64,000 bases of DNA, from contig NZ_WUEH01000006.1 in the NCBI RefSeq assembly GCF_010468615.1, positions 1-64,000 of the forward strand, written 5' to 3'. The notes beneath the pieces were generated by a model. It saw only the letters and a list, made by a program, of their open reading frames with translations, had not been told where the DNA came from and made no database searches. Below are positions 1 through 64,000 of this stretch, piece after piece. This stretch comes from Pseudodesulfovibrio sp. JC047. GTDB lineage: Bacteria; Desulfobacterota; Desulfovibrionia; Desulfovibrionales; Desulfovibrionaceae. Each line of letters starts with the position of its first letter. The first letter of the stretch is position 1. The position numbers and the translations under genes are program-made.

Positions 1-54
1 ACCTGGGAAATCATTGAGGAGCAGGGACTTGCCGGGGTGTTAAGTTTGGTTTGA
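1..54 (+). CDS. C-terminal fragment of an unidentified protein
   Basis: Frame 1 is open from the window edge to a TGA at 52-54 and reads as 17 residues ending GVLSLV. The other two forward frames stop earlier. It could be the tail of a gene that starts outside the window, but 17 residues do not allow a family call. The stretch 55-251 after it is GC-rich and contains a short repeated phrase, GCCCGCTGCAAGCG, at about 220-245; I see no convincing gene there. Confidence 0.3.
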   Translation, partial: TWEIIEEQGLAGVLSLV

Positions 55-251
55 CAATTTGCCCCAACAAAAAAACGGCCCCCGCCGGGAGGGCATGGAA
101 GTGGTTCGGGTGCGCAGCACCCACCCTGGCTCCGCGCCAAAGGCGCATTCTTTTTCTTCTCTTCACTCCAAGAAAAGCATCACTGCTGCAAGCGTCCTTT
201 TGTAAGCCCGCTGCAAGCGGCATCCCAACAGCCCGCTGCAAGCGTTCTCAT

Positions 252-551
252 TTAGGCGCGTTGCTCGAAGCACCGCCCCAAAGGTGTTGGAATAACTTCC
301 ATCTTCATTTCGGTGGCAACCGCCTTCAAAAAGACCTGTACCTCTCGCTTGAGGTGCGGACTATACCGCAAGACCAAAATTCCTTTGAATTTGTTGACGA
401 CAGTAAAAATACCGAGATTGTCGTATCCTTCCAAAAGGAAACGAAATACACCAATATCAGCGGTGTCGATGCGGATGTAGGTCCGAGCCGAAGTCTTCGG
501 CGGTGGGGGACAAATCCTCTTGCGAGGTCGTCTGCGCGAATTTTTCTTCAT
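252..551 (-). CDS. DUF4911 domain protein
   Basis: A small protein of 99 residues with a very basic N-terminus (KKNSRRRPRKR). Residues 25-70 carry the DUF4911-like core: a YIRID strand, then DIGVFRFLLEGYDNLG, then a strand FTVVNKFKGILVLRY. The family is small, cytoplasmic and of unknown function. I recognise it from the FLLEGYD-type motif and from its usual occurrence in sulfate reducers. It starts 41 bp after the stop of the HD-GYP gene on the same strand, so the two are probably co-transcribed. No strong ribosome binding site is visible at the ATG, and translation may depend on the upstream gene. Family call moderately sure. Confidence 0.7.
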   Translation of the reverse strand: MKKNSRRRPRKRICPPPPKTSARTYIRIDTADIGVFRFLLEGYDNLGIFTVVNKFKGILVLRYSPHLKREVQVFLKAVATEMKMEVIPTPLGRCFEQRA

Positions 552-592
552 GCCCGCTGTTTAGCGTCAGCCAGTGAAAAAGGCAACTCCAT

Positions 593-1600
593 CTATGCCA
601 TGTCAGCTTGGGCAAGGACTGAAATCAGGCGTTTGAGCATCTTCTGATCAAAGGCACTCCGTTTTGAACGGATGTGGGTCAATGCCTCGAATGGCGTCTT
701 CTTGCGACCATCCTTGCCGGACACCAGATTGTCGTACAGATTGCACATGGTCAGGGCCTTCACATAGTCTGGAAGGAAATTCCCCGTTGAACCAGATGGA
801 TAGCCTGTGCCGTCTTCCCGCTCGTGGTGAAACAGAATACACTGAAGCGTTTCTTGCGGCAGGGGGAGCGATGAACAATATCCCACACCAAGGGCGGGGT
901 GGGAACGGACCAGCTCTTTGCCTTCCCGGTTGAGATTCTCGTACTTGTTGATGAAAATGTTTTGCGGCAATTCGAGCTTGCCGATGTCGTGCAGCATGGC
1001 CCCCAATCCGACAGCGACGAGCGTGTCATGCTCGTCTTTCATGAAGGTGGCGAGTGTGACGATAGTCAACACCATGACCGCAATGCCGTGGCGGTACAAA
1101 TCATCACCTTCCCGGATGAACCGGGCGAGTTCTCGCAGGGCGTCGTCCCGTGTCAGGAAGGTGAGGGAATTGGAAATGAGGGATTTGATCCGCTTGAATT
1201 GCCGTTTGTCCACCGGCGCGGGCAGGGATCGATCAAAGGCGGATTTGGCGATGGCGACCGTCGCGTCATTCCAGGCCCTGGCCCGTTCGGACAAGGGGAT
1301 GGTCTCGTCTTCCAGAACGTCCATGATGTTGTCCTGGAGATAGCTGGTGTAAAAAATGTAGTCCGAGGCCTTGACGTAGAGATGCTCCACATCAAGTGCG
1401 GCAAGCCGTTTGGTATGCTCTTCGGTGAATAAAACACCTTTTTCCGCATATAAGACGAAATTGTTCTCCTGTTTCAGATACAGGGAAAATCCGCCAACCC
1501 GGGAGGGGATGACCATGTAGGGCGAAACCTTGAAAACATTGTTCGCCGTTATTTTTTGGGAATCGGTAGAATCGATTCCGAGCGTTGCTGCGTCCCGCAT
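593..1600 (-). CDS. HD-GYP domain protein, probable cyclic-di-GMP phosphodiesterase
   Basis: Predicted 335-residue cytoplasmic protein. The N-terminal 90 residues (SPYMVIPSRVGGFSLYLK..., then FTEEHTKRL) resemble the domain that often precedes HD-GYP. The catalytic part carries HDIGK near residue 200 and the HD-GYP hallmark HHEREDGTGYP near residue 255, which marks metal-dependent cyclic-di-GMP hydrolases. The likely output is a fall in c-di-GMP affecting motility or attachment. I chose the ATG at 1600 because AAGGA lies seven bases upstream. The frame stays open further upstream, with a GTG at 1726 that would add 42 residues but has no ribosome binding site. The DUF4911 gene follows on the same strand. 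Confidence 0.88.
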   Translation of the reverse strand: MRDAATLGIDSTDSQKITANNVFKVSPYMVIPSRVGGFSLYLKQENNFVLYAEKGVLFTEEHTKRLAALDVEHLYVKASDYIFYTSYLQDNIMDVLEDETIPLSERARAWNDATVAIAKSAFDRSLPAPVDKRQFKRIKSLISNSLTFLTRDDALRELARFIREGDDLYRHGIAVMVLTIVTLATFMKDEHDTLVAVGLGAMLHDIGKLELPQNIFINKYENLNREGKELVRSHPALGVGYCSSLPLPQETLQCILFHHEREDGTGYPSGSTGNFLPDYVKALTMCNLYDNLVSGKDGRKKTPFEALTHIRSKRSAFDQKMLKRLISVLAQADMA

Positions 1601-1910
1601 GTATTTTTCCTTCGGAAAGCCGGGATTGCCAAAGAGGTCGGAGACCATGTCAAGTGGATGGTGGAATTGTGGCTTTGGCAACCCGGCGGTCTCGATGAGA
1701 TCCGTGGCTTTCCGTCCCCGTTTCACAACGGGTTTGGCTTTGTCTTGGACGAGAAGAAATACACAGCAATCGGTTTGCTGTAAACCTTTGCGTGAAGGTC
1801 ATGGCTGAAACCATGCTCCCTGTGTGGTGAATCGTCGTTTTTGGCGCACAGCGCAGTGGCATTTTTAGTGGATCGCTTGCCTTCCTTTCAGGAATGGTTA
1901 CTCTCGGTCA

Positions 1911-4676
1911 ATGACGCATACTCCAGATAAAAAATTCATCCATATAGAAGGCGCTCGGCATCACAATCTCAAGGATTTGACCTTGGATATCCCCCGCGAT
2001 CAACTGGTCGTGGTGTGTGGCCCGTCAGGGTCGGGTAAATCCACGCTTGCATTCGACATTGTGTACGCAGAAGGACAGCGACGATACGTCGAATCCCTGT
2101 CCGCCTATGCCCGACAGTTCCTGCCACAGATGGACAAGCCGGATGTGGACAAGGTCGAAGGGCTGTCTCCGGCTATTTCATTGGAGCAGCAGACAGCCAC
2201 GCGCAATCCGCGATCCACAGTCGGTACGGTAACTGAGGTTTATGACTTCTTGCGTGTCTTTTATGCCCGGCTCGGCAAATTCTATTGCCCCAAGTGCGGC
2301 AAACCCATTGCCGCGCAGACCACGGATGAGATCGTGCAACGTATTCTTGATCTGGAGCAGGGGACCAAGTTCATGCTCTTGGCGCCGCTGATTGAACATC
2401 AGAAAGGCACACACAAAGACCTGTTCGCCAAACTCAAGAAAGAGGGGTTTGTGCGTGTTCGGGTGAATGGTCAAATGACCTCTCTCGATGATGTTCCTGA
2501 TCTCGAAAGACATAAAAAACATACCATTGAACTGGTCGTGGATCGGCTGGTGCTCAAGGATGGTATCAAGAAACGGCTCACGGATTCCGTGGAGCTGGCG
2601 TTGGAACGGGGCGATGAGCGACTGATCGTGACCGTGGTCGGAGGGGAAACCCCGGGTGATATATTTATGTCCACGCTGTCCACCTGCCCATCCTGCAAAA
2701 TTTCCATGCCGCGCCTGACACCACAGTTGTTTTCCTTCAACTCGCCGCAGGGAGCCTGTCCTACTTGTAATGGTATTGGGACCGTTGAATATTTTGAGCC
2801 GGATCTCATTGCGCCCAACAAGGGACTGTCCTTGAATGAAGGTGGCGTCATTCCGTGGAAGTCAGCGTATCGGCAGGAACAATATGGCCCGAAACTCAAG
2901 GCCCTGTGCTCGTTGCATGGGGTGACGCTTGATACGCCGCTGTCTGATTTCTCTGCCGAGGCGTGGGACGATCTGTTTTTTGGCAATCCCAAAGTGGATT
3001 GGCAGGGGATTGTCCCTATTTTGGAATATGGACAGATGCAGTCCGGCGTGTGGGACCATTGGACGGCCCGGTTTCAGCAGTCACGGCCATGTCCAGAGTG
3101 TCAGGGCGCGCGGCTCAAACCAGAAGCATTGGCTGTGCGGGTGGCGGACAAGAATTTGTTTGAATTCGCATCCATGTCCATCCAGCGTGCGCTTGATTGG
3201 TTGAACGAGCTGAAATTCAACGGTCATGACACCTTGATTTCCGAGCCGCTGCTCAAGGAATTGACCCACAAACTGGGCTTCATGGTGAATGTGGGGCTGG
3301 AATATCTGTCTTTGGGGCGGAATATGGGCACCTTGTCCGGTGGAGAGGCCCAACGTATCCGGTTGGCCTCACAGCTCGGTTCCGGGCTGGTCGGGGTGAC
3401 CTATGTCCTTGATGAGCCGTCCATCGGGCTGCATCCCCGTGACAATCAGCGACTTTTGAACACGCTTCGATCATTGCAACGCCGTGGCAACACCGTGCTC
3501 GTTGTCGAGCATGACGAGGAAACCATTCGCGAGGCAGATCATATCATTGAAATAGGTCCCAGTTCCGGATGGCTCGGTGGAGAAATCGTGTATCAAGGCC
3601 CCGTGGACTCCCTGCTGACGGCGGATTCCCTGACCGGCAAGTATTTGCGGGGAGACATGTGCATTGAGCCGCCAAAATCGCGGCGCACGGCCAAGGAACA
3701 CATCACTCTTCGAAACGTGCAGACCAACAATCTCAAGAATCTCGATGTGGATATCCCGCTCGGAGTCATGACCTGTGTGACTGGTGTGTCCGGTTCGGGT
3801 AAATCGTCGTTGGTCATGGATTCCATGTACAAGCATCTGTTGTTGCATCGTGGGCAAAAAGCGAATAATCCCGGAAAGATCGGTGGTATAGATGGACTGG
3901 AAAAAATCGAGAAGGTCATTTCCATCGACCAGACGCCCATTGGTCGGACACCGCGATCGAACCCCGCGACATATACCAAAATATTTGACGAGATTCGGAA
4001 GATCTTCGCCGGATCAAAAGAGGCCCGTAAACGGGGGTACAAGCCCGGTCGATTCTCGTTCAACGTCAAGGGTGGCCGCTGTGAAGCATGCAAGGGTGAC
4101 GGACAAATTCGGGTGGAGATGCACTTTCTTCCGGATGTGTATGTCACGTGTGAAGCGTGCAAGGGCAAGCGGTATAACACCCAGACCCTTGAGGTGGAAT
4201 ACAAGGGAAAGAGCATTGCGGATGTCTTGAATATGACCGTGCGTCAGGCCAAGGAGTTTTTTGCCAATCATCCATCATTGATGCGCAAGTTGGAGGTACT
4301 TTCTCAGGTAGGGCTTGACTATCTGCGGCTTGGGCAGCCGGCCACGACATTGTCAGGCGGTGAGGCCCAGCGGATCAAGATCTCGCGCGAATTGGGCAAG
4401 CGGAAGCTTCCGGGAGCGTTATATATCCTTGATGAGCCGACCACTGGCTTGCACATGCACGAGGTGGGCAAGCTCATCCGTGTCCTGCACGCGTTGGTTG
4501 ATAAAAATGCCACGGTCATTGTTATCGAGCACAATACCGATGTCATCATGGCCTCCGATCATGTTATTGATCTTGGTCCAGGTGGCGGCGAACATGGTGG
4601 TCAGATCGTGGCCAGCGGAACGCCCGAGGAAATTCTTGAGAATCCCGAGAGTGCTACAGGCTTGTTCTTGAAATAA
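1911..4676 (+). CDS. uvrA: Excinuclease ABC subunit A
   Basis: DNA damage recognition ATPase of nucleotide excision repair, working with UvrB and UvrC. At 921 residues it is close to the usual 940. Walker A GPSGSGKST is at residues 37-45, a second P-loop GVSGSGKSS near 625, and LSGGEAQRI signatures near 476 and 815. Zinc-binding cysteine pairs are CPKCGKPI near 125, CPSC/CPTC near 260-290, and CEACKGDG...CEACKG in the second half. The arrangement is complete and undamaged. The start is the first ATG of the frame, with only a weak AGGA upstream. The gene is monocistronic here, with about 340 bp to the next start. Confidence 0.97.
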   Translation: MTHTPDKKFIHIEGARHHNLKDLTLDIPRDQLVVVCGPSGSGKSTLAFDIVYAEGQRRYVESLSAYARQFLPQMDKPDVDKVEGLSPAISLEQQTATRNPRSTVGTVTEVYDFLRVFYARLGKFYCPKCGKPIAAQTTDEIVQRILDLEQGTKFMLLAPLIEHQKGTHKDLFAKLKKEGFVRVRVNGQMTSLDDVPDLERHKKHTIELVVDRLVLKDGIKKRLTDSVELALERGDERLIVTVVGGETPGDIFMSTLSTCPSCKISMPRLTPQLFSFNSPQGACPTCNGIGTVEYFEPDLIAPNKGLSLNEGGVIPWKSAYRQEQYGPKLKALCSLHGVTLDTPLSDFSAEAWDDLFFGNPKVDWQGIVPILEYGQMQSGVWDHWTARFQQSRPCPECQGARLKPEALAVRVADKNLFEFASMSIQRALDWLNELKFNGHDTLISEPLLKELTHKLGFMVNVGLEYLSLGRNMGTLSGGEAQRIRLASQLGSGLVGVTYVLDEPSIGLHPRDNQRLLNTLRSLQRRGNTVLVVEHDEETIREADHIIEIGPSSGWLGGEIVYQGPVDSLLTADSLTGKYLRGDMCIEPPKSRRTAKEHITLRNVQTNNLKNLDVDIPLGVMTCVTGVSGSGKSSLVMDSMYKHLLLHRGQKANNPGKIGGIDGLEKIEKVISIDQTPIGRTPRSNPATYTKIFDEIRKIFAGSKEARKRGYKPGRFSFNVKGGRCEACKGDGQIRVEMHFLPDVYVTCEACKGKRYNTQTLEVEYKGKSIADVLNMTVRQAKEFFANHPSLMRKLEVLSQVGLDYLRLGQPATTLSGGEAQRIKISRELGKRKLPGALYILDEPTTGLHMHEVGKLIRVLHALVDKNATVIVIEHNTDVIMASDHVIDLGPGGGEHGGQIVASGTPEEILENPESATGLFLK

Positions 4677-5019
4677 TGGAGAAAATTTGAAAGACGGCTG
4701 CGGGTGTCAGGCGGTACTTTCCGTGCTGTGGCTGAGTTCCTGTTTGGCTGTGTATAAGGCTGTTGACATCGTCCATATTCCTCGAAAAATGAACGCAGTT
4801 TATCTGTGTCTTTGAGCGAGTGCCCGACGGTTGATTCTGCGGTCTTTTCTTTGTTTCTTTTAAAAAAAACATACTCCACACCATGGAAAAACATATTTTT
4901 GTATGGCGTAAAATTTCCATATTGCTAAAAGTGTGAATTCGGAATACGAAGACCATCCTGAATTTGCGACTGCTTCAGTCGGTGTTTTTTTGTTTTTCTT
5001 ACTTGTTGTGGGGGTCACT
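4677..5019 (+). other. Intergenic region upstream of the sigma-54 activator gene
   Basis: A 343 bp gap between uvrA and the regulator. It holds a TTGACA at about 4764 without a good -10 partner, an AT-rich tract at 4855-4930, and the factor-independent terminator described separately at 4967-4990. An open frame from 4933 runs into the regulator, but its first 29 codons read through the terminator hairpin and T-tract (producing VGVFLFFLLVV). I consider this untranslated leader, not protein. Confidence 0.6.
4967..4990 (+). terminator. Factor-independent terminator or attenuator ahead of the regulator gene
   Basis: Stem CGACTG/CAGTCG with loop CTT, followed by GTG and a run of T. It lies about 30 bp before the chosen regulator start at 5020. 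It may end uvrA-derived transcripts or act as an attenuator in the regulator's own leader. Confidence 0.65.
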
Positions 5020-6492
5020 ATGAAGATCAAAGAAAAATTCAAACTTTCGCGTCAAACCCGAAATTTGCTTGATTGTCTTGCTGCGCTTGGGAATTTCATT
5101 GAGGTCATAGATGAGAGGGGTTTTTACATCTATATCTCTCCAAACTGCACGTATGATTTGACAACTGCGGATGAGCTTATCGGGTTGCATGTCACCGAAG
5201 CCTTTGAACTGACCAAAGATTCGAGCATCCTGCTCAACACGCTTTCTTCCGGAAAGCCGTATAGGGATCTCCTCTTAAAATACAAATCGACCAAGGCTGA
5301 GCGGGCGATCGAATTTCTCTATAATTCTTTTCCCATCATAGAAAATAATTCGCCAGTCGGAGCCATCACAATTTATCGCTATCTCGATGATGTGAAGAAG
5401 GCGGTCCGGTATGTCGATACATCTGAAACGCAGTTTCTTGATACCAGCAAGTCCATCGTCAAGCAGCATGGCGACCTGTTTTCCTTTAGTGATATCATTT
5501 GCTCTTGCCCGGCAATGGACGAAGCTATCAAGCTTTCAAAACGAGTGGCAAAGACGGATTCCTCTATTCTCATCATTGGGGAAACCGGCACAGGTAAGGA
5601 ACTGTTTGCACAGAGTATTCATTCTTTTTATGGAAACGAGCAACGTCCCTTTGTCGCTGTGAACTGCGCTGAAATTCCAGAAAATCTCATGGAAAGTACG
5701 CTTTTCGGGACGACAAAAGGGTCCTACACCGATGCGCTCGATAAGCGGGGATTGTTTGAAGAGGCTGATGGAGGAACGCTTTTCCTGGACGAATTGCATA
5801 CGTTGAACATTGAAACGCAGAGCAAGATTCTGCGAGTGCTAGAGACGAAAACGGTCCGAAAAGTCGGTGGCAACAAACGGACGTCTGTCAATGTCAGAGT
5901 GCTTTCTTCCATGAACTGCAACCCTCTCGAGGCCATGGACAAAGGGCTTTTGAAGCCTGACTTGTTTTACAGAATCGCTGTGATCGGTATCCGGGTTCCG
6001 CCACTCAGAGAGCGTGGTCTGGATGAAGTACGATTGCTTACCAATCATTTCATCAGTCTTATCAATGCGAAGCTTTCGACAAATATATCTGGGTGTTCGG
6101 AAGAGACATATGCGATTTTTGGGCAGTATGGATTCCCGGGCAATTGCAGAGAGCTGTCTCATATCATCGAACATGCGGGGAATATGATCGAGGGTAATGA
6201 AACAATTATTCAGCCCCGTCATCTGCCGTACTACATCAATGAAATTTTGCGATGTCATTGTGCGCAGGATGCGCTTGACAGTGCCAAACGCCAGCCGAGT
6301 CCTGTTTATAAAATTGGTGATTATAAGGCGGCGCATCAAAAGGCTCTGGATGAATTTAACACGTCATTCAACGAAGGGTTTTTGAAACATGCCTTGGAGC
6401 ATTTCAATGGGAATGTCACAAAGACAGCGAAGGCGATTCATATTTCTCGGCAGCATCTGCATGGGCTGATTACAAAATATGTTGATGAATAA
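5020..6492 (+). CDS. Sigma-54-dependent transcriptional activator (PAS, AAA+, Fis HTH)
   Basis: A 490-residue enhancer-binding protein. Residues 10-120 look like a PAS sensor (NFIEVIDERGFYIYISP, ELIGLHVTEAF). The AAA+ domain has Walker A GETGTGKE at 187-194 and Walker B GGTLFLDE near 252-259. A Fis-type helix-turn-helix (GNVTKTAKAIHISRQHLHGL) is near 463-483. The sigma-54 contact loop reads GSYTDA (234-239) instead of the consensus GAFTGA. I start at the ATG at 5020 because TGGGGG lies upstream and the longer frame runs through a terminator. It converges on fixX and sits beside three predicted -24/-12 promoters in the cai-like cluster, so it is probably the cluster's activator; the PAS ligand is unknown. 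Confidence 0.92.
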   Translation: MKIKEKFKLSRQTRNLLDCLAALGNFIEVIDERGFYIYISPNCTYDLTTADELIGLHVTEAFELTKDSSILLNTLSSGKPYRDLLLKYKSTKAERAIEFLYNSFPIIENNSPVGAITIYRYLDDVKKAVRYVDTSETQFLDTSKSIVKQHGDLFSFSDIICSCPAMDEAIKLSKRVAKTDSSILIIGETGTGKELFAQSIHSFYGNEQRPFVAVNCAEIPENLMESTLFGTTKGSYTDALDKRGLFEEADGGTLFLDELHTLNIETQSKILRVLETKTVRKVGGNKRTSVNVRVLSSMNCNPLEAMDKGLLKPDLFYRIAVIGIRVPPLRERGLDEVRLLTNHFISLINAKLSTNISGCSEETYAIFGQYGFPGNCRELSHIIEHAGNMIEGNETIIQPRHLPYYINEILRCHCAQDALDSAKRQPSPVYKIGDYKAAHQKALDEFNTSFNEGFLKHALEHFNGNVTKTAKAIHISRQHLHGLITKYVDE

Positions 6493-6505
6493 AATGTGAG
6501 ATGGA

Positions 6506-6540
6506 GAACACCCATTGGATTCAATGGGTGTTCTTTTTTT
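6506..6540 (+). terminator. Terminator after the sigma-54 activator gene
   Basis: Perfect 12 bp stem GAACACCCATTG/CAATGGGTGTTC, loop GATT, then seven T. It lies between the convergent activator gene and fixX. On the opposite strand the same hairpin has no T-run, so it mainly serves the rightward gene. Confidence 0.9.
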
Positions 6541-6544
6541 CAGG

Positions 6545-6832
6545 CTAGCCAAATCTGAATTCGACGCCAAATGTTCCCTGCGGGTATTCCCAGCTTTCGA
6601 GGATGGTGTCGCCACACAGGATGCGGCATGTGCCACACTCGAGACAGCCTGCATAGTCGAACTGGAGGTTGTCCTCGTCGTCGATCTTGTACAGCCCGGC
6701 AGGACAGGCAGCGATCAGCTTTTTCACTTCGGCACGATCAGCATTTTCTTTCAGCTTGATGTGTGCGCCATCTTCGTCAACGAAAAATTTGTTGACCCCA
6801 AGTTTTATATCGGTATTGACTTCATTACTCAT
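6545..6832 (-). CDS. fixX: Ferredoxin-like protein FixX
   Basis: A 95-residue iron-sulfur protein of the FixX family. Cysteines lie in CPAGLY near residue 45 and in CLECGTCRILC near 63-73. The C-terminal WEYPQGTFGVEFRFG is typical of the family. FixX partners FixC in moving electrons between the FixAB flavoprotein and the membrane quinone pool or a low-potential carrier. Its start overlaps the fixC stop by four bases (ATGA), implying translational coupling. It is the last gene of the leftward caiA-caiB-caiD-fixC-fixX run. Confidence 0.93.
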   Translation of the reverse strand: MSNEVNTDIKLGVNKFFVDEDGAHIKLKENADRAEVKKLIAACPAGLYKIDDEDNLQFDYAGCLECGTCRILCGDTILESWEYPQGTFGVEFRFG

Positions 6833-8115
6833 ATTGATCGTACTCCTTTCCAGCCATCTTTGAGCAAATTCATGAATCCGGCCTTTTTCAAGTGGCCCAT
6901 GAACGATTTGCGCAGGGGGGTGGATGCCCCTTTCACGGTAAACAAGTCATGCATCATGGAATTCACCATCTCTGGATATTCGTTGTACATGCGATTGTTA
7001 TCGAGGAATTCCGGCATTTTGCTGTACAGGTTCAAGTCCTTCATCACAAAGCTGTCTTCCAACAGTTTCGTGTAGCTGGACAAGGAATCTGCGGTGAAAT
7101 TATCCGCTTCCTTGGCTTTGAGAACGGCCTTGGCAGCAGCTTCACCGGATGCGATGGCCAGATCCATTCCGCGAACGGTGTATCCCACGTTCAGGCACAA
7201 TCCAGCGGCATCTCCGGCAATAAGGATGCCATCATCAACCATTTTGGGGATCATTGCACGTCCACCTTCGGGCACGACGTGAGCGGAATATTCCATGAGT
7301 TTTCCGCCTTCGATCAGGGGTGCGATCATCGGATGCTGTTTGAAATCTTCCAGCATTTGCGGAACGCTCTTGGTGACCGAGTCAATGTTGTGCAGGCCAA
7401 AGACAAGACCCAATGAGATACTTTCTTCATTGGTATACAGGAAGCCGCCACCCATTTGATTGTCAGACGGTGTTCCGGCCACCAGCCATGCTGCGCCTTC
7501 CTTGTCGGTGCAGCCAAAACGGTCATTGATCTGCTGCTTGGACAGTTGAATGATTTCCTTCACACCAACAGCGCAATGGTGCGGGCTCAGCTTGTTCACC
7601 AGCCCGGCCTTCTGGCCGAGGAGCGAGTTGACACCGTCAGCCAGAATGACGACATTGGCTTCGAGTTCGTCTTCTCCGGCAACGACACCACAGACCACGC
7701 CGTCGCGTATGATCAAATCATCGACACGAATGCCGGAAATGTAGTTGGCCCCTTCATCTTCCGCTTTTTCGGCCAGCCATGGGTCGAATTTTGAGCGAAG
7801 GACTGTGTATGACCGCTCGGCAGGGTCTTCGGACATGACGTTCGAATGGTCCATGGTGGTGCAACCATCTTCATTCATGAAAGATATTTTTTCATGAACA
7901 ATACATCGTTCCACAGGGGCTTCCTCGGCAAAGTCGGGAATGATTTTTTCCAGACTGTGGGCATATAACCGTCCACCAGTCATGTTCTTTGCACCAGGGA
8001 AATTGCCTCGTTCGACAACGACGACTTCCAAACCGGCTTTGGCGAGCAAATACGCACAGGTAGACCCCGCCAGACCGGCACCAACTATGAGAGCATCAAA
8101 TTTATCTTCAGACAT
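6829..8115 (-). CDS. fixC: FAD-dependent oxidoreductase FixC (ETF-quinone oxidoreductase type)
   Basis: A 428-residue flavoprotein. The N-terminal dinucleotide-binding motif is ALIVGAGLAGSTCAY (9-23), followed by VVVVERG. A second FAD motif, GILIAGDAAGLCLNVG, lies near residue 300, and GYTVRGMDLAIASGEAAA follows. The family accepts electrons from the FixAB electron-transfer flavoprotein and works with FixX. In this cluster it is expected to link the CaiA reaction to cellular redox pools; direction and any electron bifurcation cannot be read from sequence. It lies 72 bp downstream of caiD, and that gap carries an 11 bp perfect hairpin. Confidence 0.94.
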   Translation of the reverse strand: MSEDKFDALIVGAGLAGSTCAYLLAKAGLEVVVVERGNFPGAKNMTGGRLYAHSLEKIIPDFAEEAPVERCIVHEKISFMNEDGCTTMDHSNVMSEDPAERSYTVLRSKFDPWLAEKAEDEGANYISGIRVDDLIIRDGVVCGVVAGEDELEANVVILADGVNSLLGQKAGLVNKLSPHHCAVGVKEIIQLSKQQINDRFGCTDKEGAAWLVAGTPSDNQMGGGFLYTNEESISLGLVFGLHNIDSVTKSVPQMLEDFKQHPMIAPLIEGGKLMEYSAHVVPEGGRAMIPKMVDDGILIAGDAAGLCLNVGYTVRGMDLAIASGEAAAKAVLKAKEADNFTADSLSSYTKLLEDSFVMKDLNLYSKMPEFLDNNRMYNEYPEMVNSMMHDLFTVKGASTPLRKSFMGHLKKAGFMNLLKDGWKGVRSI

Positions 8116-8152
8116 CGTGAACGCCCTGAACTCCTACAAAAAATTTCGGATA

Positions 8153-8181
8153 GGGATGGTACCCGATTCAGGTACCATCCC
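8153..8181 (-). promoter_or_regulatory. Intercistronic hairpin between caiD and fixC
   Basis: Perfect inverted repeat GGGATGGTACC/GGTACCATCCC with a 7-base loop, in the 72 bp caiD-fixC gap. No T-tract follows directly on the coding strand, so it is more likely an mRNA processing or stability element than a full terminator. Confidence 0.7.
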
Positions 8182-8187
8182 GTCATA

Positions 8188-8973
8188 TTATTTATTGGTA
8201 AAAACGGGCTTCCGTCTTTCTTCGAAAGCCTTCATGCCCTCTTGGGAATCGGTGGATTCGTAGGTCATTCTGTCAAACTGACGTTCCAGATCCAGACCTT
8301 CCTGAATACCCATGTTCAGGTAGTAGTTCAGGGCTTTTTTGGTCAACCGGTTCGAGATGGGTGCATTGGCGCTGATCTTGCGAGCCAGATCCATTGCCTC
8401 GTCCATCAGCTTTTCTGCGGGGAAGACGTCCTGGACAAGACCGATTTCCAATGCTTTGGCAGCAGTGAGTTTCTCTGCTGTGAACATCATCTTTTTGGCC
8501 TGTCCGGCACCGATGTTTCTGACCAGACGCTGGCTTCCGCCCCATCCGGCAATCAGACCGAGGGAGGTTTCCACGAGGCCAACCCTGGCGGTTTCGCTGG
8601 CGATACGGATGTCGCAGGAAAGAGCCAGTTCAAGACCGCCACCCAGTGCGTAGCCATTGATTGCGGCAATCATGGGAATCGGGAAGTTGGCGACTTTGGT
8701 CAAAATGCCACGAGCCCAGACATCGGTCTCTTCGAGATCGTCAACCGTGGGATCGGTCAATTCGCCAACATCGGCACCAGCGCAAAAGGCTTTTTCGCCT
8801 TCACCGGTTACGACAACGCAGCGCAGATCGGACTCTTCGGCCAATTCGTTCATGACGTCGCGGAGATCACGGAGCATCTGTCCGCTCAAGATATTGTATT
8901 TCGGCTGATTCAGTGTGATGACAGCAATGTTTTCGCTGAGTTCGCACTTAATCGTTTCGTATGAATATGCCAT
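8188..8973 (-). CDS. caiD: Enoyl-CoA hydratase/isomerase family protein, probable crotonobetainyl-CoA hydratase
   Basis: A 261-residue crotonase-fold enzyme of usual length. The oxyanion-hole segment AFCAGADV and the glycine-rich NGYALGGGLELAL are present. Both catalytic glutamates of true hydratases are kept: E115 in GGGLEL and E135 in GLVETSLG. The protein could therefore carry out a real hydration or dehydration. Its position between caiB and fixC makes carnitinyl-CoA/crotonobetainyl-CoA interconversion the likely reaction, but sequence alone cannot separate this from a general enoyl-CoA hydratase. It starts 9 bp after the caiB stop, in the same transcript. Confidence 0.85.
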   Translation of the reverse strand: MAYSYETIKCELSENIAVITLNQPKYNILSGQMLRDLRDVMNELAEESDLRCVVVTGEGEKAFCAGADVGELTDPTVDDLEETDVWARGILTKVANFPIPMIAAINGYALGGGLELALSCDIRIASETARVGLVETSLGLIAGWGGSQRLVRNIGAGQAKKMMFTAEKLTAAKALEIGLVQDVFPAEKLMDEAMDLARKISANAPISNRLTKKALNYYLNMGIQEGLDLERQFDRMTYESTDSQEGMKAFEERRKPVFTNK

Positions 8974-8982
8974 GGTATCCTC

Positions 8983-10236
8983 TTATTTTTCTTTGTCATC
9001 GCGGAAGATGACACCCTTGTCGTACAACTGATCGATCTGTTCCTGACCATATCCAAGGTCTTCGAGAATGGCGTCGTTGTCATAGCCGACATGGGGCATG
9101 GAACGCCAAATCTTCGGCTGGTTCACCTTGAATCTGGGAACAATGTTGACGCCCTTGTACTCTTCCTCAGTCGTCATGGTTTCCCAGTTCAGCCAGCAGT
9201 CGCGGGCCTGATACTGGGGATGCTTGACGATGTCCTGGAAGCCGAGGACAGGAGCGGCAGCAACCCGCATACCGTCGAAAATGGCGATATGTTCTTCGTT
9301 GGTTTTGGTGGTGAAATACTCTTCGACCTTTGATTCCACATAGTCGGCCTTGTCCCAGTTCATGTTGATGAACGAGAAGCCTTCCTTGAAGTCGCCGGTG
9401 CCGTAGATATCGTCGCAACCGATCATGGAGAACAGGGTCTTCATCTGCTTGCGACCGAGAATGTTGGTAAACAGGAAACCGTCTTTGGTCTTGTAAATGC
9501 CGGTGGCACCCTGGATGGGGTCTTTTGCGCCCGGACGGGGGTACAATCTGCCATCGTTCAGGTAATCGACCAGGTTGTAGGTCGAGAGACGCATCAGGAC
9601 TTCAGTCATGGCGATGTCGATGCTTTCGCCTTTTCCTGTGTCGCGAGCGCGAATCAGTGCGGCAAGGGTGGAAGACAGGCCGAACATGGCGGTGAAGAGG
9701 TCGCCGACATACGGGTATGCAGGCATCGGAGATTCCGGGGTACCGTTCTGGCTCATGTAGCCGGACATTGCCTGGGCAATACCGTCATAGCAGGGGCGAT
9801 CGATGAAATTGGGATCGGCGTCTTCTTGGCCGTAGCCGGAAATTCTGGTGATGACGAGTTTGGGGTTGATGTCCCACAGGAATTCGTCAGTGATGCCCTT
9901 CTTGATGAAGTTCGGGCCTTTACCTGCAACCAGAAAGACATCGGCTTCCTTGATGAGTTTTTTGAAAACTTCCATTCCTTCATCGGCAAAGATGTCGAGA
10001 GACATGGAACGGTCGTTTCTGTGCTCATGCTCGGAAGGGCGGTAGTTGCGGTTGGTGTCTCCACCATTCACGTTTTCGAGCCAGATAACATCAGCACCCC
10101 ATTCTGCCATGAAGTGGGGACCCAGGGGACCGGCAACTTCAACAGCGGAAAAGACGACTTTGACATCTTGCAACACGCCAAATTTTGGCGGGCGGTGATT
10201 TGAGTTATCGAAGAATTCCTTCACATTATTTTTCAT
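8983..10236 (-). CDS. caiB: CaiB-type CoA transferase (crotonobetaine/carnitine CoA-transferase)
   Basis: A 417-residue family III CoA transferase that moves CoA between butyrobetaine-type acyl-CoA and incoming crotonobetaine or carnitine. It tracks the enterobacterial CaiB closely: VVFSAVEVAGPLGPHFMAEW, EWGADVIWLENV, KGPNFIKKGITDEFLW and RDTGKGESIDIAMTEV. The catalytic aspartate is Asp179 in YPYVGDLF. The C-terminal RFKVNQPKIWRSMPHVG segment is also shared. It is about twelve residues longer than the E. coli enzyme, mostly at the N-terminus. It follows caiA after a gap of about 150 bp with two hairpins. Confidence 0.95.
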   Translation of the reverse strand: MKNNVKEFFDNSNHRPPKFGVLQDVKVVFSAVEVAGPLGPHFMAEWGADVIWLENVNGGDTNRNYRPSEHEHRNDRSMSLDIFADEGMEVFKKLIKEADVFLVAGKGPNFIKKGITDEFLWDINPKLVITRISGYGQEDADPNFIDRPCYDGIAQAMSGYMSQNGTPESPMPAYPYVGDLFTAMFGLSSTLAALIRARDTGKGESIDIAMTEVLMRLSTYNLVDYLNDGRLYPRPGAKDPIQGATGIYKTKDGFLFTNILGRKQMKTLFSMIGCDDIYGTGDFKEGFSFINMNWDKADYVESKVEEYFTTKTNEEHIAIFDGMRVAAAPVLGFQDIVKHPQYQARDCWLNWETMTTEEEYKGVNIVPRFKVNQPKIWRSMPHVGYDNDAILEDLGYGQEQIDQLYDKGVIFRDDKEK

Positions 10237-10302
10237 TGCGTACTCACTTATCGTCTGTTTGATTCAGTCTTTTTCTGAGAACAGTCTCGTGTGTCACTTC
10301 GA

Positions 10303-10378
10303 GAGCAGAGATTCCGTCGAGATCGTCAGAATCTCTGCTCTTTTTGAAGATTCGTTTCTTGAGCGGTGCGTACCGCTC
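10303..10378 (-). promoter_or_regulatory. Two tandem hairpins in the caiA-caiB gap
   Basis: The first is a perfect 12 bp stem GAGCAGAGATTC/GAATCTCTGCTC (10303-10340). The second is GAGCGGT/ACCGCTC with a 4-base loop (10361-10378). Only the non-coding direction has a short T-run. Both lie inside one expected leftward transcript, so they may set different amounts of caiA and caiB message. Confidence 0.65.
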
Positions 10379-10389
10379 AATCACAACGA

Positions 10390-11529
10390 CTAGCCTCTGT
10401 ATTCCTTGAGAACACTGCGGCCGAGGGTCAGGATCATCATTTCGTCGGTACCACCGGAAACGCGGGAGGCACGGATGTCTCTCCAGGCGCGGCTGGCTCT
10501 GTGATCGCCGCAGATGCCGACACCGGCGAGGATCTGGAGGGCGTCGTCAGTGACTTCCTGAGCAGCGGTGACGCAGTAGTATTTGCACATGGCGGCGTAG
10601 CCTTTATCCAGAGTGCCTGCATCGACCATTTCAGCACCGGTGTAGACCATGTGCTTCATGTTGGTCAGCTTGGTCTTCATGTTGGCAAGCTTCAGCTGGA
10701 TCAGTTCAGTACGACCAATGGCTTCGCCGAACTGGATGCGCTGGTTGGCATACTTGGCAGCGTCTTCGAATGCACACAGGGCATAGCCGTAGCAGTAGAG
10801 ACCGGAAATGATGCGTTCCTGGTTGAAGTCATCTTTTTGCATGGAGAAACCAGCACCTTCTGCACCGATCATGTCTTTTTCTTCCACTTCGACGTTATCG
10901 AGGTAGATTTCACCGGCGCTGTTGGTCTTCAGGCCCAGTTTTTCCAGACCGGAGATGGTCACGCCGGGAGCGTTGGTGGGAACCAACCAGTTGGTGTAAT
11001 TGGTCATGGTTTCGGCATCCAGGGCCGTCACGATGATGTAGTCGCTGTATGTGGCGTCTGTGCAGAAAGTCTTCTGGCCGTTGATGTAGACTTTGCCGTC
11101 TTTGCGGACGTAGTTGGTCTTCATGGCGCCGAGGTCGGAACCTGCACCAGGCTCGGTGGCAGCATTACCAATTTTGGTCAGGCCGGTTGCCATCATCTCT
11201 TCAGCGAGTTTGATTTGCTCTTCGGTGCCTTCCCGGAACAAGACAGGGTAGGTGGTGGAGAACCAGATGCTTGCAGCGTTACCGCCAAGGCGCAGTACTT
11301 CTTCCCATGCAGCCACGAAAGTCACCATGGCATCTTCTTCCAGTCCACCGTATTCAACAGGGTTGACGATCTGGTGAAGGCCAAGTTCTGCAAGTGCCTT
11401 ACAAAATCTTTCAGGGAACTTGTGCTCATTGTCGCATTCCTTGAAATAATCATCCCAGTTTTCCCGGGTCATCAGTTCTTTCATACTTGCAACAATCAGT
11501 TTTTGTTCTTCTGTCAATGCGTTAGCCAT
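10390..11529 (-). CDS. caiA: Crotonobetainyl-CoA reductase-type acyl-CoA dehydrogenase
   Basis: A 379-residue FAD acyl-CoA dehydrogenase matching CaiA across its length. Landmarks are TEPGAGSDLGAMKT in the flavin-binding middle domain, EKLGLKTNSAGEIYLDNVEVEEKDM, CAFEDAAKYANQRIQFGEAIGR, and the C-terminal WRDIRASRVSGGTDEM. In enterobacteria CaiA reduces crotonobetainyl-CoA to gamma-butyrobetainyl-CoA with electrons from FixAB. The ATG at 11529 is preferred over an upstream one 13 codons away because AAGGAGT lies five bases before it. It is the first gene of the leftward operon, with a predicted -24/-12 promoter at 11759-11774. Confidence 0.95.
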   Translation of the reverse strand: MANALTEEQKLIVASMKELMTRENWDDYFKECDNEHKFPERFCKALAELGLHQIVNPVEYGGLEEDAMVTFVAAWEEVLRLGGNAASIWFSTTYPVLFREGTEEQIKLAEEMMATGLTKIGNAATEPGAGSDLGAMKTNYVRKDGKVYINGQKTFCTDATYSDYIIVTALDAETMTNYTNWLVPTNAPGVTISGLEKLGLKTNSAGEIYLDNVEVEEKDMIGAEGAGFSMQKDDFNQERIISGLYCYGYALCAFEDAAKYANQRIQFGEAIGRTELIQLKLANMKTKLTNMKHMVYTGAEMVDAGTLDKGYAAMCKYYCVTAAQEVTDDALQILAGVGICGDHRASRAWRDIRASRVSGGTDEMMILTLGRSVLKEYRG

Positions 11530-11758
11530 GAATGACTCCTTCCTTTGTGTGGTGTACTTCGCATACATTTAGTAATGTATATGATCGTCCACTATTTTTT
11601 GTATTAAGATGAAACTTTCGCACCTAAATTATACAACAACTCTTGAGAAGGTCGAAGCATACAAAGAATCTTCGATGGTGTTGAACAATGAAATTCAAAG
11701 AAAAGCATTGTCTCATATTCTTGTATGATGCTTGAGCTACCGAGAGTCACACACATTA

Positions 11759-11774
11759 AGCAATCAGTATGCCA
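11759..11774 (-). promoter_or_regulatory. Sigma-54 (-24/-12) promoter for caiA
   Basis: Reverse strand reads TGGCATACTGATTGCT, matching TGGCACG-N4-TTGCW with the invariant GG and GC at exact spacing. Transcription would start near 11747, leaving a leader of about 220 bases before caiA. Confidence 0.75.
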
Positions 11775-11838
11775 AAGCCAAAGTTGAAATGGTTTTTGAA
11801 AAAAACACAGACGAAAGAGTCGTCGGACGTGAAAGTGT

Positions 11839-12404
11839 GCACAAAATTGCAGTGAAAAAAACACTCGATTGTAAAGTGCAACTTTGCGCTTCAGAGGAAA
11901 TGGTCAACTGGCGGTTGACACTTTTTGTCGGGTTGGGGGTGACAGAGGTCTCAAATCGCTGCCAGACGCGTCCTTTGAGAAATTTTGGTCAATATATGCT
12001 GCCAGCTTGTGAAATTTGTGTGTATGAAAGCGGATTGAGCGGTATTGAGTGGTAATTTTCCTGCATGAATCACAATAAAAATTCAAATATCTCAAAGTCC
12101 GTGCTCCTCAATCGGTTTTAAAAAAAATCATCGGGTGGATTAAGTGATTTTGTTTCGGTTTTCATCCATGAATCGATATTTGAGCACGTCAAAAATGTTC
12201 AAAATAGAACAAGTTCCCGATTATAAGGCTTTTTTTCACAAACTGTTTTGCACTTTTGATGCATATTTCGAGTGTGTCATTTTTGGTTTGACGGGCGTAC
12301 AAAGGAGGGATTTTAATGTGATACTTTTCACAATAGACTGTTTTTTATGAAGTAATTGTGATTTCGAAGTAAGCAAGATTGTCGCTGTGTTGCAATTTTG
12401 CGGG
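11839..12404. promoter_or_regulatory. Four candidate upstream activator sites
   Basis: Related motifs: TGCAATTTTGTGC (11839-11851, minus strand), TGCAACTTTGCGC (11877-11889), TGCACTTTTGATGC (12249-12262) and TGCAATTTTGCGGG (12391-12404). They sit between the two divergent -24/-12 promoters, where enhancer sites for the neighbouring activator would be expected. The assignment is an inference from repetition and position; the AT-rich background raises the chance of coincidence. Confidence 0.4.
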
Positions 12405-12683
12405 TGTGAAAGGATTCACTCGTCGTCTGTTTTTTTTCTGTTTGTATTAACCAATGCCGTGAAAATATTTTATCCAGAATTTACAGGATATTAATCAATA
12501 TCTCTACTCATTGTGATTCATTAGAGCATCGAAGTGTTTCGTGAAAATCGGTCTCAATATTTTGAAAAACGCCTCGCTGCTCATAGTATTCGATATAGAC
12601 GAAGATTGTGTGCTTTTCCCGTGTATTTCCCAATATTCTGTCATGTGTTACTCTGCTGTGGTCCTGCTGCAACCCAGTGATGG

Positions 12684-12699
12684 TGGTGTGCTTTTTGCT
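12684..12699 (+). promoter_or_regulatory. Sigma-54 (-24/-12) promoter for the first BCCT gene
   Basis: TGGTGTGCTTTTTGCT, with GG and GC at the exact 10-base spacing. A short inverted repeat GCTATTT/AAATAGC (12697-12715) overlaps the -12 element and the expected start near 12710. The gene starts at 12741. Confidence 0.7.
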
Positions 12700-12740
12700 A
12701 TTTATGGGAAATAGCAATTTCAAATACACTAGGTACAGAT

Positions 12741-14291
12741 ATGCAAAAAGAGTTAGTCGATCTTAGCCAGGAAGAGTTTGAGAATTCCCAGAAAGAGCCT
12801 GCGAATATTAATTATCTTTTGGTCATAACAAGCCTTTTGGCTTTAGGTCTGATCGTCGGATATGCCGCTCTGAATCCTGACCTTATGGGACAGCAGATGG
12901 GAGTGGTCAAAGATTTTATCAGTCATTATTTCGGCTGGTGGTATATTGGGTTGAATGGTTTTTTTTGCTTGCCGGTTTTTATTATTCCTTTGACCAAGTA
13001 TGGTTCTCTCAAGCTCGGAAAGGCGGATGATGTCCCGAGTTTTTCCACTTTTTCATGGATCGCCATGTTGATTGGCTGCTCATTCGCCGTTTCAGTCGTT
13101 GTTTGGGCCGTGGCAGAGCCGCTTTTCCATTGGAAACAACCTCCTTTGGGGGCTGTGGCTGGGAGTATGGAAGCTTTGAAACAGTCATTCCAAATTACGA
13201 TCATGCACACGGGAATCGGTGGGTTCGGTGTCTTTGCCGTTGCAGGCGTATGCATTGGCCTGCCAGCCTTCAGAAGAGGGTTGCCACTGACTTTTTCGAC
13301 GGCATTTTATGGTTTGCTTGGCGATAAGGCCTATTCTCGACCCTTTTCTGCCGTGGTTGAACTGATTGCGATGATCGTCAACTTTCTTGGCATTGCCACA
13401 TCAATCGGTTTAGGATTGATTTCATTGAAGTTCGGTTTGCATTATGTTTTCGGAATTGAACTTGATACGTTCAGGATGATCTGTCTGACAGCCGTGGTCA
13501 GCGCGGGTTTTTGCTGGTCCGTGTGGCGGGGAATCGATTCGGGAATCAAGACATTGAGCAATTTCAATGCGTATATCGCCATGGCTGTGTTTTGCTATGT
13601 GCTCCTTGCCGGGCCGACTTTGCATATCATGAATTGGATCGTGCAGGTGTTTGGTGAATATTTCGGGAACATCGTCTACCTGACGTTCCATACCGATGCC
13701 ACGGAACAGGCACTTGGCGGCAAGTGGATGGGATACTGGAAGGTCTTTTACTGGGGCTGGTGGTTCTCTTTTGTGCCGTTTGTGGGTGGCTTTCTTGCCA
13801 GAATTTCCAAGGGCCGCACGCTGCGGGAAGTGTTGCTGGCATGTACGCTCATTCCCACGGTGACCTGTATTATCTGGTACACCACGTTTGGCATTTCCGC
13901 CGTGTATACCGAAATGAGTGGAACGGTCCCGCTTTGGACAGAAATTCAAAAAGATATCGGGGCTGGTTTTTACGTGATGGTGAGCCAGTGGCCCATGGGA
14001 TTTTTCATTTCCATCATGACTATGTTCATGTTGATGGTCTTCATGGTCACTTCGGCTGACTCGTCTGCCTATTTCTGCTCCATGCAGTTGACGAATGGTT
14101 CGGCTGAACCGAGCAGAACGATCAGAATGGCTTCGGGAATCTCCATTGCGGTGTTGGCGGTCACGCTCATTCTCGTTGGAGGATTGAAGGCCTGCCAGAC
14201 GGCTGCGGTGATTGGTGGATTCCCCATTTCCTTCCTGATGCTGCTCATGTTGTTTTCGTTGTTTAAGTTTCTCAAGTCAGAACAGCTTTAA
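12741..14291 (+). CDS. BCCT family betaine/carnitine/choline transporter
   Basis: A 516-residue inner-membrane protein with about twelve hydrophobic segments. It carries the BCCT signature near residues 331-341 (YWKVFYWGWW), followed by LARISKGRTLRE. Segment VVVWAVAEPLFHWKQPP resembles the AEP motif of betaine-type carriers. It probably takes up a quaternary ammonium compound such as carnitine, betaine or crotonobetaine; coupling ion or exchange mode is not readable from sequence. It has its own -24/-12 promoter and a terminator-like structure downstream. It is less similar to enterobacterial CaiT than the next gene is. Confidence 0.9.
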   Translation: MQKELVDLSQEEFENSQKEPANINYLLVITSLLALGLIVGYAALNPDLMGQQMGVVKDFISHYFGWWYIGLNGFFCLPVFIIPLTKYGSLKLGKADDVPSFSTFSWIAMLIGCSFAVSVVVWAVAEPLFHWKQPPLGAVAGSMEALKQSFQITIMHTGIGGFGVFAVAGVCIGLPAFRRGLPLTFSTAFYGLLGDKAYSRPFSAVVELIAMIVNFLGIATSIGLGLISLKFGLHYVFGIELDTFRMICLTAVVSAGFCWSVWRGIDSGIKTLSNFNAYIAMAVFCYVLLAGPTLHIMNWIVQVFGEYFGNIVYLTFHTDATEQALGGKWMGYWKVFYWGWWFSFVPFVGGFLARISKGRTLREVLLACTLIPTVTCIIWYTTFGISAVYTEMSGTVPLWTEIQKDIGAGFYVMVSQWPMGFFISIMTMFMLMVFMVTSADSSAYFCSMQLTNGSAEPSRTIRMASGISIAVLAVTLILVGGLKACQTAAVIGGFPISFLMLLMLFSLFKFLKSEQL

Positions 14292-14415
14292 GTGAACCCG
14301 TGTCTGCACTGTCGAGATGATGAACATAGAGAGGCTGAAACGAATCTGATTCAAGATCGTGCACACTGAAAATGCCTGATAGACGGCGTTCCACTGTTTC
14401 GACAGGGACGCCGAC

Positions 14416-14482
14416 AGGACTCATTCAACGCGCCATTGATGCATGATAACTGTGTCAATGAACGGTGGATGAGTCCTTTTTT
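14416..14482 (+). terminator. Terminator after the first BCCT gene
   Basis: Outer stem AGGACTCAT/ATGAGTCCT followed by a T-run, with an inner stem CATTGA/TCAATG inside the loop. It separates the two transporter genes into distinct units. Confidence 0.75.
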
Positions 14483-14706
14483 GGTGTCTTCAGATGAATC
14501 TTGCGTTTTTAGAAGCGTCCCGGCGTGTCCAGGGCGCTTTTCTCGTTTGGACCGAATCCCCGGTGTCGCGGCTGAAAGCGAGCGCACGACAGCCTTTTTA
14601 AAGCGTAAACTCGGAGAAGACAAAAGGGCTTTTTATGGGCTGTTTTCGTCTCAATATTGTTCTTAAAAAACCGTTAAACATCTGTTTTTATGGTATAAAA
14701 TGCAGT

Positions 14707-14722
14707 TGGCCTGGTTGTTGCT
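14707..14722 (+). promoter_or_regulatory. Sigma-54 (-24/-12) promoter for the CaiT-like gene
   Basis: TGGCCTGGTTGTTGCT, a very close match to TGGCACG-N4-TTGCW with correct spacing. Transcription would start near 14734, with a leader of about 130 bases to the ATG at 14863. Confidence 0.75.
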
Positions 14723-14862
14723 AAGAGTATGTGAAATTTGTCCCTATGGTGTTTGTTGGAATCAATAAATACGGAGTTCGATGCGTAGGGGCTTGTCAGA
14801 GGGCAGTAGGGGAATTTGTTACGGGGTTTTACCCTGGCTAGGTTACAAAAAAGGAAAGCGAG

Positions 14863-16389
14863 ATGGCTAAAAAAGTCTCAGAAACTTCAGGAGAAGTGAT
14901 CGATCGCAGTATCGATTACTGGGTGAGTGTCCCTGCAATTCTTATAGTATTAGGTTTTGCACTGGCAATTTTCATGGACCCTGAAGGCATGAATGTCTTC
15001 ATGACGGATTCTTTTCATTTCATGAACCAGAATTTCGGTTGGATGTTGCTGGTTTTTGAATTTGCTTGTGTTCTGTTGTGTCTGTATTTTATTTTTGGAA
15101 AATATGCGAACAAGCGTTTCGGCAACGAAAAGCCTGACTCCAGCACTTTTTCATTTTATGCGATGCTGTTTGCCTACAGTTCTTCCGCAAGTATCGTGTA
15201 CTGGGTCTTCATTGAATTCTATTACTACATTGCTGGTCCGCCGTTTGGCATTGAGGCTTTTTCCCAAGAAGCCATTCAGTGGGGCGTTGCCTATCCGATC
15301 TTCCACTGGGGAGTTCTCGGATTTGCTCCATACGCCATTATGGGTATTGCTTTCGCCTTTTTGCTCTTTGTCAGAAACGAAGACACCTCCCGAGTCAGTG
15401 CCGCCTGTTCGAGCCTGATCGGTGAAAAACACGCAAACGGTCCTGTGGGCAAAGTCATTGACTGCATTTTCCTCGTTGGAATCATTTTCTCCAACGCCGG
15501 ATATTCCTTGGCCGTCAGTGTTCCCATCATCAGTACCTTCTTCAGTAAAATCTTTGGTGTCGAGCATACGTTGGCTCTTGATACCGGCATCCTTCTCGTG
15601 GTTGTGGCGTGCATGACCGTGGCCATGTACACCGGCCTGAAAAAAGGCATGACCTTCATCAGTAACGCCAGACTGTACATGTTCTTCGGCATTGCGTTGT
15701 TCATCTTCCTGGTTGGCGATACCGGCCAGTACTGCAACAACATTGTTTCCTCCACGGCCTTGTGGATGCAGAACTTCGTGGTCATGAGCTTGAACACGAG
15801 CGCCTGGTCACAGTCCTGGACAATCTTCTACGCCATGTTCTTCATCGCGTCCGTGCTGGGAGCTGCGCAGTTCTACAGCAAGCTCTGCAAGGGCCGGACA
15901 GTCCGTGAATGCGTCCTGGGTATCGTTATTGCGAGTGCCATAGGTTGCGCAATCTTCTTCTGGTCAATGGGTAACTATGCCTTGGAAACCTATCTTGGTG
16001 ATCCGGCCCAATATAAGGCCATGATCGATCAGGATCCTTACATGGCTATCACCTACGTGATTTCCAAGTTGCCTTTCTCTAACGTGATTATGGTCCTTCT
16101 GTTGATCTATGCCTTTATCTCCGGATGGACCTTTATCCAAAGCGCTGTGTACGGTAATGCACTGGTTTCTCAGCCGAACCTTCCCGCGGACGAGGACCCA
16201 TCAAAATTCACCCGTTTGTTCTGGTGTGTCGTTACCTGCGTTTTGTCCATAGCATTCCTGTACATTGGCGGCTTGCAGACAGTTAAAAATGCAATGGTGT
16301 GGGCAGGATACCCAACCTTTGTGATTTCACTGCTCATCTTGTTCGCCTTTCTCAAGGATATCAAGAATTGGGATAAGCATTTGTCTTAA
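14863..16389 (+). CDS. CaiT-like BCCT transporter with altered tryptophan signature
   Basis: A 508-residue multi-spanning inner-membrane protein. It resembles E. coli CaiT in several stretches: YANKRFGNEKPDSSTFS, EFYYYIAGPPFG, FHWGVL and LIGEKHANGPVGK. The CaiT substrate-box residues corresponding to Tyr114 and Trp142 are kept. The BCCT signature W-T-x-F-Y-W-x-W-W reads W319-T-I-F-Y-A-M-F-F, so three tryptophans are lost. The GRTVRE loop after it remains. This suggests a related but possibly different substrate or transport mode. An AGGAAAGCGAG ribosome binding site precedes the ATG. The MBL hydrolase follows after a 16 bp perfect hairpin. Confidence 0.88.
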   Translation: MAKKVSETSGEVIDRSIDYWVSVPAILIVLGFALAIFMDPEGMNVFMTDSFHFMNQNFGWMLLVFEFACVLLCLYFIFGKYANKRFGNEKPDSSTFSFYAMLFAYSSSASIVYWVFIEFYYYIAGPPFGIEAFSQEAIQWGVAYPIFHWGVLGFAPYAIMGIAFAFLLFVRNEDTSRVSAACSSLIGEKHANGPVGKVIDCIFLVGIIFSNAGYSLAVSVPIISTFFSKIFGVEHTLALDTGILLVVVACMTVAMYTGLKKGMTFISNARLYMFFGIALFIFLVGDTGQYCNNIVSSTALWMQNFVVMSLNTSAWSQSWTIFYAMFFIASVLGAAQFYSKLCKGRTVRECVLGIVIASAIGCAIFFWSMGNYALETYLGDPAQYKAMIDQDPYMAITYVISKLPFSNVIMVLLLIYAFISGWTFIQSAVYGNALVSQPNLPADEDPSKFTRLFWCVVTCVLSIAFLYIGGLQTVKNAMVWAGYPTFVISLLILFAFLKDIKNWDKHLS

Positions 16390-16406
16390 CCTCCACCCCA
16401 ATTAAA

Positions 16407-16446
16407 CACAGAGTCTACGGAGATTGATCCCTCCGTAGACTCTGTG
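16407..16446 (+). promoter_or_regulatory. 16 bp perfect intercistronic hairpin
   Basis: Stem CACAGAGTCTACGGAG/CTCCGTAGACTCTGTG with an 8-base loop, between the CaiT-like gene and the MBL gene. No T-tract follows, so a processing, stability or protein-binding role is more likely than termination. Confidence 0.7.
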
Positions 16447-16467
16447 CATTGAAGAAAGGAATCCCAG

Positions 16468-17085
16468 ATGCATATTCGATCATTTCAAGTCAGTGCCTAC
16501 GAGACGAATTGTTACCTTGTGTCCAAAGGGACTGAGGCCATTGTCATAGATCCTGGTGACGACTGCCCGGCGTTGGTTGAGACCATTGCCAAAGAACAGT
16601 TGCACGTCACCCATATTATTATCACCCATACGCACCTCGATCATTTTTACGGTGCAATGCGACTTTCACAGAGTACGGGTGCCAAAATTTACATTCATCC
16701 CGACGATGAAGTGCTTATCGATCAGGAGATCAGTACATGGAAAGAGTGCATGTACTCGGAGTCCTGCGGTCCGATCGACCATGAGCCTCTGCCGTGTGGA
16801 ACGTACCATTTCCTGGAAGAAAAATGTGAAGTCATGCTGACGCCTGGGCATACTCCCGGAAGCGTGACCTTGTATTTCCCGGAGTTGTCGCTCGTTTTTG
16901 TCGGGGATGTCATTTTTCAACGGTCAGTCGGCAGGCACGATTTGCCTGGTGGGGACTATCAGACCCTCATGGCCTCGATTCACAATGTTATTTTGCCATT
17001 GCCGGATTCGACAACGCTGTATACCGGCCATGGCCCGACGACGACTGTGGGGAGCGAAAAGCAGTTTAATCCATTTATTCGATAG
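16468..17085 (+). CDS. Metallo-beta-lactamase-fold hydrolase (glyoxalase II-like)
   Basis: A 205-residue MBL-fold protein. The metal-binding motif THTHLDH is near residues 53-59, with later ligands in TPGHTPGS (about 129-136), FVGDVIF and the C-terminal YTGHGP. It resembles small glyoxalase II/YcbL-type thioester hydrolases. Its place inside the cai-like cluster suggests hydrolysis of an acyl-CoA or other thioester in the pathway, but this is inferred from context. The gene has an AAAGGAA ribosome binding site and lies 78 bp before the MaoC gene. Confidence 0.85.
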   Translation: MHIRSFQVSAYETNCYLVSKGTEAIVIDPGDDCPALVETIAKEQLHVTHIIITHTHLDHFYGAMRLSQSTGAKIYIHPDDEVLIDQEISTWKECMYSESCGPIDHEPLPCGTYHFLEEKCEVMLTPGHTPGSVTLYFPELSLVFVGDVIFQRSVGRHDLPGGDYQTLMASIHNVILPLPDSTTLYTGHGPTTTVGSEKQFNPFIR

Positions 17086-17162
17086 TATTTTTCACCGTGA
17101 GCATGGGTGTGTAACAGCATGTGAACTGTGAAGATCTCAATCATAAAAAGAAGGAATACGAC

Positions 17163-17588
17163 ATGTCAGAAGAACTGGGAAAAACCATTGAAGAATTCAA
17201 GGTCAATGACAGTGCAAGCATCACAAAGGACATCACCGCCGAGAAGTTGGCCGCTTTTGCCGATGTCATTGATGACCATGACCCGATTCATACTGATCCC
17301 GAATACGCCAAAACCACCATTTACGGCAAATGCATTGCCCACGGTGTGTACCTCGATTGCATGATTTCCGGAATGTTGTCCGAGCTTGTCAGTGGTGGGA
17401 TTGATGCGAAATTGAGCATAAAATACACCGCCCCGGTTTTTGCTGGCGATACAATTACAGCAACAGGGACAGTCAAGGAAATCAAGACAGACAGAAATAG
17501 GCTTTTTATTGATACAAAATGCGTCAATCAGAATGGCGAAACTGTTGCTGTCGGCGATGCTGTTTGCCTGGCTCGGACAGACGACTAA
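17163..17588 (+). CDS. MaoC-like (R)-specific enoyl-CoA hydratase
   Basis: A 141-residue hotdog-fold protein. It shows the hydratase-2 signature with FADVIDDHDPIHTDPEYA, giving the candidate catalytic Asp38 and His43, followed by YGKCIAHGVY. Family members hydrate enoyl-CoA to (R)-3-hydroxyacyl-CoA. L-carnitine is itself an (R)-3-hydroxy acid, so a role in carnitinyl-CoA dehydration beside or instead of CaiD is plausible. The ATG at 17163 is preferred over one 14 codons upstream because GAAGGA lies seven bases before it. The E. coli cai operon has no such gene. Confidence 0.85.
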   Translation: MSEELGKTIEEFKVNDSASITKDITAEKLAAFADVIDDHDPIHTDPEYAKTTIYGKCIAHGVYLDCMISGMLSELVSGGIDAKLSIKYTAPVFAGDTITATGTVKEIKTDRNRLFIDTKCVNQNGETVAVGDAVCLARTDD

Positions 17589-17838
17589 AGACACCGCACG
17601 GAATTTCTGTGCAATGTGAAGCGATGAGCATTGAAATGTACATGTGCCAATGATCGGCCATGATGTATCGGAGCATATACTGTCTCATACACAGCATTCA
17701 AAGCCCAACCCCACAATGTGCTGCATTTGATTTTTTCGATGTATAGCCAACGTCTTTTTTGAGTGCAGTCGCTCGGAATGATGTTCGCGGAAGTTCAGAT
17801 GCATGAATATAAACCCTCAATAGGTTAAGGAGAATACG

Positions 17839-18588
17839 ATGGATATTATTGCTTGTATAAAAGTGGTCCCAGAGGAACAAGATATTGTGACTTTGCCCAA
17901 TAATGAGCTGTCTTTCGATAAGGTCCAGTGGAAAATCGGTCAGTACGATCTGAATGCCGTGGAAGCTGGCAAGCAGTTGGCAAAGCAGACAGGTGGTTCG
18001 CTGAAAGTCTTGACCATCGGCGGCGACGCTCTTTCCAAGACGAAAATCCGCAAGGACATCCTTTCGCGTGGTGCTGATGAGCTGAACATCGTTGTCACTG
18101 ACCAGAAATTGGATGATTCCCTCATGACCGCAAAAGCGATCGTCGAGGCCCTGAAAGAGATGGGGTCCTTTGATCTGCTGCTGTTCGGTACAGGGTCCTC
18201 GGATATCTACTCGCAGCAAACAGGCAACCAGGTCGGTGCCCTGCTCGATATGCCTGTCCTGAATGAAGTCAACGCCATCGAAGAAGGCGGAGCCGGACTC
18301 AAGGTCGAGCGTATGCTGGAGAACGAGGTCGAAGTCCTCGAATTGCCCGTACCGGCAGTGCTTTCCGTGACGTCCGAGATCAATACCCCCACCATTCCCG
18401 GAATGAGAGACATCATGGCCGCTGGTAAAAAACCGGTGAATGAACTTTCCGCCGATATCTCCTCACTCACAGAATACAGTGAAGTTGTGAGCGATTTGGC
18501 TCCGGTCCAGAAGGACAGACAGTTGAAAGTCCTGAAAGGCGAAACTGAAGAAATGGTTGATGCCCTTATTCAGTTCCTGAATAGCTAA
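17839..18588 (+). CDS. fixA: Electron transfer flavoprotein beta subunit FixA
   Basis: A 249-residue ETF beta subunit. It starts MDIIACIKVVPEEQD and has DLNAVEAGKQLA, the AMP/FAD-site segment DLLLFGTGSSDIYSQQTGNQVGA (about 115-137) and the C-terminal DIMAAGKK. With FixB it carries electrons to the CaiA-type reductase. The ribosome binding site AAGGAG is six bases from the ATG. In the 250 bp gap upstream I see a weak sigma-54-like sequence at 17774-17789 (CGG-N11-GCG), too poor to call. FixA and FixB lie rightward, while FixC and FixX lie in the leftward operon. Confidence 0.95.
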   Translation: MDIIACIKVVPEEQDIVTLPNNELSFDKVQWKIGQYDLNAVEAGKQLAKQTGGSLKVLTIGGDALSKTKIRKDILSRGADELNIVVTDQKLDDSLMTAKAIVEALKEMGSFDLLLFGTGSSDIYSQQTGNQVGALLDMPVLNEVNAIEEGGAGLKVERMLENEVEVLELPVPAVLSVTSEINTPTIPGMRDIMAAGKKPVNELSADISSLTEYSEVVSDLAPVQKDRQLKVLKGETEEMVDALIQFLNS

Positions 18589-18604
18589 AAGCTTTTCATT
18601 GTTC

Positions 18605-18716
18605 GCAAGCACCATGCGTTACGCTTGCCAGTTTTGCTGGCGAGGTGAAGCTGAACTGGCTTCAGTGCAGTACTTTTTTGAGTGTGTGTGCTGAAAAGTA
18701 CACGAAACTTGAAGAA
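18605..18716 (+). promoter_or_regulatory. Highly structured fixA-fixB intercistronic region
   Basis: The 153 bp gap holds several inverted repeats: GCAAGC/GCTTGC (18605-18628), GCCAG/CTGGC (18627-18641), GAAGC/GCTTC near 18646-18662, and GTACTTTT/AAAAGTAC near 18670-18703. None has a clear terminator tail. They may act on message stability between two subunits needed in equal amounts. Confidence 0.5.
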
Positions 18717-18741
18717 ACTCTAAATTCAGACGGAGATTATT

Positions 18742-19656
18742 ATGTCATATACAAATGTTTTTATAATTGCCGATACCGAGGCGAACCTCAAGGAATTGTC
18801 CTGCGGGGCTTCCACATTGGGTTCCAAATTTTCCACGGTTATTTTTGATGAGCAGCTTCAGTCTGTTGCCGCTTCCTATGGTCCGGAAAAGATTTATCAT
18901 TTCCAGGCTCCCGAATCAGGTATCATTGAAGACAACGCCCGTGTGATTGCCGACATGGTCCAGGCCGCAAGCCCCGAGATGGTCTTGCTGAGCAACACCA
19001 CTCGTGGACGCCTGCTGGCTGGTAAGATCGGCGCGTATCTGGACACATGCGTCATTGCCGGTGTGACCGAACTGACCGAAGAAGGCACCAAAAGAATGGT
19101 CTATGGTGGTGCCGCTTTCAGAACACAGAAAGCAACCGCTCAAACAGCTGTTGTGACCTGTAATGCTGGTGTGTTCGAGGTCAGTGAAGGACAGGCATCC
19201 GGCGACGCTGCCGTTGAAGCTGGAAGCGCTGCTTCTGACGTGAAAATCAAGAAAATTGAAACACAGCCCAAAGAGGGTGTGTCCTCAAATATCGCCATCG
19301 CCAAGAAAGTCGTTGATATGGGCCGTGGCTTCAAAGAGGAAAAAGACGTTGAAATGTGCCGTGAATTGGCAAGCCTGCTGGGAGCAGAACTTGGTTGTTC
19401 CAGGCCTGTTGCCGAAAATAACGGCTGGTTGCCGAAATCCGTGTACATCGGTGTGACCGGCATTATCTTGAAACCTGAGATGATTGTTTCCCTGTGTATC
19501 TCCGGACAGGTCCAGCACATGGTCGGTATCAACCAGGCGAAAAAGATTATCGCGATCAACAAGGACGAGCGCGCTCCCATCTTCGCTTCCTGCGATTTGG
19601 GACTGGTTGGCGATGTCTATCAGATCCTTCCCATGCTTATCGAAAAGTTGAAATAA
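18742..19656 (+). CDS. fixB: Electron transfer flavoprotein alpha subunit FixB
   Basis: A 304-residue ETF alpha subunit. The N-terminal domain starts MSYTNVFIIADTEAN. The C-terminal FAD domain has SGQVQHMVGINQAKKIIAIN followed by DERAPIFASCDLGLVGDV, the usual layout of the family. It pairs with FixA. A strong terminator follows at 19669-19722, so caiC probably has separate expression or read-through expression. The reading frame is complete. Confidence 0.95.
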   Translation: MSYTNVFIIADTEANLKELSCGASTLGSKFSTVIFDEQLQSVAASYGPEKIYHFQAPESGIIEDNARVIADMVQAASPEMVLLSNTTRGRLLAGKIGAYLDTCVIAGVTELTEEGTKRMVYGGAAFRTQKATAQTAVVTCNAGVFEVSEGQASGDAAVEAGSAASDVKIKKIETQPKEGVSSNIAIAKKVVDMGRGFKEEKDVEMCRELASLLGAELGCSRPVAENNGWLPKSVYIGVTGIILKPEMIVSLCISGQVQHMVGINQAKKIIAINKDERAPIFASCDLGLVGDVYQILPMLIEKLK

Positions 19657-19668
19657 ACGGATAAAATA

Positions 19669-19722
19669 CAGGTTTAACCATCGAGATTCAGGCCTATCTC
19701 TGTATGGTTAAACCTGTTTTTT
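19669..19722 (+). terminator. Terminator after fixB
   Basis: Perfect 13 bp stem CAGGTTTAACCAT/ATGGTTAAACCTG with a 22-base loop and six T. It stands only about 57 bp before caiC, so it may control how much transcription reaches caiC. Confidence 0.9.
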
Positions 19723-19778
19723 ACAGTGCCTTTTTTCGTTGAATGTTGCAAAATGTTAACAATGTATTGGGTGGGATA

Positions 19779-21347
19779 ATGAACTCGCAAATATGTCATG
19801 AAAGCATCAACGCACTGTGGGATGATTGCTTGGTGAAGGATGAGGACAAAGTATGTATCGTCTATGAATCCAAAGATGGCCAGACATCCCAATTTACCTA
19901 TGGTGAACTGTATCAAAACATAATGAGGGCCTCGAATTTTTTTATTGATCTCAATATTCGGAAAGGTGACAAAGTCGCCGTCCATATGCATAGCTCGCCA
20001 GAATTTTTGGTCATCTGGTTTGCCTTGCTGAGAATAGGCGCTGTCATGGTGCCGCTGAACTGTAATTACACACAGAGAGAATGTCGTTTTATCCTCGATC
20101 AGTGTGATGTGCAGTGTTTGCTGACAGAGTCTGATTTTGTGTCTCTTTATGAAGATGCATTCTTTGCCTCGGTGACGAAAATTCTGACTCGTTCGGATGC
20201 ACCTTTGGAAGGCTATCTGAACTTTGCAGAATGTATAGAGCGTCAACCGACCGAGCTGAAGGAAAAACGGGCCGTCTTTTCTGATGATCCGGCTGAAATC
20301 CTTTTCACCTCGGGAACAACATCATCCCCCAAAGGGGCAATTTTCAATCATTACAACCTTGTTTTTGCCGGGCAGTTTCATGCCGAGCAGATAGGGTTGC
20401 AGCATGATGACCGGTTTTTTACGGTTTTCCCCTGTTTTCATATCGATTGGCAGGCAATTGCCATTTTGCCGACCATTACCCAAAAAGCGACTATCATTGT
20501 CCAGGAACGATATAGTGCGAGCTCTTTTTGGGAGAAGATTCGTCGCCATGATGCGACCCTGATCGAAATGATTCCCATGATTGTTCGGACCACGATGTTG
20601 CAGCCGAAAGTTGCTGAAGAAAAAGACCATCATGTCCGTCGTGCCTATTTTTCCCTGTGTCTGTCTACAGAAGAAAAGAACGCTTTTGAAGAGCGGTTCA
20701 ATGTGCCGTTGTTCAATTGCTACGGCATGACCGAGACGGTTGTGTGCAATGTCGCTGATTTCAAGAACGGCGAAGCCAATTGGCCGTCAGTCGGCAAGAT
20801 TTATGATCCATTTCAGCTTCGGATTGTCGATGACCGGAATCAGCCTGTTCCCACCCTTGAAATTGGAGAGATCTGTATCAAGGGAGAACGAGGGAAGACG
20901 CTTATTTCCGGGTACTACAAGAATGAAGAGCAGACCAATAAACTGTATGATGAAGATGATTGGATGCATACCGGGGACAAGGGCTTTCTTGATGAGGAGG
21001 GGTGGCTGTATTTTGTGGACAGAGGGGCCAATCTGATTAAACGAGCTGGTGAGAATATCTCGGCCAGTGAGGTTGAAAATGTTTTGACTTCTCATGAGGC
21101 CATTGAAGAAGCCGCCGTTATTGGTGTTCCCGATCCAATCAGGGATCAGGCCGTCAAGGCATACGTCAAGTTTTATCCGGGGCAGGAACTGAGCATCCAA
21201 GAGTTGGATGATTTTTGTTCGGAGCATTTGGCGAGCTTCAAGGTCCCCTCATTTTTTGAGGTGGTTGATGATTTCCCCCATACGTGTACCGGGAAAATCA
21301 AGAAAAAGAATTTGAGCAAATCGGTTGTTTGTCCCTGCCGGGGATAA
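19779..21347 (+). CDS. caiC: Crotonobetaine/carnitine-CoA ligase
   Basis: A 522-residue AMP-forming acyl-CoA synthetase that follows E. coli CaiC along its length. The nucleotide motif is EILFTSGTTSSPKGA. Further landmarks are CFHIDWQAIAIL, ERYSASSFWEKIRRHDATLIEMIPMI (family-specific), the YGMTETVV adenylate motif, WMHTGDKGFLDEEG, and the catalytic lysine in CTGKIKKKNL. It activates carnitine, crotonobetaine or butyrobetaine with CoA and ATP. The ATG at 19779 follows a G-rich GGGTGGG and aligns with CaiC; an upstream ATG at 19743 would add 12 residues. It is the last gene of the cluster. Confidence 0.93.
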   Translation: MNSQICHESINALWDDCLVKDEDKVCIVYESKDGQTSQFTYGELYQNIMRASNFFIDLNIRKGDKVAVHMHSSPEFLVIWFALLRIGAVMVPLNCNYTQRECRFILDQCDVQCLLTESDFVSLYEDAFFASVTKILTRSDAPLEGYLNFAECIERQPTELKEKRAVFSDDPAEILFTSGTTSSPKGAIFNHYNLVFAGQFHAEQIGLQHDDRFFTVFPCFHIDWQAIAILPTITQKATIIVQERYSASSFWEKIRRHDATLIEMIPMIVRTTMLQPKVAEEKDHHVRRAYFSLCLSTEEKNAFEERFNVPLFNCYGMTETVVCNVADFKNGEANWPSVGKIYDPFQLRIVDDRNQPVPTLEIGEICIKGERGKTLISGYYKNEEQTNKLYDEDDWMHTGDKGFLDEEGWLYFVDRGANLIKRAGENISASEVENVLTSHEAIEEAAVIGVPDPIRDQAVKAYVKFYPGQELSIQELDDFCSEHLASFKVPSFFEVVDDFPHTCTGKIKKKNLSKSVVCPCRG

Positions 21348-21362
21348 TTGAATTCGTGTCTC

Positions 21363-21394
21363 AAGCCCCTCGATTGAATCGGGGGGCTTTTCTT
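21363..21394 (+). terminator. Terminator after caiC
   Basis: Stem AAGCCCC...GGGGCTT with an inner CGATT/GAATCG, followed by TTTTC. It closes the cai-like cluster. Confidence 0.8.
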
Positions 21395-21516
21395 ATGGCT
21401 TTTTCGAAGCGTTTTTCTCGAAAGCATGATTGATTCATGGGGCTTTTCGAATTATGCACTGTTCATAGTGCCTGCATGACGCACCAGCAAAAAAAGTAAC
21501 AAGACGTGTCGTGACC

Positions 21517-22032
21517 ATGAATGGACCTCGATTGTATATTCTCTCGGGTTTGCCGGGTTCCGGAAAATCCACATTGGCTCAGAAGCTCGCTTCGGAAATG
21601 CACGCTGTCTACTTGCGGATTGATACGGTCGAGCACGCCCTCGGAGAGTTGTGTGATGTGGCGGTCGAGGGTGAAGGGTATCGCCTGTCGTATCGAATCG
21701 CGGCAGACAATTTGCGGCTTGGCATGTCTGTTGTGGCTGATTCATGCAACCCGATCCAGTTGACCCGGGATGAATGGCAGGATGTGGCCTTGGCATCCGG
21801 TGCCGCGTTCATCAATATCGAAGTGGTGTGTTCTGACACAGACGAACATCGCCGTCGCGTCGAGGGGCGTGTGTCGGATATCCCGGGGTTTTCGTTACCC
21901 ACATGGTCGGAGGTGCTGGATCGGGAGTATCATCCATGGGCTGCTCCACGCATTGTCATTGATACCGCTGGTCACTCCGTTGAAGAGAGTGTCCGAATGG
22001 TGTGTGCCGCCGTGCATGACAAAGACGTGTGA
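21517..22032 (+). CDS. Small P-loop kinase-like ATPase
   Basis: A 171-residue single-domain protein with Walker A GLPGSGKST at residues 11-19. An IDTVEHALGEL helix follows, as in nucleotide or sugar kinases and the zeta-toxin/AAA_33 group. VVADSCNP near 76 and DEHRRRVEGR near 110 fit the substrate and lid regions of such kinases. I do not recognise the substrate. A GTG two codons upstream (21511) is an alternative start; neither has a strong ribosome binding site. It sits alone between caiC and an opposing 3D-domain gene. Confidence 0.7.
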   Translation: MNGPRLYILSGLPGSGKSTLAQKLASEMHAVYLRIDTVEHALGELCDVAVEGEGYRLSYRIAADNLRLGMSVVADSCNPIQLTRDEWQDVALASGAAFINIEVVCSDTDEHRRRVEGRVSDIPGFSLPTWSEVLDREYHPWAAPRIVIDTAGHSVEESVRMVCAAVHDKDV

Positions 22033-22119
22033 GCTGGGCGTAGAGGTTCTGTCCGGTGAGGGAAAAGACGTGTCCGGGTGGAGGCGTGCCCTTTTTTCGG
22101 GCTGAGTCCAGTGCGTTTC

Positions 22120-22512
22120 TCATCGCCAGTAAATCGTTGCCGTTCGTTTCCCGAATTTCTGTGCTTTTTTGACATCCATTCCGAAATACAGATCGATTCT
22201 TCGTTTGAAGCGTTTATTCATTTTATCAAGGACCACATAGGGACCATCGAATCCCGTGATATACAGCTCTTTGCCGTTACCCAAACCAAGGTCGAGGAGG
22301 TCGCGGGAGACTGCCACGCTTTTTATGCCCGGGGTGAGCCTGTTTCCCCAAGCCGCCATGAATGGGGTTCCGTCGGTTTGGTTGGGCGTGGAATTGTATG
22401 CCGTCACCGTGACTTCAAGGCTTTCCCAGAAGATCGGGTTGGGCACACGGAGGCCGATTCCCACCAGAATGAGCAGGCCTGTGACCATAATCAGGAGCGA
22501 AAATTGTTTCAT
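22120..22512 (-). CDS. Membrane-anchored 3D domain protein
   Basis: A 130-residue protein with an N-terminal hydrophobic segment (residues 2-20), probably a membrane anchor or uncleaved signal. The 3D-domain region follows: VTVTAYNS, MAAWGNRLTPGIKSVAVSRD, then VVLDKMNKRFKRRIDLYFG. The 3D fold is known from lytic transglycosylase MltA and from Stage II sporulation-type cell-wall proteins, so a peptidoglycan-related role outside the cytoplasmic membrane is likely. The open frame runs 97 codons further upstream, but that extension is antisense to the divergent protease gene and not protein-like. The ATG chosen aligns with the hydrophobic start. Confidence 0.8.
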   Translation of the reverse strand: MKQFSLLIMVTGLLILVGIGLRVPNPIFWESLEVTVTAYNSTPNQTDGTPFMAAWGNRLTPGIKSVAVSRDLLDLGLGNGKELYITGFDGPYVVLDKMNKRFKRRIDLYFGMDVKKAQKFGKRTATIYWR

Positions 22513-22623
22513 ATGTTCACCACGGTACGGGATCAGCGTGCTTTCAGCAAGATTCAGGTGCTGTTGCGGACTTGAATTGTGGCTCTTTTTTGCGGTATTG
22601 TGTGGCAAGCACGGGAGAACAGC

Positions 22624-23997
22624 ATGCAACGTCTGGAAGATTTCAGCCATTTGAATCGTCGAAATTTCATGAAAGCGGGAGGAATGACCGCCCTTGCTCT
22701 GGCCTTTGGCGGGTGCGCTAAAAATCCGGTGACCGGCGAAAGTCAATTCATGCTTGTCAGTGAAGCGCAGGAAATTGAAATGGATAAGAAGGCGTCTCCG
22801 CAACAGTTATCCAATGATTACGGTGCGACACAAGACAGCGCCTTGAATGACTATGTCAGCGGTGTGGGGACCTCTCTTTCAAACACCTCGCATCGGCCAC
22901 AGATGCCGTATTCATATCGGGTGGTCAACGCCAACTATGTCAATGCCTACGCCTTTCCGGGCGGGACCATTGCCTGCACGCGCGGGATCATGCTCGAAAT
23001 CGACAACGAGGCTGAATTGTCCGCGTTGCTCGGCCATGAGATCGGTCACGTCAATGCTCGGCACACGGCGTCTCGCATGAGTTCTCAGACAGTGATCGGT
23101 ACGTTGGCTGGTGTTGGCGGTGCGGCTGTTGGTGCGGTGTACGGCGGAACCTGGGGATCGTTAGCCGGTGGTCTCGGCGGCCTTGGTGCGGGATTGTTGC
23201 TGGCGTCCTACAGTCGTGATGACGAACGGCAGGCGGATGGTCTCGGTATGGAATACATGACCCGTGCAGCATATAATCCGGATGGTATGATCGGCTTGAT
23301 GGAAATGTTGAACGAGCAGCACGACCGGCAACCCAGCGCGGTCGAAATCATGTTTGCCACCCACCCCATGAGTGCCGAACGGTTGGCCACGGCGCGGAAA
23401 CAGGCTGCGAACAAATACATGGGGGCCGGGGAGTATGCCATCTATCGCGAACGATATATGGATAATACCGTGGAATTGCGCAAGATCGGTCCGGCGATCA
23501 GGGAATTGCAGGATGCGGAAAAGCTCGGAGGCCAAAAGAAGTATGGTGAAGCCGAAGAGAAAATTGAGTCGGCTTTGAAGAAAGTTCCGCATGATTACAC
23601 CGGGCTCTTGTTGATGGCGAAAATGCAGATGGCGCAGAAAAAATATGACGACGCTTTGCCCTATGCCATGGAAGCCAAGCGGGTATACCCGGATGAAGCG
23701 CAGGCCAGTCAGCTCAGCGGGGTGTTGTTGGTGCAGTCCAAACAATATGCCAAGGCGTATGACAGTTTCGAATCCTACGACAAGGCCATGCCCGGCAATC
23801 CGTATACGAAGTTTTTCAAGGGGTACAGTCAGGAAGGTTTGGGTAATCGTGAAGAAGCCGCCCGGGAATATTATCAGTTCCTGCAACAGGTCCGGCAAGG
23901 CGATCAGGCCGGGCACGCCTATCAACGTCTTGTCGATTGGGGCTATATCAAAGGCGAAGCCAAGCCCGCGCGCGATCCAATGGCCTATTTGGGGTAG
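22624..23997 (+). CDS. M48 family metalloprotease, Tat-type lipoprotein with C-terminal TPR-like repeats
   Basis: A 457-residue periplasmic zinc protease of the BepA/LoiP group. The N-terminus has the twin-arginine-like NRRNFMKAGG, then a hydrophobic stretch ending in the lipobox LAFGGC near residue 32. This implies Tat export and lipid anchoring. HEIGH at 138-142 is the zinc motif, with the third ligand in DDERQADGLGMEYM. Two helix-rich TPR-like segments with AxxxY patterns cover about 300-440. Relatives degrade or assist outer-membrane proteins. I chose the ATG at 22624 because GGGAGA precedes it; an upstream ATG adds 15 residues without signal features. Confidence 0.9.
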   Translation: MQRLEDFSHLNRRNFMKAGGMTALALAFGGCAKNPVTGESQFMLVSEAQEIEMDKKASPQQLSNDYGATQDSALNDYVSGVGTSLSNTSHRPQMPYSYRVVNANYVNAYAFPGGTIACTRGIMLEIDNEAELSALLGHEIGHVNARHTASRMSSQTVIGTLAGVGGAAVGAVYGGTWGSLAGGLGGLGAGLLLASYSRDDERQADGLGMEYMTRAAYNPDGMIGLMEMLNEQHDRQPSAVEIMFATHPMSAERLATARKQAANKYMGAGEYAIYRERYMDNTVELRKIGPAIRELQDAEKLGGQKKYGEAEEKIESALKKVPHDYTGLLLMAKMQMAQKKYDDALPYAMEAKRVYPDEAQASQLSGVLLVQSKQYAKAYDSFESYDKAMPGNPYTKFFKGYSQEGLGNREEAAREYYQFLQQVRQGDQAGHAYQRLVDWGYIKGEAKPARDPMAYLG

Positions 23998-24676
23998 AAG
24001 AACTGCCTCCGGCGACTGGGGGAAGAGGAGAGAAAAACCCTTTGAAAAGGGCTTTTTTTTCCTCTTTCCCCAGACCCCCATCTCCTCTTTTTTCCTAAAC
24101 TTTTTATGTGCCTTCGGCAGGTGTGTACGTCCGCATGTGGGCACGGCTGTCGTATGGGGTGTGGAGTGCCTCCGGCGGCCAGAGGGGAACCTCTTGGAAG
24201 AGGTTTCCCTTTGGACTTCCTTCCAGAACTTTTTATCGCGCCTTCGGCGAGGGCATCTGTTATCCATTGAGTGGGATTGAAGAAACAAGAGGGAGAAAAG
24301 AGGCCTTGGGGGAAGAATTAAGAAGCCTTTAGAGAAAAGAATCATTTTGAGACCTCTCAACAAACGTTGTAAAAAATACAATTTTTAACAACGTTTTTTC
24401 CAAAAATCGTACAGACTTCCGCTGCCGACAGCCTCGAGCGAAGCGAGCGATAAAAAGTTTTGGAGAGTCCAGAGAACCTTTTCCAAAAGGTTCTCTGGTG
24501 GGTCCAGGGCAAAGCCCTGGTCTCGCTGAAGGCGGCCCCCGGCAGGGCTGGTCTCACCGAAGGTGCCCCCCGGAGGGAGGAGGCAATACAAAGGTGTTGT
24601 TGGTGGCAAAATGATTGACAGCGGGTTCCAATCCGGTGTGAACTGATTGTCCGAATTTTATAGAGAGGAGTAGTAC
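23998..24676. other. Non-coding gap with repeat element A
   Basis: 680 bp between the M48 gene and ilvD. A hairpin AAACCCTTT/AAAGGGCTTTTTT near 24036-24060 looks like the M48 terminator. Repeat A occupies 24179-24498, followed by GC-rich GGGCAAAGCCC and GGTGCCCCCCGG phrases. A long reverse-strand frame here (to 24381) is repeat-derived and not a gene. Confidence 0.7.
24179..24498 (-). repeat. Dispersed hairpin-ended repeat, copy A
   Basis: About 320 bp, reverse orientation relative to copies B and D. The left end is CCAGAGGGGAACCTCTT with an imperfect complement up to 24214. The right end is the perfect stem CCAGAGAACCTTTT/AAAAGGTTCTCTGG (24469-24498). Inner shared words are CGCGCCTTCGGCGAGG, GAGTGGGATTGAAGAA, and CTCGAGCGAAGCGAGCGA. 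An inner inverted repeat AAACGTTGT/ACAACGTTT lies at about 24363-24407. No open frame or transposase is present. Confidence 0.85.
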
Positions 24677-26338
24677 ATGCGTAGTAAGAAAATGACTGGT
24701 GGATTAGAAAAGGCACCGCACCGTTCGCTGTTGTACGCGACCGGGATGTCCAAGGAAGAAATGGACAGGCCGTTGATTGGCGTTTGTAACGCTGCCAATG
24801 AAATTATTCCCGGTCATGTCCATCTAGATACCATTACCGAGGCCGTGAAAAGGGGCATTATGTTGGCGGGTGGCACCCCCATGGAATTCCCGGCCATTGG
24901 TGTGTGTGATGGGTTGGCGATGAACCATGAAGGTATGCGCATGTCCCTGCCGAGTCGTGAGATCATCGCTGATTCTGTGGAGATCATGGCGACGGCCCAT
25001 CCGTTTGACGCCATTGTCTGTATTCCCAACTGTGACAAGATTGTTCCGGGAATGCTCATGGCCATTCTCCGATTGAATATTCCGGCAGTTGTCGTTTCGG
25101 GCGGTCCCATGCTGGCCGGACGCAAGAAAACGGCTGATCTCATCAATGTTTTTGAAGGTGTTGGTCGGGTCAAGACCGGATCGATGACCGAGGAAGAACT
25201 GGTTGAATTTGAACAATCCGCGTGTCCGACCTGCGGGTCGTGTGCGGGCATGTTCACGGCCAATTCCATGAACTGTCTGTCCGAATCCATTGGCCTGGCT
25301 TTGCCGGGGAATGGAACTATTCCCGCAGTCATGTCGGCTCGTGTCCGTTTGGCCAAACAGGCAGGAATGCAGGTCATGGAGATGCTGGAACGGGATATCC
25401 GTCCACGTGATATCGTAACGGAAAAAGCGGTCCATAATGCAGTGACCATGGATATGGCCTTGGGATGTTCTACCAATACCACATTGCATCTGCCCGCATT
25501 GTTTGCCGAGGCCGGACTGGATTTGAGTCTCGAAATGTTCAATGAGATCAGCAAGAAAACGCCAAATCTGTGCAAATTGTCTCCGGCGGGGCCGCATTAC
25601 ATGGAGGACTTGAACGAGTCGGGTGGTATCCCGGGTGTCATGTCCGAATTGGTCAAACGCGATCTGTTGAATCTGGATGTCATGACCGTCACTGGCAAGA
25701 CATTGGGTGAAAATCTCAAGGATCTGGATGCCAAGGTCACGAATAATACCGTGGTCCGTTCGATTGATAATCCGTATGCCGAAGAAGGTGGTATTGCCAT
25801 TCTGTACGGGAATATCGCTCCGGAAGGGTGCTGTGTGAAACAGTCCGCAGTTGCTCCTGAAATGATGCAGAGTTCAGGGACCGCCAAAGTGTACACCTGT
25901 GAAGAAGATGCTGTTGAAGCGATTCTTGGTGGACATATTGTGTCGGGTGATGTCGTGGTGATTCTGTATGAAGGACCGAAAGGCGGTCCGGGAATGCGGG
26001 AAATGCTCACGCCGACCTCGGCCATTTCCGGCATGGGATTGGGCGAATCCGTGGCTTTGCTGACGGATGGCCGGTTCTCCGGCGGGACTCGAGGGGCGGC
26101 CATTGGTCATATTTCCCCGGAAGCGGCCGCTGGCGGTCCATGCGGATTGATCCGTAATGGTGATCGTATCGAGATTGATATCCCGGCCCGGGCAATCAAA
26201 CTGTTGGTCAGCGAGACGGAATTGGAAGAACGGCGAAAAAATCATACGCCCGTGACCAAAGAGGTGAAATCACCTTTCCTGCGCCGGTATGCCAAACTGG
26301 TGACATCGGCCTCTCGTGGTGCGGTGTACGAAAAATAG
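24677..26338 (+). CDS. ilvD: Dihydroxy-acid dehydratase
   Basis: A 553-residue iron-sulfur dehydratase that makes the 2-keto acid precursors of valine, leucine and isoleucine. Cluster and metal residues lie in [14 protein letters not shown] (near 115) and [19 protein letters not shown] (near 183). Also present are [12 protein letters not shown] and the C-terminal [23 protein letters not shown], with the catalytic serine region. It is complete and of usual length. The ribosome binding site GAGGAG precedes the ATG. It is monocistronic, between repeat A and a strong terminator. Confidence 0.97.
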
Positions 26339-26360
26339 ACACAAGTCCGAATTGATTGTG

Positions 26361-26394
26361 AGCCGGTTGGGAACATCCCAGCCGGCTTTTTTTT
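26361..26394 (+). terminator. Terminator after ilvD
   Basis: Stem AGCCGGTTGGGA/TCCCAGCCGGCT (one mismatch), loop ACA, then eight T. Confidence 0.9.
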
Positions 26395-26494
26395 GTCTTT
26401 TCCTCTCAGGTGTTGCCTATTCTGATATTCTTTGTGTAGGCTAAAAAAAGGAATACCTTGTGGACACTTTGCCACCATTGGAAGAGGGGAGAAG

Positions 26495-27253
26495 ATGATT
26501 CTGCGGTGCTGTCTGTTCGTTGTTGTTCTTGTCCTGTTTCAACCTGTCTCTGCTTTGAGTGAACGTCTCCATGTCGTCACTGAGGAATGGCCACCGTATA
26601 CGCAGAGCTGTGATGGAAAAACGAGCGGTGTGGTGACGGAAATTGTTCGGGCCACGCTTGACCGAGCCGGTTTGGCCTATTCGTTGGATGTGTACCCGTG
26701 GGCACGGGCATATGACATGGCCCGCACGCAAAAAAATGTCCTGATTTATCCTATTTTCAAAATGCCGAAGCGAGCCGAACACTTCAAATGGATCAAGATT
26801 CAGGGCTTGTCGGTGGAAATGTATCTTTTCAGCCCGAAGTATCGCACGGATATTACCCTGACCAGTCTGGACGAGGCCCGGAAATACCGAATTGGCGTGA
26901 CTCGTGAAACATCCACGCACCATTTCCTTTTGTCTCGGGGCTTTCGGGAAGGCGTCAACCTGTTCCCTGTGAATTGTGAACAGCAAAATGAATTGAAATC
27001 ATCACCTGATGTGGCCCGAATTGACCTGACAACCGGCGATGCCCTGTCTTTGGCCTATTGGTTGAAACATTCGGGCCGCCCTGTCGATTACTGGGTGCCC
27101 AGAGTGCCGCTTTTTCAAGAGGATTTTTATATGGCCTTTGGCCAGCAAACTTCTGATGCCGTCGTCGAAATCGTTGAACGGGCGTTTACTGACATATATG
27201 ATGAAGGTCGATTGGACACGATCGTGGAAGCCTATTGGCGCTTGTTCGAATAA
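26495..27253 (+). CDS. Family 3 extracellular solute-binding protein
   Basis: A 252-residue periplasmic protein. The signal peptide is MILRCCLFVVVLVLFQPVSALS. The mature part starts LHVVTEEWPPYTQ, typical of amino-acid-type binding proteins (SBP family 3), and continues with GVVTEIVRATLDRAGL and YPWARAYDMA. No permease or ATPase gene lies nearby, so it may be an orphan binding protein or the sensor of another system. The ATG at 26495 has GAGGGGAG just upstream; a longer frame from 26432 adds 21 residues without support. Confidence 0.85.
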   Translation: MILRCCLFVVVLVLFQPVSALSERLHVVTEEWPPYTQSCDGKTSGVVTEIVRATLDRAGLAYSLDVYPWARAYDMARTQKNVLIYPIFKMPKRAEHFKWIKIQGLSVEMYLFSPKYRTDITLTSLDEARKYRIGVTRETSTHHFLLSRGFREGVNLFPVNCEQQNELKSSPDVARIDLTTGDALSLAYWLKHSGRPVDYWVPRVPLFQEDFYMAFGQQTSDAVVEIVERAFTDIYDEGRLDTIVEAYWRLFE

Positions 27254-27302
27254 CATTTCCTTTTTCAACAACTCGACGGGATCGTGCCCCTTGAAATGAG
27301 AA

Positions 27303-27329
27303 AAGCCTCCGTATGGAGGCTTGTTTTTT
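27303..27329 (+). terminator. Terminator after the solute-binding protein gene
   Basis: Stem AAGCCTCC/GGAGGCTT, loop GTAT, then GTTTTTT. Confidence 0.9.
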
Positions 27330-27760
27330 CTCAGTGCAAAAAAGGAAGATGCTTTCTATGTAGCATGTGACGTGCCAAACTTTTCCAGATACGAAAAATA
27401 GTTTTAAAATGCTTGTATATCAAGAGGTTGAAAGATTTACGCTGTTGCCTGTCAGTCGAGATGAAGAGGAGAGCAGGTACAATAATTTAAACTTTGTGTG
27501 GAATGCCGGGAATGCTGACAAAATTTTTTAACGCGCAGAGTACGGATTATTGATTCGGGAAATAAAATGAATCTGGATGGTTATCCGTGGTGGAATCGTG
27601 TCGGACAGTACAGAGTGAACACTGAGTGGGAAGGTGGTCCGTTCTTGTGACAGAGCCTTTCAAAAGGCACGAGAGTGAAGAGGAAAATTGGTCCTGAAGT
27701 GCAGCGAATTTCGGTCGGGATGAACAGGTCGGACTTCTTGAGAGCGAGTCTTGAAAATAA
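27330..27760. other. Gap without recognised gene
   Basis: About 430 bp between the solute-binding protein gene and fliQ, which converge. I see no open frame with coding character, no terminator for the flagellar operon with a clear T-tract, and no RNA gene. Confidence 0.5.
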
Positions 27761-28030
27761 TTATTTGATATAATTCGGGAGGTTAAGAAAGAGATTGATC
27801 GTATAAGACATCATCTTGTCCATGATCCATGGAAAGGCGATGAGGAGCGCGAGAAAGATGGCCACGATTTTGGGAACCATGGTCAATGTCATTTCCTGAA
27901 TCTGGGTGGCGGCCTGGAGAATGGAAATGATAATGCCGACTACCATGCCGATTCCCAGCATGGGCAAAGAAATGATGAGGGTCATCTCAATGGCTTGTCG
28001 GGCAAAACCGACCACGAATTCCGGGGTCAT
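27761..28030 (-). CDS. fliQ: Flagellar export apparatus protein FliQ
   Basis: An 89-residue inner-membrane protein with two transmembrane segments (about 12-40 and 50-75). It is part of the FliPQR export gate of the flagellar type III secretion system. MTPEFVVGFARQAIEM and the central GIIISILQAATQIQEMTLT match the family. The ATG at 28030 gives the standard length; a GTG three codons earlier is too close to GGGAG. It follows fliP by 37 bp and ends the visible flagellar run; fliR is not in this window. Confidence 0.95.
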   Translation of the reverse strand: MTPEFVVGFARQAIEMTLIISLPMLGIGMVVGIIISILQAATQIQEMTLTMVPKIVAIFLALLIAFPWIMDKMMSYTINLFLNLPNYIK

Positions 28031-28067
28031 TCGACGCACTACTCCCTGGGAAAATTTGGGTGTTCCG

Positions 28068-28835
28068 TCACTGGAACGTGTTGACCAGAGATCCTACGAG
28101 CAGGTTCCAGCCGTCAATGAGGATAAACAGCAAAATCTTGAAAGGTAAGGAGATCATGACAGGCGGCAGCATCATCATTCCCATGGCGAGGAGAATGGAG
28201 GCGACCACCATATCCAGAATGAGGAACGGAATATAGATCAGGAAGCCGATGGTAAATCCAGTCTTCAGTTCTGAAATGGAATATGCGGCGGTCAGCATCA
28301 GGGTGTTGACGTCTTCCTTGGTTTGGGGCCGGTCTTCCTTGGTGATGGAATAGAAGATGGACAAGTCCTTTTCGCGAGTGTGTTTGAACATGAATTCGCG
28401 GATGGGAATCTGTGCTCGGTCCAGGGCTTCGGTAAAGTTGATTTGTTCATTCATGTACGGCTGGAGGGCCGTGTTATTGATCGCCTTGCCCACAGGCATC
28501 ATGATGACCATGGTCATGAAGATTGCCAACCCTGCCAAAATCTGGTTCGGGGGCATCTGCTGGGTGCCCATGGCCTGACGAATGAAGTGAAAAACGATGA
28601 TGATACGGGTGAATGACGTCATGGTCAGCAGGATGGCTGGTGCCATGGAAAGAATGGTCAGCAGGAACAGAATTTCGAGGAGCGTGGACACTTCCTGAGG
28701 ATCGGCCTGTCCGGCGGCCAGTTCCATCGTCAGCTTGGGAATGGTTGGTGACTGAGCACAGGCCAGGGCCGGGATCAGAACGCCTGCCAGAACGATCAGG
28801 AGGGCGATAAGCGTATGACGGCTGCCGCATCTCAT
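28068..28835 (-). CDS. fliP: Flagellar export apparatus protein FliP
   Basis: A 255-residue integral membrane protein, core of the export gate. The cleavable signal peptide ends near ALACAQS. Family landmarks are LTILSMAPAILLTMTSFTRIIIVFHFIRQAMGTQQMPPNQIL (starting near 58) and the C-terminal GFLIYIPFLILDMVVASILLAMGMMMLPP. The start overlaps the fliO stop by four bases (ATGA), so translation is coupled. It is complete. Confidence 0.97.
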   Translation of the reverse strand: MRCGSRHTLIALLIVLAGVLIPALACAQSPTIPKLTMELAAGQADPQEVSTLLEILFLLTILSMAPAILLTMTSFTRIIIVFHFIRQAMGTQQMPPNQILAGLAIFMTMVIMMPVGKAINNTALQPYMNEQINFTEALDRAQIPIREFMFKHTREKDLSIFYSITKEDRPQTKEDVNTLMLTAAYSISELKTGFTIGFLIYIPFLILDMVVASILLAMGMMMLPPVMISLPFKILLFILIDGWNLLVGSLVNTFQ

Positions 28836-29209
28836 TGTTTGGCCCTTTTCAAGAATGAGGCAAAATTTGTCTTGGGAGTGACTGGCTCCTGTGTGTCGTC
28901 GGCGTCTTCTTCCCCGAGCAGGGAGATGGTGTTCTCTGTCACGCCGAGCAAGAGGTCCTTGTTGCGATATCGGACGACCGCCACGGACTGGCGATTGCCG
29001 AGCATCAGTCGGCTGATGAGGCGTGGACCGTTTTGTCCTGCCATGAAGGCCGTAGGCACTCCGAAACGTTTGAGCAGGTAATACGCCAGAAAAATGACAC
29101 CGAGCAACAGAAAGAGATATCCGGCAGTGGTCAGCAGGGTTGCGCCGGAATCCACCGCGGGAAGGGCCATTGGTTGGGCCACTGTTGCTGTTCCAATTGG
29201 ATTAGCCAA
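28832..29209 (-). CDS. fliO: Flagellar biosynthesis protein FliO
   Basis: A 125-residue protein with one membrane segment near residues 25-46 (GYLFLLLGVIFLAYYLL). The cytoplasmic domain has RLISRLMLGNRQSVAVVRYRNKDLLLGV, typical of FliO, which helps FliP assembly. The start overlaps the fliN end by eight bases, and the stop overlaps fliP by four. It is small and variable, as usual, and recognised mainly from this pattern and context. Confidence 0.9.
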   Translation of the reverse strand: MANPIGTATVAQPMALPAVDSGATLLTTAGYLFLLLGVIFLAYYLLKRFGVPTAFMAGQNGPRLISRLMLGNRQSVAVVRYRNKDLLLGVTENTISLLGEEDADDTQEPVTPKTNFASFLKRAKQ

Positions 29210-29765
29210 GTTGTTTCACTCGTTCGATCGGACTGATGATGTCTGTCAGACGGATGCCGAATTTTTCGTTGATGACCACGGCTTCGCCCCGGGCGACCAA
29301 TTTGCCGTTGACATATATTTCAAGCGGTTCGCCAGCCAATTTATTCAGTTCGACCACTGAACCCTGACCGAGCTGGAGTAACTCATTGATAAGCAGTTTG
29401 GTCCGCCCTAATTCTGCGGAGACTTCAAGCGGGATGTCCAGAATGAAATCCAGATCCCGTTTGCCCGAAGTGTGTCCGGCCTTGGCATCTGCTCGCATGT
29501 CCTTGAGCGCGTAGTCATGGGTCTGCGTGGAAAGAAAAGCCTGTTCTTTCTCGTGCCTGACTTCTTCCTGTTCGGTTTCGGCCAATGCCGCCGCCCATTC
29601 ATCGGCCAATGCTTCATCGTCCTGGCCAACTTCTGCGCTGGCGGCATTTGATGGGTCTGTGACAGTATCCAGTCCGTCAAGCGGATTGGACTCGATGGAG
29701 GTATCGTCTCCATCCAGCAGGGCGTCGGCCCATTCCTGTGCGAGTTTATCTTGGTCTTCAGACAT
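29202..29765 (-). CDS. fliN: Flagellar motor switch protein FliN
   Basis: A 187-residue protein. An acidic N-terminal extension of about 100 residues (LAQEWADALLDGDD, DEALADEWAAALAE) precedes the SpoA/FliN domain. That domain reads LDFILDIPLEVSAELGRTKLLINELLQLGQGSVVELNKLAGEPLEIYVNG in its first part and ends LTDIISPIERVKQLG. FliN forms the C-ring with FliM and FliG and controls rotation direction. The repeated EWA(D/A)AL phrase in the extension is unusual and may be a binding segment. It is complete and lies in the fliL-N-O-P-Q run. Confidence 0.95.
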   Translation of the reverse strand: MSEDQDKLAQEWADALLDGDDTSIESNPLDGLDTVTDPSNAASAEVGQDDEALADEWAAALAETEQEEVRHEKEQAFLSTQTHDYALKDMRADAKAGHTSGKRDLDFILDIPLEVSAELGRTKLLINELLQLGQGSVVELNKLAGEPLEIYVNGKLVARGEAVVINEKFGIRLTDIISPIERVKQLG

Positions 29766-29849
29766 ATCACTTACCTCGTGAAAAAGGGGTTAACCAGTGT
29801 GGCGCATCCAAAAAAACGACGGTCCCGATTGAGAAATGCAAAAAGCGTG

Positions 29850-30347
29850 CTACTGAATGACCATTTCCGTGATGTAGACCCTGAGTACACTGCCGTTCCC
29901 GAGAATCTGATTGAGCCTGTCTGCTATTTCCTGTTTGAGTTCGACCTTGGCTTTCATGGTTGAAAGTCCTTCATACGTCTTGCTCGAAAGGAGCAGCAGC
30001 AAGGTGTCTTTGACCTTGGCTTCATACTTGGTCAGGGCGGTCTGTGCATCGGCATCGCGGACTTCCACTTCTATGCCGAGTTTGAGATACCGCCGTCCCA
30101 ATGGATCAGCCAGATTGACCAGAAATGTGGGCAACGGAACGAGTTGTCCCTCAAGATCTTCCAGAGGCGCTTGGGATTGGGGTGCGTTTTCACTGGCGGT
30201 CGATGTCGTATCAGACGAGGCAAAAAACATGGTGTAGGCAAAGTACGCCCCCACACCCAATGCGATCAGCACCACGAGGATGATGATCCATTTGAGTTTG
30301 CCACCCTTCTTTTTCCCTGCATCTTTCGAGATTTCTTCATCAGCCAT
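29850..30347 (-). CDS. fliL: Flagellar basal body-associated protein FliL
   Basis: A 165-residue single-pass inner-membrane protein. After a short charged N-terminus there is a membrane helix WIIILVVLIALGVGAYFAY near 20-40. The periplasmic FliL domain follows, with VPLPTFLVNLADPLGRRYLKLGIEVEV and the C-terminal GSVLRVYITEMVIQ. FliL surrounds the stator and supports torque. The ATG at 30347 is preferred over the GTG at 30356 because AAAGG is eight bases upstream. It lies after the stator genes motA-motB-motB. Confidence 0.93.
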   Translation of the reverse strand: MADEEISKDAGKKKGGKLKWIIILVVLIALGVGAYFAYTMFFASSDTTSTASENAPQSQAPLEDLEGQLVPLPTFLVNLADPLGRRYLKLGIEVEVRDADAQTALTKYEAKVKDTLLLLLSSKTYEGLSTMKAKVELKQEIADRLNQILGNGSVLRVYITEMVIQ

Positions 30348-30421
30348 ATCGGCCACCTTTCTTTTCGTGTTGTGTTATTTCTATATCGCCAAATGGTCCA
30401 TCTTTCCAGACAAAGTTTAGA

Positions 30422-31150
30422 CTACTGATAGCCGCCGATGGGCCGGGCTGTCTTGAGTTCGATTTCCACACGTCGGTTCTTGGCGGAGTTGATTGGAAGG
30501 CCTCGTTCATCCAGAACCGGGAAATTGCCGCCGTAGGCAGACAGGGAAAATCGTTTGTTCGGGACTCCTTGTTCAACAAGGTACGTGAGGACGGTCAAGG
30601 CGCGGTCTCCCGAGAGTTGCAGTGGGGTTTGGGTGGTGTCGCTGGTATCGGTATATCCGGCCACATTGATGGGAGCCTCGGTATGCGTCAACATGGGAAC
30701 CAGCTTCGAGATGATGAACTGCCCTTTTGAAGAGAGGGTGCTTGTCCCCGGAGAAAAAAGGATATCGTCCGTGAAAACCAGGGCCACGCCGTCCGATTTG
30801 GCCAGAATGTCAAGATTGGCATCGAGATCGTTTTTTTCAATCTCTTCGGGCAACGTGTCATCCGGGAACAGCAGGTCTTTGATACGATCCTTCTTGTCCA
30901 GCACTTCCCAGGGTTTTTCCATGAGATCAACCACCATGCGTTCCTTGACCGAAATTTGTCCTGACCCGCGTTTGTCGAGGAGACCAAGGTCGGCTGTCGT
31001 CAGGGTCACGGTGGTCAGAATGGCATTGTCCATGGACGCCATGGTCAGCAGCAGCACGAAAAAAGTGAGCAGCAGGGTCATCAGGTCCGAAAAGGTGATA
31101 AGCCAGAGTGCCAGCGGTGGACAGGCTTCTTCTTTTTTCTTTCTGGCCAT
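30422..31150 (-). CDS. MotB-like stator protein, second copy
   Basis: A 242-residue protein with one N-terminal membrane helix carrying the ion-binding aspartate in LITFSDLMTLLLTFFVLL (near residue 22). The C-terminal OmpA-like peptidoglycan-binding domain includes NVAGYTDTSDT, LSGDRALTVLTYLVEQGV, FSLSAYGG and NSAKNRRVEIEL. It forms stators with a MotA-type partner. It lies two bases after the previous motB-like gene, so the two are clearly in one operon with one motA. Confidence 0.92.
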   Translation of the reverse strand: MARKKKEEACPPLALWLITFSDLMTLLLTFFVLLLTMASMDNAILTTVTLTTADLGLLDKRGSGQISVKERMVVDLMEKPWEVLDKKDRIKDLLFPDDTLPEEIEKNDLDANLDILAKSDGVALVFTDDILFSPGTSTLSSKGQFIISKLVPMLTHTEAPINVAGYTDTSDTTQTPLQLSGDRALTVLTYLVEQGVPNKRFSLSAYGGNFPVLDERGLPINSAKNRRVEIELKTARPIGGYQ

Positions 31151-31152
31151 GG

Positions 31153-31974
31153 CTATTCCAATTCCTGCGGGGTGGACACATCAAACTCAAAGCCGTCCAC
31201 GGTGAGCGTGTCGGCCCGTTTGGTGCGGACTGGTGCCGACTGAATGAGTTGTTCACCCAATTGGTTTGATCGTTTGTCGAGCACTATATCCACCCGACGG
31301 TTTCGACTGCGATTCTTGGCCGTTTTTTGTGGATAATGGGGGCGGAATTTGCCAAAGGCTTCCACCTTGAGCATGTCCGGGCTTAATCCATTATTCAACA
31401 GGAATTGATAGATGGTGAGGGTGCGATTCAATGACAACCGCCAGGAAAGATCCGGGTTCTTCGAGTTGTCGCCAGCCTGATAATTGAGGCCCAGTTCGTC
31501 ACGAATTTCCGAGGTGTGTCCGGCCAGTAACAGTGGATAGCGGACCTGTTTCAACAGGGGCAGAAACGATTCCAGCGTGGTGATGCCTTCAGGTGATAAG
31601 GTGGAGCCGTCAGGCCCGAACAGGAGCTGGGCGTTGATGCTCAGAATCTGGACGAATCGATTTGACCGGAAATTGATGTCCTTGTCCACGTTTTCCCATT
31701 TGAGGTCCTTGAGCGGTGCAAGGTCGCCGGTATCCATGGGACCGGGTTCCACGGTCTGCCGGGTATCTTCTCGGGAAAAGACTTCATAGCTCGCGTCATT
31801 GAATCCGAAGGTGCCGATGATGGACCCGAGAGCAACGAGTTTGCGCCGTTGGTCAACCGTGGACATGGACACGAGCAGAATGAAAAAGGTCAGCATCAGG
31901 GTCATGACATCCGCGAACGTCACCATCCATGGGGCTATCTCATCGCAGTCGAGTTTCTTTTTCTTTTTGGCCAT
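31153..31974 (-). CDS. MotB-like stator protein, first copy
   Basis: A 273-residue protein with the membrane helix WMVTFADVMTLMLTFFILL carrying the ion-binding Asp near residue 22. The OmpA-like domain is divergent: LLLAGHTSEI replaces the usual GHTD, and SWRLSLNRTLTIYQFLL, FGKFRPHYPQ and NRSRNRRVDI follow. It differs markedly from its downstream paralogue, so the two may form a hetero-dimer of the PomB type or serve different conditions. It lies 32 bp after motA. Confidence 0.92.
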   Translation of the reverse strand: MAKKKKKLDCDEIAPWMVTFADVMTLMLTFFILLVSMSTVDQRRKLVALGSIIGTFGFNDASYEVFSREDTRQTVEPGPMDTGDLAPLKDLKWENVDKDINFRSNRFVQILSINAQLLFGPDGSTLSPEGITTLESFLPLLKQVRYPLLLAGHTSEIRDELGLNYQAGDNSKNPDLSWRLSLNRTLTIYQFLLNNGLSPDMLKVEAFGKFRPHYPQKTAKNRSRNRRVDIVLDKRSNQLGEQLIQSAPVRTKRADTLTVDGFEFDVSTPQELE

Positions 31975-32006
31975 GATTGGTCCTCGGGTCGTGCGGGATC
32001 ATGCCG

Positions 32007-32768
32007 CTAATCCGAAATGATCCTATCCTTTGGCGGCAGATAGCTGTTCAGTTTTTCTTCGATGATGCGCGGGTTTTCGCCTTTGGATATGGAGAGAATT
32101 CCTTCCATTATCATTTCACGCAGCAGGACTTCCTCCTTGCTCCGTGCCTTGAGTTTGCCTGCCATGGGATTCAGGATGAGGTTGGCAATGATCGCGCCGT
32201 ACAGGGTCGTCAACAGGGCTACGGCCATGGCAGGGCCGATGGATGACGGGTCCGACATGGTTTGGAGCATCTGGACCAGCCCGATGACCGTTCCGATCAT
32301 GCCCATGGCCGGAGCCAGCGTGCCCAGAGCGGCGACGACGTCCGCGCCGGTGGCGTGTCGTTCGGCCAGATAGGAAATTTCTGTTTCCAGAATTTCCTGG
32401 ATGGTTTGCGGCTCCAGACCATCTACCGTGAGCTGCAACCCTTTACGCATGTAATCGTCGTCGATTTCCTTGATGAGCGGTTCCAGCGACAGAATTCCCT
32501 CACGTCGGGCGCGGTTGGCGTAGTCCTTGAACCGTTCGATCACCTCGGCCGGAGCTTCCAGACTGGAAAAAAAGGTGTTTTTGATAACACCAATAACACC
32601 AATGACATAGCTGATAGGATAGTTGACCAGTCCGGCACCAATAGTGCCCCCTACGACAATAAGCAGGGATGGAACGGAAATGAAAATAATCAGGCTGGAG
32701 CCTGTCATGATCGCCGACAGCACCAGTCCGAATGAGAGTACTATGCCAATGATGGTCCCGAGATCCAT
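32007..32768 (-). CDS. motA: Flagellar motor stator protein MotA
   Basis: A 253-residue inner-membrane protein with four expected helices. The N-terminal MDLGTIIGIVLSFGLVLSAI, IVVGGTIGAGLVNYP, the cytoplasmic segment RREGILSLE, and the C-terminal pair LGTLAPAMGMIGTVIGLVQML plus PAMAVALLTTLYGAIIANLI are all classic. The style is closer to sodium-driven PomA/MotP than to proton-driven MotA, but the ion cannot be settled by eye. It leads the stator-flagellar operon. Confidence 0.95.
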   Translation of the reverse strand: MDLGTIIGIVLSFGLVLSAIMTGSSLIIFISVPSLLIVVGGTIGAGLVNYPISYVIGVIGVIKNTFFSSLEAPAEVIERFKDYANRARREGILSLEPLIKEIDDDYMRKGLQLTVDGLEPQTIQEILETEISYLAERHATGADVVAALGTLAPAMGMIGTVIGLVQMLQTMSDPSSIGPAMAVALLTTLYGAIIANLILNPMAGKLKARSKEEVLLREMIMEGILSISKGENPRIIEEKLNSYLPPKDRIISD

Positions 32769-32790
32769 ACCGTATCCTCTGCCTTGGTTC

Positions 32791-33498
32791 TTATCCTCTT
32801 GGAGGTCGTGCTCCGAATATCCGTGTCCCGATGCGCACTAGTGTTGCCCCTTCCTCGACAGCCGGGATAAAATCGCCGGTCATGCCCATGGACAGGTGCG
32901 GTAATGGTCTTCCCACATGTGTTTCCAACCCGTCCCGCAGCTCTCGCAAGCGGGAAAAAACAGGTCGTGCCAGTTCCGGTTCATTGAAAAATGGCGGCAT
33001 CGTCATCAAACCGACAAGCCTGATATTGTCCATTTTCATGACTTCATCAGCCAATTCCTGAAGCGAATCAACCGCGATTCCGGACTTTTGCGTTTCTTCC
33101 GCAATGTTGACCTGGAGCAGGATGTCCTGCACAACGTCAAGGCTGACAGCTTTTTTATGCAATGCCTGGGCCAATTTGAGAGAATCAACGCTGTGAATCA
33201 ACGCGAATTTCCCCGCCACGAACTTGGCCTTGTTGGATTGCAGGCCACCGATGAAGTGCCAATTGACGTCAAGGTCGGCCAATGTTTCCTGTTTCTTTTG
33301 GACTTCCTGCACATAGTTTTCGCCGAAATCCATGTGCCCACTTTCGACCAAATCTCTGATGTCGGAAGCCGGGTGCAGTTTGGATACCGCAACCAGCGAG
33401 ACATCATCAGGGGTACGGCCAGCTTTTTTGGCAGCTTCTGCCAAATCTTCCTTTACCTGAGCGACTGCATCAGCCAATTCATTTTTTCGAGTGTTCAT
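32791..33498 (-). CDS. YggS family pyridoxal phosphate homeostasis protein
   Basis: A 235-residue PLP-binding barrel protein. The PLP lysine is in LVAVSKLHP (near residue 40), with FGENYVQEVQ, WHFIGGLQSNK and the phosphate-binding LSMGMTGDF...VRIGTRIFGARP. The family controls free PLP and amino-acid balance and has no known catalytic reaction. The start at 33498 is the first ATG after an unsupported nine-codon extension. It lies 22 bp upstream of motA on the same strand, and may share its transcript. Confidence 0.93.
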   Translation of the reverse strand: MNTRKNELADAVAQVKEDLAEAAKKAGRTPDDVSLVAVSKLHPASDIRDLVESGHMDFGENYVQEVQKKQETLADLDVNWHFIGGLQSNKAKFVAGKFALIHSVDSLKLAQALHKKAVSLDVVQDILLQVNIAEETQKSGIAVDSLQELADEVMKMDNIRLVGLMTMPPFFNEPELARPVFSRLRELRDGLETHVGRPLPHLSMGMTGDFIPAVEEGATLVRIGTRIFGARPPRG

Positions 33499-33525
33499 AG
33501 CGTCTCGAAGAGTCCCGGGCCACAT

Positions 33526-34052
33526 ACGTCATCTTACTGTATCGGCCCAATCTTCATTGAGTTTAATAAATTAATGATTTTTTTTTCAATCTGTCTGACA
33601 CCCCATGCTATAGCACACCTCTTCCTTCTGTAAACACCCGATATTTTACTGAAAATTCAATTCTACTGAAAAGTGCAATCTTTTCGGCATGGTAAACGGT
33701 TGTTTTGTCCTGAAAAGTGCGGATTCATGCCGATCAGACGCTGTTTGGAATCAGGGGTCATTCCCTGGATACAGCCGTCAGGGGCTGTCATTTTTTTTGA
33801 GAATATCGAAAGAAAAATGGGAATTTGCCCATTATCTATATAAGAAGGGTTGACGATATGCCGGATAAACGTGCATACACCGCAATCTGACCACCCGAAA
33901 TGTGATTCGGATTGCCCGATGAGCAGATGTGTCGGATGGGAAACCGGAAAATTCTAACAGTCTGTTCAAGAATGCGCGAGTGCCGGCCAGTGGATTTGCT
34001 GTGAAAATGATGCAATCGTGCGTTTTTGAAGAGCCTGATATGAGAGCCGAAT
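33526..34052. other. Divergent gap between yggS-type gene and topA
   Basis: 527 bp. It contains a direct repeat CTGAAAAGTGC at 33666-33676 and 33710-33720 (44 bp apart, about four helical turns) and an orphan terminator at 33771-33798. An AT-rich tract lies at 33575-33660. A TTGACG at 33850 lacks a clear -10. No convincing protein gene is seen. Confidence 0.55.
33771..33798 (+). terminator. Orphan terminator upstream of topA
   Basis: Stem ACAGCC/GGCTGT with loop GTCAGG, then CA and eight T. No rightward gene lies upstream within this gap, so it may end a small RNA or antisense transcript. Confidence 0.65.
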
Positions 34053-36464
34053 ATGACAAAAGATCTTATTATTGTTGAGTCCCCTGCCAAGGTGAAGACT
34101 ATTTCCAAGTTTTTGGGAAAGCATTTCATTGTTGACGCCTCAGTGGGGCATGTTCGTGATTTGCCCACCCGTGATCTCGGCGTGGATGAAGAGCACGATT
34201 TTGCTCCTCGGTATGAAATCATTCAAGGCAAGGAAGACGTGGTGAAACGGCTTCAGGCCGCAGCAAAGAAGGCGGACACCGTCTTCCTCGCGCCTGACCC
34301 CGACCGCGAAGGTGAGGCCATTGCCTGGCATGTTGCCGAGCTGTTGAAGCCTGTCAATGACAAAATTCGCCGCATTCAGTTCAACGAAATCACCTCCCGT
34401 GCCGTTAAAGAGGCCCTGGAAAATGCGCAGGAACTCAATGAGGACCTGTTCGACTCTCAGCAGGCGCGGCGTATTCTCGACCGGCTGGTGGGCTACAAGA
34501 TTTCGCCCATCCTGTGGAAAAACGTGAAACGCGGCATTTCCGCCGGGCGTGTCCAATCGGTTGCGCTCAAGATTTTGGTGGAACGCGAAAAGGAACGCCG
34601 AGCCTTTCGGGCCGACGAATACTGGCCGTTCAAGGTGTTGCTTGAAGGCACGAATCCCCCGCCATTCTGGATGGACTTGTACAAGTTGTCCGGCAAGGCC
34701 GTGAAGCCTGGCGTCAATCATATCGGCACGCAGGCCGATGCAGAGAAGTTGCAAGACGCTTTGGAAAAAGGTGCTTTCAAGATCGATTCCGTGCAGGAAA
34801 AACAGCGCAAACGCAATCCGTTGCCCCCATATATCACCTCGACTTTGCAGCAGGACGCCAACCGCCGCATGGGCTATTCCGCCAAGCGGACCATGTCCAT
34901 CGCCCAGCGGTTGTACGAAGGTGTGGAGCTTGGCAAACGAGGAACCACCGCGCTCATCACCTATATGCGTACCGACTCTGTCCGTATCGCCAAGGATGCG
35001 CAGGATGCGGCCAAGGAATTGATTCTCGAACGGTTTGGCGATGACTATTACCCGCCCAAGACCCGACATTTTAAAACCAAGGGCGGTGCACAGGACGCGC
35101 ATGAAGCCATCCGCCCGGTTGACGTGACTATCACCCCCGAAGAGGTGAAGCCCTATTTGCCTGCCGAACAGCATAAATTGTATCGGTTGATCTGGCAGCG
35201 TTTCGTGGCCTCGCAAATGGCCGTCGCTACCTTCTGGGATACCACAGTCCTCGTGTCCGCCCCGGAAACCATCTGGCGAGCCAAGGGAGAACGCTTGCTC
35301 TTTGCCGGTTTTCTTGCCGCCATGGACAAGGCCAAAAAGGATGATGACACGGAGTTGCCCAAACTCAGCGAAGGCGACATTCTGACTCTGAATGAATTGA
35401 AAAAGGAACAGAAGTTCACCCAGCCACCGCCGAGATATTCGGAAGCCTCGTTGGTCAAGACGCTGGAAGAACTCGGTATTGGCCGTCCGTCCACCTATGC
35501 GGCGATTATTTCAACATTGCTTGATCGGGAATACGCCCGTCAGGAAGAAAAGCGGTTTGTTCCTACCGAATTGGGCTTCACGGTATCCGACAAGCTTGGC
35601 GAACATTTCAAGGCCCTTATGGATGTCGGGTTTACTGCCCAGATGGAAGGAATGCTTGACGCCGTTGCTGAAGGGAAAAAGGACTGGAAGGATTTGCTCA
35701 AGCATTTTGGTGACGATTTTTATCCGACTCTTGAAAAGGCCCGGACAGAAATGGCCCGTAGCCAGCAGGTCACGGACATCAAGTGCGAAAAATGCGGCAA
35801 GCCCATGGCGATCAAATTCGGTAAAACCGGTGAATTCCTGGGCTGTACCGGATTTCCCGGCTGTCGGACTATCAAGAATTTCACCCGGGACGAGCACGGA
35901 GTCATTCAGGTCGTTGAACGCGAAAAACCTGAAGAAACCGGCGTTTTGTGTGAAAAATGCGGTCGCCCCATGGCGATCAAGCAGTCGCGTCGAGGTGAAT
36001 TCCTGGGTTGTACCGGCTATCCGGATTGCAAATCCATTGTCAATTTCAAGCGTGACGAGAACGGCAAGATTCAGGTTATCGAATCGGAAAAACCCGAAGT
36101 GGTGGGCACCTGCCCGGATTGCGGCGGCGAGCTGCTTCTGAAAAAGGCCCGCACTGGTTCCCGGTTTATCGCCTGTTCAAATTACCCGGATTGTACCTAC
36201 GCGGCACCCTTTTCCACTGGCGTTCCTTGTCCCAAAGAGGGATGTGAGGGGGAACTTGTGGAAAAATCTTCACGGCGGGGCAAGCTCTTTTATTCTTGCT
36301 CCACCTATCCCAAGTGCGACTACGCGGTCTGGAATTGGCCCATTGCCGAGGAATGCCCGAAATGCGGTCATCCTATTTTGACCCGCAAGACCACCAAGGA
36401 CAAAGGCGAACACATCGCGTGTCCCAAGAAGGGCTGTGGATATACCCGTCCGATTGAGGAATAG
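34053..36464 (+). CDS. topA: DNA topoisomerase I with five C-terminal zinc ribbons
   Basis: An 803-residue type IA topoisomerase that relaxes negative supercoils. The N-terminal Toprim domain has LIIVESPAKVKTI, SVGHVRDLP and FLAPDPDREGEAIAWH. The DNA-cleaving tyrosine is Tyr304 in ITYMRTDS. KNVKRGISAGRVQSVAL and QDAHEAIRP are also conserved. The C-terminus carries five cysteine clusters starting near residues 576, 634, 689, 730 and 773 (CEKCGKPM, CEKCGRPM, CPDCGGEL, CPKEGCEGEL, CPKCGHPI). This is a zinc-ribbon-rich tail. The first ATG is used. The gene is complete. Confidence 0.97.
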   Translation: MTKDLIIVESPAKVKTISKFLGKHFIVDASVGHVRDLPTRDLGVDEEHDFAPRYEIIQGKEDVVKRLQAAAKKADTVFLAPDPDREGEAIAWHVAELLKPVNDKIRRIQFNEITSRAVKEALENAQELNEDLFDSQQARRILDRLVGYKISPILWKNVKRGISAGRVQSVALKILVEREKERRAFRADEYWPFKVLLEGTNPPPFWMDLYKLSGKAVKPGVNHIGTQADAEKLQDALEKGAFKIDSVQEKQRKRNPLPPYITSTLQQDANRRMGYSAKRTMSIAQRLYEGVELGKRGTTALITYMRTDSVRIAKDAQDAAKELILERFGDDYYPPKTRHFKTKGGAQDAHEAIRPVDVTITPEEVKPYLPAEQHKLYRLIWQRFVASQMAVATFWDTTVLVSAPETIWRAKGERLLFAGFLAAMDKAKKDDDTELPKLSEGDILTLNELKKEQKFTQPPPRYSEASLVKTLEELGIGRPSTYAAIISTLLDREYARQEEKRFVPTELGFTVSDKLGEHFKALMDVGFTAQMEGMLDAVAEGKKDWKDLLKHFGDDFYPTLEKARTEMARSQQVTDIKCEKCGKPMAIKFGKTGEFLGCTGFPGCRTIKNFTRDEHGVIQVVEREKPEETGVLCEKCGRPMAIKQSRRGEFLGCTGYPDCKSIVNFKRDENGKIQVIESEKPEVVGTCPDCGGELLLKKARTGSRFIACSNYPDCTYAAPFSTGVPCPKEGCEGELVEKSSRRGKLFYSCSTYPKCDYAVWNWPIAEECPKCGHPILTRKTTKDKGEHIACPKKGCGYTRPIEE

Positions 36465-36631
36465 TTCCGGTTTCCAAGCGCGACTTTTTTCGTGTGCCGA
36501 ATGCGGTTTTCCCTTCACAGGGATGACCTCATTCGGTGCGCTGCGTTTCCCCAACCGTTTACGCAGATCGGGATCAATGCTGTCGGGTTGACTGGCAGGC
36601 ATTTCCCGATTGGCAATGCAGAGGATCACGT

Positions 36632-37315
36632 ATGGCACACATGTTTCCATCTCAACACGATATTTTGACCGCGTCCACGCGTCTTGGACGGCCTGTCGAT
36701 GCGGACCAGGCCGAACTCCTGGCACTCTATTTGGGCCAGCTCATCAAGTGGAATAAAAAAATGAACCTTGTGGGTAAGTCCGACTGGCGAACCGTGTTTG
36801 ACACGCTCGTTGTCGATTCTCTTTATCTGGCCGATTTCCTCAATGGCCTGCCCCTGACAGAATCTTCGTTGTGTCTCGATTTTGGTGCCGGAGCCGGACT
36901 GCCGGGTATCCCGCTTCGGACCCTATGGCATACGGGAGACTATTGGCTTGTCGAGTTGCGGGAAAAGCGGGCCTTGTTCATGCGTTCCGCGCTCAGTCGG
37001 CTCAAGCTTTCCCACACCAATGTTTTTCATGGTCGGGCCGAAAATGTTTTGGATCATTTCGACACAGACGGTGCCCCACCGGTTGCCGATCTTATCCTGA
37101 GTCGGGCCTTCATGCCGTGGCCCAAGTTGCTCGAATTCATTCATCCCATGCTGCGCAAAACGTCCGATCAGCCCGGTATGGCCGTCATTTTGTCGAATGA
37201 TCCGCCACCGCCTCCCGAGAAATTGTCAGATGGCTGGGTGCTTGAAAAGAGTACTCAATACCCCGCCGCAGGCGGAGAGCGTTTCTTCTGGGCGGTCCGT
37301 GTTCAAGGGGAATAA
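36632..37315 (+). CDS. rsmG: 16S rRNA (guanine-527-N7) methyltransferase RsmG
   Basis: A 227-residue SAM-dependent methyltransferase of the GidB/RsmG family that modifies 16S rRNA. It has LIKWNKKMNLVGKSDW near residue 37, the SAM motif LCLDFGAGAGLPGIPLR near 80, and VELREKRALFMRSALSRL. The ATG at 36632 is chosen because AGAGGA lies six bases upstream; the open frame extends 32 codons before it without support. It follows topA by 167 bp. It ends just before repeat B. Confidence 0.93.
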   Translation: MAHMFPSQHDILTASTRLGRPVDADQAELLALYLGQLIKWNKKMNLVGKSDWRTVFDTLVVDSLYLADFLNGLPLTESSLCLDFGAGAGLPGIPLRTLWHTGDYWLVELREKRALFMRSALSRLKLSHTNVFHGRAENVLDHFDTDGAPPVADLILSRAFMPWPKLLEFIHPMLRKTSDQPGMAVILSNDPPPPPEKLSDGWVLEKSTQYPAAGGERFFWAVRVQGE

Positions 37316-37376
37316 GAAGCGGAGAAATGCCTTCGGCGGTCACCTTCGGTGCGACCAGGACGCTGTCCTGGACCTG

Positions 37377-37688
37377 CCAAAGGCCCCTTTGAAAAGGGGC
37401 CTCTGGACTCCCCGAAACTTTTTGTCGCTCGCTTCGCTCGAAGCTGTCGGCATCCGCGTTCGTGCAGCCCTTGGGAGGGCGTTGTTAAAAATTGCATTTT
37501 TTAGAGGCTCTATAAAAAGATTTCAAACGTCTTCTTTTTGCAAAACCATCGTATTTCTTGCCCCATTTCCTCTTCCTCACATTTCTTGAATCCCACTCAA
37601 CGGATGTCGTGGGGCCTCGCCAAAGGCGCGATAAAAAGTTCTGGAAGGGAGTCCAGAGGGAAACCTCTTCCAAGAGGTTCCCCTCTGG
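37377..37688 (+). repeat. Dispersed hairpin-ended repeat, copy B
   Basis: About 312 bp in the rsmG-37718 gap. The left hairpin is AGGCCCCTTT/AAAGGGGCCT (37381-37402). The right hairpin is CCAGAGGGAAACCTCTT with complement to 37688. The inner core GTCGCTCGCTTCGCTCGAAG, GTTAAAAATTGCATTTTTTA and CTTTTTGCAAAACCATCGTA matches copy C in reverse complement over about 240 bp. It separates two convergent genes and may also act as a two-way terminator. Confidence 0.88.
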
Positions 37689-37717
37689 TCGCCGAAGGCA
37701 TTTGCCCCTAAAAAAAA

Positions 37718-37981
37718 TCATTGCGGGTTGTTTGTTTCGGGTTCTTCGTCTTCGTTTGCTTCGGCAGCGGCAACGCCATCTTCGGTGAGGAGTGAGGCGT
37801 AGGCATCCTTGAAGATGAGTTTCGTTGCAAGTTCGTCGGCTTTTTCGCCCAATTCCATAAGATGTTCGAGAAAATCAAGAATGAGCAAACGCCGATCTTC
37901 TTCGCCGTTTTCAAATTCGAATTTACAATCGCCGGAATCAAAATAGTTGGCCACGCGTTCCAGATAATCGATGTCGAGCAT
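37718..37981 (-). CDS. Small acidic hypothetical protein
   Basis: An 87-residue acidic, mostly helical protein (MLDIDYLERVANYFDSGD..., C-terminus EANEDEEPETNNPQ). No family recognised. The ATG at 37981 has GGAG nine bases upstream; a second ATG at 37996 overlaps the rlmH stop (TAATG) and would add five residues. Either way it is tightly coupled to rlmH and probably co-translated with it. Function unknown. Confidence 0.75.
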   Translation of the reverse strand: MLDIDYLERVANYFDSGDCKFEFENGEEDRRLLILDFLEHLMELGEKADELATKLIFKDAYASLLTEDGVAAAEANEDEEPETNNPQ

Positions 37982-37995
37982 ACGTATAATCTCCA

Positions 37996-38466
37996 TTAAT
38001 CGTGATGATAAGGCATGTTCTTGTGGATAGTTCCGGCCCGGTACAATTGTTCAAGAAGAACCAATCGAGCCAGTTCGTGCGGCAATGTCATGTCACTCAG
38101 TCGAATGGAATGACGAGCCGCTTTCTTGATGTCATCGGATAAACCAAACGGACCGCCGATCACAAAAACGGGCCGTTGATTAGGGGCTTCTGTCCATGTC
38201 CTTAGGCGTTTGGCCAATTCGCGTGAAGTCAATCGGTCGCCATACTCGTCGAGAATAATGAGCACATCGCCTTTTTTGACCTTGGAAAGAATGGCTTGGC
38301 CTTCCTTTCGATTCTTTTCCTGGGTGGGCAATTTGCCGGGTGCATCCTTGATGACCGATTCGTCCAGTGAAAAAAAACGGGACAACTTTTTCCAATATAG
38401 GGCACACCCATCCTTGGAAAATGATTCCTTGAGCTTCCCGACCCAGATGAATCCTATCTTGCTCAT
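37996..38466 (-). CDS. rlmH: 23S rRNA (pseudouridine-1915-N3) methyltransferase RlmH
   Basis: A 156-residue SPOUT methyltransferase acting on helix 69 of 23S rRNA in 70S ribosomes. The SAM-binding knot region has VFVIGGPFGLSDDI near 100 and the C-terminal LPHELARLVLLEQLYRAGTI with HKNMPYHHD, typical of the family. The start overlaps the phosphoesterase stop by four bases. It is complete and of standard length. Confidence 0.96.
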   Translation of the reverse strand: MSKIGFIWVGKLKESFSKDGCALYWKKLSRFFSLDESVIKDAPGKLPTQEKNRKEGQAILSKVKKGDVLIILDEYGDRLTSRELAKRLRTWTEAPNQRPVFVIGGPFGLSDDIKKAARHSIRLSDMTLPHELARLVLLEQLYRAGTIHKNMPYHHD

Positions 38467-39122
38467 GAGACACTCAACAATTGCGCTGTGATATTTTCGC
38501 CGTCAAAATCGATACGCACATACCCGCCATCAGCCAGCATACCGGGATTGATAACCGGAGTGGTGCCAATGTGGTCCACAGCTTTGGACTCATGGATGTG
38601 CCCGGTCAGGACGAGCACAGGCTGGGTCTGTTCGATAAATTGACGAACACCTTCACTGCCCACATGCAGATCGTTGTCGATCCGATCCACCAAGGTATTG
38701 TGGGGCGGTTCGTGAATCGCCACGATCAGATGCGCAAAATCAGTGGCATCCGCATGGGTCTGGTGCAACCATTCGACGAGGGTGGCTTCCGGCACTTCGC
38801 TGGGCGTGCCGAAAGGTGTCGGTGAGGACATGCCGACACCCATGATAGCGAGATTCGGAGCCAATTCCCTGACTCGCAGGTGAAGATCCATGTCCTGCTG
38901 CCGCAAAACGGTCTGGACCGCGTCGGTGTCCATGTTGCCCGGCTGGGCGAAAATGGTCGGATTGATGGCGGCTACGGCATCGATCACGGACTGTGCCGTG
39001 CGACGATTGCCGCAGTTCGTCAGGTCGCCAGTGATGATGACCGCCTCCGCGTCAGCCAGATCTGGAATGGCGGCCAGCCGGTCGGTTGATTCGTGTATGT
39101 CGCCAAAAGCTATCCAATGCAT
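38463..39122 (-). CDS. Calcineurin-like metallophosphoesterase
   Basis: A 219-residue two-metal phosphoesterase. Metal motifs in order are GDIHEST (7-13), IITGDLTNCGNRR (near 30), QPGNMD in place of GNHD (near 60), and LTGHIHES near 175. The PGNMD variant lacks the usual His of GNH[DE], as in some relatives. The substrate is unknown. The ATG at 39122 has GGAG eight bases upstream; the frame extends 94 codons further into a GC-rich stretch that looks non-coding. It overlaps rlmH by four bases. Confidence 0.85.
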   Translation of the reverse strand: MHWIAFGDIHESTDRLAAIPDLADAEAVIITGDLTNCGNRRTAQSVIDAVAAINPTIFAQPGNMDTDAVQTVLRQQDMDLHLRVRELAPNLAIMGVGMSSPTPFGTPSEVPEATLVEWLHQTHADATDFAHLIVAIHEPPHNTLVDRIDNDLHVGSEGVRQFIEQTQPVLVLTGHIHESKAVDHIGTTPVINPGMLADGGYVRIDFDGENITAQLLSVS

Positions 39123-39203
39123 GATCGAGTGCTCCTGAAGAAAAGTGAAAAAACTGTATCCTCGGGTCGACGGTCCCGTCAACGGACCAGGAAAGGAGGA
39201 CAT

Positions 39204-39241
39204 AAAAAAAAGGGGAGCCAGCTCGATCTCGGCAGCTCCCC
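39204..39241 (-). terminator. Terminator after the LonB-like gene
   Basis: On the minus strand, GGGGAGC/GCTCCCC stem followed by eight or nine T, 15 bp after the protease stop. Confidence 0.85.
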
Positions 39242-39255
39242 GAATGGATATCGTT

Positions 39256-41664
39256 TTATTTCTGAGGGTCTCCAGGGACGGCGAGCTTGACGAGTTCGGC
39301 GAGTCGATCGTCAACCATCCTGTACAAGGTGCCAGCCGGATATTTTCCGGTTCGACTCGGCGTCCCACAACGCAACCCGGTGAGAATGAACATGGCCTCT
39401 TCAATGGTCTTGACCGGGAAGATGTGGAACATGCCGTCTTCGACCGCCTGCACGACTTCGTCCTTGAGCATCAGGTTGACCACGTTGTCCGCGGGCAGAA
39501 TGACACCTTGTTTGCCGGTGAGCTTGCGTCGACGGCAGACCTCGAAAAATCCTTCGATCTTGCGATTGACACCACCCACGGCCATAACCGCGCCGCTTTG
39601 CGAAACCGCACCGGTAAAGGCGTATGACAAGTTGATAGGCGCACCGGACAGGGCGGAAAGCAGAGATGCCAGTTCCGCACCCGAGGCCGAATCCCCTTCG
39701 ATACCGGCATACGATTGTTCAAAACAGAGCGAACCAGTCATGACAATCGGTTTATCTTGTGCAAACAACCGGACCAGATAGGACTTGATGATCATCATGC
39801 CCTTGGTGTGGATGGGGCCACCCATCTGGGCTTCCCGTTCCAGGTCGAGAATTCCGCCGTGTCCGACTCCCGCAGTGCAGGAAATCTGATGCGGCAGACC
39901 GAATTCGTAATCGCCAAAAAGAGTGACGGACAACCCGTTGGCCCGCCCCACGGCCTGTCCCTCGGTCGCGACCTTGATGACCTGACGATCATAGTCGGTC
40001 ATGAATTCCTCTTCGTAGAGATTGACCCGGTAGTCCTTGGCCGCAACCGCTTCATTCAAGGCGGCAAGGTCCACGGTCTCCTTCCCGGCCATGCGGGCAA
40101 AGGCGGACGCCTCTATCATCCGTTCGCGGACAAGCGGGATATAGAGCGAAAGCCGCTTCTGATCTTCGACCAGTCGGGAGGCGAAGTCCACCAACCCGGC
40201 GATGGCCTCCCGGGTCAACGGCAGAATATTCGATTCCCGAGCCGTTTGGCCGATAATGGAAATATAATTTTTGATATTGGCGGCATTCCGGGCGGTCGCG
40301 TGTTGCAGATGCGCTTTGAGTTTGAAGTACTTGGCGAATCGATCGTCATTGTACAGCAAGACTTCGTAATGCTCGTCAGAACCAATGAGCACGATCTTTA
40401 TGTCCAGATCGATCGGGTCCGGCTGAATGGTCCGGGCGCGAACCTGTTCTTGATCGACCGGGTCCTCGATGCGAGATTGGCCCGCTCTCAAAGCTCGGAG
40501 CAATCCTTCCCACGAAACGTGGTTGGACAACAGGTCTTCCATGTTCAACAACAGGAATCCACCGTTTGCCTTGTGCAGACTTCCGGCCTTGATAAGGGTG
40601 AAATCCGTGTAGAGCGCACCCATTTCGGCTTCACGCTCAATGGAACCGAGCAAATTGAAGGCGGTGGGATGGTCTTCCACGACCACAGGTGCACCCTTTG
40701 TCTTGCCATTATCCACAAAGAGATTGACTTCGAACCGGGTGAAGAAATCTTCGCCGGAAGGCAGTCCGTCGGGTAAGAGTCCGGCCAGGGATGAATCTTT
40801 GGGCGTGAATTGGTCCACGTTTTCCACGACTTCATTGACTAGGGCTTCAAAATATTCCGACAACCGTTCAACGGTTTCAAATTTTTTCGAAACCGGCGAA
40901 AAACATTCACTCATCACGGCCTTGGCAGTCTCGCGATGCAGTTCTTTTTCCGCGTCACGCATATCAATTTCGTTTTGATTGATCTGGCGGAGAAGCGTAC
41001 TCACTTCAGCCAAAAGTTCCTCGCCTTTGGCCTTGAACTTTTTACGGTCGGCGGATTTGATCGTTTCGAAATCCTTGTCGGAAATCACTTCTCCGTCCAC
41101 GATAGGCGAAAGGGTCAAAACTCCTTCTTCATCAAGACTGAGCGAAAAATTTTCTTTTTCCGCAGTGGCATCCATTTCACTGAACAACTTTTCTCGTTTG
41201 GCATTGAACTTCTTGACCAGCCTTTCATGCTTTTTCTGAAAGGTGTCCTTTTCGAAACGGGCAGGGATTTCCTGTCGAATATGTGTCATGGCCTTATGTT
41301 GGGCCACTTTCAATTTCCGTCCCATGCCAGCGGGAAGCGACACGGCAATCGGGCGATCCGAATCTTCAAAATTGTACAGATAAACCCAGTCGCATGGCGG
41401 ATTCCTTTTCTCGGCCGTGGGCTTGAGAAAGGATTTCACGAAATAGGTTCGGCCCATGTTCGGTTCGCCGGAAACATACAAATTATGCTCGTTGCCACTG
41501 ATCTCAAGGGCCAGTGACAGGGCTTGAATTGCCCGGGGCTGCAACTTGGGATAGACATTCTTGTTCGGAATGTCCTCACTGGTTTCATACGGGATACGGG
41601 TCGGGTCCAATGTGGCCCGAAGCTTGGAGCCGGGGAGCCCTTTCAGGGCGGAAGTCTTCTTCAT
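39256..41664 (-). CDS. LonB-like ATP-dependent protease (AAA_32 plus Lon protease domain)
   Basis: An 802-residue protein. The N-terminal part has a Walker A-like GEPNMGRTYF with Arg in place of the usual Lys, as I recall for this Lon-like group. A charged coiled-coil segment covers about 120-260, and a second AAA part has GSLHKANGGFLLLNMEDLL. The C-terminal Lon protease domain has the catalytic Ser near 657 (GDSASGAELASLL) and Lys near 700 (GGVNRKIEGF). It probably degrades damaged or regulatory proteins in the cytoplasm. The ATG at 41664 gives the family-like start; 26 upstream codons are unsupported. A canonical Lon is not in the window. Confidence 0.9.
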   Translation of the reverse strand: MKKTSALKGLPGSKLRATLDPTRIPYETSEDIPNKNVYPKLQPRAIQALSLALEISGNEHNLYVSGEPNMGRTYFVKSFLKPTAEKRNPPCDWVYLYNFEDSDRPIAVSLPAGMGRKLKVAQHKAMTHIRQEIPARFEKDTFQKKHERLVKKFNAKREKLFSEMDATAEKENFSLSLDEEGVLTLSPIVDGEVISDKDFETIKSADRKKFKAKGEELLAEVSTLLRQINQNEIDMRDAEKELHRETAKAVMSECFSPVSKKFETVERLSEYFEALVNEVVENVDQFTPKDSSLAGLLPDGLPSGEDFFTRFEVNLFVDNGKTKGAPVVVEDHPTAFNLLGSIEREAEMGALYTDFTLIKAGSLHKANGGFLLLNMEDLLSNHVSWEGLLRALRAGQSRIEDPVDQEQVRARTIQPDPIDLDIKIVLIGSDEHYEVLLYNDDRFAKYFKLKAHLQHATARNAANIKNYISIIGQTARESNILPLTREAIAGLVDFASRLVEDQKRLSLYIPLVRERMIEASAFARMAGKETVDLAALNEAVAAKDYRVNLYEEEFMTDYDRQVIKVATEGQAVGRANGLSVTLFGDYEFGLPHQISCTAGVGHGGILDLEREAQMGGPIHTKGMMIIKSYLVRLFAQDKPIVMTGSLCFEQSYAGIEGDSASGAELASLLSALSGAPINLSYAFTGAVSQSGAVMAVGGVNRKIEGFFEVCRRRKLTGKQGVILPADNVVNLMLKDEVVQAVEDGMFHIFPVKTIEEAMFILTGLRCGTPSRTGKYPAGTLYRMVDDRLAELVKLAVPGDPQK

Positions 41665-41857
41665 TGAATGCTCATGCTGTAGTTTTCGTGCCAAGGAGTG
41701 GCACTTTACGAATCTACGGTGTTTTTCTTCGGATGTCACCATTCATTCTCGACGGTTCAGGGGTGACAAGGCATTTTTGAAAGCACTGATTTTAGCCATG
41801 AAAACCAACCGAATGCAGAAAGTTTCCGTTTGGTTCAACGGGGAAAATCAGATGCTG

Positions 41858-42613
41858 CTATTTTCGGGATAGGGAATCCGGTTCATTCTTTTTGATAAAC
41901 CACTGTACCTGTCGGCACACGCCCATGAGTAAATTGAACTCATTGCGTTTCAAATTGATCTTGGAAAAGAACCGCCGCACAGGCAACATCCAGTACTCCG
42001 GGTTATCATCCTTGAGAAAATCGATGGCCAACAGGGTGTCCTGAAAATTGTGAAACATGGTTTCCTGCTCCTGCACCGTGGCAGGGCGTTCCTCTGGCGG
42101 ACCGTCCGGAATAAAAGGTCCATTTAACGATTTCTTGAAACATTCGTACAAGGTCACGACAACCGATTGCGCCAGGTTCAACGATGTTCCTTCACGACTG
42201 GTCGGAATGGTCATCAACCCGGAACACACGGACGTTTCCTCATTGGTCAATCCCTTGTCCTCGGGACCGAAGACCAAAGCCACTGTGCCGTTGCTCCGCA
42301 AGCGTTCATCCACCACATTCGTCAGCGTTTCCGGATTCATGATGCCTTTGCGCCACCCGCCTGTCCGTGCCGTGGTGCCAAACACTGCGGTGCAGCCATC
42401 CACGGCCTGTGCCAATGTCTCGACGATGCGTGCGGATTCCAACACGTGTTTCGCATGGACCGTTGCCAGAGGGAGTGCCTTTTCCATATTGAAATTGTAC
42501 GGGTCAACCACCACAAGGTCCGACACGCCCATATTCAAGCAGGCCCGGGCAACGGACCCGATATTTTCAGGATATTTCGGTCGAAAAAGGATCACTCTCA
42601 ATTGTTCAAGCAT
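41858..42613 (-). CDS. tRNA (cytidine/uridine-32-2'-O) methyltransferase TrmJ-like
   Basis: A 251-residue SPOUT RNA methyltransferase. Motifs are FRPKYPENIGSVARACLNMG near residue 9, ALVFGPEDKGLTNEE near 111, and IPTSREGTSLNLAQSVVV near 134. A C-terminal helical extension (FHNFQDTLLAID...LMGVCRQVQWFI) matches TrmJ over other SpoU proteins. The ATG at 42613 has GGAGG five bases upstream. It lies 194 bp upstream of the Lon-like gene on the same strand. Confidence 0.9.
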   Translation of the reverse strand: MLEQLRVILFRPKYPENIGSVARACLNMGVSDLVVVDPYNFNMEKALPLATVHAKHVLESARIVETLAQAVDGCTAVFGTTARTGGWRKGIMNPETLTNVVDERLRSNGTVALVFGPEDKGLTNEETSVCSGLMTIPTSREGTSLNLAQSVVVTLYECFKKSLNGPFIPDGPPEERPATVQEQETMFHNFQDTLLAIDFLKDDNPEYWMLPVRRFFSKINLKRNEFNLLMGVCRQVQWFIKKNEPDSLSRK

Positions 42614-42859
42614 GTGTACCTCCACGGTCAAGCGACGAAAAGCCATGTACCACAGGCTGCACGGATGTCAAAAGCAATGCGGACCACTGTCGTACTCCGG
42701 TGCCCATTGTCGTCTCATTCTCAAGGCCTCATTCATACAGGAAAATGGACGAGAGACAGATTTTTTTGCCTCAGGGAAATGCACATAAAAGGAATATTCA
42801 AAGCCTCTTTCCCTTGACCTAAAGAATCTCAACAGACTGGTGTATAAGGGGAAATTCTC

Positions 42860-42889
42860 TTGACGCGCATCCAGGAACACCCGTATCAA
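42860..42889 (+). promoter_or_regulatory. Candidate sigma-70-type promoter for the malic enzyme gene
   Basis: TTGACG (42860-42865) and TATCAA (42884-42889) with an 18-base spacer, 30 bp before the malic enzyme ATG. Moderate match only. The rest of the 305 bp gap shows no gene. Confidence 0.4.
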
Positions 42890-42918
42890 CGCCACTTAAC
42901 TTCATGGAAGGAGAAAAA

Positions 42919-44238
42919 ATGGCATTGTTCACGAAAAATGAGGCTCTGGATTATCATTCGGGAAACCGCACAGGAAAGTTGGAAGTCATGTCCATCAAAC
43001 CGTGCGAGACACTCAAACACTTGTCCATGGCCTACAGCCCGGGCGTTGCCGAAGCGTGTCGTGAAATCGCCACAGACACAGACGCCGTGTACGACTATAC
43101 CAACAAGGGCAATCTGGTGGCTGTTGTCTCGAACGGAACCGCGGTTCTTGGTCTTGGCAATATCGGTCCCGAAGCCGGAAAGCCTGTGATGGAAGGCAAG
43201 GGTGTCCTGTTTAAGATCTTTTCCGATATCGATGTCTATGATCTCAATATCAACGCCACGACACCAGATGAGATCGTTTCCTTTTGCACCATGCTCGAAC
43301 CCACGTTCGGCGGTATCAATCTCGAAGACATCAAGGCTCCCGAATGTTTTGAAATTGAAACTCGACTCAAGGAAATCCTGAATATTCCCGTTTTTCATGA
43401 CGATCAGCACGGAACCGCCATCATTTCCGCAGCCGGCATTATCAACGCCCTTGAAATTTCCGGCAAAAAAATTGAAGAAATCAAGATAGTGGTGTCCGGT
43501 GCCGGAGCCGCAGCCATTGCCTGCTCGAATCTGTATGTTCACATGGGTGTCAAACGTGAAAATATCTTCATGTTCGATTCCCGTGGGTTGATTCATGCCG
43601 GGCGCGATGGGTTGAATACATTCAAAAAGAATTTTGCCCAGGCGACCGATCATGGTTCCCTGGCCGACTGCATGGTCGGTGCCGACATGTTCTTAGGGCT
43701 GTCCGTCAAGGACGCCATCACTCAGGAAATGGTCAAAACCATGGCTGACAATGCCATCATTTTTGCCTGCGCCAATCCCGACCCCGAAATTCCCTACCAC
43801 GATGTCAAGGATATACGCCCCGACATCATCATGGGCACCGGTCGATCCGATTTCCCCAATCAGGTAAACAATGTGCTTGGATTCCCGTTCATTTTCCGTG
43901 GCGCGCTCGATTGTCGGGCCACAACCATCAATGAAGCGATGAAGATAGCGGCTGCCAATGCCCTGGCTCAACTGGCCAAGGAACCCGTTGCGCAAGATCT
44001 GTGTGATGCCTACGGGGTGGACACGCTGGAATTCGGTATTGATTATATCATTCCGAAACCGCTTGATCCGCGTGTTCTGACATGGCTTGCTCCGGCTGTT
44101 GCTAAGGCCGCCATGGAGACCGGTGTTGCCCAGATCCAGCTCGACCTGGATCAATATGCACACGATCTCGAAACCCGCATGGCTGCTTCCAAGACCCGGA
44201 CCAAACTGGTGGTTGATTCATTTGGTTACGAAGACTAA
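42919..44238 (+). CDS. NAD(P)-dependent malic enzyme (short form)
   Basis: A 439-residue decarboxylating malate dehydrogenase giving pyruvate and CO2. It has [29 protein letters not shown]-type strand ([17 protein letters not shown]), the metal-site [11 protein letters not shown] and the nucleotide-binding [27 protein letters not shown] and the C-terminal region [20 protein letters not shown] close the catalytic part. It lacks the phosphotransacetylase-like tail of the long form. The ATG at 42919 is preferred over 42904 because AAGGAG lies five bases before it. Confidence 0.94.
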
Positions 44239-44262
44239 CCATCGTCGTCCTCAATAAAACAT

Positions 44263-44299
44263 AGCCCTGTTTCGGATTCCGAAGCAGGGCCTTTTTTTG
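44263..44299 (+). terminator. Terminator after the malic enzyme gene
   Basis: Stem AGCCCTG...CAGGGC with inner TTCGG/CCGAA, then seven T. Confidence 0.9.
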
Positions 44300-44339
44300 C
44301 GTCATTGCCTGACGGGCTATTGTCCTTTATAGCTGAATC

Positions 44340-44519
44340 ATGGAAACACACAAACGCGAAGAACTGCGTGCGCTGGCCGAAAAGAACGACATTGACCTAG
44401 ACCAACTCCTGACGGCTCTTGAGGCTGACGCCCTCCCGGACGATGTCCGAGATACCATCGCCACCATCCTGGGGGACATAACACTCTTCGGACACGCGCT
44501 GGACTCTTTGGACACCTAA
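44340..44519 (+). CDS. Small acidic hypothetical protein, 59 residues
   Basis: An ATG-to-TAA frame encoding a charged, helix-prone peptide that begins METHKREELRALAEKNDIDL and is rich in Leu, Asp and Glu. It lies between the malic enzyme terminator and the convergent exonuclease gene. No strong ribosome binding site is visible, and no family is recognised. The composition is protein-like, and the opposite-strand frame is less so. Confidence 0.5.
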   Translation: METHKREELRALAEKNDIDLDQLLTALEADALPDDVRDTIATILGDITLFGHALDSLDT

Positions 44520-44612
44520 TCACATCACGTTTTTTCTCGCAGAGGAAGGACTGTGCCAACGAATACCGTCTCTGTCTTTTTCCGCGACATCCCCACGCCA
44601 CGGACGTATTCC

Positions 44613-45380
44613 TTAAATGTCGATTTCGACCGCCACGGGACAATGGTCGGACCCCATGACATCAGATTCGATCCATGCGCCCACGACTTTATCTTTCAAT
44701 TCTTCAGACACGAAAAAGTAATCGATTCGCCATCCCGCATTGTTTTTCCGGGCATTGAACCGATAGGACCACCATGAATACTGATGTGGTCCTTTCTCAA
44801 ACAGACGGAACGTATCCACATACCCCGCAGCGACAAATTTATCGAGCCAAGCTCGTTCAATCGGTAAAAAACCGGACCTGTCTGCATTGGGTTTGGGGTT
44901 TTTCAGGTCAATTTCCGTATGAGCGGTGTTGAAATCGCCGCCCACCACAATGGGTTTTTCTTTGCGAAGTTCTTCGGCGTATTCAAGAAAGCAGTCATAA
45001 AATCCCATCTTGAATTCAAGCCGTTCATCCGACATCTGCCCATTGGGGAAATAAATGTTGAAAAGATGAAAATCCGGGTATTCCAAATGCAGCACACGGC
45101 CTTCATCTTGGAAACGCGGGTCCGGCAGCCCGGTCGTTACGGCCAGGGGTTCTGGATTGGCGAAGCAGGCGACACCAGAGTATCCTTTCTTTTTCTTGGA
45201 CCAGTTCCAGTAATGATTGGAATAGGAATCCGGTTCGCGGTCTTCTTCGCCCAACTGGTCTGGATGCGCCTTGGTCTCCTGCACCATGATAATATCACCA
45301 CCGCAACCGTCCAACCAGTCACGAAAGTTCTTCTTCATCACCGCTCGATACCCATTGACATTCCAAGAATACAGTATCAC
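44613..45380 (-). CDS. xth: Exodeoxyribonuclease III (AP endonuclease)
   Basis: A 255-residue EEP-family nuclease for base-excision repair. Landmarks are WNVNGYRAVMKKNFRDWL, the metal Glu in IIMVQETKAHPDQL, GYSGVACFA, VVGGDFNTAHTEIDL, WSYRFNARKNNAGWRIDYFF and the C-terminal SDHCPVAVEI catalytic His. The start is GTG at 45380, supported by GGAGG five bases upstream. It resembles ExoA of Gram-positive bacteria more than enterobacterial XthA. Complete. Confidence 0.95.
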   Translation of the reverse strand: MILYSWNVNGYRAVMKKNFRDWLDGCGGDIIMVQETKAHPDQLGEEDREPDSYSNHYWNWSKKKKGYSGVACFANPEPLAVTTGLPDPRFQDEGRVLHLEYPDFHLFNIYFPNGQMSDERLEFKMGFYDCFLEYAEELRKEKPIVVGGDFNTAHTEIDLKNPKPNADRSGFLPIERAWLDKFVAAGYVDTFRLFEKGPHQYSWWSYRFNARKNNAGWRIDYFFVSEELKDKVVGAWIESDVMGSDHCPVAVEIDI

Positions 45381-45432
45381 CTGCGCCTCCCAAAAAATGA
45401 AGGGAACCGGTCTTCACCGATTCCCCTGAAAA

Positions 45433-45447
45433 GGCCGCCGCGCGGCC
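45433..45447 (-). terminator. Small terminator after the 29-residue microprotein gene
   Basis: On the minus strand, GGCCGC/GCGGCC with loop GCG, followed by TTTTC. It starts five bases after the microprotein stop codon. Confidence 0.7.
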
Positions 45448-45452
45448 GAAAA

Positions 45453-45542
45453 CTACTGTTCGTTCGGAGAACTGATCTTAATCATCACCAAAGCAGCAAT
45501 GGTCAAAGCCAGCCCCAGGAAAAACCAGAAATAACCCATCAT
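45453..45542 (-). CDS. Single-pass membrane microprotein, 29 residues
   Basis: A very short frame beginning MMGYFWFFLGLALTIAALVM and ending in KISSPNEQ. One hydrophobic helix covers residues 4-21, with a short charged tail. GGAGG lies eight bases before the first ATG, which is the strongest argument for translation. A terminator follows directly. It lies 72 bp upstream of xth on the same strand. No family is recognised; size and shape are like small accessory subunits of membrane complexes, but no partner is adjacent. Confidence 0.65.
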   Translation of the reverse strand: MMGYFWFFLGLALTIAALVMIKISSPNEQ

Positions 45543-46067
45543 ACGCACATCCTCCGTAAAAAACTAATACGTCAGCCGCTTGTATCAGAAAGTTCACCCA
45601 ATGAAAAGAGTCTTCCCCTTTTCTGGCAGCTTGCCAAAAATGAAAAAATGTCTCCGTCCCCCCTCGCCGGGGTGGCATTAGATGCCTCCGGCATCCAGAA
45701 CTTTTTGGCGCGCCTTCGGCGAGGTCCCACGACATTCATTGAGTGGGATTGAAGAAGGGGGAGGGATATGAAAGAGGGGATGGGGCAAGAAATACGATGG
45801 TTTTGCAAAAAGAAGACGTTTGAAATTTTTTTATAGAGCCTCTAAAAAATGCAATTTTTAACAACGTCCTCCCAAGGGCTGCACGAACGCGGATGTCGAC
45901 AGCTTCGAGCGAAGCGAGCGACAAAAAGTTTAGAGAGTCCAGAGAACCTTTTCAAAGGTTCTTTGGTCGTCGAAGACGCCACCCCGGCGAGGGGTCGCCG
46001 AAGGCATAAAAGAACGCGTCCCCGGGGGAGGCTTGCTTCTCGGGGCGGTCTGCCGTAGAAGCGGTGC
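45543..46067. other. Divergent non-coding gap with repeat element C
   Basis: About 525 bp between the microprotein gene and the HI0933-type gene. Repeat C fills 45691-45966. A CCCTCGCCGGGGTGGC phrase at about 45661 and its inverse GCCACCCCGGCGAGGGG at 45980-45996 flank the repeat. No gene is seen. Confidence 0.7.
45691..45966 (-). repeat. Dispersed hairpin-ended repeat, copy C
   Basis: Reverse complement of copy B over about 240 bp, including GCAAGAAATACGATGGTTTT and AAAATGCAATTTTTAACAAC. It has the CCAGAGAACCTTT/AAAGGTTCTTTGG hairpin on the right (45939-45966). The GAGGGGAACCTCTT hairpin expected on the left is missing, so this copy is truncated at about 45700. Confidence 0.85.
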
Positions 46068-47237
46068 ATGACACACACTGACGTACTTATTCTTGGGGCC
46101 GGGGCATCTGGTTTGTATTGTGCCATGACAGCTGTGGCGCGTGGTTTGGGGGTTGTTGTTTTGGACCATGGTGCCAAGGCGGCTCGCAAGGTTCGCGTTT
46201 CGGGTGGTGGCAAATGCAACTTCACGAATTTGCAGGTGACTCATGCCAACTATATTTGTGGCAATCCGCATTTCGTGAAATCGGCTGTTGCGCGTCTTTC
46301 GCCATGGGACGTGGTGTCGTTGTTGGCGGAAGAGGGCATCTCGTATGAAGAGCGGGAGCATGGCCAGCTTTTTACGGATCAGGGAGCTGGTAAGGTCGCG
46401 GGATCGCTGTTGACGCGATGCACGCGTGCCGGAGTGGATGTCCGGTTGGGCAGTGCGATTCAGGACGTTTCAGGGACTGGACCGTTTTCCGTGACGACAG
46501 ATGATGATGTGGTGACGGCAGATGCCTTGGTGATCGCCTTGGGTGGACCTTCGTGGCCCCAGGTCGGGGCGACGGATCTGGGCTTTCGGCTGGCAAAACA
46601 GTTCGGGTTGCGTGTTGTTGCGCCACATCCGGGACTGGTCCCACTGGTCTTTCCGAAACATCTTCAGGGATTTTGTCGTGAAATGGCTGGCAATGCGCTG
46701 GAGGCCACGGTGAGCGTTGACGGTGTTCAGTTCACTGACCCGTTGCTGTTTACGCATAAGGGAGTTTCTGGGCCAGCGACATTGCAGGCATCGTCATACT
46801 GGCGACCGGGGCAATCCGTGACGATCGATTTTTTGCCGGGTCATTCCGTGGAAACGCTTGTGGAAGACCACCGGCGTTCGAATATCCAATTTCGGAATAT
46901 GCTTGGCCATGTGCTTCCCAAACGACTGCCCGGCCTGTTGGTGTCGGGAGAACTCGGGGAAACATCCGTGAGCCAGCTTTCCTTGAAACAGATCGAGGCC
47001 GCATCGAACCGGATTCATCGGTTCACCGTGGTTCCGGCATCGACCGAAGGGTATGGCAAGGCCGAGGTGTGCGTGGGCGGTGTCGATACCGATCAGATTT
47101 CGTCAAAAACGATGGAATGTACTTCGGTTCCGGGTCTGTACGTGATCGGTGAAGCCCTGGATGTGACCGGCCATCTTGGCGGGTTCAATCTGCATTGGGC
47201 CTTTGCATCCGGCGCGGCCTGCGGATCAAATATCTGA
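46068..47237 (+). CDS. HI0933-family NAD(P)/FAD-dependent oxidoreductase
   Basis: A 389-residue flavoprotein. The N-terminal dinucleotide motif is VLILGAGASGLYCAMTA (6-22), followed by the family signature RKVRVSGGGKCNFTN near 40-54. ALVIALGGPSWPQVGATDLGF is near 155, and the C-terminal FAD contact VGGVDTDQISSKTMEC...GLYVIGEALDVTGHLGGFNLHWAFASG closes the domain. Family members include BaiN-type reductases; the natural substrate here is unknown. It starts just after the GC-rich repeat flank without a clear ribosome binding site. Confidence 0.93.
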   Translation: MTHTDVLILGAGASGLYCAMTAVARGLGVVVLDHGAKAARKVRVSGGGKCNFTNLQVTHANYICGNPHFVKSAVARLSPWDVVSLLAEEGISYEEREHGQLFTDQGAGKVAGSLLTRCTRAGVDVRLGSAIQDVSGTGPFSVTTDDDVVTADALVIALGGPSWPQVGATDLGFRLAKQFGLRVVAPHPGLVPLVFPKHLQGFCREMAGNALEATVSVDGVQFTDPLLFTHKGVSGPATLQASSYWRPGQSVTIDFLPGHSVETLVEDHRRSNIQFRNMLGHVLPKRLPGLLVSGELGETSVSQLSLKQIEAASNRIHRFTVVPASTEGYGKAEVCVGGVDTDQISSKTMECTSVPGLYVIGEALDVTGHLGGFNLHWAFASGAACGSNI

Positions 47238-47302
47238 CACGACACAAGGGCGCGCCTTGATGGCAGGCGACTGGCTCAAGTGAGTGCGTGGGGTAAAAAC
47301 GG

Positions 47303-47911
47303 TTAAGCTTGGGCTTTTTTCCAGAATTCCGGCCAGAGAGCGAGCAGCTTTTGCATGGCCGTGCCCCGATGGGATCGAGCGTTTTTGGTGGCGGCGTCCA
47401 ATTCGGCGACATGGCAACCGAGTTCCGGGTCGATCACGATGACGTCGTATCCGAATCCTCCGTCACCTTTGTATCCGTGTCCAACCTGAATCTCGTAGGC
47501 ACCGTCGGTGTGGATTTCCGTGCCGTTGGGCGCGGTGGCGGCCATGACGCATCGATATCGGCCAGTGCGCTTCTCCTCAGGAATATCTTTCATCTCGGCC
47601 AGCATCTTTTCGTTGTTGGCGTGATCGTCACATGCTTCTCCGGCATACCGGGCGGAATAGACGCCGGGGCGACCGTCCAAGGCATCGATTTCAATGCCTG
47701 AATCGTCGGCAACGGCAATGAGTCCGGTCTTTTGGGAAACAGTCCGGGCCTTGATGAACGCATTTTCGAGAAAGGTGTCGCCGGTTTCAGGGATATCGCC
47801 GATCTCCGGGAATTCGGACAGGCTCTTCACCTCGACGCCGAACGGTTTCAGCATGGCGGAGAGTTCCTTGATTTTACCGGCGTTGTTGGTCGCGAGAACG
47901 ATGGTGTCCAT
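47303..47911 (-). CDS. rdgB: XTP/dITP diphosphatase (RdgB/HAM1)
   Basis: A 202-residue nucleotide pyrophosphatase that removes non-canonical purine nucleotides. It starts with TIVLATNNAGKIKELSAML and has DTFLENAFIKARTVS, the substrate motif VADDSGIEIDALDGRPGVYSARYAG, and the C-terminal FGYDVIVIDPE...SHRGTAMQKL. Usual length and complete. It converges on the HI0933-type gene and lies 80 bp after the kinase gene on the same strand. Confidence 0.96.
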   Translation of the reverse strand: MDTIVLATNNAGKIKELSAMLKPFGVEVKSLSEFPEIGDIPETGDTFLENAFIKARTVSQKTGLIAVADDSGIEIDALDGRPGVYSARYAGEACDDHANNEKMLAEMKDIPEEKRTGRYRCVMAATAPNGTEIHTDGAYEIQVGHGYKGDGGFGYDVIVIDPELGCHVAELDAATKNARSHRGTAMQKLLALWPEFWKKAQA

Positions 47912-47991
47912 GGCTGATCCCTTGTGTGGCTGACGGTTGAACGGTGCGGCGCATTTTGAAGAATGGACCTCAGAACAGTGTGTGGAGTGGT

Positions 47992-49473
47992 TTACCCGGA
48001 GTTGTCGTCTTCTGCAACCGCCAGAATGGGTGGGAGTTGCAAGGTGAGTTTGGTCCCGACCTTTTCCACGGAAATCAAGTCCACCTGCCCACCTATTTCA
48101 TTGATAATTTTTTGCGTTTGGGCCAACCCCAGTCCGGCTCCCTTGTCCCGCGTGGAAAAGAACGGGTTGAAAATCTTTTCGCGGATGTCCAGCGGTATGC
48201 CTTCGCCGGTGTCTTCGACAGTAAGCACGGCGTGGTCCTGATTCATGGATGTGGTCACAAAGAGCTTGCCGCCGTCATGCATGGCTTCGAGGGCATTTTT
48301 GACCAGATTGATGAGACATTGCTTGATGAGGTCAGGATTGGCCTTGACCTTGGCCATGGACGGATCAAGATTCACCTGCAAAGTCACGTTCTGGTTGGCG
48401 CATGGCAGACTCATGACATTCATGGTGGTCTGCACCAACTCATTGAGGTCCACTTCCCGGACTTCGGCGGCGGTTGGTCGGGTGAAATTGAGCAGGCTCT
48501 TGAGAATTTTGTCCAGACGCTTGGATTCATCGAGAATGATGCCCAATTTTTCGCGGGCCTTTTCGTCCATTGCCGGATTGCGCATCAGGGAGTTGGCGAA
48601 CCCGCTGATCGAAAAGAGGGGGTTGCGGATTTCATGGGCCATGTAAGTGGACAATTCGCCGATGGAGGCCAGTTTCTCCGCTTGCTGGAGTCGATTTTCC
48701 ATGGATGTTCGCAGGGTGATATCCCGTCTGGATGCCACCACGTGGTTGACGGTTCCGTCTTCGTCGAAAATCGGGGTGATGTAGACGCGGAAGTAATGAA
48801 CCCGACCATCCTTGTCCACCTGGCTGGTCATGGCTTCGGCCGGGGCCTTGGTGCTCATGGCGCGTTCGAACGGGTCGGGGGTGAATTCACATTCGCCGTT
48901 GCTGGAGTCCGTGAATATTTCGCAATAGGACCGGCCTAGTAGATCCTGTTTGGGCAAGGCGAGCCGTTTGACGACCACCTGATTCATGCCGACCACTGCT
49001 CCGGTGTGGTCCAGAAACAGGACTTCCTGATCGATCTGGTCGATGATGGTCTTGAGCATGTTCTGGGTGTGGAGCAGATCGAGTTTACAGGCCACCCAGA
49101 CCTTGTCGGATGTCAGGAGATTGATGAAGAAACTGGCCGCGTTGCGTTCGACAAGGGTGATGCTTGGCGGGAGGTAGTTGCGAAGTTCGTGGACCAGGCC
49201 CGGACGACCTGTCGCCTCGATAATCATGTTGATTTCTGGGTGCTGGTCCAGCATGGTTTTGTACCCTGCATAGGTAGGGATGCTTCGACCGGAATCGTCG
49301 GCTTCGGGCAGGACTGTTTCGCCTGGAAGGGCGGCAGCGACCACACCGATTTCCTTGAGGGCCTCGTCGTTGCTCTGGTCCTTGAACATTTGCCAGAACG
49401 TCAGAAGGGCTGGAATATCGCCGATAACGCCTATGACATGGCGCCTGTGGTGTATCTGTGAAGTCTCTTGCAA
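47992..49473 (-). CDS. PAS-domain sensor histidine kinase with Rossmann-like N-terminal domain
   Basis: A 493-residue kinase. The N-terminal 150 residues contain VIGVIGDIPALLTFWQMF, LKEIGVVAAALPGE and EINMIIEATGRPGLVHELRNYL, which look like a nucleotide-binding Rossmann fold. A PAS domain covers about 165-265 (EVLFLDHTGAVVGMN, GRSYCEIF). The H-box is YMAHEIRNPLFSISGFANS with His280. ATPase motifs are CLINLVKNALEAM, DTGEGIP and GAGLGLAQT. No membrane helix is visible, so it is cytoplasmic. The start is TTG at 49473 with GGAGG five bases upstream; a longer ATG frame would overlap the divergent rimO gene. No response regulator is adjacent. Confidence 0.88.
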   Translation of the reverse strand: MQETSQIHHRRHVIGVIGDIPALLTFWQMFKDQSNDEALKEIGVVAAALPGETVLPEADDSGRSIPTYAGYKTMLDQHPEINMIIEATGRPGLVHELRNYLPPSITLVERNAASFFINLLTSDKVWVACKLDLLHTQNMLKTIIDQIDQEVLFLDHTGAVVGMNQVVVKRLALPKQDLLGRSYCEIFTDSSNGECEFTPDPFERAMSTKAPAEAMTSQVDKDGRVHYFRVYITPIFDEDGTVNHVVASRRDITLRTSMENRLQQAEKLASIGELSTYMAHEIRNPLFSISGFANSLMRNPAMDEKAREKLGIILDESKRLDKILKSLLNFTRPTAAEVREVDLNELVQTTMNVMSLPCANQNVTLQVNLDPSMAKVKANPDLIKQCLINLVKNALEAMHDGGKLFVTTSMNQDHAVLTVEDTGEGIPLDIREKIFNPFFSTRDKGAGLGLAQTQKIINEIGGQVDLISVEKVGTKLTLQLPPILAVAEDDNSG

Positions 49474-49570
49474 TTTGACCTCCTCACCGTACCTGTGCAC
49501 ACTTGCCCGAACCGATTTGAATTTCAGTTTTATACTATCGTATTTGTAGAGCCAGATCAAAGGAAATGAA

Positions 49571-50899
49571 ATGTCACAACCATCTGACAAGAAAGTCAAT
49601 GTGTATACAATAAGTCTGGGATGTCCCAAAAATCGTGTGGATACCGAGCGGCTTCTCGGCACGTTGGGATCAGCCATGACCCCTGTGGAATCGGTCGCCG
49701 AGGCCGATCTTGTCCTCATCAATACCTGTGGTTTCATCCAACCCGCTACCGAAGAATCCGTGACAACGATTCTGGACGCGGTCCGGGAGATTGCCGAGGT
49801 GTCCGGGGAAACCGGGAAAAAACCGCTGCTGTGCGTGGCGGGGTGTCTGGTGTCTCGATATGGTCAGGATTTGAAGACCGAATTGCCTGAAGTGGACTTG
49901 TGGCTGACGACCGAGGAAATTCACCTGTGGCCGGCCATGGCTGCCAAGGCGTTGGATGTGCCCGTGGACCGAGAGACGCCGCGCAATGTTTCGACCAGCC
50001 CGGCATATGCCTATTTGAAAGTGTCTGAAGGGTGTTCGCATAACTGTCGATTCTGTACCATCCCGTCCATTCGCGGCCCACACAAAAGCTGGCCGGTGGA
50101 GTTTCTGGTTGATGAGGCCACCCAGCTTGCCGAATCCGTGCCGGAACTCATCGTGGTGGGACAGGATTCCACGGCCTACGGTTCGGATCTCGGACCCGGG
50201 CATGACATCCAGACTTTGATTCGTGGAGTGGCAGCCATTCCCAAGCTTGAATGGTTGCGCATCATGTACTTGTATCCGGCCGGGCTGACCGAATCCCTGC
50301 TTTCGGTGCTCAAGGAACATGTCCCACCGTTCTTGCCGTATTTCGATATTCCATTGCAACACGCGCACCCGGATGTGCTCGCGTCAATGGGACGTCCGTT
50401 TGCCAGGAATCCGGAGAAAGTGATTGATCGGGTCCGGTCCGTTTTTCCGGATGCGGCCCTGCGCACGACCTTTATCGTGGGCTACCCCGGTGAGACCGAT
50501 GCCCACTTCGAGCGGTTGATGGAGTTTGTGCGCACCACCCGGTTCCATCATCTTGGTGTGTTTCCCTATTGGCCGGAGGACGGAACGCCTGCCGCAGCCA
50601 TGGACAATCAGGTGCCGGACGAGATCAAGATGGCCCGTCGGGACGCACTTATGGAACTTCAGGCCGGAATCAGTGAAGATATTCTTTCGCAGTATGTGGG
50701 GGAAACCCTGCCGGTCCTCATTGAACGTCCTTCGGATGAATGGCCCGGATTGTATGAAGGTCGAACCTGGTTTCAGGCCCCGGACGTGGATGGCATCACC
50801 TATGTCAGTGCGCCGCCAGATGTGGATATCCCCCTCGGGACCATTGTGGATGTGGAAATAGAGAAGGCGGATACCTATGACCTGTCAGGGTTGATCTAG
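49571..50899 (+). CDS. rimO: Ribosomal protein S12 methylthiotransferase RimO
   Basis: A 442-residue radical SAM enzyme that methylthiolates an Asp of ribosomal protein S12. The UPF0004 domain has VYTISLGCPKNRVDTERLLG, INTCGF and AGCL cysteines. The radical SAM cluster is CSHNCRFC at residues 156-163. YPGETDAHFERL and a C-terminal TRAM domain complete it. The AAAGGAAATGAA ribosome binding site precedes the ATG. It is divergent from the kinase gene and has its own terminator. Confidence 0.97.
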   Translation: MSQPSDKKVNVYTISLGCPKNRVDTERLLGTLGSAMTPVESVAEADLVLINTCGFIQPATEESVTTILDAVREIAEVSGETGKKPLLCVAGCLVSRYGQDLKTELPEVDLWLTTEEIHLWPAMAAKALDVPVDRETPRNVSTSPAYAYLKVSEGCSHNCRFCTIPSIRGPHKSWPVEFLVDEATQLAESVPELIVVGQDSTAYGSDLGPGHDIQTLIRGVAAIPKLEWLRIMYLYPAGLTESLLSVLKEHVPPFLPYFDIPLQHAHPDVLASMGRPFARNPEKVIDRVRSVFPDAALRTTFIVGYPGETDAHFERLMEFVRTTRFHHLGVFPYWPEDGTPAAAMDNQVPDEIKMARRDALMELQAGISEDILSQYVGETLPVLIERPSDEWPGLYEGRTWFQAPDVDGITYVSAPPDVDIPLGTIVDVEIEKADTYDLSGLI

Positions 50900-51001
50900 T
50901 TCGATACGGTGCCTTGAAAAGGAATCTTTTGGGCATCGTTGTCAGATTTGAGGAGAACGGCGTGTTCAGGACCGGGAAACGGTTTTTCGGGGCACAGACT
51001 G

Positions 51002-51035
51002 AAAACAGGCCACCATGTGTTGGTGGCCTGTTTTT
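51002..51035. terminator. Bidirectional terminator between rimO and a hypothetical gene
   Basis: AAAACAGGCCACCA and TGGTGGCCTGTTTTT form a long stem with A and T runs on both sides, so it can stop both convergent transcripts. Confidence 0.9.
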
Positions 51036-51044
51036 GTGTGATGA

Positions 51045-51509
51045 CTACACGTAGTCGCCTCGGTTGAATTTGAACTGTTCGGTCGCCGTCAGTGTCTCCA
51101 ATTCATCGACAATGGACTTGAGTCCTGGGGCGAGTTCGGTCTGACCGTTCTTGAGTGCGGCCACGTCTCCGGCGATTTCGTCAAGGGCGGAGTAGGCGGA
51201 CTTGAGTCCTCCTTCCGGGCCTGCGAGTGTCGCTGTATACTGTTCCCATTTGTCGAGAATGGATTCCACTTTTCCGGTCACATGCGTGGCTGTATCGGGC
51301 GTCGGTTGGACAGCCCCGACAGACCCCGCTGCAATCAGGGGATTCATGATTGGAGGCGGCGCAGCCCCCTGCGTTTTTGCAGGAGAATCTTCCCGAGCCA
51401 CTTCCTGGTTGAGAATATCCCCGAAGGCGTTTCCGGTCTGGTGTACCTTGTCCTTCCGTTGCGTTTGCTCCGGGCGGACACCCTCGATCTGATCAGGACG
51501 GATCATCAT
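51045..51509 (-). CDS. Hypothetical protein, 154 residues
   Basis: A soluble protein without a recognised family. The N-terminal 80 residues are polar and Pro/Thr-rich (MMIRPDQIEGVRPEQTQR, PAKTQGAAPPP) with a short GNAFGDILNQEV helix. The C-terminal half is helical (VESILDKWEQYTATLAG, LDEIAGDVAALKNG). The layout recalls small secreted or flagellum-related proteins of this group, but that is a guess. AGGAG lies seven bases before the ATG, and a bidirectional terminator follows, so it is a real gene. Confidence 0.7.
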   Translation of the reverse strand: MMIRPDQIEGVRPEQTQRKDKVHQTGNAFGDILNQEVAREDSPAKTQGAAPPPIMNPLIAAGSVGAVQPTPDTATHVTGKVESILDKWEQYTATLAGPEGGLKSAYSALDEIAGDVAALKNGQTELAPGLKSIVDELETLTATEQFKFNRGDYV

Positions 51510-51640
51510 GGTTTTACTCCTATCCTGTGGTTTGCTTGAGAAATTGCAATAATCCTGCCAAGAGGCTTAACTTGATAAGCTGTTGAAAAATAGTATCTTT
51601 TTAAGAGAATGACCCGGCAAAAATTGCCACATGCCCGATC

Positions 51641-51670
51641 TTGTCACGTCATGACGATATCAAGTATAAA
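51641..51670 (+). promoter_or_regulatory. Promoter with palindromic spacer upstream of the universal stress gene
   Basis: TTGTCA (51641-51646) and TATAAA (51665-51670), spacer 18. A perfect 10 bp palindrome CGTCATGACG fills the first part of the spacer (51647-51656), a position where a repressor or activator could act. The leader to the ATG is about 110 bases. Confidence 0.55.
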
Positions 51671-51785
51671 GAAGAAGAAAAAGGTTGTCTATTCGAGCGT
51701 GGAGAGGCATAAAAACAATAGGAAAAAACCCGTTCTTTCATGAAAGTCTTGAGCGGGGAATGGAAATACAGCAAGGAGGAAAACC

Positions 51786-52226
51786 ATGGCTGACGTCAAG
51801 AAGATTTTGTGTGCAGTGGACTTTTCCGATTATAGCCCGATGGTTGCCGAGTATGCGAGCATGATCGCCAGATGCTCGGATGCACAGGTGGTGGTGTTGT
51901 ATGTGGCCCCGTCTTTGAGCCAATATGTGGGGTTCCATGTTCCACCGAGTTCCATTGAAAGCTTTGTCGGAGAGATCGTGACCGGTGCCGAGGATACCAT
52001 GAACACCTTTGTCGCCGAGAATTTCAATGATTTGAAGGTGGAAGGCCGGGTTGTTACCGGGTATCCCGCCGAGGAAATTTTGACTCTTTCCGAGGCCGAA
52101 GACATTGATATGGTGGTGATGGGAACCCATGGGCGCAAGGGAATTGATCGTATCCTGTTCGGCTCGGTGGCCGAAAAGGTGGTCAAGAATTCCGCAGCTC
52201 CCGTGTTGACCGTGCGGCCGGACTAG
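51786..52226 (+). CDS. Universal stress protein, UspA family
   Basis: A 146-residue cytoplasmic Usp protein. It starts ILCAVDFSDYSPMVAEYAS and ends with the ATP-binding GTHGRKGIDRILFGSVAEKVVKNS with PVLTVRP, so it belongs to the ATP-binding class. The exact stress is not readable. GGAGG precedes the ATG. It is monocistronic, between its own promoter and terminator. Confidence 0.93.
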   Translation: MADVKKILCAVDFSDYSPMVAEYASMIARCSDAQVVVLYVAPSLSQYVGFHVPPSSIESFVGEIVTGAEDTMNTFVAENFNDLKVEGRVVTGYPAEEILTLSEAEDIDMVVMGTHGRKGIDRILFGSVAEKVVKNSAAPVLTVRPD

Positions 52227-52260
52227 AACCCTTTACTGACGAGCATAAAATATATACAAG

Positions 52261-52288
52261 GAACGGCTTCGGCCGTTCTTTTTTTTAT
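52261..52288 (+). terminator. Terminator after the universal stress gene
   Basis: Stem GAACGGC/GCCGTTC with the stable TTCG loop and eight to ten T. Confidence 0.93.
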
Positions 52289-52304
52289 TTGAGATGAGGG
52301 AAAT

Positions 52305-53405
52305 ATGAGAGATTTTACCGTCCGTCCGGAAATCAGGGATTTTGCTCCGTATGTACCGGGGCTGACCATTGAGCAGATTCAGGAGAAGTATGGCCTTGAT
52401 ACGGTCATCAAGCTCGCCAGCAATGAAAATCCGCTGGGGACATCTCCGGTGGTGCAGAAGACCATTGCCGCACACGCGGCTCGTGCTTTTCGGTATCCGC
52501 AGAATCATTCGCCCCGTTTGGTCAAGGCCATTGCCCGGACAGCGGGGGTCGCCGAGGAATCCATTCTCGTGGGCAACGGATCGGACGAGATCATCGACAT
52601 GTTGTTCCGCATGAAGGGGATTCCCGGGCAGTCCAATGTGGTGTGCTACGGCAATTCCTTTGCCATGTACCGGATGTGTGCCAAACTCACGGGGCTGGAA
52701 TATCGTGAAGTCCCGCGCGGTGACGATTTCGAGTTGCCCTTGGCTGCCATGGCCGAGGCAGCGGATGAAAACACGGCCATGGTCATCGTGACCAGCCCGG
52801 ATAATCCCACGGGACTGACCGCCACGGTGGATGATCTGTCCGTGTTGGCGGGCGTTTTGCCAAAGGATTGCCTGCTGGTGGTGGACGAGGCGTATATCGA
52901 ATTCGCCTGGCCGCCCGAATCATATTCCCCGGTGCAGGCCTTTGACCGGTTCGAGAATATGGTCGTCCTGCGGACATTTTCCAAGGCCTATGGTCTGGCC
53001 GGATTGCGTGTGGGATATGGTATTTTGCCTCCTTCGCTGGCTGCGGTGATGCAAAACGCCCGGATTCCGTTTACGGTCAACCTGCTGGCCGAAGAAGCCG
53101 CTCTGGCCGCGCTGGATGACGAGGTCTTTTTTCATGAGACCCTGCAACTTGTGCTTCGTGGTCGAGAATATTTCACGAAGGAATTGACCCGACTTGGGTG
53201 CAAGGTCTGGCCGAGTCAGTCGAATTTTGTCATGTTCGAGCCAGTCAAACCCGCGCAGGCCGTGTTCAAGGCACTGCTGGGCAAGGGCATCATCGTGCGG
53301 CCATTGGCCAGTTTCGGCATGGGCAAATGCATTCGTGTGAATGTGGGAACCGATGCGGAAAATACGACGTTCATCACGGTACTGGAGGACATTCTGCATG
53401 GATAA
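52305..53405 (+). CDS. hisC: Histidinol-phosphate aminotransferase
   Basis: A 366-residue fold type I PLP aminotransferase of histidine biosynthesis. Landmarks are KLASNENPLGTSP, YPQNHSPRLVKAIA, LVGNGSDEIIDML, SPDNPTGLTA, DEAYIEFA, and the PLP lysine in LRTFSKAYGLAGLRVGYG. Usual length. AGGGAAAT precedes the ATG. The stop overlaps the cmk start by eight bases, so hisC-cmk-serS form one operon. A different aromatic or phosphonate aminotransferase is less likely. Confidence 0.92.
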   Translation: MRDFTVRPEIRDFAPYVPGLTIEQIQEKYGLDTVIKLASNENPLGTSPVVQKTIAAHAARAFRYPQNHSPRLVKAIARTAGVAEESILVGNGSDEIIDMLFRMKGIPGQSNVVCYGNSFAMYRMCAKLTGLEYREVPRGDDFELPLAAMAEAADENTAMVIVTSPDNPTGLTATVDDLSVLAGVLPKDCLLVVDEAYIEFAWPPESYSPVQAFDRFENMVVLRTFSKAYGLAGLRVGYGILPPSLAAVMQNARIPFTVNLLAEEAALAALDDEVFFHETLQLVLRGREYFTKELTRLGCKVWPSQSNFVMFEPVKPAQAVFKALLGKGIIVRPLASFGMGKCIRVNVGTDAENTTFITVLEDILHG

Positions 53406-54057
53406 TCCTTTGATCGTCACTATTGATGGTCCTGCCGGTGTGGGCAAATCCACCATGGCCAAACAGTTGGCCCGGCATCTCTCCATTCCCTATCTCGACA
53501 CCGGTGCCATGTTTCGGGCTATTGCCTGGACCCTTGGAGCGGGTGCCTGGGAGTGGGATACGGCGCAGATACAGGCTCGACTGGACGAGATGCATTTCGG
53601 GTTGTCCGGCATTGGCGAGGACTCGGTCCTGAGCCTGAATTCGGTCCCCATCGGTGAGGAAATACGGACCGAAGAAGTGGGCATGTGGGCGTCGAATTTC
53701 GCGACATTGCCTGTGGTTCGGACGTTCTTGAAGGCAGCCCAGCAGGAATTGGGCACCCGGTTTTCTTTGGTGGCGGAAGGGCGAGACATGGGAACCGTGA
53801 TTTTCCCCGACGCACCATACAAGTTTTTTTTGGACGCCTCCGTGGAGGAACGAGCCAACCGTCGGTACAGGCAGCTCAAGGAAATGGGTGCCCCCGCCGA
53901 TTTGGTCGTGTTGACGGAGCAGATCGCCAAACGGGATCACCAGGATCGCAATCGTGCCGTGGCCCCGCTTGTGGCCGCACAGAGTGCCGTGACGATCGAT
54001 ACGACGACAATGGACAAGACACAGGTTCTCGCCGCCTTGAAAGACGGCGTGGCCTGA
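53398..54057 (+). CDS. cmk: Cytidylate kinase
   Basis: A 219-residue kinase making CDP from CMP. It has the P-loop TIDGPAGVGKSTMAKQLA (near 8-25), PYLDTGAMFRAIAW, VAEGRDMGTVIFPDAPYKFFLDA and ERANRRYRQLKE. The ATG at 53398 lies inside the hisC end, which is common for coupled genes; a longer frame starting in hisC is not needed. serS follows after 31 bp. Confidence 0.95.
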   Translation: MDNPLIVTIDGPAGVGKSTMAKQLARHLSIPYLDTGAMFRAIAWTLGAGAWEWDTAQIQARLDEMHFGLSGIGEDSVLSLNSVPIGEEIRTEEVGMWASNFATLPVVRTFLKAAQQELGTRFSLVAEGRDMGTVIFPDAPYKFFLDASVEERANRRYRQLKEMGAPADLVVLTEQIAKRDHQDRNRAVAPLVAAQSAVTIDTTTMDKTQVLAALKDGVA

Positions 54058-54088
54058 GATATCACGGGGAGCGAACGAGGAGTGACCC

Positions 54089-55366
54089 ATGCTTGATTTG
54101 AAGATGATGCAGAAGAACCCCGAGCGTGTTCGGGAGAGCTTGAAGAAACGTGGTTCAAAGATAGATGTTCAGGAATTTATCGACCTTGATACCCGACGTC
54201 GGGCGTTGATCGCCGAGGTCGAGTCGCTCAAGGCGGAGAAGAATTCGGTCGGCCCGGAGATTGCCAAGCGCAAGAAGGCCGGTGAAGATGCGTCCGATCT
54301 GCTCAAGAAGATGGGTGACGTGTCCGCTCGGACCAAGGAATTGGACAAGGAACTCACCGAGGTTCAGGCCGCTCAGACCGCGTGGATGATGGCCGTTCCC
54401 AACATTCCGCACGAATCCGTGCCCGTGGGCGCGTCCGAAGATGACAATCCTGTGGTCCGGTATTGGGGTGAAACGCCGACGTTTGATTTTACGCCCAAGG
54501 AACATTGGGAACTCGGCACTGAATTGGGTGGACTCGACTTTGAATGTGCGGCCAAGTTGGCTGGTTCCCGGTTTTCCATCAGTTTCGGCTGGTGCGCCCG
54601 GTTGGAACGCGCACTGGCTCAGTTGATGTTGAATACTCAGACCGAACAGCATGGGTACACCGAGGTGTTGCCGCCGTTCATCGTGAACAAGGCGACCATG
54701 ACCGGCACCGGCCAGTTGCCCAAGTTCGAGGAAGACCTGTTCAAGCTGACCGACGATCGGGAATTATACCTGATTCCCACGGCCGAGGTCCCGCTGACCA
54801 ATATTTATGCCGGTGAAGTCATTGATGAAGAACAGCTTCCCATTAAGGTCTGTGCCCAGACTCCGTGTTTCCGGTCCGAGGCCGGTTCCTATGGCAAGGA
54901 TACGAAAGGCCTGATTCGACAGCATCAGTTCTACAAGGTGGAGATGGTCAATTTCTCGCACCCGGACACGTCATTTGAGGCACTCGAAGACATGACCGGT
55001 GCAGCGGAGAAGATTCTCCAGTTGCTCGAAATTCCGTATCGGGTCATCGAGTTGTGTACTGCTGATCTTGGATTCGGCGCGACCAAGACCTATGACATCG
55101 AAGTCTGGCTGCCGGGTCAGAACGCATATCGCGAGATTTCTTCCTGTTCCAACTGCGGCGACTTTCAGGGCCGTCGGGCAAACATCAAGTTCCAGCCCAA
55201 GGATTCCAAGAAGAAACAGTTCGTTCACACCTTGAACGGTTCCGGGCTTGCCGTGGGACGGTGCCTGGTCGCTGTGCTGGAAAACTACCAGCAGGCCGAC
55301 GGGTCCATCGTGATTCCCGATGTCCTCAAGCCCTACATGGGCGGATTGGAGATCGTGAAGGCGTAG
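54089..55366 (+). CDS. serS: Serine--tRNA ligase
   Basis: A 425-residue class II aminoacyl-tRNA synthetase. The N-terminal antiparallel coiled-coil arm covers about 30-105 (charged, heptad-like). Catalytic motifs follow: motif 2 in [26 protein letters not shown] and motif 3 in [40 protein letters not shown] is typical. Complete. It is the last gene of hisC-cmk-serS. Confidence 0.97.
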
Positions 55367-55388
55367 TTTCCTTTTCAATCTGACATAA

Positions 55389-55428
55389 AAAAGGCCGGGA
55401 ACGTGGATGCGTTCCCGGCCTTTTATTT
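55389..55428. terminator. Bidirectional terminator between serS and cobS
   Basis: AAAAGGCCGGGAACG and CGTTCCCGGCCTTTT pair perfectly around TGGATG, with A and T runs on either side. It serves both convergent genes. Confidence 0.92.
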
Positions 55429-55446
55429 TTTAGATTTGGATGATCG

Positions 55447-56178
55447 TTACATGACGAGGACGAATCCTAGTCCCGCAGCGATTTCACCCACCATGGTCGC
55501 GCATCCGAGAAAGTCGCCATTGGCACCGCCAACCTTGACGGCCAGCCGGTAGATGGGAATCAGCATGAGCGAGACGATGACGGTTCCGGCCACGGTGGTG
55601 ACGAGTCCGGTCAGCAATAGCCCGAGAATGAAGGCAAATCCGGCGGCGAACAGGGCCGTGCCGAGTGTGGCGCCGTCAATATACAGTTTGCCCAGACCTG
55701 GTCTGGTCAGATGACGGACATGGTATCCGAGCCAGACCGATGCGGCCCGTCCAAGAATGAAGGTCCACAGAATCGCCCCATATGCTTTGACGGATGCCAT
55801 TTCGTGAATCAGGAGCACCTGTCCCAGAATGAGCATGATGAGACCGATGATGCCAAAGGCCCCGGCCCGACTGTCTTTGATGACTTCCCAGAATCGAGTC
55901 GGATTGGTGTGGGTGGTGACTGCGTCGCACACGTCCGACAGTCCGTCGTAGTGCAGTCCTCGGGTGATGAAGATGTTGAGCAGCACCATGAGCCAGGCCT
56001 GAATCCACGGGGTTTTGCCAAACAGTCCGAGCCAGAATGGCAGGACAATGACTGCGCCGATCAGCAGACCGACAGGAGGCATGAATTTCATACATTGGTT
56101 CATGGCTTTTTCCGGGATGACGCGCGCAGGGGCGAGTCGTGTCAGAAAACCGAGGGTGTCGATAAAGGTACGGAACAT
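55447..56178 (-). CDS. cobS: Adenosylcobinamide-GDP ribazoletransferase
   Basis: A 243-residue polytopic inner-membrane enzyme for the last steps of cobalamin assembly. Motifs are RGLHYDGLSDVCDAV near 74-88, KDSRAGAFGIIGL near 102, and the C-terminal VGGANGDFLGCATMVGEI. The ATG at 56178 has GGAGG seven bases upstream; an ATG at 56193 would overlap the upstream gene. It is last in a YitT/SAM-hydrolase/cobS run, without other cob genes nearby. Confidence 0.94.
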   Translation of the reverse strand: MFRTFIDTLGFLTRLAPARVIPEKAMNQCMKFMPPVGLLIGAVIVLPFWLGLFGKTPWIQAWLMVLLNIFITRGLHYDGLSDVCDAVTTHTNPTRFWEVIKDSRAGAFGIIGLIMLILGQVLLIHEMASVKAYGAILWTFILGRAASVWLGYHVRHLTRPGLGKLYIDGATLGTALFAAGFAFILGLLLTGLVTTVAGTVIVSLMLIPIYRLAVKVGGANGDFLGCATMVGEIAAGLGFVLVM

Positions 56179-56180
56179 GG

Positions 56181-56999
56181 TCAATCCTCCCATGTAAGAT
56201 CTATTGCGTCGCCCATGGACAGGCCAAATCGTTTGGCGGCAGATCGTTGGTTGACGGCGATTTCGAGAAAGCCCTGACTGCCTTCCAGTAGTCCGGGTGC
56301 GCCTTCGGGCATGTCGGCGTATGTCGTGACATAGGCCAATTCGCCTCCGGCGGGAGATATCATGTGGACGGTTTGGGGCGAGCCGAGGCAGCCCGCTTCA
56401 AGGTTGAGGACGCAGTTGCCGAATCGGTCGATATGCAGCACATGGCCCTGCGCCTGTCCCGGGGAAAGGGTCGGATGACTCCAGGCTCGCGAAAGCAGGC
56501 TGGCGGGATCGATTTCCTGTCCCAGGTCGCCGGGTGATCCGCCGAGAGCCAGCCATGCGACCAGTGGGGCGAAGATGTCTCGTCCGTGAAAGGTGTGCGA
56601 CACTTTCTTGGGTGCGGCCTTGGCCCGAGAAAGATCAAATGCACGCACATCGGTCCAAGTGTGTGTCATGGCCAGTGAAAGCAGCCCGTTGTCCGGGGCG
56701 ACCAGCAGTCTGTCATCGATCTGGACGCAGACAATCCGTCGATCCGTGCCCACACCGGGATCGACCACGGCTAGTATGACGGCATCGTCCGGGAAATGTT
56801 CGTAACTTGCTGCCAGGAAAAAACCGGCCTGTGCCACGTTGAAGGGCTCGACGTCGTGCGAGATGTCCACCACCTGACACGCCGGGGCTTTCTTGGCGAT
56901 GACGCCTTTGAGTTGGCCGACATACGGATCGGTCAGACCGAAGTCGGTAATCAGGCCGATACTGCGAAGGTTGGCATTATTAGGATGGGTGGAGAACAT
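56181..56999 (-). CDS. SAM hydrolase/adenosyltransferase family protein (DUF62)
   Basis: A 272-residue protein of the S-adenosyl-L-methionine hydroxide adenosyltransferase family, which splits SAM to adenosine and methionine with water. Landmarks are GLITDFGLTDPYVGQLKGVI (14-33), VVDPGVGTDRR, APDNGLLS and the TFHGRDIFAP motif with its conserved His. It lies three bases after the YitT gene and two before cobS, clearly one operon. The link to cobalamin is by position only. Confidence 0.92.
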   Translation of the reverse strand: MFSTHPNNANLRSIGLITDFGLTDPYVGQLKGVIAKKAPACQVVDISHDVEPFNVAQAGFFLAASYEHFPDDAVILAVVDPGVGTDRRIVCVQIDDRLLVAPDNGLLSLAMTHTWTDVRAFDLSRAKAAPKKVSHTFHGRDIFAPLVAWLALGGSPGDLGQEIDPASLLSRAWSHPTLSPGQAQGHVLHIDRFGNCVLNLEAGCLGSPQTVHMISPAGGELAYVTTYADMPEGAPGLLEGSQGFLEIAVNQRSAAKRFGLSMGDAIDLTWED

Positions 57000-57002
57000 T
57001 AT

Positions 57003-57878
57003 TTAATACACCTTTCTTGACGAAAACCCCTGTCCTTGAACGTGAAAACCGGACCCCATGATGAAAAATGCGTCTGGGTCAATGGAGTAGACCAGTCCCT
57101 CCAGTTCCTTGAGCTGTATTGAAGAGATCATGGTCAACAGAACTTTTTTGGGATCGCCCGTGTATCCGCCCGTTCCATCGAGGATCGTGACGCCTCGGTC
57201 GAGATCATTGAGGATGGCCGCGTTGATGGCGGCCACGTGGTCGGAGACAATGAGGATCATTTTTCGTTCCGAGAACATGCCCAGAACATATTCGATGCCG
57301 AACGCAATGACAAATGTCATGATAATGGAATAGAGCACTATGTCTATCGAAAGGAAGAGAAATCCGCCCAGGAAACCGATCATGTTAAACCAGAATTCAA
57401 ATGCCCCGAGGGACATGTTGAATTTTTCCTTGCAGATCACAGCGAGAATATCAGACCCGCCGGTGGATCCCAAAGAACGCAGTGCCACGCCCACGCCCGC
57501 ACCCATGATGCCGCCGCCTGTGATGACGGCCAGCCAGATGTCGTTGAAGTGCAGCGTCCACGGGATGATATCGATGAACACCGATGAAATGACCATGCCG
57601 TACAGCGAGTAGAAAAAGAAACGTTTGCTGACAAAGACCCATCCCAGCACAAAGACCGGCAGGTTGAGCAGGAAATACCATTGTCCGGTGGAAAGCCCCT
57701 CAAAAGCGTAATAGCAGAGCAGGGCGATGCCGGACATGCCGCCGGTCAGCAGTCCATGTGGGACCGCAATGGACTTGACGGAAAATGCCACAAGGAATGA
57801 ACCGAACGTGAGCAGAGCGAGATTCCAGGGAATCCCGAAGGTCATGCCGCGCAATGTTTGTTTGAAATCATACTTCAT
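57003..57878 (-). CDS. YitT family membrane protein
   Basis: A 291-residue protein. About five or six hydrophobic helices (20-200) contain VPHGLLTGGMSGIALLCYY and GVGVALRSLGSTGGSDILAVI, typical of YitT. A C-terminal soluble DUF2179 domain has LIVSDHVAAINAAIL, GVTILDGTGGYTG and KKVLLTMISS. Function is unknown; a transport or sensing role is usually assumed. It is first in the operon with the SAM hydrolase and cobS. Complete. Confidence 0.92.
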   Translation of the reverse strand: MKYDFKQTLRGMTFGIPWNLALLTFGSFLVAFSVKSIAVPHGLLTGGMSGIALLCYYAFEGLSTGQWYFLLNLPVFVLGWVFVSKRFFFYSLYGMVISSVFIDIIPWTLHFNDIWLAVITGGGIMGAGVGVALRSLGSTGGSDILAVICKEKFNMSLGAFEFWFNMIGFLGGFLFLSIDIVLYSIIMTFVIAFGIEYVLGMFSERKMILIVSDHVAAINAAILNDLDRGVTILDGTGGYTGDPKKVLLTMISSIQLKELEGLVYSIDPDAFFIMGSGFHVQGQGFSSRKVY

Positions 57879-58037
57879 ACTGTGTCTCCGCCCATGCTTC
57901 TAGCCGGTTTTGAAGCTGCTGAAAACCAAAATCGTGTTGCGAACGGGTGTCATTACGGACTTGCACGACTGCGTAAATGGGAGTAAATCGATCAGTCCGT
58001 CTTGGACGGAATATCATTCACAGCAAGGAAGGCCTGT

Positions 58038-58529
58038 ATGAATTTGACGGACCTCATCGGAAAAGATGATCTCATCGCTTTGCAGAATGAACTGCGTGAT
58101 GCCTTTGGTTTGAATGCTGACATCATGGATGCCGAAGGGAAAAAAGTGGTTGGACACACCTGGGGGAACGAACTTTGTTCCACCATTCGTGACGATGCCA
58201 AAGGTTTCGGTTCTATCTGCGCGCCAGCCGGGCAGATGTTTCACCATGTGTTGAGCACAACCAAAGAACCCATTGCCGAATTTTGTGACGGCGGTATGAT
58301 GCGGGTGGCTGTGCCGGTCCTGCACGACGGAGAGTACATCGGCGCCGTGGGCGGCTGTGGACTTGCCCCCGACGATGACGAGGTGGATACCTTCACCATC
58401 GGCATGATGAGCGATCTCGATGAAGCCGTTCTTACAGAAAAAGCCAAGACCGTCGCTGTCGGTTCTCAAGATAAAATAAAAGAAATTCAATCATATATCA
58501 CTCGACGGGTCGAAGAGCTTATCGGGTAG
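58038..58529 (+). CDS. Stand-alone PocR-domain sensory protein
   Basis: A 163-residue cytoplasmic protein made of a single PocR-type ligand-binding domain: LTDLIGKDDLIALQNELRDAFGLNADIMDAEGKKV, then C-containing ELCSTIRDDAKG, ICAPAGQMFHH, CDGGMMRVAVPVLHDGEYIGAVGGCGL. PocR domains sense small molecules (propanediol in the namesake) ahead of HTH or kinase modules. Here no output domain follows, so it may act in trans. AAGGAAGG precedes the ATG at 58038; an earlier frame start is unsupported. Repeat D follows. Confidence 0.85.
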   Translation: MNLTDLIGKDDLIALQNELRDAFGLNADIMDAEGKKVVGHTWGNELCSTIRDDAKGFGSICAPAGQMFHHVLSTTKEPIAEFCDGGMMRVAVPVLHDGEYIGAVGGCGLAPDDDEVDTFTIGMMSDLDEAVLTEKAKTVAVGSQDKIKEIQSYITRRVEELIG

Positions 58530-59063
58530 TGTCGATACTTTTCCCGGGCTTTGCCCGGACCCACCAGAGAACCTTTGAAAAGGTTCTCTGGACTCTCTAA
58601 ACTTTGTGTCGCGAGCTTCGTTCGAAGCTGTCGGCAGCGTGAGTTCGTGCGGCTCTTGGGAGAGCGTTGTAAAAAAATGTATTTTTTACAGACTTTTTTA
58701 TGAATTGTACAACGTGTGTATTCTGATAGATACTCTTATTCCTTTTATTTTCCCCTCTTTCCCACTTCTTCAATCTCACGCAACGGATGTCGTGGGACCT
58801 CGCCGAAGGCGCGACAAAAAGTTCTGGAAGGGAGTCCAGAGGGGAACCTCTTCCAAGAGGTTCCCCTCTGGCCGTCGGAGACATCCCACGCCACCCCGGC
58901 GAGGGGTCGCCGAAGGCATTCGTCAACTGCTCTGATTGGGTATTGGCTGGCCCATATATATTAGACAAGGCCCTTCAAATCCTTTACAAGACTGTTCCGA
59001 AACGCCGTCAACCACGGGTCTTTGTGTGTGGGCGGCATAAAAAGCGTTCCCCTAAAAGGCATT
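58530..59063. other. Non-coding gap with repeat element D
   Basis: 534 bp between the PocR gene and lepA. Repeat D covers 58564-58871. On its left is GGGCTTTGCCC, and on its right a GCCACCCCGGCGAGGGG phrase as near copy C. No gene is seen. Confidence 0.7.
58564..58871 (+). repeat. Dispersed hairpin-ended repeat, copy D
   Basis: 308 bp, same orientation as copy B. The left end is a perfect 13 bp stem CCAGAGAACCTTT/AAAGGTTCTCTGG (58564-58591). The right end is a perfect 17 bp stem CCAGAGGGGAACCTCTT/AAGAGGTTCCCCTCTGG (58836-58871). The shared inner words (CTTCGTTCGAAGCTGTCGGC, CTTGGGAGAGCGTTGT, CAACGGATGTCGTGGGACCT) are kept, while the AT-rich centre (58680-58760) is different. Confidence 0.88.
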
Positions 59064-60869
59064 ATGAGCAAAATAGATAAGATTAGAAATTTCAGTATCA
59101 TCGCCCATATCGATCATGGGAAATCCACGTTGGCGGACCGGATTCTCGAGTTGACAGGTATGGTTGGCGATCGCGAGAAAAAAGACCAGTACCTTGATAA
59201 AATGGAACTGGAACGCGAACGCGGAATCACCATCAAGGCGCAGACCGTGCGGATTCCGTATACGGATACGGACGGCGAAAAGTATATTTTGAACCTCATT
59301 GATACACCTGGGCACGTTGATTTCAGTTATGAAGTGTCGCGGTCCTTGTCGGCTTGTGAAGGGGCTTTGCTGGTGGTTGATTCCACGCAGGGCGTCGAGG
59401 CGCAGACGTTGGCCAACGTGTATCTTGCCATGGACAATGATCTTGAAGTGATTCCGGTGCTGAACAAGATCGATTTGCCCAGCGCGGACCCGGACGCGAT
59501 CAGTCATGAGATCGAAGAGGTGATCGGGCTGGATTGTTCCAATCCGATCATGGTTTCGGCCAAGACGGGAAAGAACGTGCAGGAAGTCATCGATGCCGTT
59601 ATCAATTTGCTGCCTTCGCCTCAGGGAGACCCGGACGCTCCGCTCAAGGCGTTGATTTTCGATTCCTGGTACGATTCGTATCAAGGGGTTGTCGTGCTGT
59701 TCAGAATTCTCGACGGCACGTTGAAAAAGGGCGATACAATCAAGATTTTTTCCACGGGCAAGGAATTTGAGGTGACCCGGGTGGGTGCGTTCATGCCTGA
59801 AGCCGTGGATATCAAGGCCATGGGACCCGGCGAGGTCGGATTCCTGTGTGCGTCAATGAAGGAGCTTGGCGATGCGCCGGTTGGCGATACCATCACCAAG
59901 GCGGAAAATCCTGTTGGGGAACCCTATCCCGGGTTCAAGCCGGTCAAACCCATGGTTTTTTCCGGTCTGTATCCGGTGGAACCGGCTGAATATGAAACGC
60001 TCAAGGCCGCACTGGAAAAATTGCAGCTCAATGACGCGGCGTTCAGCTATGAGCCGGAAACCTCGCAGGCTTTGGGATTCGGGTTCAGATGTGGATTCCT
60101 CGGGCTGCTGCATATCGAGATCATTCAGGAACGGCTGGAACGGGAGTTTGAGGCCAAGCTCATCACCACGGCCCCGTCCGTTATCTATGAAGTGGCGGAT
60201 ATTCATGGCGAGATCATGAGTATCGATAATCCATCCAAGTTGCCTGATCCGTCAAAAATTGGCGGTATCCGTGAACCGTTCGTGCGGCTTGAAGTCCATG
60301 TGCCCAATGAATATGTGGGTGCGGTTTTGGCGTTGTGCGAGGAAAAACGGGGCATTCAGAAGAATATGGCGTACCTGACGGAAAAACGGGTGGTCATCAC
60401 CTATGAAATGCCATTCGCCGAAGTCATGTACGATTTCTTTGACAAGCTCAAATCGTCCACCAAAGGATATGCGAGCCTGGATTACGAGATTATTGATTAT
60501 CGGGAGGCCGATCTGGTTCGTCTCGATATTCTCATCAATGGCGACCCGGTGGATGCGTTTTCCTGCATCGTGCATCGCGAGAACGCGGCCCGGATTGGTC
60601 GGTCATTGGCCTTGAAGTTGAAACGATCGATTCCTCGGCAGATGTTTGAGGTGGTCATTCAGGCCGCCATCGGGAACAAGATTGTCGCCAAGGAACGCAA
60701 TGCACCGTTTCGCAAGGACGTCACTGCCAAATGCTACGGCGGCGATATTACGCGGAAGCGCAAATTGCTTGAGAAACAGAAAGAGGGAAAGAAACGGATG
60801 CGCCGCATGGGCAACGTTGAAATCCCGCAGGAAGCATTCCTTTCCGTTCTCAAGTCAGATGACGATTAA
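59064..60869 (+). CDS. lepA: Elongation factor 4 (LepA)
   Basis: A 601-residue translational GTPase that acts on stalled or mistranslocated ribosomes. G-motifs are [14 protein letters not shown] (near 12), the switch region [18 protein letters not shown], and NKIDLP. The LepA-specific C-terminal domain has [20 protein letters not shown]. The ATG at 59064 gives the standard length and has AAAAGG upstream; a start 14 codons earlier is unsupported. It lies upstream of lepB, the usual pair. Confidence 0.97.
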
Positions 60870-61016
60870 TGGCTTGCGGATCAGCCGAGATGGTTGTATC
60901 CCGTCGGTCTTTTTACATGAAAGAATGCCTTTGCTGATGGAAGTGCCCAATGGGCCACGGTGTCACGCGCCGTTTTTTTACGATTTTTAGACGTCTCAAA
61001 AATTGGAATAATCACC

Positions 61017-61637
61017 ATGACTCAAAGTTCTCTGAAATCTTTTCGCGATACCCTTGAGGCCATTGTCGTGGCCTTGTTGCTTGCGTTGTTTATTCGTACT
61101 TTTATTGTTCAGGCATTCAAGATCCCGTCCGGCTCCATGCTGCAAACCTTGCAGATTGGTGACCACCTGCTGGTGACCAAATTTGCCTACGATGTCCGGC
61201 TGCCATCCAATCTCTGGCTTGAAACCGCAGACGGCAAGGTGCTGGCCTCGGTCGGTGATCCCGAACGCGGCGATATCATTGTTTTCAAATTCCCCGAGGA
61301 TGAATCCAAGGACTTTATCAAACGAGTGATCGGTTTGCCCGGCGAGACCCTCGAAGTGCGGAACAAGGTCGTGTATATCAATGGCCAACCGCTTGACGAG
61401 CCGTATACCCAACACATCAAGACGTCCCGAGTCCCGATTCGGGATGATTTCGGTCCGTATACCGTGCCGGAGGGACAGTATTTTGTCATGGGTGACAACC
61501 GGGAAGGCTCGTATGATTCCAGATGGTGGGGACCGGTGAAACGCGAGAAGATCGTGGGCAAGGCCCTGGTCATCTATTGGTCCTGGGGATCATTGACCGA
61601 TATCCGTTTCAATCGGATCGGGACTTTGTTCAACTAG
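61017..61637 (+). CDS. lepB: Signal peptidase I
   Basis: A 206-residue inner-membrane serine protease that removes signal peptides. One N-terminal membrane segment lies at 14-33. Catalytic Ser40 is in KIPSGSML and Lys102 in FIKRVIGLPGE. The C-terminal GDNREGSYDSRWWGPV box is typical. The ATG at 61017 has a weak TGGA upstream; a start 19 codons earlier is unsupported. The gap from lepA (147 bp) has a short GC hairpin with T-run near 60958-60980 that may be a weak terminator. Confidence 0.96.
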   Translation: MTQSSLKSFRDTLEAIVVALLLALFIRTFIVQAFKIPSGSMLQTLQIGDHLLVTKFAYDVRLPSNLWLETADGKVLASVGDPERGDIIVFKFPEDESKDFIKRVIGLPGETLEVRNKVVYINGQPLDEPYTQHIKTSRVPIRDDFGPYTVPEGQYFVMGDNREGSYDSRWWGPVKREKIVGKALVIYWSWGSLTDIRFNRIGTLFN

Positions 61638-61660
61638 CGTTGAATTTACACAAAAAAAGT

Positions 61661-61689
61661 AAAGGCCACCTGTCATGGGTGGCCTTTTT
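61661..61689. terminator. Bidirectional terminator after lepB
   Basis: AAAGGCCACC and GGTGGCCTTT pair around a short loop, with T on the right and A on the left, between the convergent lepB and SGNH-like genes. Confidence 0.85.
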
Positions 61690-61743
61690 GTGTGTGGTTG
61701 ACGGGAAAAATGCGGCTGGCAGGACGCTGCCGAGCCGTCGAGG

Positions 61744-62769
61744 TCAGAGATTGTCCATGAATGCACGGACATCCTGACTGAACAGGCGGCTGCCATATCG
61801 GTTCAGATGGGTGGGGTCGCCATACGCGGTGTCCGGGTACTGGTTTTTCAAGGCATCCAAGACTGGAACATCATATGTTTTTGAAAGTTCTGACACCATT
61901 GCATAAAAAGCGGTTGCTTGTGTGGGCGATATCCCTGCGATGTAGGAATCATGCATGGGCATGATGAGAAAAATCGGACGGATGGCCTTTTCGTGAAGAA
62001 ATGCCAGCATGGCGTTCAATGTGCTGACATTTCGTTTCTGGCTGGCCGGGTACACCTTGTTTGATCTGCTGTGTGCGCTGGCCGGTGCATTTCGGACCAT
62101 GGTTGGCGTGATGGTCTGCGAAAAAGAGTCTCTGACCTTGGTGTTCAGGTCGTGGTGAAAAATGTCGGCGTAGGCACTGGCCGTGATATTCGGGGAGTCG
62201 AGAAAGGAATAGATGTGACTGGTGTCGATACCCGGACGTTTGGCCGCTTCATAATCAAAGATGTAATGATACAGGGTGATGAAAACCGCGTCGATGCGGC
62301 TGGCCGAAAGCCGGTGAACAGCTTCGCGAACCAGCGCGTAATCTGTCGCCAGGTCCTGACTGCTCAAGGCGAGATTGAGCATTTCGTGGTCGAACACGTC
62401 CGCATTGAACCCGTTGAACGCATATGAATTCCCGGTGATGAGAATGGTCTGGCCGGATTGCCGTTGCGCGTGTTCCAGCTCAAGCAGCAAGCTCAATGTG
62501 AAGTCGATGACTCTGGTGGGATCAAGGGCCTTTTCCCGGAGCAGTTGGGAGGTGATGTCCAATGCCCAGCTGGATGCGATGAAGATGGCTGCCGGGGCGG
62601 AGTCAAGTATGTCGGGAAGGCCGTGTACGGGATGTCCGCACAGGTGCGTGTCCTGTTTTTGGGGATCGTTGTCGATGAATCCGGCCAGTTTGACGTGGGG
62701 TCTCAACGCGTGCATGTGCGCTCTGCCGTTTCCCCCGGCTCCCCATAAGTAGATGGATTTTGTCTGCAC
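61744..62769 (-). CDS. Rossmann-like (PglD-type N-terminal) plus SGNH hydrolase-like protein
   Basis: A 341-residue protein that looks like two parts. Residues 1-90 have SIYLWGAGGNGRAHMHAL and VKLAGFIDNDPQ, like the nucleotide-sugar acyltransferase (PglD) N-terminal fold. Residues 108-341 resemble an SGNH/GDSL hydrolase: ITGNSYAFNGF with Ser115, and YGDPTHLNRYGSRLFSQDV with Asp and His near 317-320. It may modify surface sugars or acyl groups. The start is GTG at 62769 with no strong ribosome binding site. No sugar cluster lies nearby. Confidence 0.7.
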   Translation of the reverse strand: MQTKSIYLWGAGGNGRAHMHALRPHVKLAGFIDNDPQKQDTHLCGHPVHGLPDILDSAPAAIFIASSWALDITSQLLREKALDPTRVIDFTLSLLLELEHAQRQSGQTILITGNSYAFNGFNADVFDHEMLNLALSSQDLATDYALVREAVHRLSASRIDAVFITLYHYIFDYEAAKRPGIDTSHIYSFLDSPNITASAYADIFHHDLNTKVRDSFSQTITPTMVRNAPASAHSRSNKVYPASQKRNVSTLNAMLAFLHEKAIRPIFLIMPMHDSYIAGISPTQATAFYAMVSELSKTYDVPVLDALKNQYPDTAYGDPTHLNRYGSRLFSQDVRAFMDNL

Positions 62770-62969
62770 GTGACAACTCGTGTTTTGTTGTATGAATTGA
62801 TGTTCCGTTCTATGTATAAAATGACGTATACTGCGAGGGTGTTTTCTTCAACCATGTTTTGCGTGTGGTCGGTCGATTTTTTTGTCTGATTTTGAAAACA
62901 CTGGTTTTGACGGTGTTATTTAGGCAGAGGGAACAAACGCTTTTCATTGCCAAATCTGTAGTGTATAGC

Positions 62970-62993
62970 TGGTATACTGTTTAGTTACTAAAC
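62970..62993 (+). promoter_or_regulatory. Extended -10 promoter with adjacent palindrome
   Basis: TGGTATACT (62970-62978) is an extended -10. It is directly followed by the palindrome GTTTAGTTACTAAAC (62979-62993), which would overlap the transcription start of the MBL gene. The combination suggests an operator, but no regulator gene is next to it. Confidence 0.5.
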
Positions 62994-63016
62994 TCTTTAT
63001 GCCATACGGAGGCAGT

Positions 63017-63982
63017 ATGCGAAAAGTGCTTGCGGAAGTCGATGCGGTGACGATCTTGACACTCCAGGATAATTATATCGATGTGCTTGCCATGGATGGA
63101 AATGCGGTTGTCAAGCGGCCTATTTTGGTGAAAAATCCGACCAACACCGGGGCCACATTGTCGTTCAGTCCATTGGCCGAGCATGGTTTTTCCACATATA
63201 TCACCGTGTCTGTTGACGGGCAGAGTCGAAGCATGGTGTTCGATTTCGGGTGCTCTCCGCACGGCGCGGCCTTCAATGCGGATTTGTTGTCCGTGGATTT
63301 GACGCAGGTTGAGGCCTTGGCCCTTTCTCATGGGCACATGGACCACTTCGGTGGCATGGAACAGATCGTGGAAAAGATTGGCCGAACGGATTTGGATCTG
63401 GTCGTTCATCCCGAGGTGTTCAAAAAACGTCGGTTCGTGAAGACGCCGACAGCGTATGAAATAGATTTTCCGCCATTGGCCCGTGCTGACGTGGGGGCCT
63501 TGGGGGTGACAGTGTGCGAAACAACGACTCCCCGACCAATGCTGGACGGGACCGCGCTTTTCCTCGGAGAAATTCCGAGAACGTGTGCCTTTGAACAGGG
63601 AATGCCCAACGCCTATGAAGAGCGGGATGGCACGGTTTCCAAGGATATGATCGAAGATGACTCGTCCATGGTGTTTCATCTTCGCGGCAAGGGGTTGGTC
63701 GTGCTGTCCGGCTGCGCCCATGCCGGAATCGTCAATACCGTCGCCCACGCGCAGGCCGTGACAGGGGTGGAACAGGTTCACACGATCATGGGTGGATTTC
63801 ATTTGACCGGCCCGGCGTTTGTTCATGCCATTGAACCGACCATTGCGGCTTTTCAAAAGTTTTCCCCGCAGTATGTGGTTCCGGCGCATTGCACGGGACG
63901 AGCGGCCACGCTCGCCATCGAAAAAGCCATGCCCGAGGAATTCATTGTCAACATGGTCGGTACAACGCTTGCTTTTTCCTGA
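63017..63982 (+). CDS. MBL-fold metallo-hydrolase
   Basis: A 321-residue metallo-beta-lactamase-fold protein. The metal motif SHGHMDHFGG is near residue 97-106. Later ligands lie in LSGCAHAGIVNT (near 235) and GGFHLTGP. This layout resembles the group annotated as dihydropterin-aminobenzene phosphate synthase-like MBL proteins, whose reactions are poorly known. The ATG at 63017 has GGAGG four bases upstream; an ATG at 62999 is less likely. No neighbour suggests a pathway. Complete within the window. Confidence 0.88.
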   Translation: MRKVLAEVDAVTILTLQDNYIDVLAMDGNAVVKRPILVKNPTNTGATLSFSPLAEHGFSTYITVSVDGQSRSMVFDFGCSPHGAAFNADLLSVDLTQVEALALSHGHMDHFGGMEQIVEKIGRTDLDLVVHPEVFKKRRFVKTPTAYEIDFPPLARADVGALGVTVCETTTPRPMLDGTALFLGEIPRTCAFEQGMPNAYEERDGTVSKDMIEDDSSMVFHLRGKGLVVLSGCAHAGIVNTVAHAQAVTGVEQVHTIMGGFHLTGPAFVHAIEPTIAAFQKFSPQYVVPAHCTGRAATLAIEKAMPEEFIVNMVGTTLAFS

Positions 63983-64000
63983 GTCTTTCGCCGTGCATTC

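Follow-up and report, generated by a model that had tools for sequence, protein, structure and literature searches.

The locus at positions 4933-21347 of the window (the whole stretch of 64,000 nucleotides that was analysed) spans 16.4 kb and comprises 13 genes, with the families named below all intact inside it. The minus-strand genes follow the order fixX-fixC-crotonase-caiB-caiA and diverge from a plus-strand block of BCCT1-BCCT2-MBL-maoC-fixA-fixB-caiC. The genes of the locus are AT-richer than their surroundings. The following features were identified:

4933..6492, plus strand: sigma-54 dependent activator with AAA+ and AAA lid domains, GSYTDA instead of GAFTGA (Pfam Sigma54_activat, 195.9 bits)
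6545..6832, minus strand: FixX-like ferredoxin, 62% identical to E. coli FixX (NCBIfam FixX 141, cut-off 166)
6829..8115, minus strand: FixC-like ETF-quinone oxidoreductase, 60% to E. coli FixC (NCBIfam FixC 614, cut-off 610)
8188..8973, minus strand: crotonase-family enoyl-CoA hydratase, 31% to E. coli CaiD
8983..10236, minus strand: CaiB-like class III CoA-transferase, 43% to E. coli CaiB
10390..11568, minus strand: CaiA-like acyl-CoA dehydrogenase/reductase, 52% to E. coli CaiA; the gene may in fact start at 11529
11759..11774, minus strand: putative sigma-54 promoter TGGCATACTGATTGCT upstream of the caiA operon
12684..12699, plus strand: putative weak sigma-54 promoter TGGTGTGCTTTTTGCT upstream of BCCT1
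12741..14291, plus strand: BCCT1, probable sodium-coupled symporter with an unusual pocket, 24% to E. coli CaiT (Pfam BCCT, 451 bits)
14707..14722, plus strand: putative sigma-54 promoter TGGCCTGGTTGTTGCT upstream of BCCT2
14863..16389, plus strand: BCCT2, CaiT-related, probable sodium-independent antiporter with an altered pocket, 31% to E. coli CaiT
16468..17085, plus strand: MBL-fold hydrolase, probably a thioesterase by inferred role (Pfam Lactamase_B, 106 bits)
17121..17588, plus strand: small MaoC-type enoyl-CoA hydratase (Pfam MaoC, 59 bits); true start possibly at 17163
17839..18588, plus strand: FixA-like ETF beta subunit, 44% to E. coli FixA (NCBIfam FixA 229, cut-off 219)
18742..19656, plus strand: FixB-like ETF alpha subunit, 36% to E. 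coli FixB (Pfam ETF and ETF_alpha; NCBIfam FixB-family 228, cut-off 549)
19743..21347, plus strand: CaiC-like acyl-CoA ligase, 43% to E. coli CaiC
21363..21389, plus strand: intrinsic terminator-like hairpin immediately 3' of caiC, a stem of 12 pairs and then a T-rich tail (26 such hairpins found in the region by the scan, against a mean of 18.3 in shuffles)

The sequence-only reading had placed caiA, caiB, caiC, caiD and fixA, fixB, fixC and fixX within 16 kb, with fixC and fixX beside caiA, caiB and "caiD", and fixA and fixB beside the transporters and caiC. The families and their grouping are as claimed, except that the "caiD" is a generic crotonase. Both of the BCCT transporters that it had listed are present, and the MBL hydrolase and the small MaoC hydratase are two extra members that it had not listed, retained in all three genomes known to carry the locus. 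All four Fix proteins are encoded, FixA and FixC scoring over their NCBIfam cut-offs, FixX and FixB under; a Pfam search with the FixX-like ferredoxin gave no match.

A search for the same gene order in related genomes, which had been proposed as a check, found the same 13 genes in one of the 35 other genomes of the genus (G264). They also occur outside the genus in Desulfuromusa kysingii, with 60-87% identity. We refer to the genes of this locus and their orthologues in these two genomes as window-type. Between the window and G264, dN is far below dS in all 13 genes (dN 0.016-0.163, dS 0.60-1.70), so the locus is not a chance assembly, and purifying selection acts on its genes. In the comparison with D. 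kysingii, dS has reached saturation in 12 of the 13 genes.

The activator had been described as dedicated to the locus, and this description is supported by sites of the -24/-12 type at similar places in the three genomes. TGG-N10-GC sites precede caiA, BCCT1 and BCCT2 in all nine regions (three genes in three genomes), at -57, -47 and -59 for BCCT1 and at -156, -158 and -233 for BCCT2, and sites like that before the caiA operon lie before caiA in G264 and D. kysingii. Any single site is weak evidence, since matches of the sigma-54 scan fall mostly inside genes, and the BCCT1-upstream sites of the window and G264 are under the score threshold. The activator has orthologues in G264 (80%) and D. 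kysingii (61%); its top NCBIfam model is PrdR (283 bits, cut-off 795).

The locus had been taken for the carnitine cluster of this bacterium, complete and rearranged. This does not hold, because a canonical cai-fix cluster sits elsewhere in the same genome, on contig C3, with CaiT, CaiA, CaiB and CaiC 71%, 77%, 67% and 55% identical to those of E. coli. The canonical copy exceeds all four NCBIfam carnitine cut-offs (CaiT 850 against 541, CaiA 724 against 540, CaiB 646 against 413, CaiC 846 against 651), whereas the window copy passes one: CaiB scores 470 as L-carnitine CoA-transferase, while BCCT2 (394) and CaiA (486, as crotonobetainyl-CoA dehydrogenase) fall below, and CaiC (633, as crotonobetaine/carnitine-CoA ligase) is 18 bits short. 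BCCT1 reaches 200 bits with the antiporter model. The D. kysingii proteins behave alike, CaiA (496) failing and CaiB (476) passing. The canonical C3 cluster presumably handles L-carnitine and crotonobetaine. The wider claim, that CoA-thioester chemistry of the carnitine type is here combined with FixABCX, BCCT transport and a sigma-54 activator belonging to the locus, is supported.

The phylogenetic check proposed for CaiA and CaiB against the carnitine clades leans against a carnitine function and is not clear-cut. Window-type CaiA groups by itself (100/100) as the sister of the canonical CaiA sampled, and the canonical rows without it have a support of 91/86 in one tree and 84/47 in another. 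Window-type CaiB likewise branches off by itself, its clade (96/94) sitting on an open fork beside the Bacillota and the rest; the very long outgroup branches make the root unsure. These positions make carnitine activity less likely, yet still possible. The window-type CaiA stem is long by contrast with canonical CaiA, for which E. coli and three Bacillota share 76-81% identity. At 58 positions conserved in at least 95% of 84 canonical CaiA rows, all three window-type rows are differently fixed. Many of these lie in the E. coli segment 82-96 or are V244, T247 and N248, which we take to be walls of the acyl pocket, as in acyl-CoA dehydrogenases in general. E. coli YdiO, which branches outside the clade of CaiA and window-type proteins, shares the window residue at 9 of the 58 positions, so those residues may be ancestral rather than new changes. 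In CaiB, Asp179 is invariant and aligns with E. coli CaiB Asp169; we assume that it is the catalytic residue.

The crotonase can be ruled out as an orthologous CaiD by its 31% identity and by its best 25 of 73 NCBIfam models, which are all under cut-off and led by generic enoyl-CoA hydratases; for comparison, CaiD in nine Shewanella/Ferrimonas cai loci is 83-87% identical to E. coli CaiD. Its two glutamates (GGGLEL, LVETSLG) match those of CaiD in the alignment for the window, G264 and D. kysingii and are presumably the catalytic ones. The closest solved structure to the small MaoC protein is an (R)-specific enoyl-CoA hydratase, whose DFNPLH aligns with DHDPIH. Crotonase and MaoC hydratases are usually of opposite stereochemistry. 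The two-domain MaoC2 was not found in the locus.

Among solved structures, BCCT1 is closest to TmaT, BetT and BetP. It has Asn at the position of CaiT Arg262, a TSADS motif, and Thr in place of CaiT Trp142 in all three orthologues. BCCT2 is nearest to CaiT (253 bits), with the DMSP transporter DddT almost equal (239 bits). It carries Arg at position 262 in all three genomes, as do 83 of 84 CaiT rows, where the aligned non-CaiT BCCT rows have Asn or Thr. Its pocket deviates from that of CaiT by W321A, W323F, W324F, Y327S, Q330G and M331A/G (F, F, S, G and A/G from 323 onwards in all three orthologues), with Trp323 present in 84 of 84 CaiT rows. We read BCCT2 as a probable sodium-independent antiporter whose pocket has changed, and BCCT1 as a probable sodium symporter. 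Other BCCT proteins of the family show broad variation at the aromatic positions of TMH8, so the changes in BCCT2 need not indicate a new substrate class; departures at W324, Y327, Q330 and M331 occur in the two Bacillota CaiT-like rows as well.

The E. coli/Proteus system resembles the locus in bringing CaiA/B/C and FixABCX together with a BCCT related to CaiT, in divergent operons at a single site; the E. coli gene records bear out the caiTABCDE and fixABCX arrangement claimed previously. In contrast, the window CaiA/B/C are 43-52% identical, with CaiA in its own clade, and fix and cai genes are intermixed across two operons. The window locus is without true CaiD, CaiE and CaiF, and adds a BCCT of another branch, the MBL hydrolase, the small MaoC and the sigma-54 activator. 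The sequence-only reading had stressed the lack of caiE. The first 26 kb of the window contain none, but this absence is ordinary, as caiE occurs in 2 of 15 canonical loci outside Enterobacterales and Shewanella/Ferrimonas within the stretches fetched.

The canonical clusters compared (contig C3, L012 + L115, and those of G264, G242, G036 and G065) share CaiA/B/C and FixAB with the window, and FixC was seen in all of these except G242. They differ in a CaiA that is 77-82% identical to E. coli CaiA, MaoC2 in place of CaiD, an SSF-family transporter (Pfam) and a single CaiT. An MBL hydrolase adjoins caiT in C3, where it lies directly before it and is 44% identical to that of the window, and in G242; in G065 roughly 3 kb separate it from caiT, in G264 it lies some 4 kb beyond fixC, and none was seen in the G036 stretches of the cluster. 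A TetR-family gene is found near the C3 cluster, and G264 has one just 3' of its window-type caiC too. In the Bacillota clusters (L024-L026: Neobacillus, Robertmurraya and a Peptococcaceae MAG), FixA, FixB and CaiC group with those of the window in trees, and the activators of L024 and L026 are 36-39% identical to that of the window. Their CaiA, 76-81% identical to that of E. coli, falls on the canonical side in the tree, and they have MaoC2 and one CaiT-like BCCT (none seen in L025). FixC of the window groups with FixC from canonical clusters of family members, Campylobacterota and Endozoicomonas.

E. coli ydiFOQRST-fadK also joins an acyl-CoA dehydrogenase, FixABCX-like proteins and a CoA ligase; unlike the window, its YdiO falls outside the clade, and the stretch fetched contained neither a BCCT nor a CaiB. 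The bbu cluster of Emergencia timonensis, which converts gamma-butyrobetaine to TMA, resembles the locus by description in an acyl-CoA dehydrogenase-family enzyme, class III CoA-transferases, a BCCT and induced use of a betaine acid (PMC8364193). It differs in requiring both CoA-transferases BbuB and BbuC, and its six-gene list includes a thioesterase and a ferredoxin and no FixABCX (PMC8364193). The first 26 kb of the window hold one CaiB-like gene, against two class III CoA-transferases beside BbuA.

The best explanation is that the locus represents a rare, horizontally moved module for CoA-dependent respiration in a few anaerobes. We lean slightly towards a second, separately evolved cai-type module that would use a betaine-like carboxylic acid other than L-carnitine or crotonobetaine as electron acceptor. 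The basis is gene content, co-conservation, purifying selection, clade separation, changes in the pockets and the sodium site, and shared promoter-like sites; the less than full support (91/86) for the sister position of CaiA counts against it. In its favor, too, none of the three locus-bearing genomes was found to have an MttB-type demethylase. The sigma-54 activator would turn the operons on, and BCCT1 would import the acid with sodium. CaiC would load the first molecule with CoA, after which CaiB would move the CoA of the reduced product onto incoming substrate, sparing further ATP. The crotonase and the small MaoC might dehydrate, or otherwise beta-eliminate, the CoA-ester to a 2-enoyl-CoA, whose double bond CaiA would reduce with electrons via FixA/B; FixC/X would form the link to quinone and ferredoxin. 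Stalled CoA-esters may be released by the MBL hydrolase, and BCCT2 would swap spent product for fresh substrate.

Alternatively, the proteins could be isoenzymes for the same C4 trimethylammonium acids as the canonical cluster (L-/D-carnitine, crotonobetaine, gamma-butyrobetaine) under other control, with the crotonase and MaoC opening both carnitine enantiomers. We hold this to be unlikely, even though CaiB over its cut-off and CaiC just below keep carnitine itself a possible substrate, BCCT2 is closest to CaiT, and CaiD and MaoC2 co-occur in the nine Shewanella/Ferrimonas loci. D. kysingii carries the window type alone, no canonical CaiB being found there, so in that bacterium it could be the carnitine system. 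However, the two other genomes already hold a full canonical set, the CaiA stem is long despite the conservation of canonical CaiA, and pocket residues of CaiA and BCCT2 differ.

Some marine sulfate reducers are known to respire DMSP-derived acrylate, which favors DMSP or beta-alanine betaine as substrate, as does the DddT score of BCCT2. CaiB would form the CoA-ester, the crotonase or MaoC would remove dimethylsulfide or trimethylamine to give acryloyl-CoA, and CaiA with Fix would yield propionyl-CoA. We regard this as improbable, because CaiA is much closer to CaiA (486 bits) than to the acryloyl-CoA reductase AcrC (200 bits), and a hydratase pair of opposite stereochemistry would serve no purpose with an achiral C3 acid, except if one of the two acts as a lyase. 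Moreover, at the DddT pocket residues given as Trp140, Trp320, Trp321 and Tyr324 (PMC13270143), BCCT2 aligns W, F, F and S. Oxidation of a saturated acid such as gamma-butyrobetaine with electrons passing to quinone is very improbable: acyl-CoA dehydrogenase relatives run in both directions and FixC and the hydratases are compatible with either, but the annotated genes of the locus include neither a 3-hydroxyacyl-CoA dehydrogenase nor a thiolase, the annotation of E. coli CaiA is as a reductase, and the CaiB- and CaiT-like parts fit substrate/product exchange.

Returning to the second cai-type module, it is a tentative proposal that it would be a new respiratory module, a cassette moved between distant anaerobes, with a betaine- or sulfonium-type acid new as electron acceptor (e.g., DMSP, D-carnitine or another osmolyte) and a sodium symporter for net uptake paired with a sodium-independent antiporter for exchange. 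Not every caiAB-fix locus should be read as carnitine metabolism, as the canonical one sits elsewhere in this genome. Marine settings are rich in betaine-type osmolytes. If anaerobes indeed respire an osmolyte closed to the carnitine system, the question of the substrate would be testable with a few purified proteins, and the module would add an extra step to the turnover of nitrogen or sulfur osmolytes.

The 13 genes of the locus (4933-21347) all have intact frames and lie on contig C6, which belongs to a 3.57 Mb genome in 147 contigs. Their arrangement is as follows:

4933-6492: sigma-54 activator, with the motif GSYTDA where GAFTGA is usual
minus strand: fixX-fixC-crotonase-caiB-caiA, one operon
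plus strand, diverging from the minus-strand operon: the two BCCT transporters BCCT1 and BCCT2, MBL hydrolase, small MaoC, fixA, fixB, caiC
21363-21389: terminator-like hairpin with a 12-pair stem, 3' of the plus-strand set

Compared with the congeneric genome G264, a single contig, dN is far below dS in all 13 genes, which together with the intact frames rules out chance or decaying ORFs. The small MaoC protein (17121-17588) is 97% identical to that of G264, the highest value among the 13 genes between these two genomes, which hints at an important role. Identities to the E. coli proteins are 52% for CaiA, 43% for both CaiB and CaiC, 31% for BCCT2 against CaiT, 60-62% for FixC and FixX, and 36-44% for FixA and FixB. 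The crotonase, read as "CaiD", shares 31% identity with E. coli CaiD; the CaiD proteins of nine Shewanella/Ferrimonas loci, which have a two-domain MaoC-type hydratase as well, share 83-87%.

The sequence-only reading had described this locus as a complete, rearranged carnitine/crotonobetaine-type cluster. The observation stands with corrections, but the carnitine assignment is weakened because the same genome has a canonical cai-fix cluster on contig C3 (loci L012 and L115), found as a second FixA/FixB/CaiB set. It comprises MBL, caiT, caiA, caiB, caiC, MaoC2, fixA, fixB and an SSF transporter, followed by fixC and fixX; the two-domain MaoC2 hydratase (Pfam MFE-2 hydratase 2 and MaoC) takes the place of CaiD. 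Its proteins are considerably closer to those of E. coli (CaiT 71%, CaiA 77%, CaiB 67%, CaiC 55%), and four of four pass the NCBIfam carnitine cut-offs, compared with one of four window copies. G264 also has both clusters; three other genomes (G242, G036 and G065) have a single CaiB apiece, of the canonical type. This second cluster, together with the CaiA evidence, is the main argument for a separate module. In G264, a TetR-family gene (L114, 7152-7922) lies directly 3' of the window-type caiC, where the window has none; its product is 54% identical to the TetR protein preceding the canonical C3 cluster.

The CaiA tree, with E. coli YdiO and related Bacillota enzymes as the outgroup, joins window-type (three rows) and canonical CaiA in one clade (support 100/100), within which the window type forms its own clade (100/100) whose stem measures 0.96 changes per site. 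Divergence is much lower among the canonical rows, which come from the window's own family as well as Enterobacterales, Shewanella/Ferrimonas, Campylobacterota and Bacillota. As to whether CaiA and CaiB fall outside the carnitine-active clades, a point raised from the sequence, CaiA lies outside the canonical rows, which group without it at 91/86 (84/47 for the same branch in another tree); CaiB sits in a separate window clade (96/94) on an open fork, and its root is unsure because the branches to the outgroup are very long. That CaiB tree also contains a Curtobacterium row that looks odd. In quick trees without bootstrap, FixA, FixB and CaiC group with Bacillota cai clusters; for FixC the grouping is with canonical clusters from the family, from Campylobacterota and from Endozoicomonas. 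The locus appears to be a mosaic of gene histories, with CaiA and CaiB each on its own branch, so descent by rearrangement from the cai-fix operons of enteric bacteria is rejected.

At 58 CaiA positions, residues at least 95% conserved in the 84 canonical rows are fixed otherwise in all three window-type rows, and YdiO shares the window residue at nine of them. Many fall in the E. coli 82-96 segment (P83N, T84A, Y85A, Y88W, Q89F, L90S), and others include V244S, T247Y and N248C; by acyl-CoA dehydrogenase structures, we take these positions to be walls of the acyl pocket.

BCCT2 retains the arginine at CaiT Arg262 (also present in 83 of 84 CaiT rows), the residue to which CaiT owes its sodium independence. 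At W321, W323, W324, Y327, Q330 and M331 it has A, F, F, S, G and A/G, respectively. The two CaiT-like rows from Bacillota likewise differ from enteric CaiT at the last four positions, with W321 and W323 kept. Because the TMH8 positions vary among other BCCT proteins in a control of 39 rows, we rejected the idea that these aromatic changes prove a new substrate; they indicate a different pocket and no named substrate. Five control rows taken in the wrong frame were left out (L129, L138, L143, L144 and L146); L134 is a duplicate of BCCT1, and L141 gave no row. BCCT1 lacks an Arg262 equivalent but has the TSADS stretch and the TMH8 Trp pair; at TMH4 Trp142 it has Thr. Of the 34 usable control rows, 30 have Trp there, and the four without it are BCCT1 and its copies. 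Six BCCT transporters were found in the window genome at E <= 1e-40, a large number for a family in which 17 of 59 sampled genomes have any; those outside the window include C3:110919-112373, C3:99751-101211 and C10:148213-149679.

The window locus is rare. CaiB searches, which counted both types and each time the window genome itself, in overlapping samples of larger groups, gave matches in 3 of the 149 genomes sampled from the family (E 1e-60), and in 5 of 247 from the order and 1 of 395 from the phylum (E 1e-70). By CaiA search of 36 genomes of the genus, two have the window type and three the canonical type. Two peptide patterns, which can miss members, were scanned against one genome per species (84,980 in all), a set that may lack records near the window's genome; this gave 113 CaiB relatives and 79 kept loci, of which only that of Desulfuromusa kysingii DSM 7343 is of the window type. 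This bacterium belongs to the class Desulfuromonadia and, being absent from the 36 genus genomes, lies outside the genus. All 13 genes recur in D. kysingii (60-87% identity), with other genes interspersed. One of these (L112, 17470-18277), which lies between MaoC and fixA and has no counterpart in the window, is a further crotonase-like gene; it reads in two pieces in different frames and is possibly decayed. CaiB matches 1 of 194 genomes of the class, with a single match in D. kysingii and no second CaiB found in that genome. A search for window-type CaiA among 82 genomes from the Peptococcaceae MAG's class and 369 from that of Ferrimonas found none, the matches listed being at most 54% identical in both. 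The locus is real and conserved.

G+C content is lower in the locus than around it in the window genome (47.8 vs 52.8%), G264 (51.6 vs 58.0%) and D. kysingii (41.4 vs 48.5%, one flank only), whereas the canonical C3 cluster shows no such dip (50.1 vs 49.9%). In addition, 46 ORFs listed mechanically from the window flanks were compared with a 30 kb stretch of G264, and none had a match there. We therefore infer that the locus moved as a unit; it is apparently mobile.

Putative sigma-54-type sites (TGG-N10-GC, a pattern picked after a first look) precede caiA, BCCT1 and BCCT2 in all nine regions of the three genomes, of which the window genome and G264 are close kin and D. kysingii is an independent case. 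A site upstream of fixA occurs in D. kysingii alone, and the search gave none ahead of the window activator gene. Weighing against these sites, a scored scan gave 13 matches in 26 kb of the window against 4.2 in single-base shuffles; most matches fall within genes, and the BCCT1 sites of the window and G264 were not among them. In D. kysingii the activator reads GAYTDA; Bacillota relatives keep GAFTGA, the usual sigma-54 contact motif.

Elsewhere, 14 fetched loci, mostly outside Enterobacterales, have a two-domain MaoC-type hydratase without CaiD (L012, 13729-14586; L013, L014, L019, L020, L024-L029, L033, L040 and L124). Since hydratase-2 enzymes usually yield the opposite 3-hydroxy isomer, such cai loci may handle D-carnitine or epimerise carnitine; we found no open-access paper joining carnitine, crotonobetainyl-CoA and MaoC. 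In the genome of an uncultured member of the Campylobacterales, one canonical cai locus (L029, 6202-12067) contains two genes each for CaiB and MaoC2. On the actinobacterial plasmid G07 of Curtobacterium sp. MCLR17_007 (L124, 9001-13519), a CaiB-like stretch (41%) in two pieces, with no gene annotated there, is followed by AMP-binding, MaoC and MBL-hydrolase genes, so that the MBL hydrolase recurs as a CaiB partner far from the window's relatives.

Titles and abstract beginnings in the open-access literature gave no record of a cai-type cluster in such bacteria, the nearest being reportedly a carnitine module on a Psychrobacter plasmid (PMC6514802) and reviews said to treat flavin-based bifurcation (PMC5861303, PMC6085437). 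Corrinoid demethylation of the substrate is rejected, as MttB, searched in six genomes, occurs once, in G036, and is absent from the window genome, G264 and D. kysingii. Unlike the bbu cluster, as far as the available part of its source describes it (PMC8364193), the window locus has one CoA-transferase and FixABCX, and on that description is not a bbu cluster. For DMSP, the pocket residues of DddT in the accessible part of PMC13270143 have no match in BCCT2.

Both glutamates are retained in the window crotonase, and the small MaoC has the Asp/His pair seen in hydratase 2; we take these residues to have roles in hydratase activity, so both enzymes look active. Crotonases and MaoC hydratases usually have opposite 3-hydroxy stereochemistry; such a pair would suit a chiral substrate of at least four carbons, and makes an acid of three carbons such as DMSP less likely, unless the MaoC protein acts as a lyase.

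The related cai-fix system probably works alike. Seven of its features were looked for in the window locus: one was found and five were not, and the CaiB clade gives a separate branch of unsure root. CoA-loop respiration is the most likely working of the locus: CaiC would prime the loop, the hydratase or hydratases would form an enoyl-CoA, CaiA would reduce it with electrons from Fix, CaiB would recycle the CoA, and BCCT1 and BCCT2 would provide net uptake and exchange. The locus would be a variant of carnitine-type respiration.
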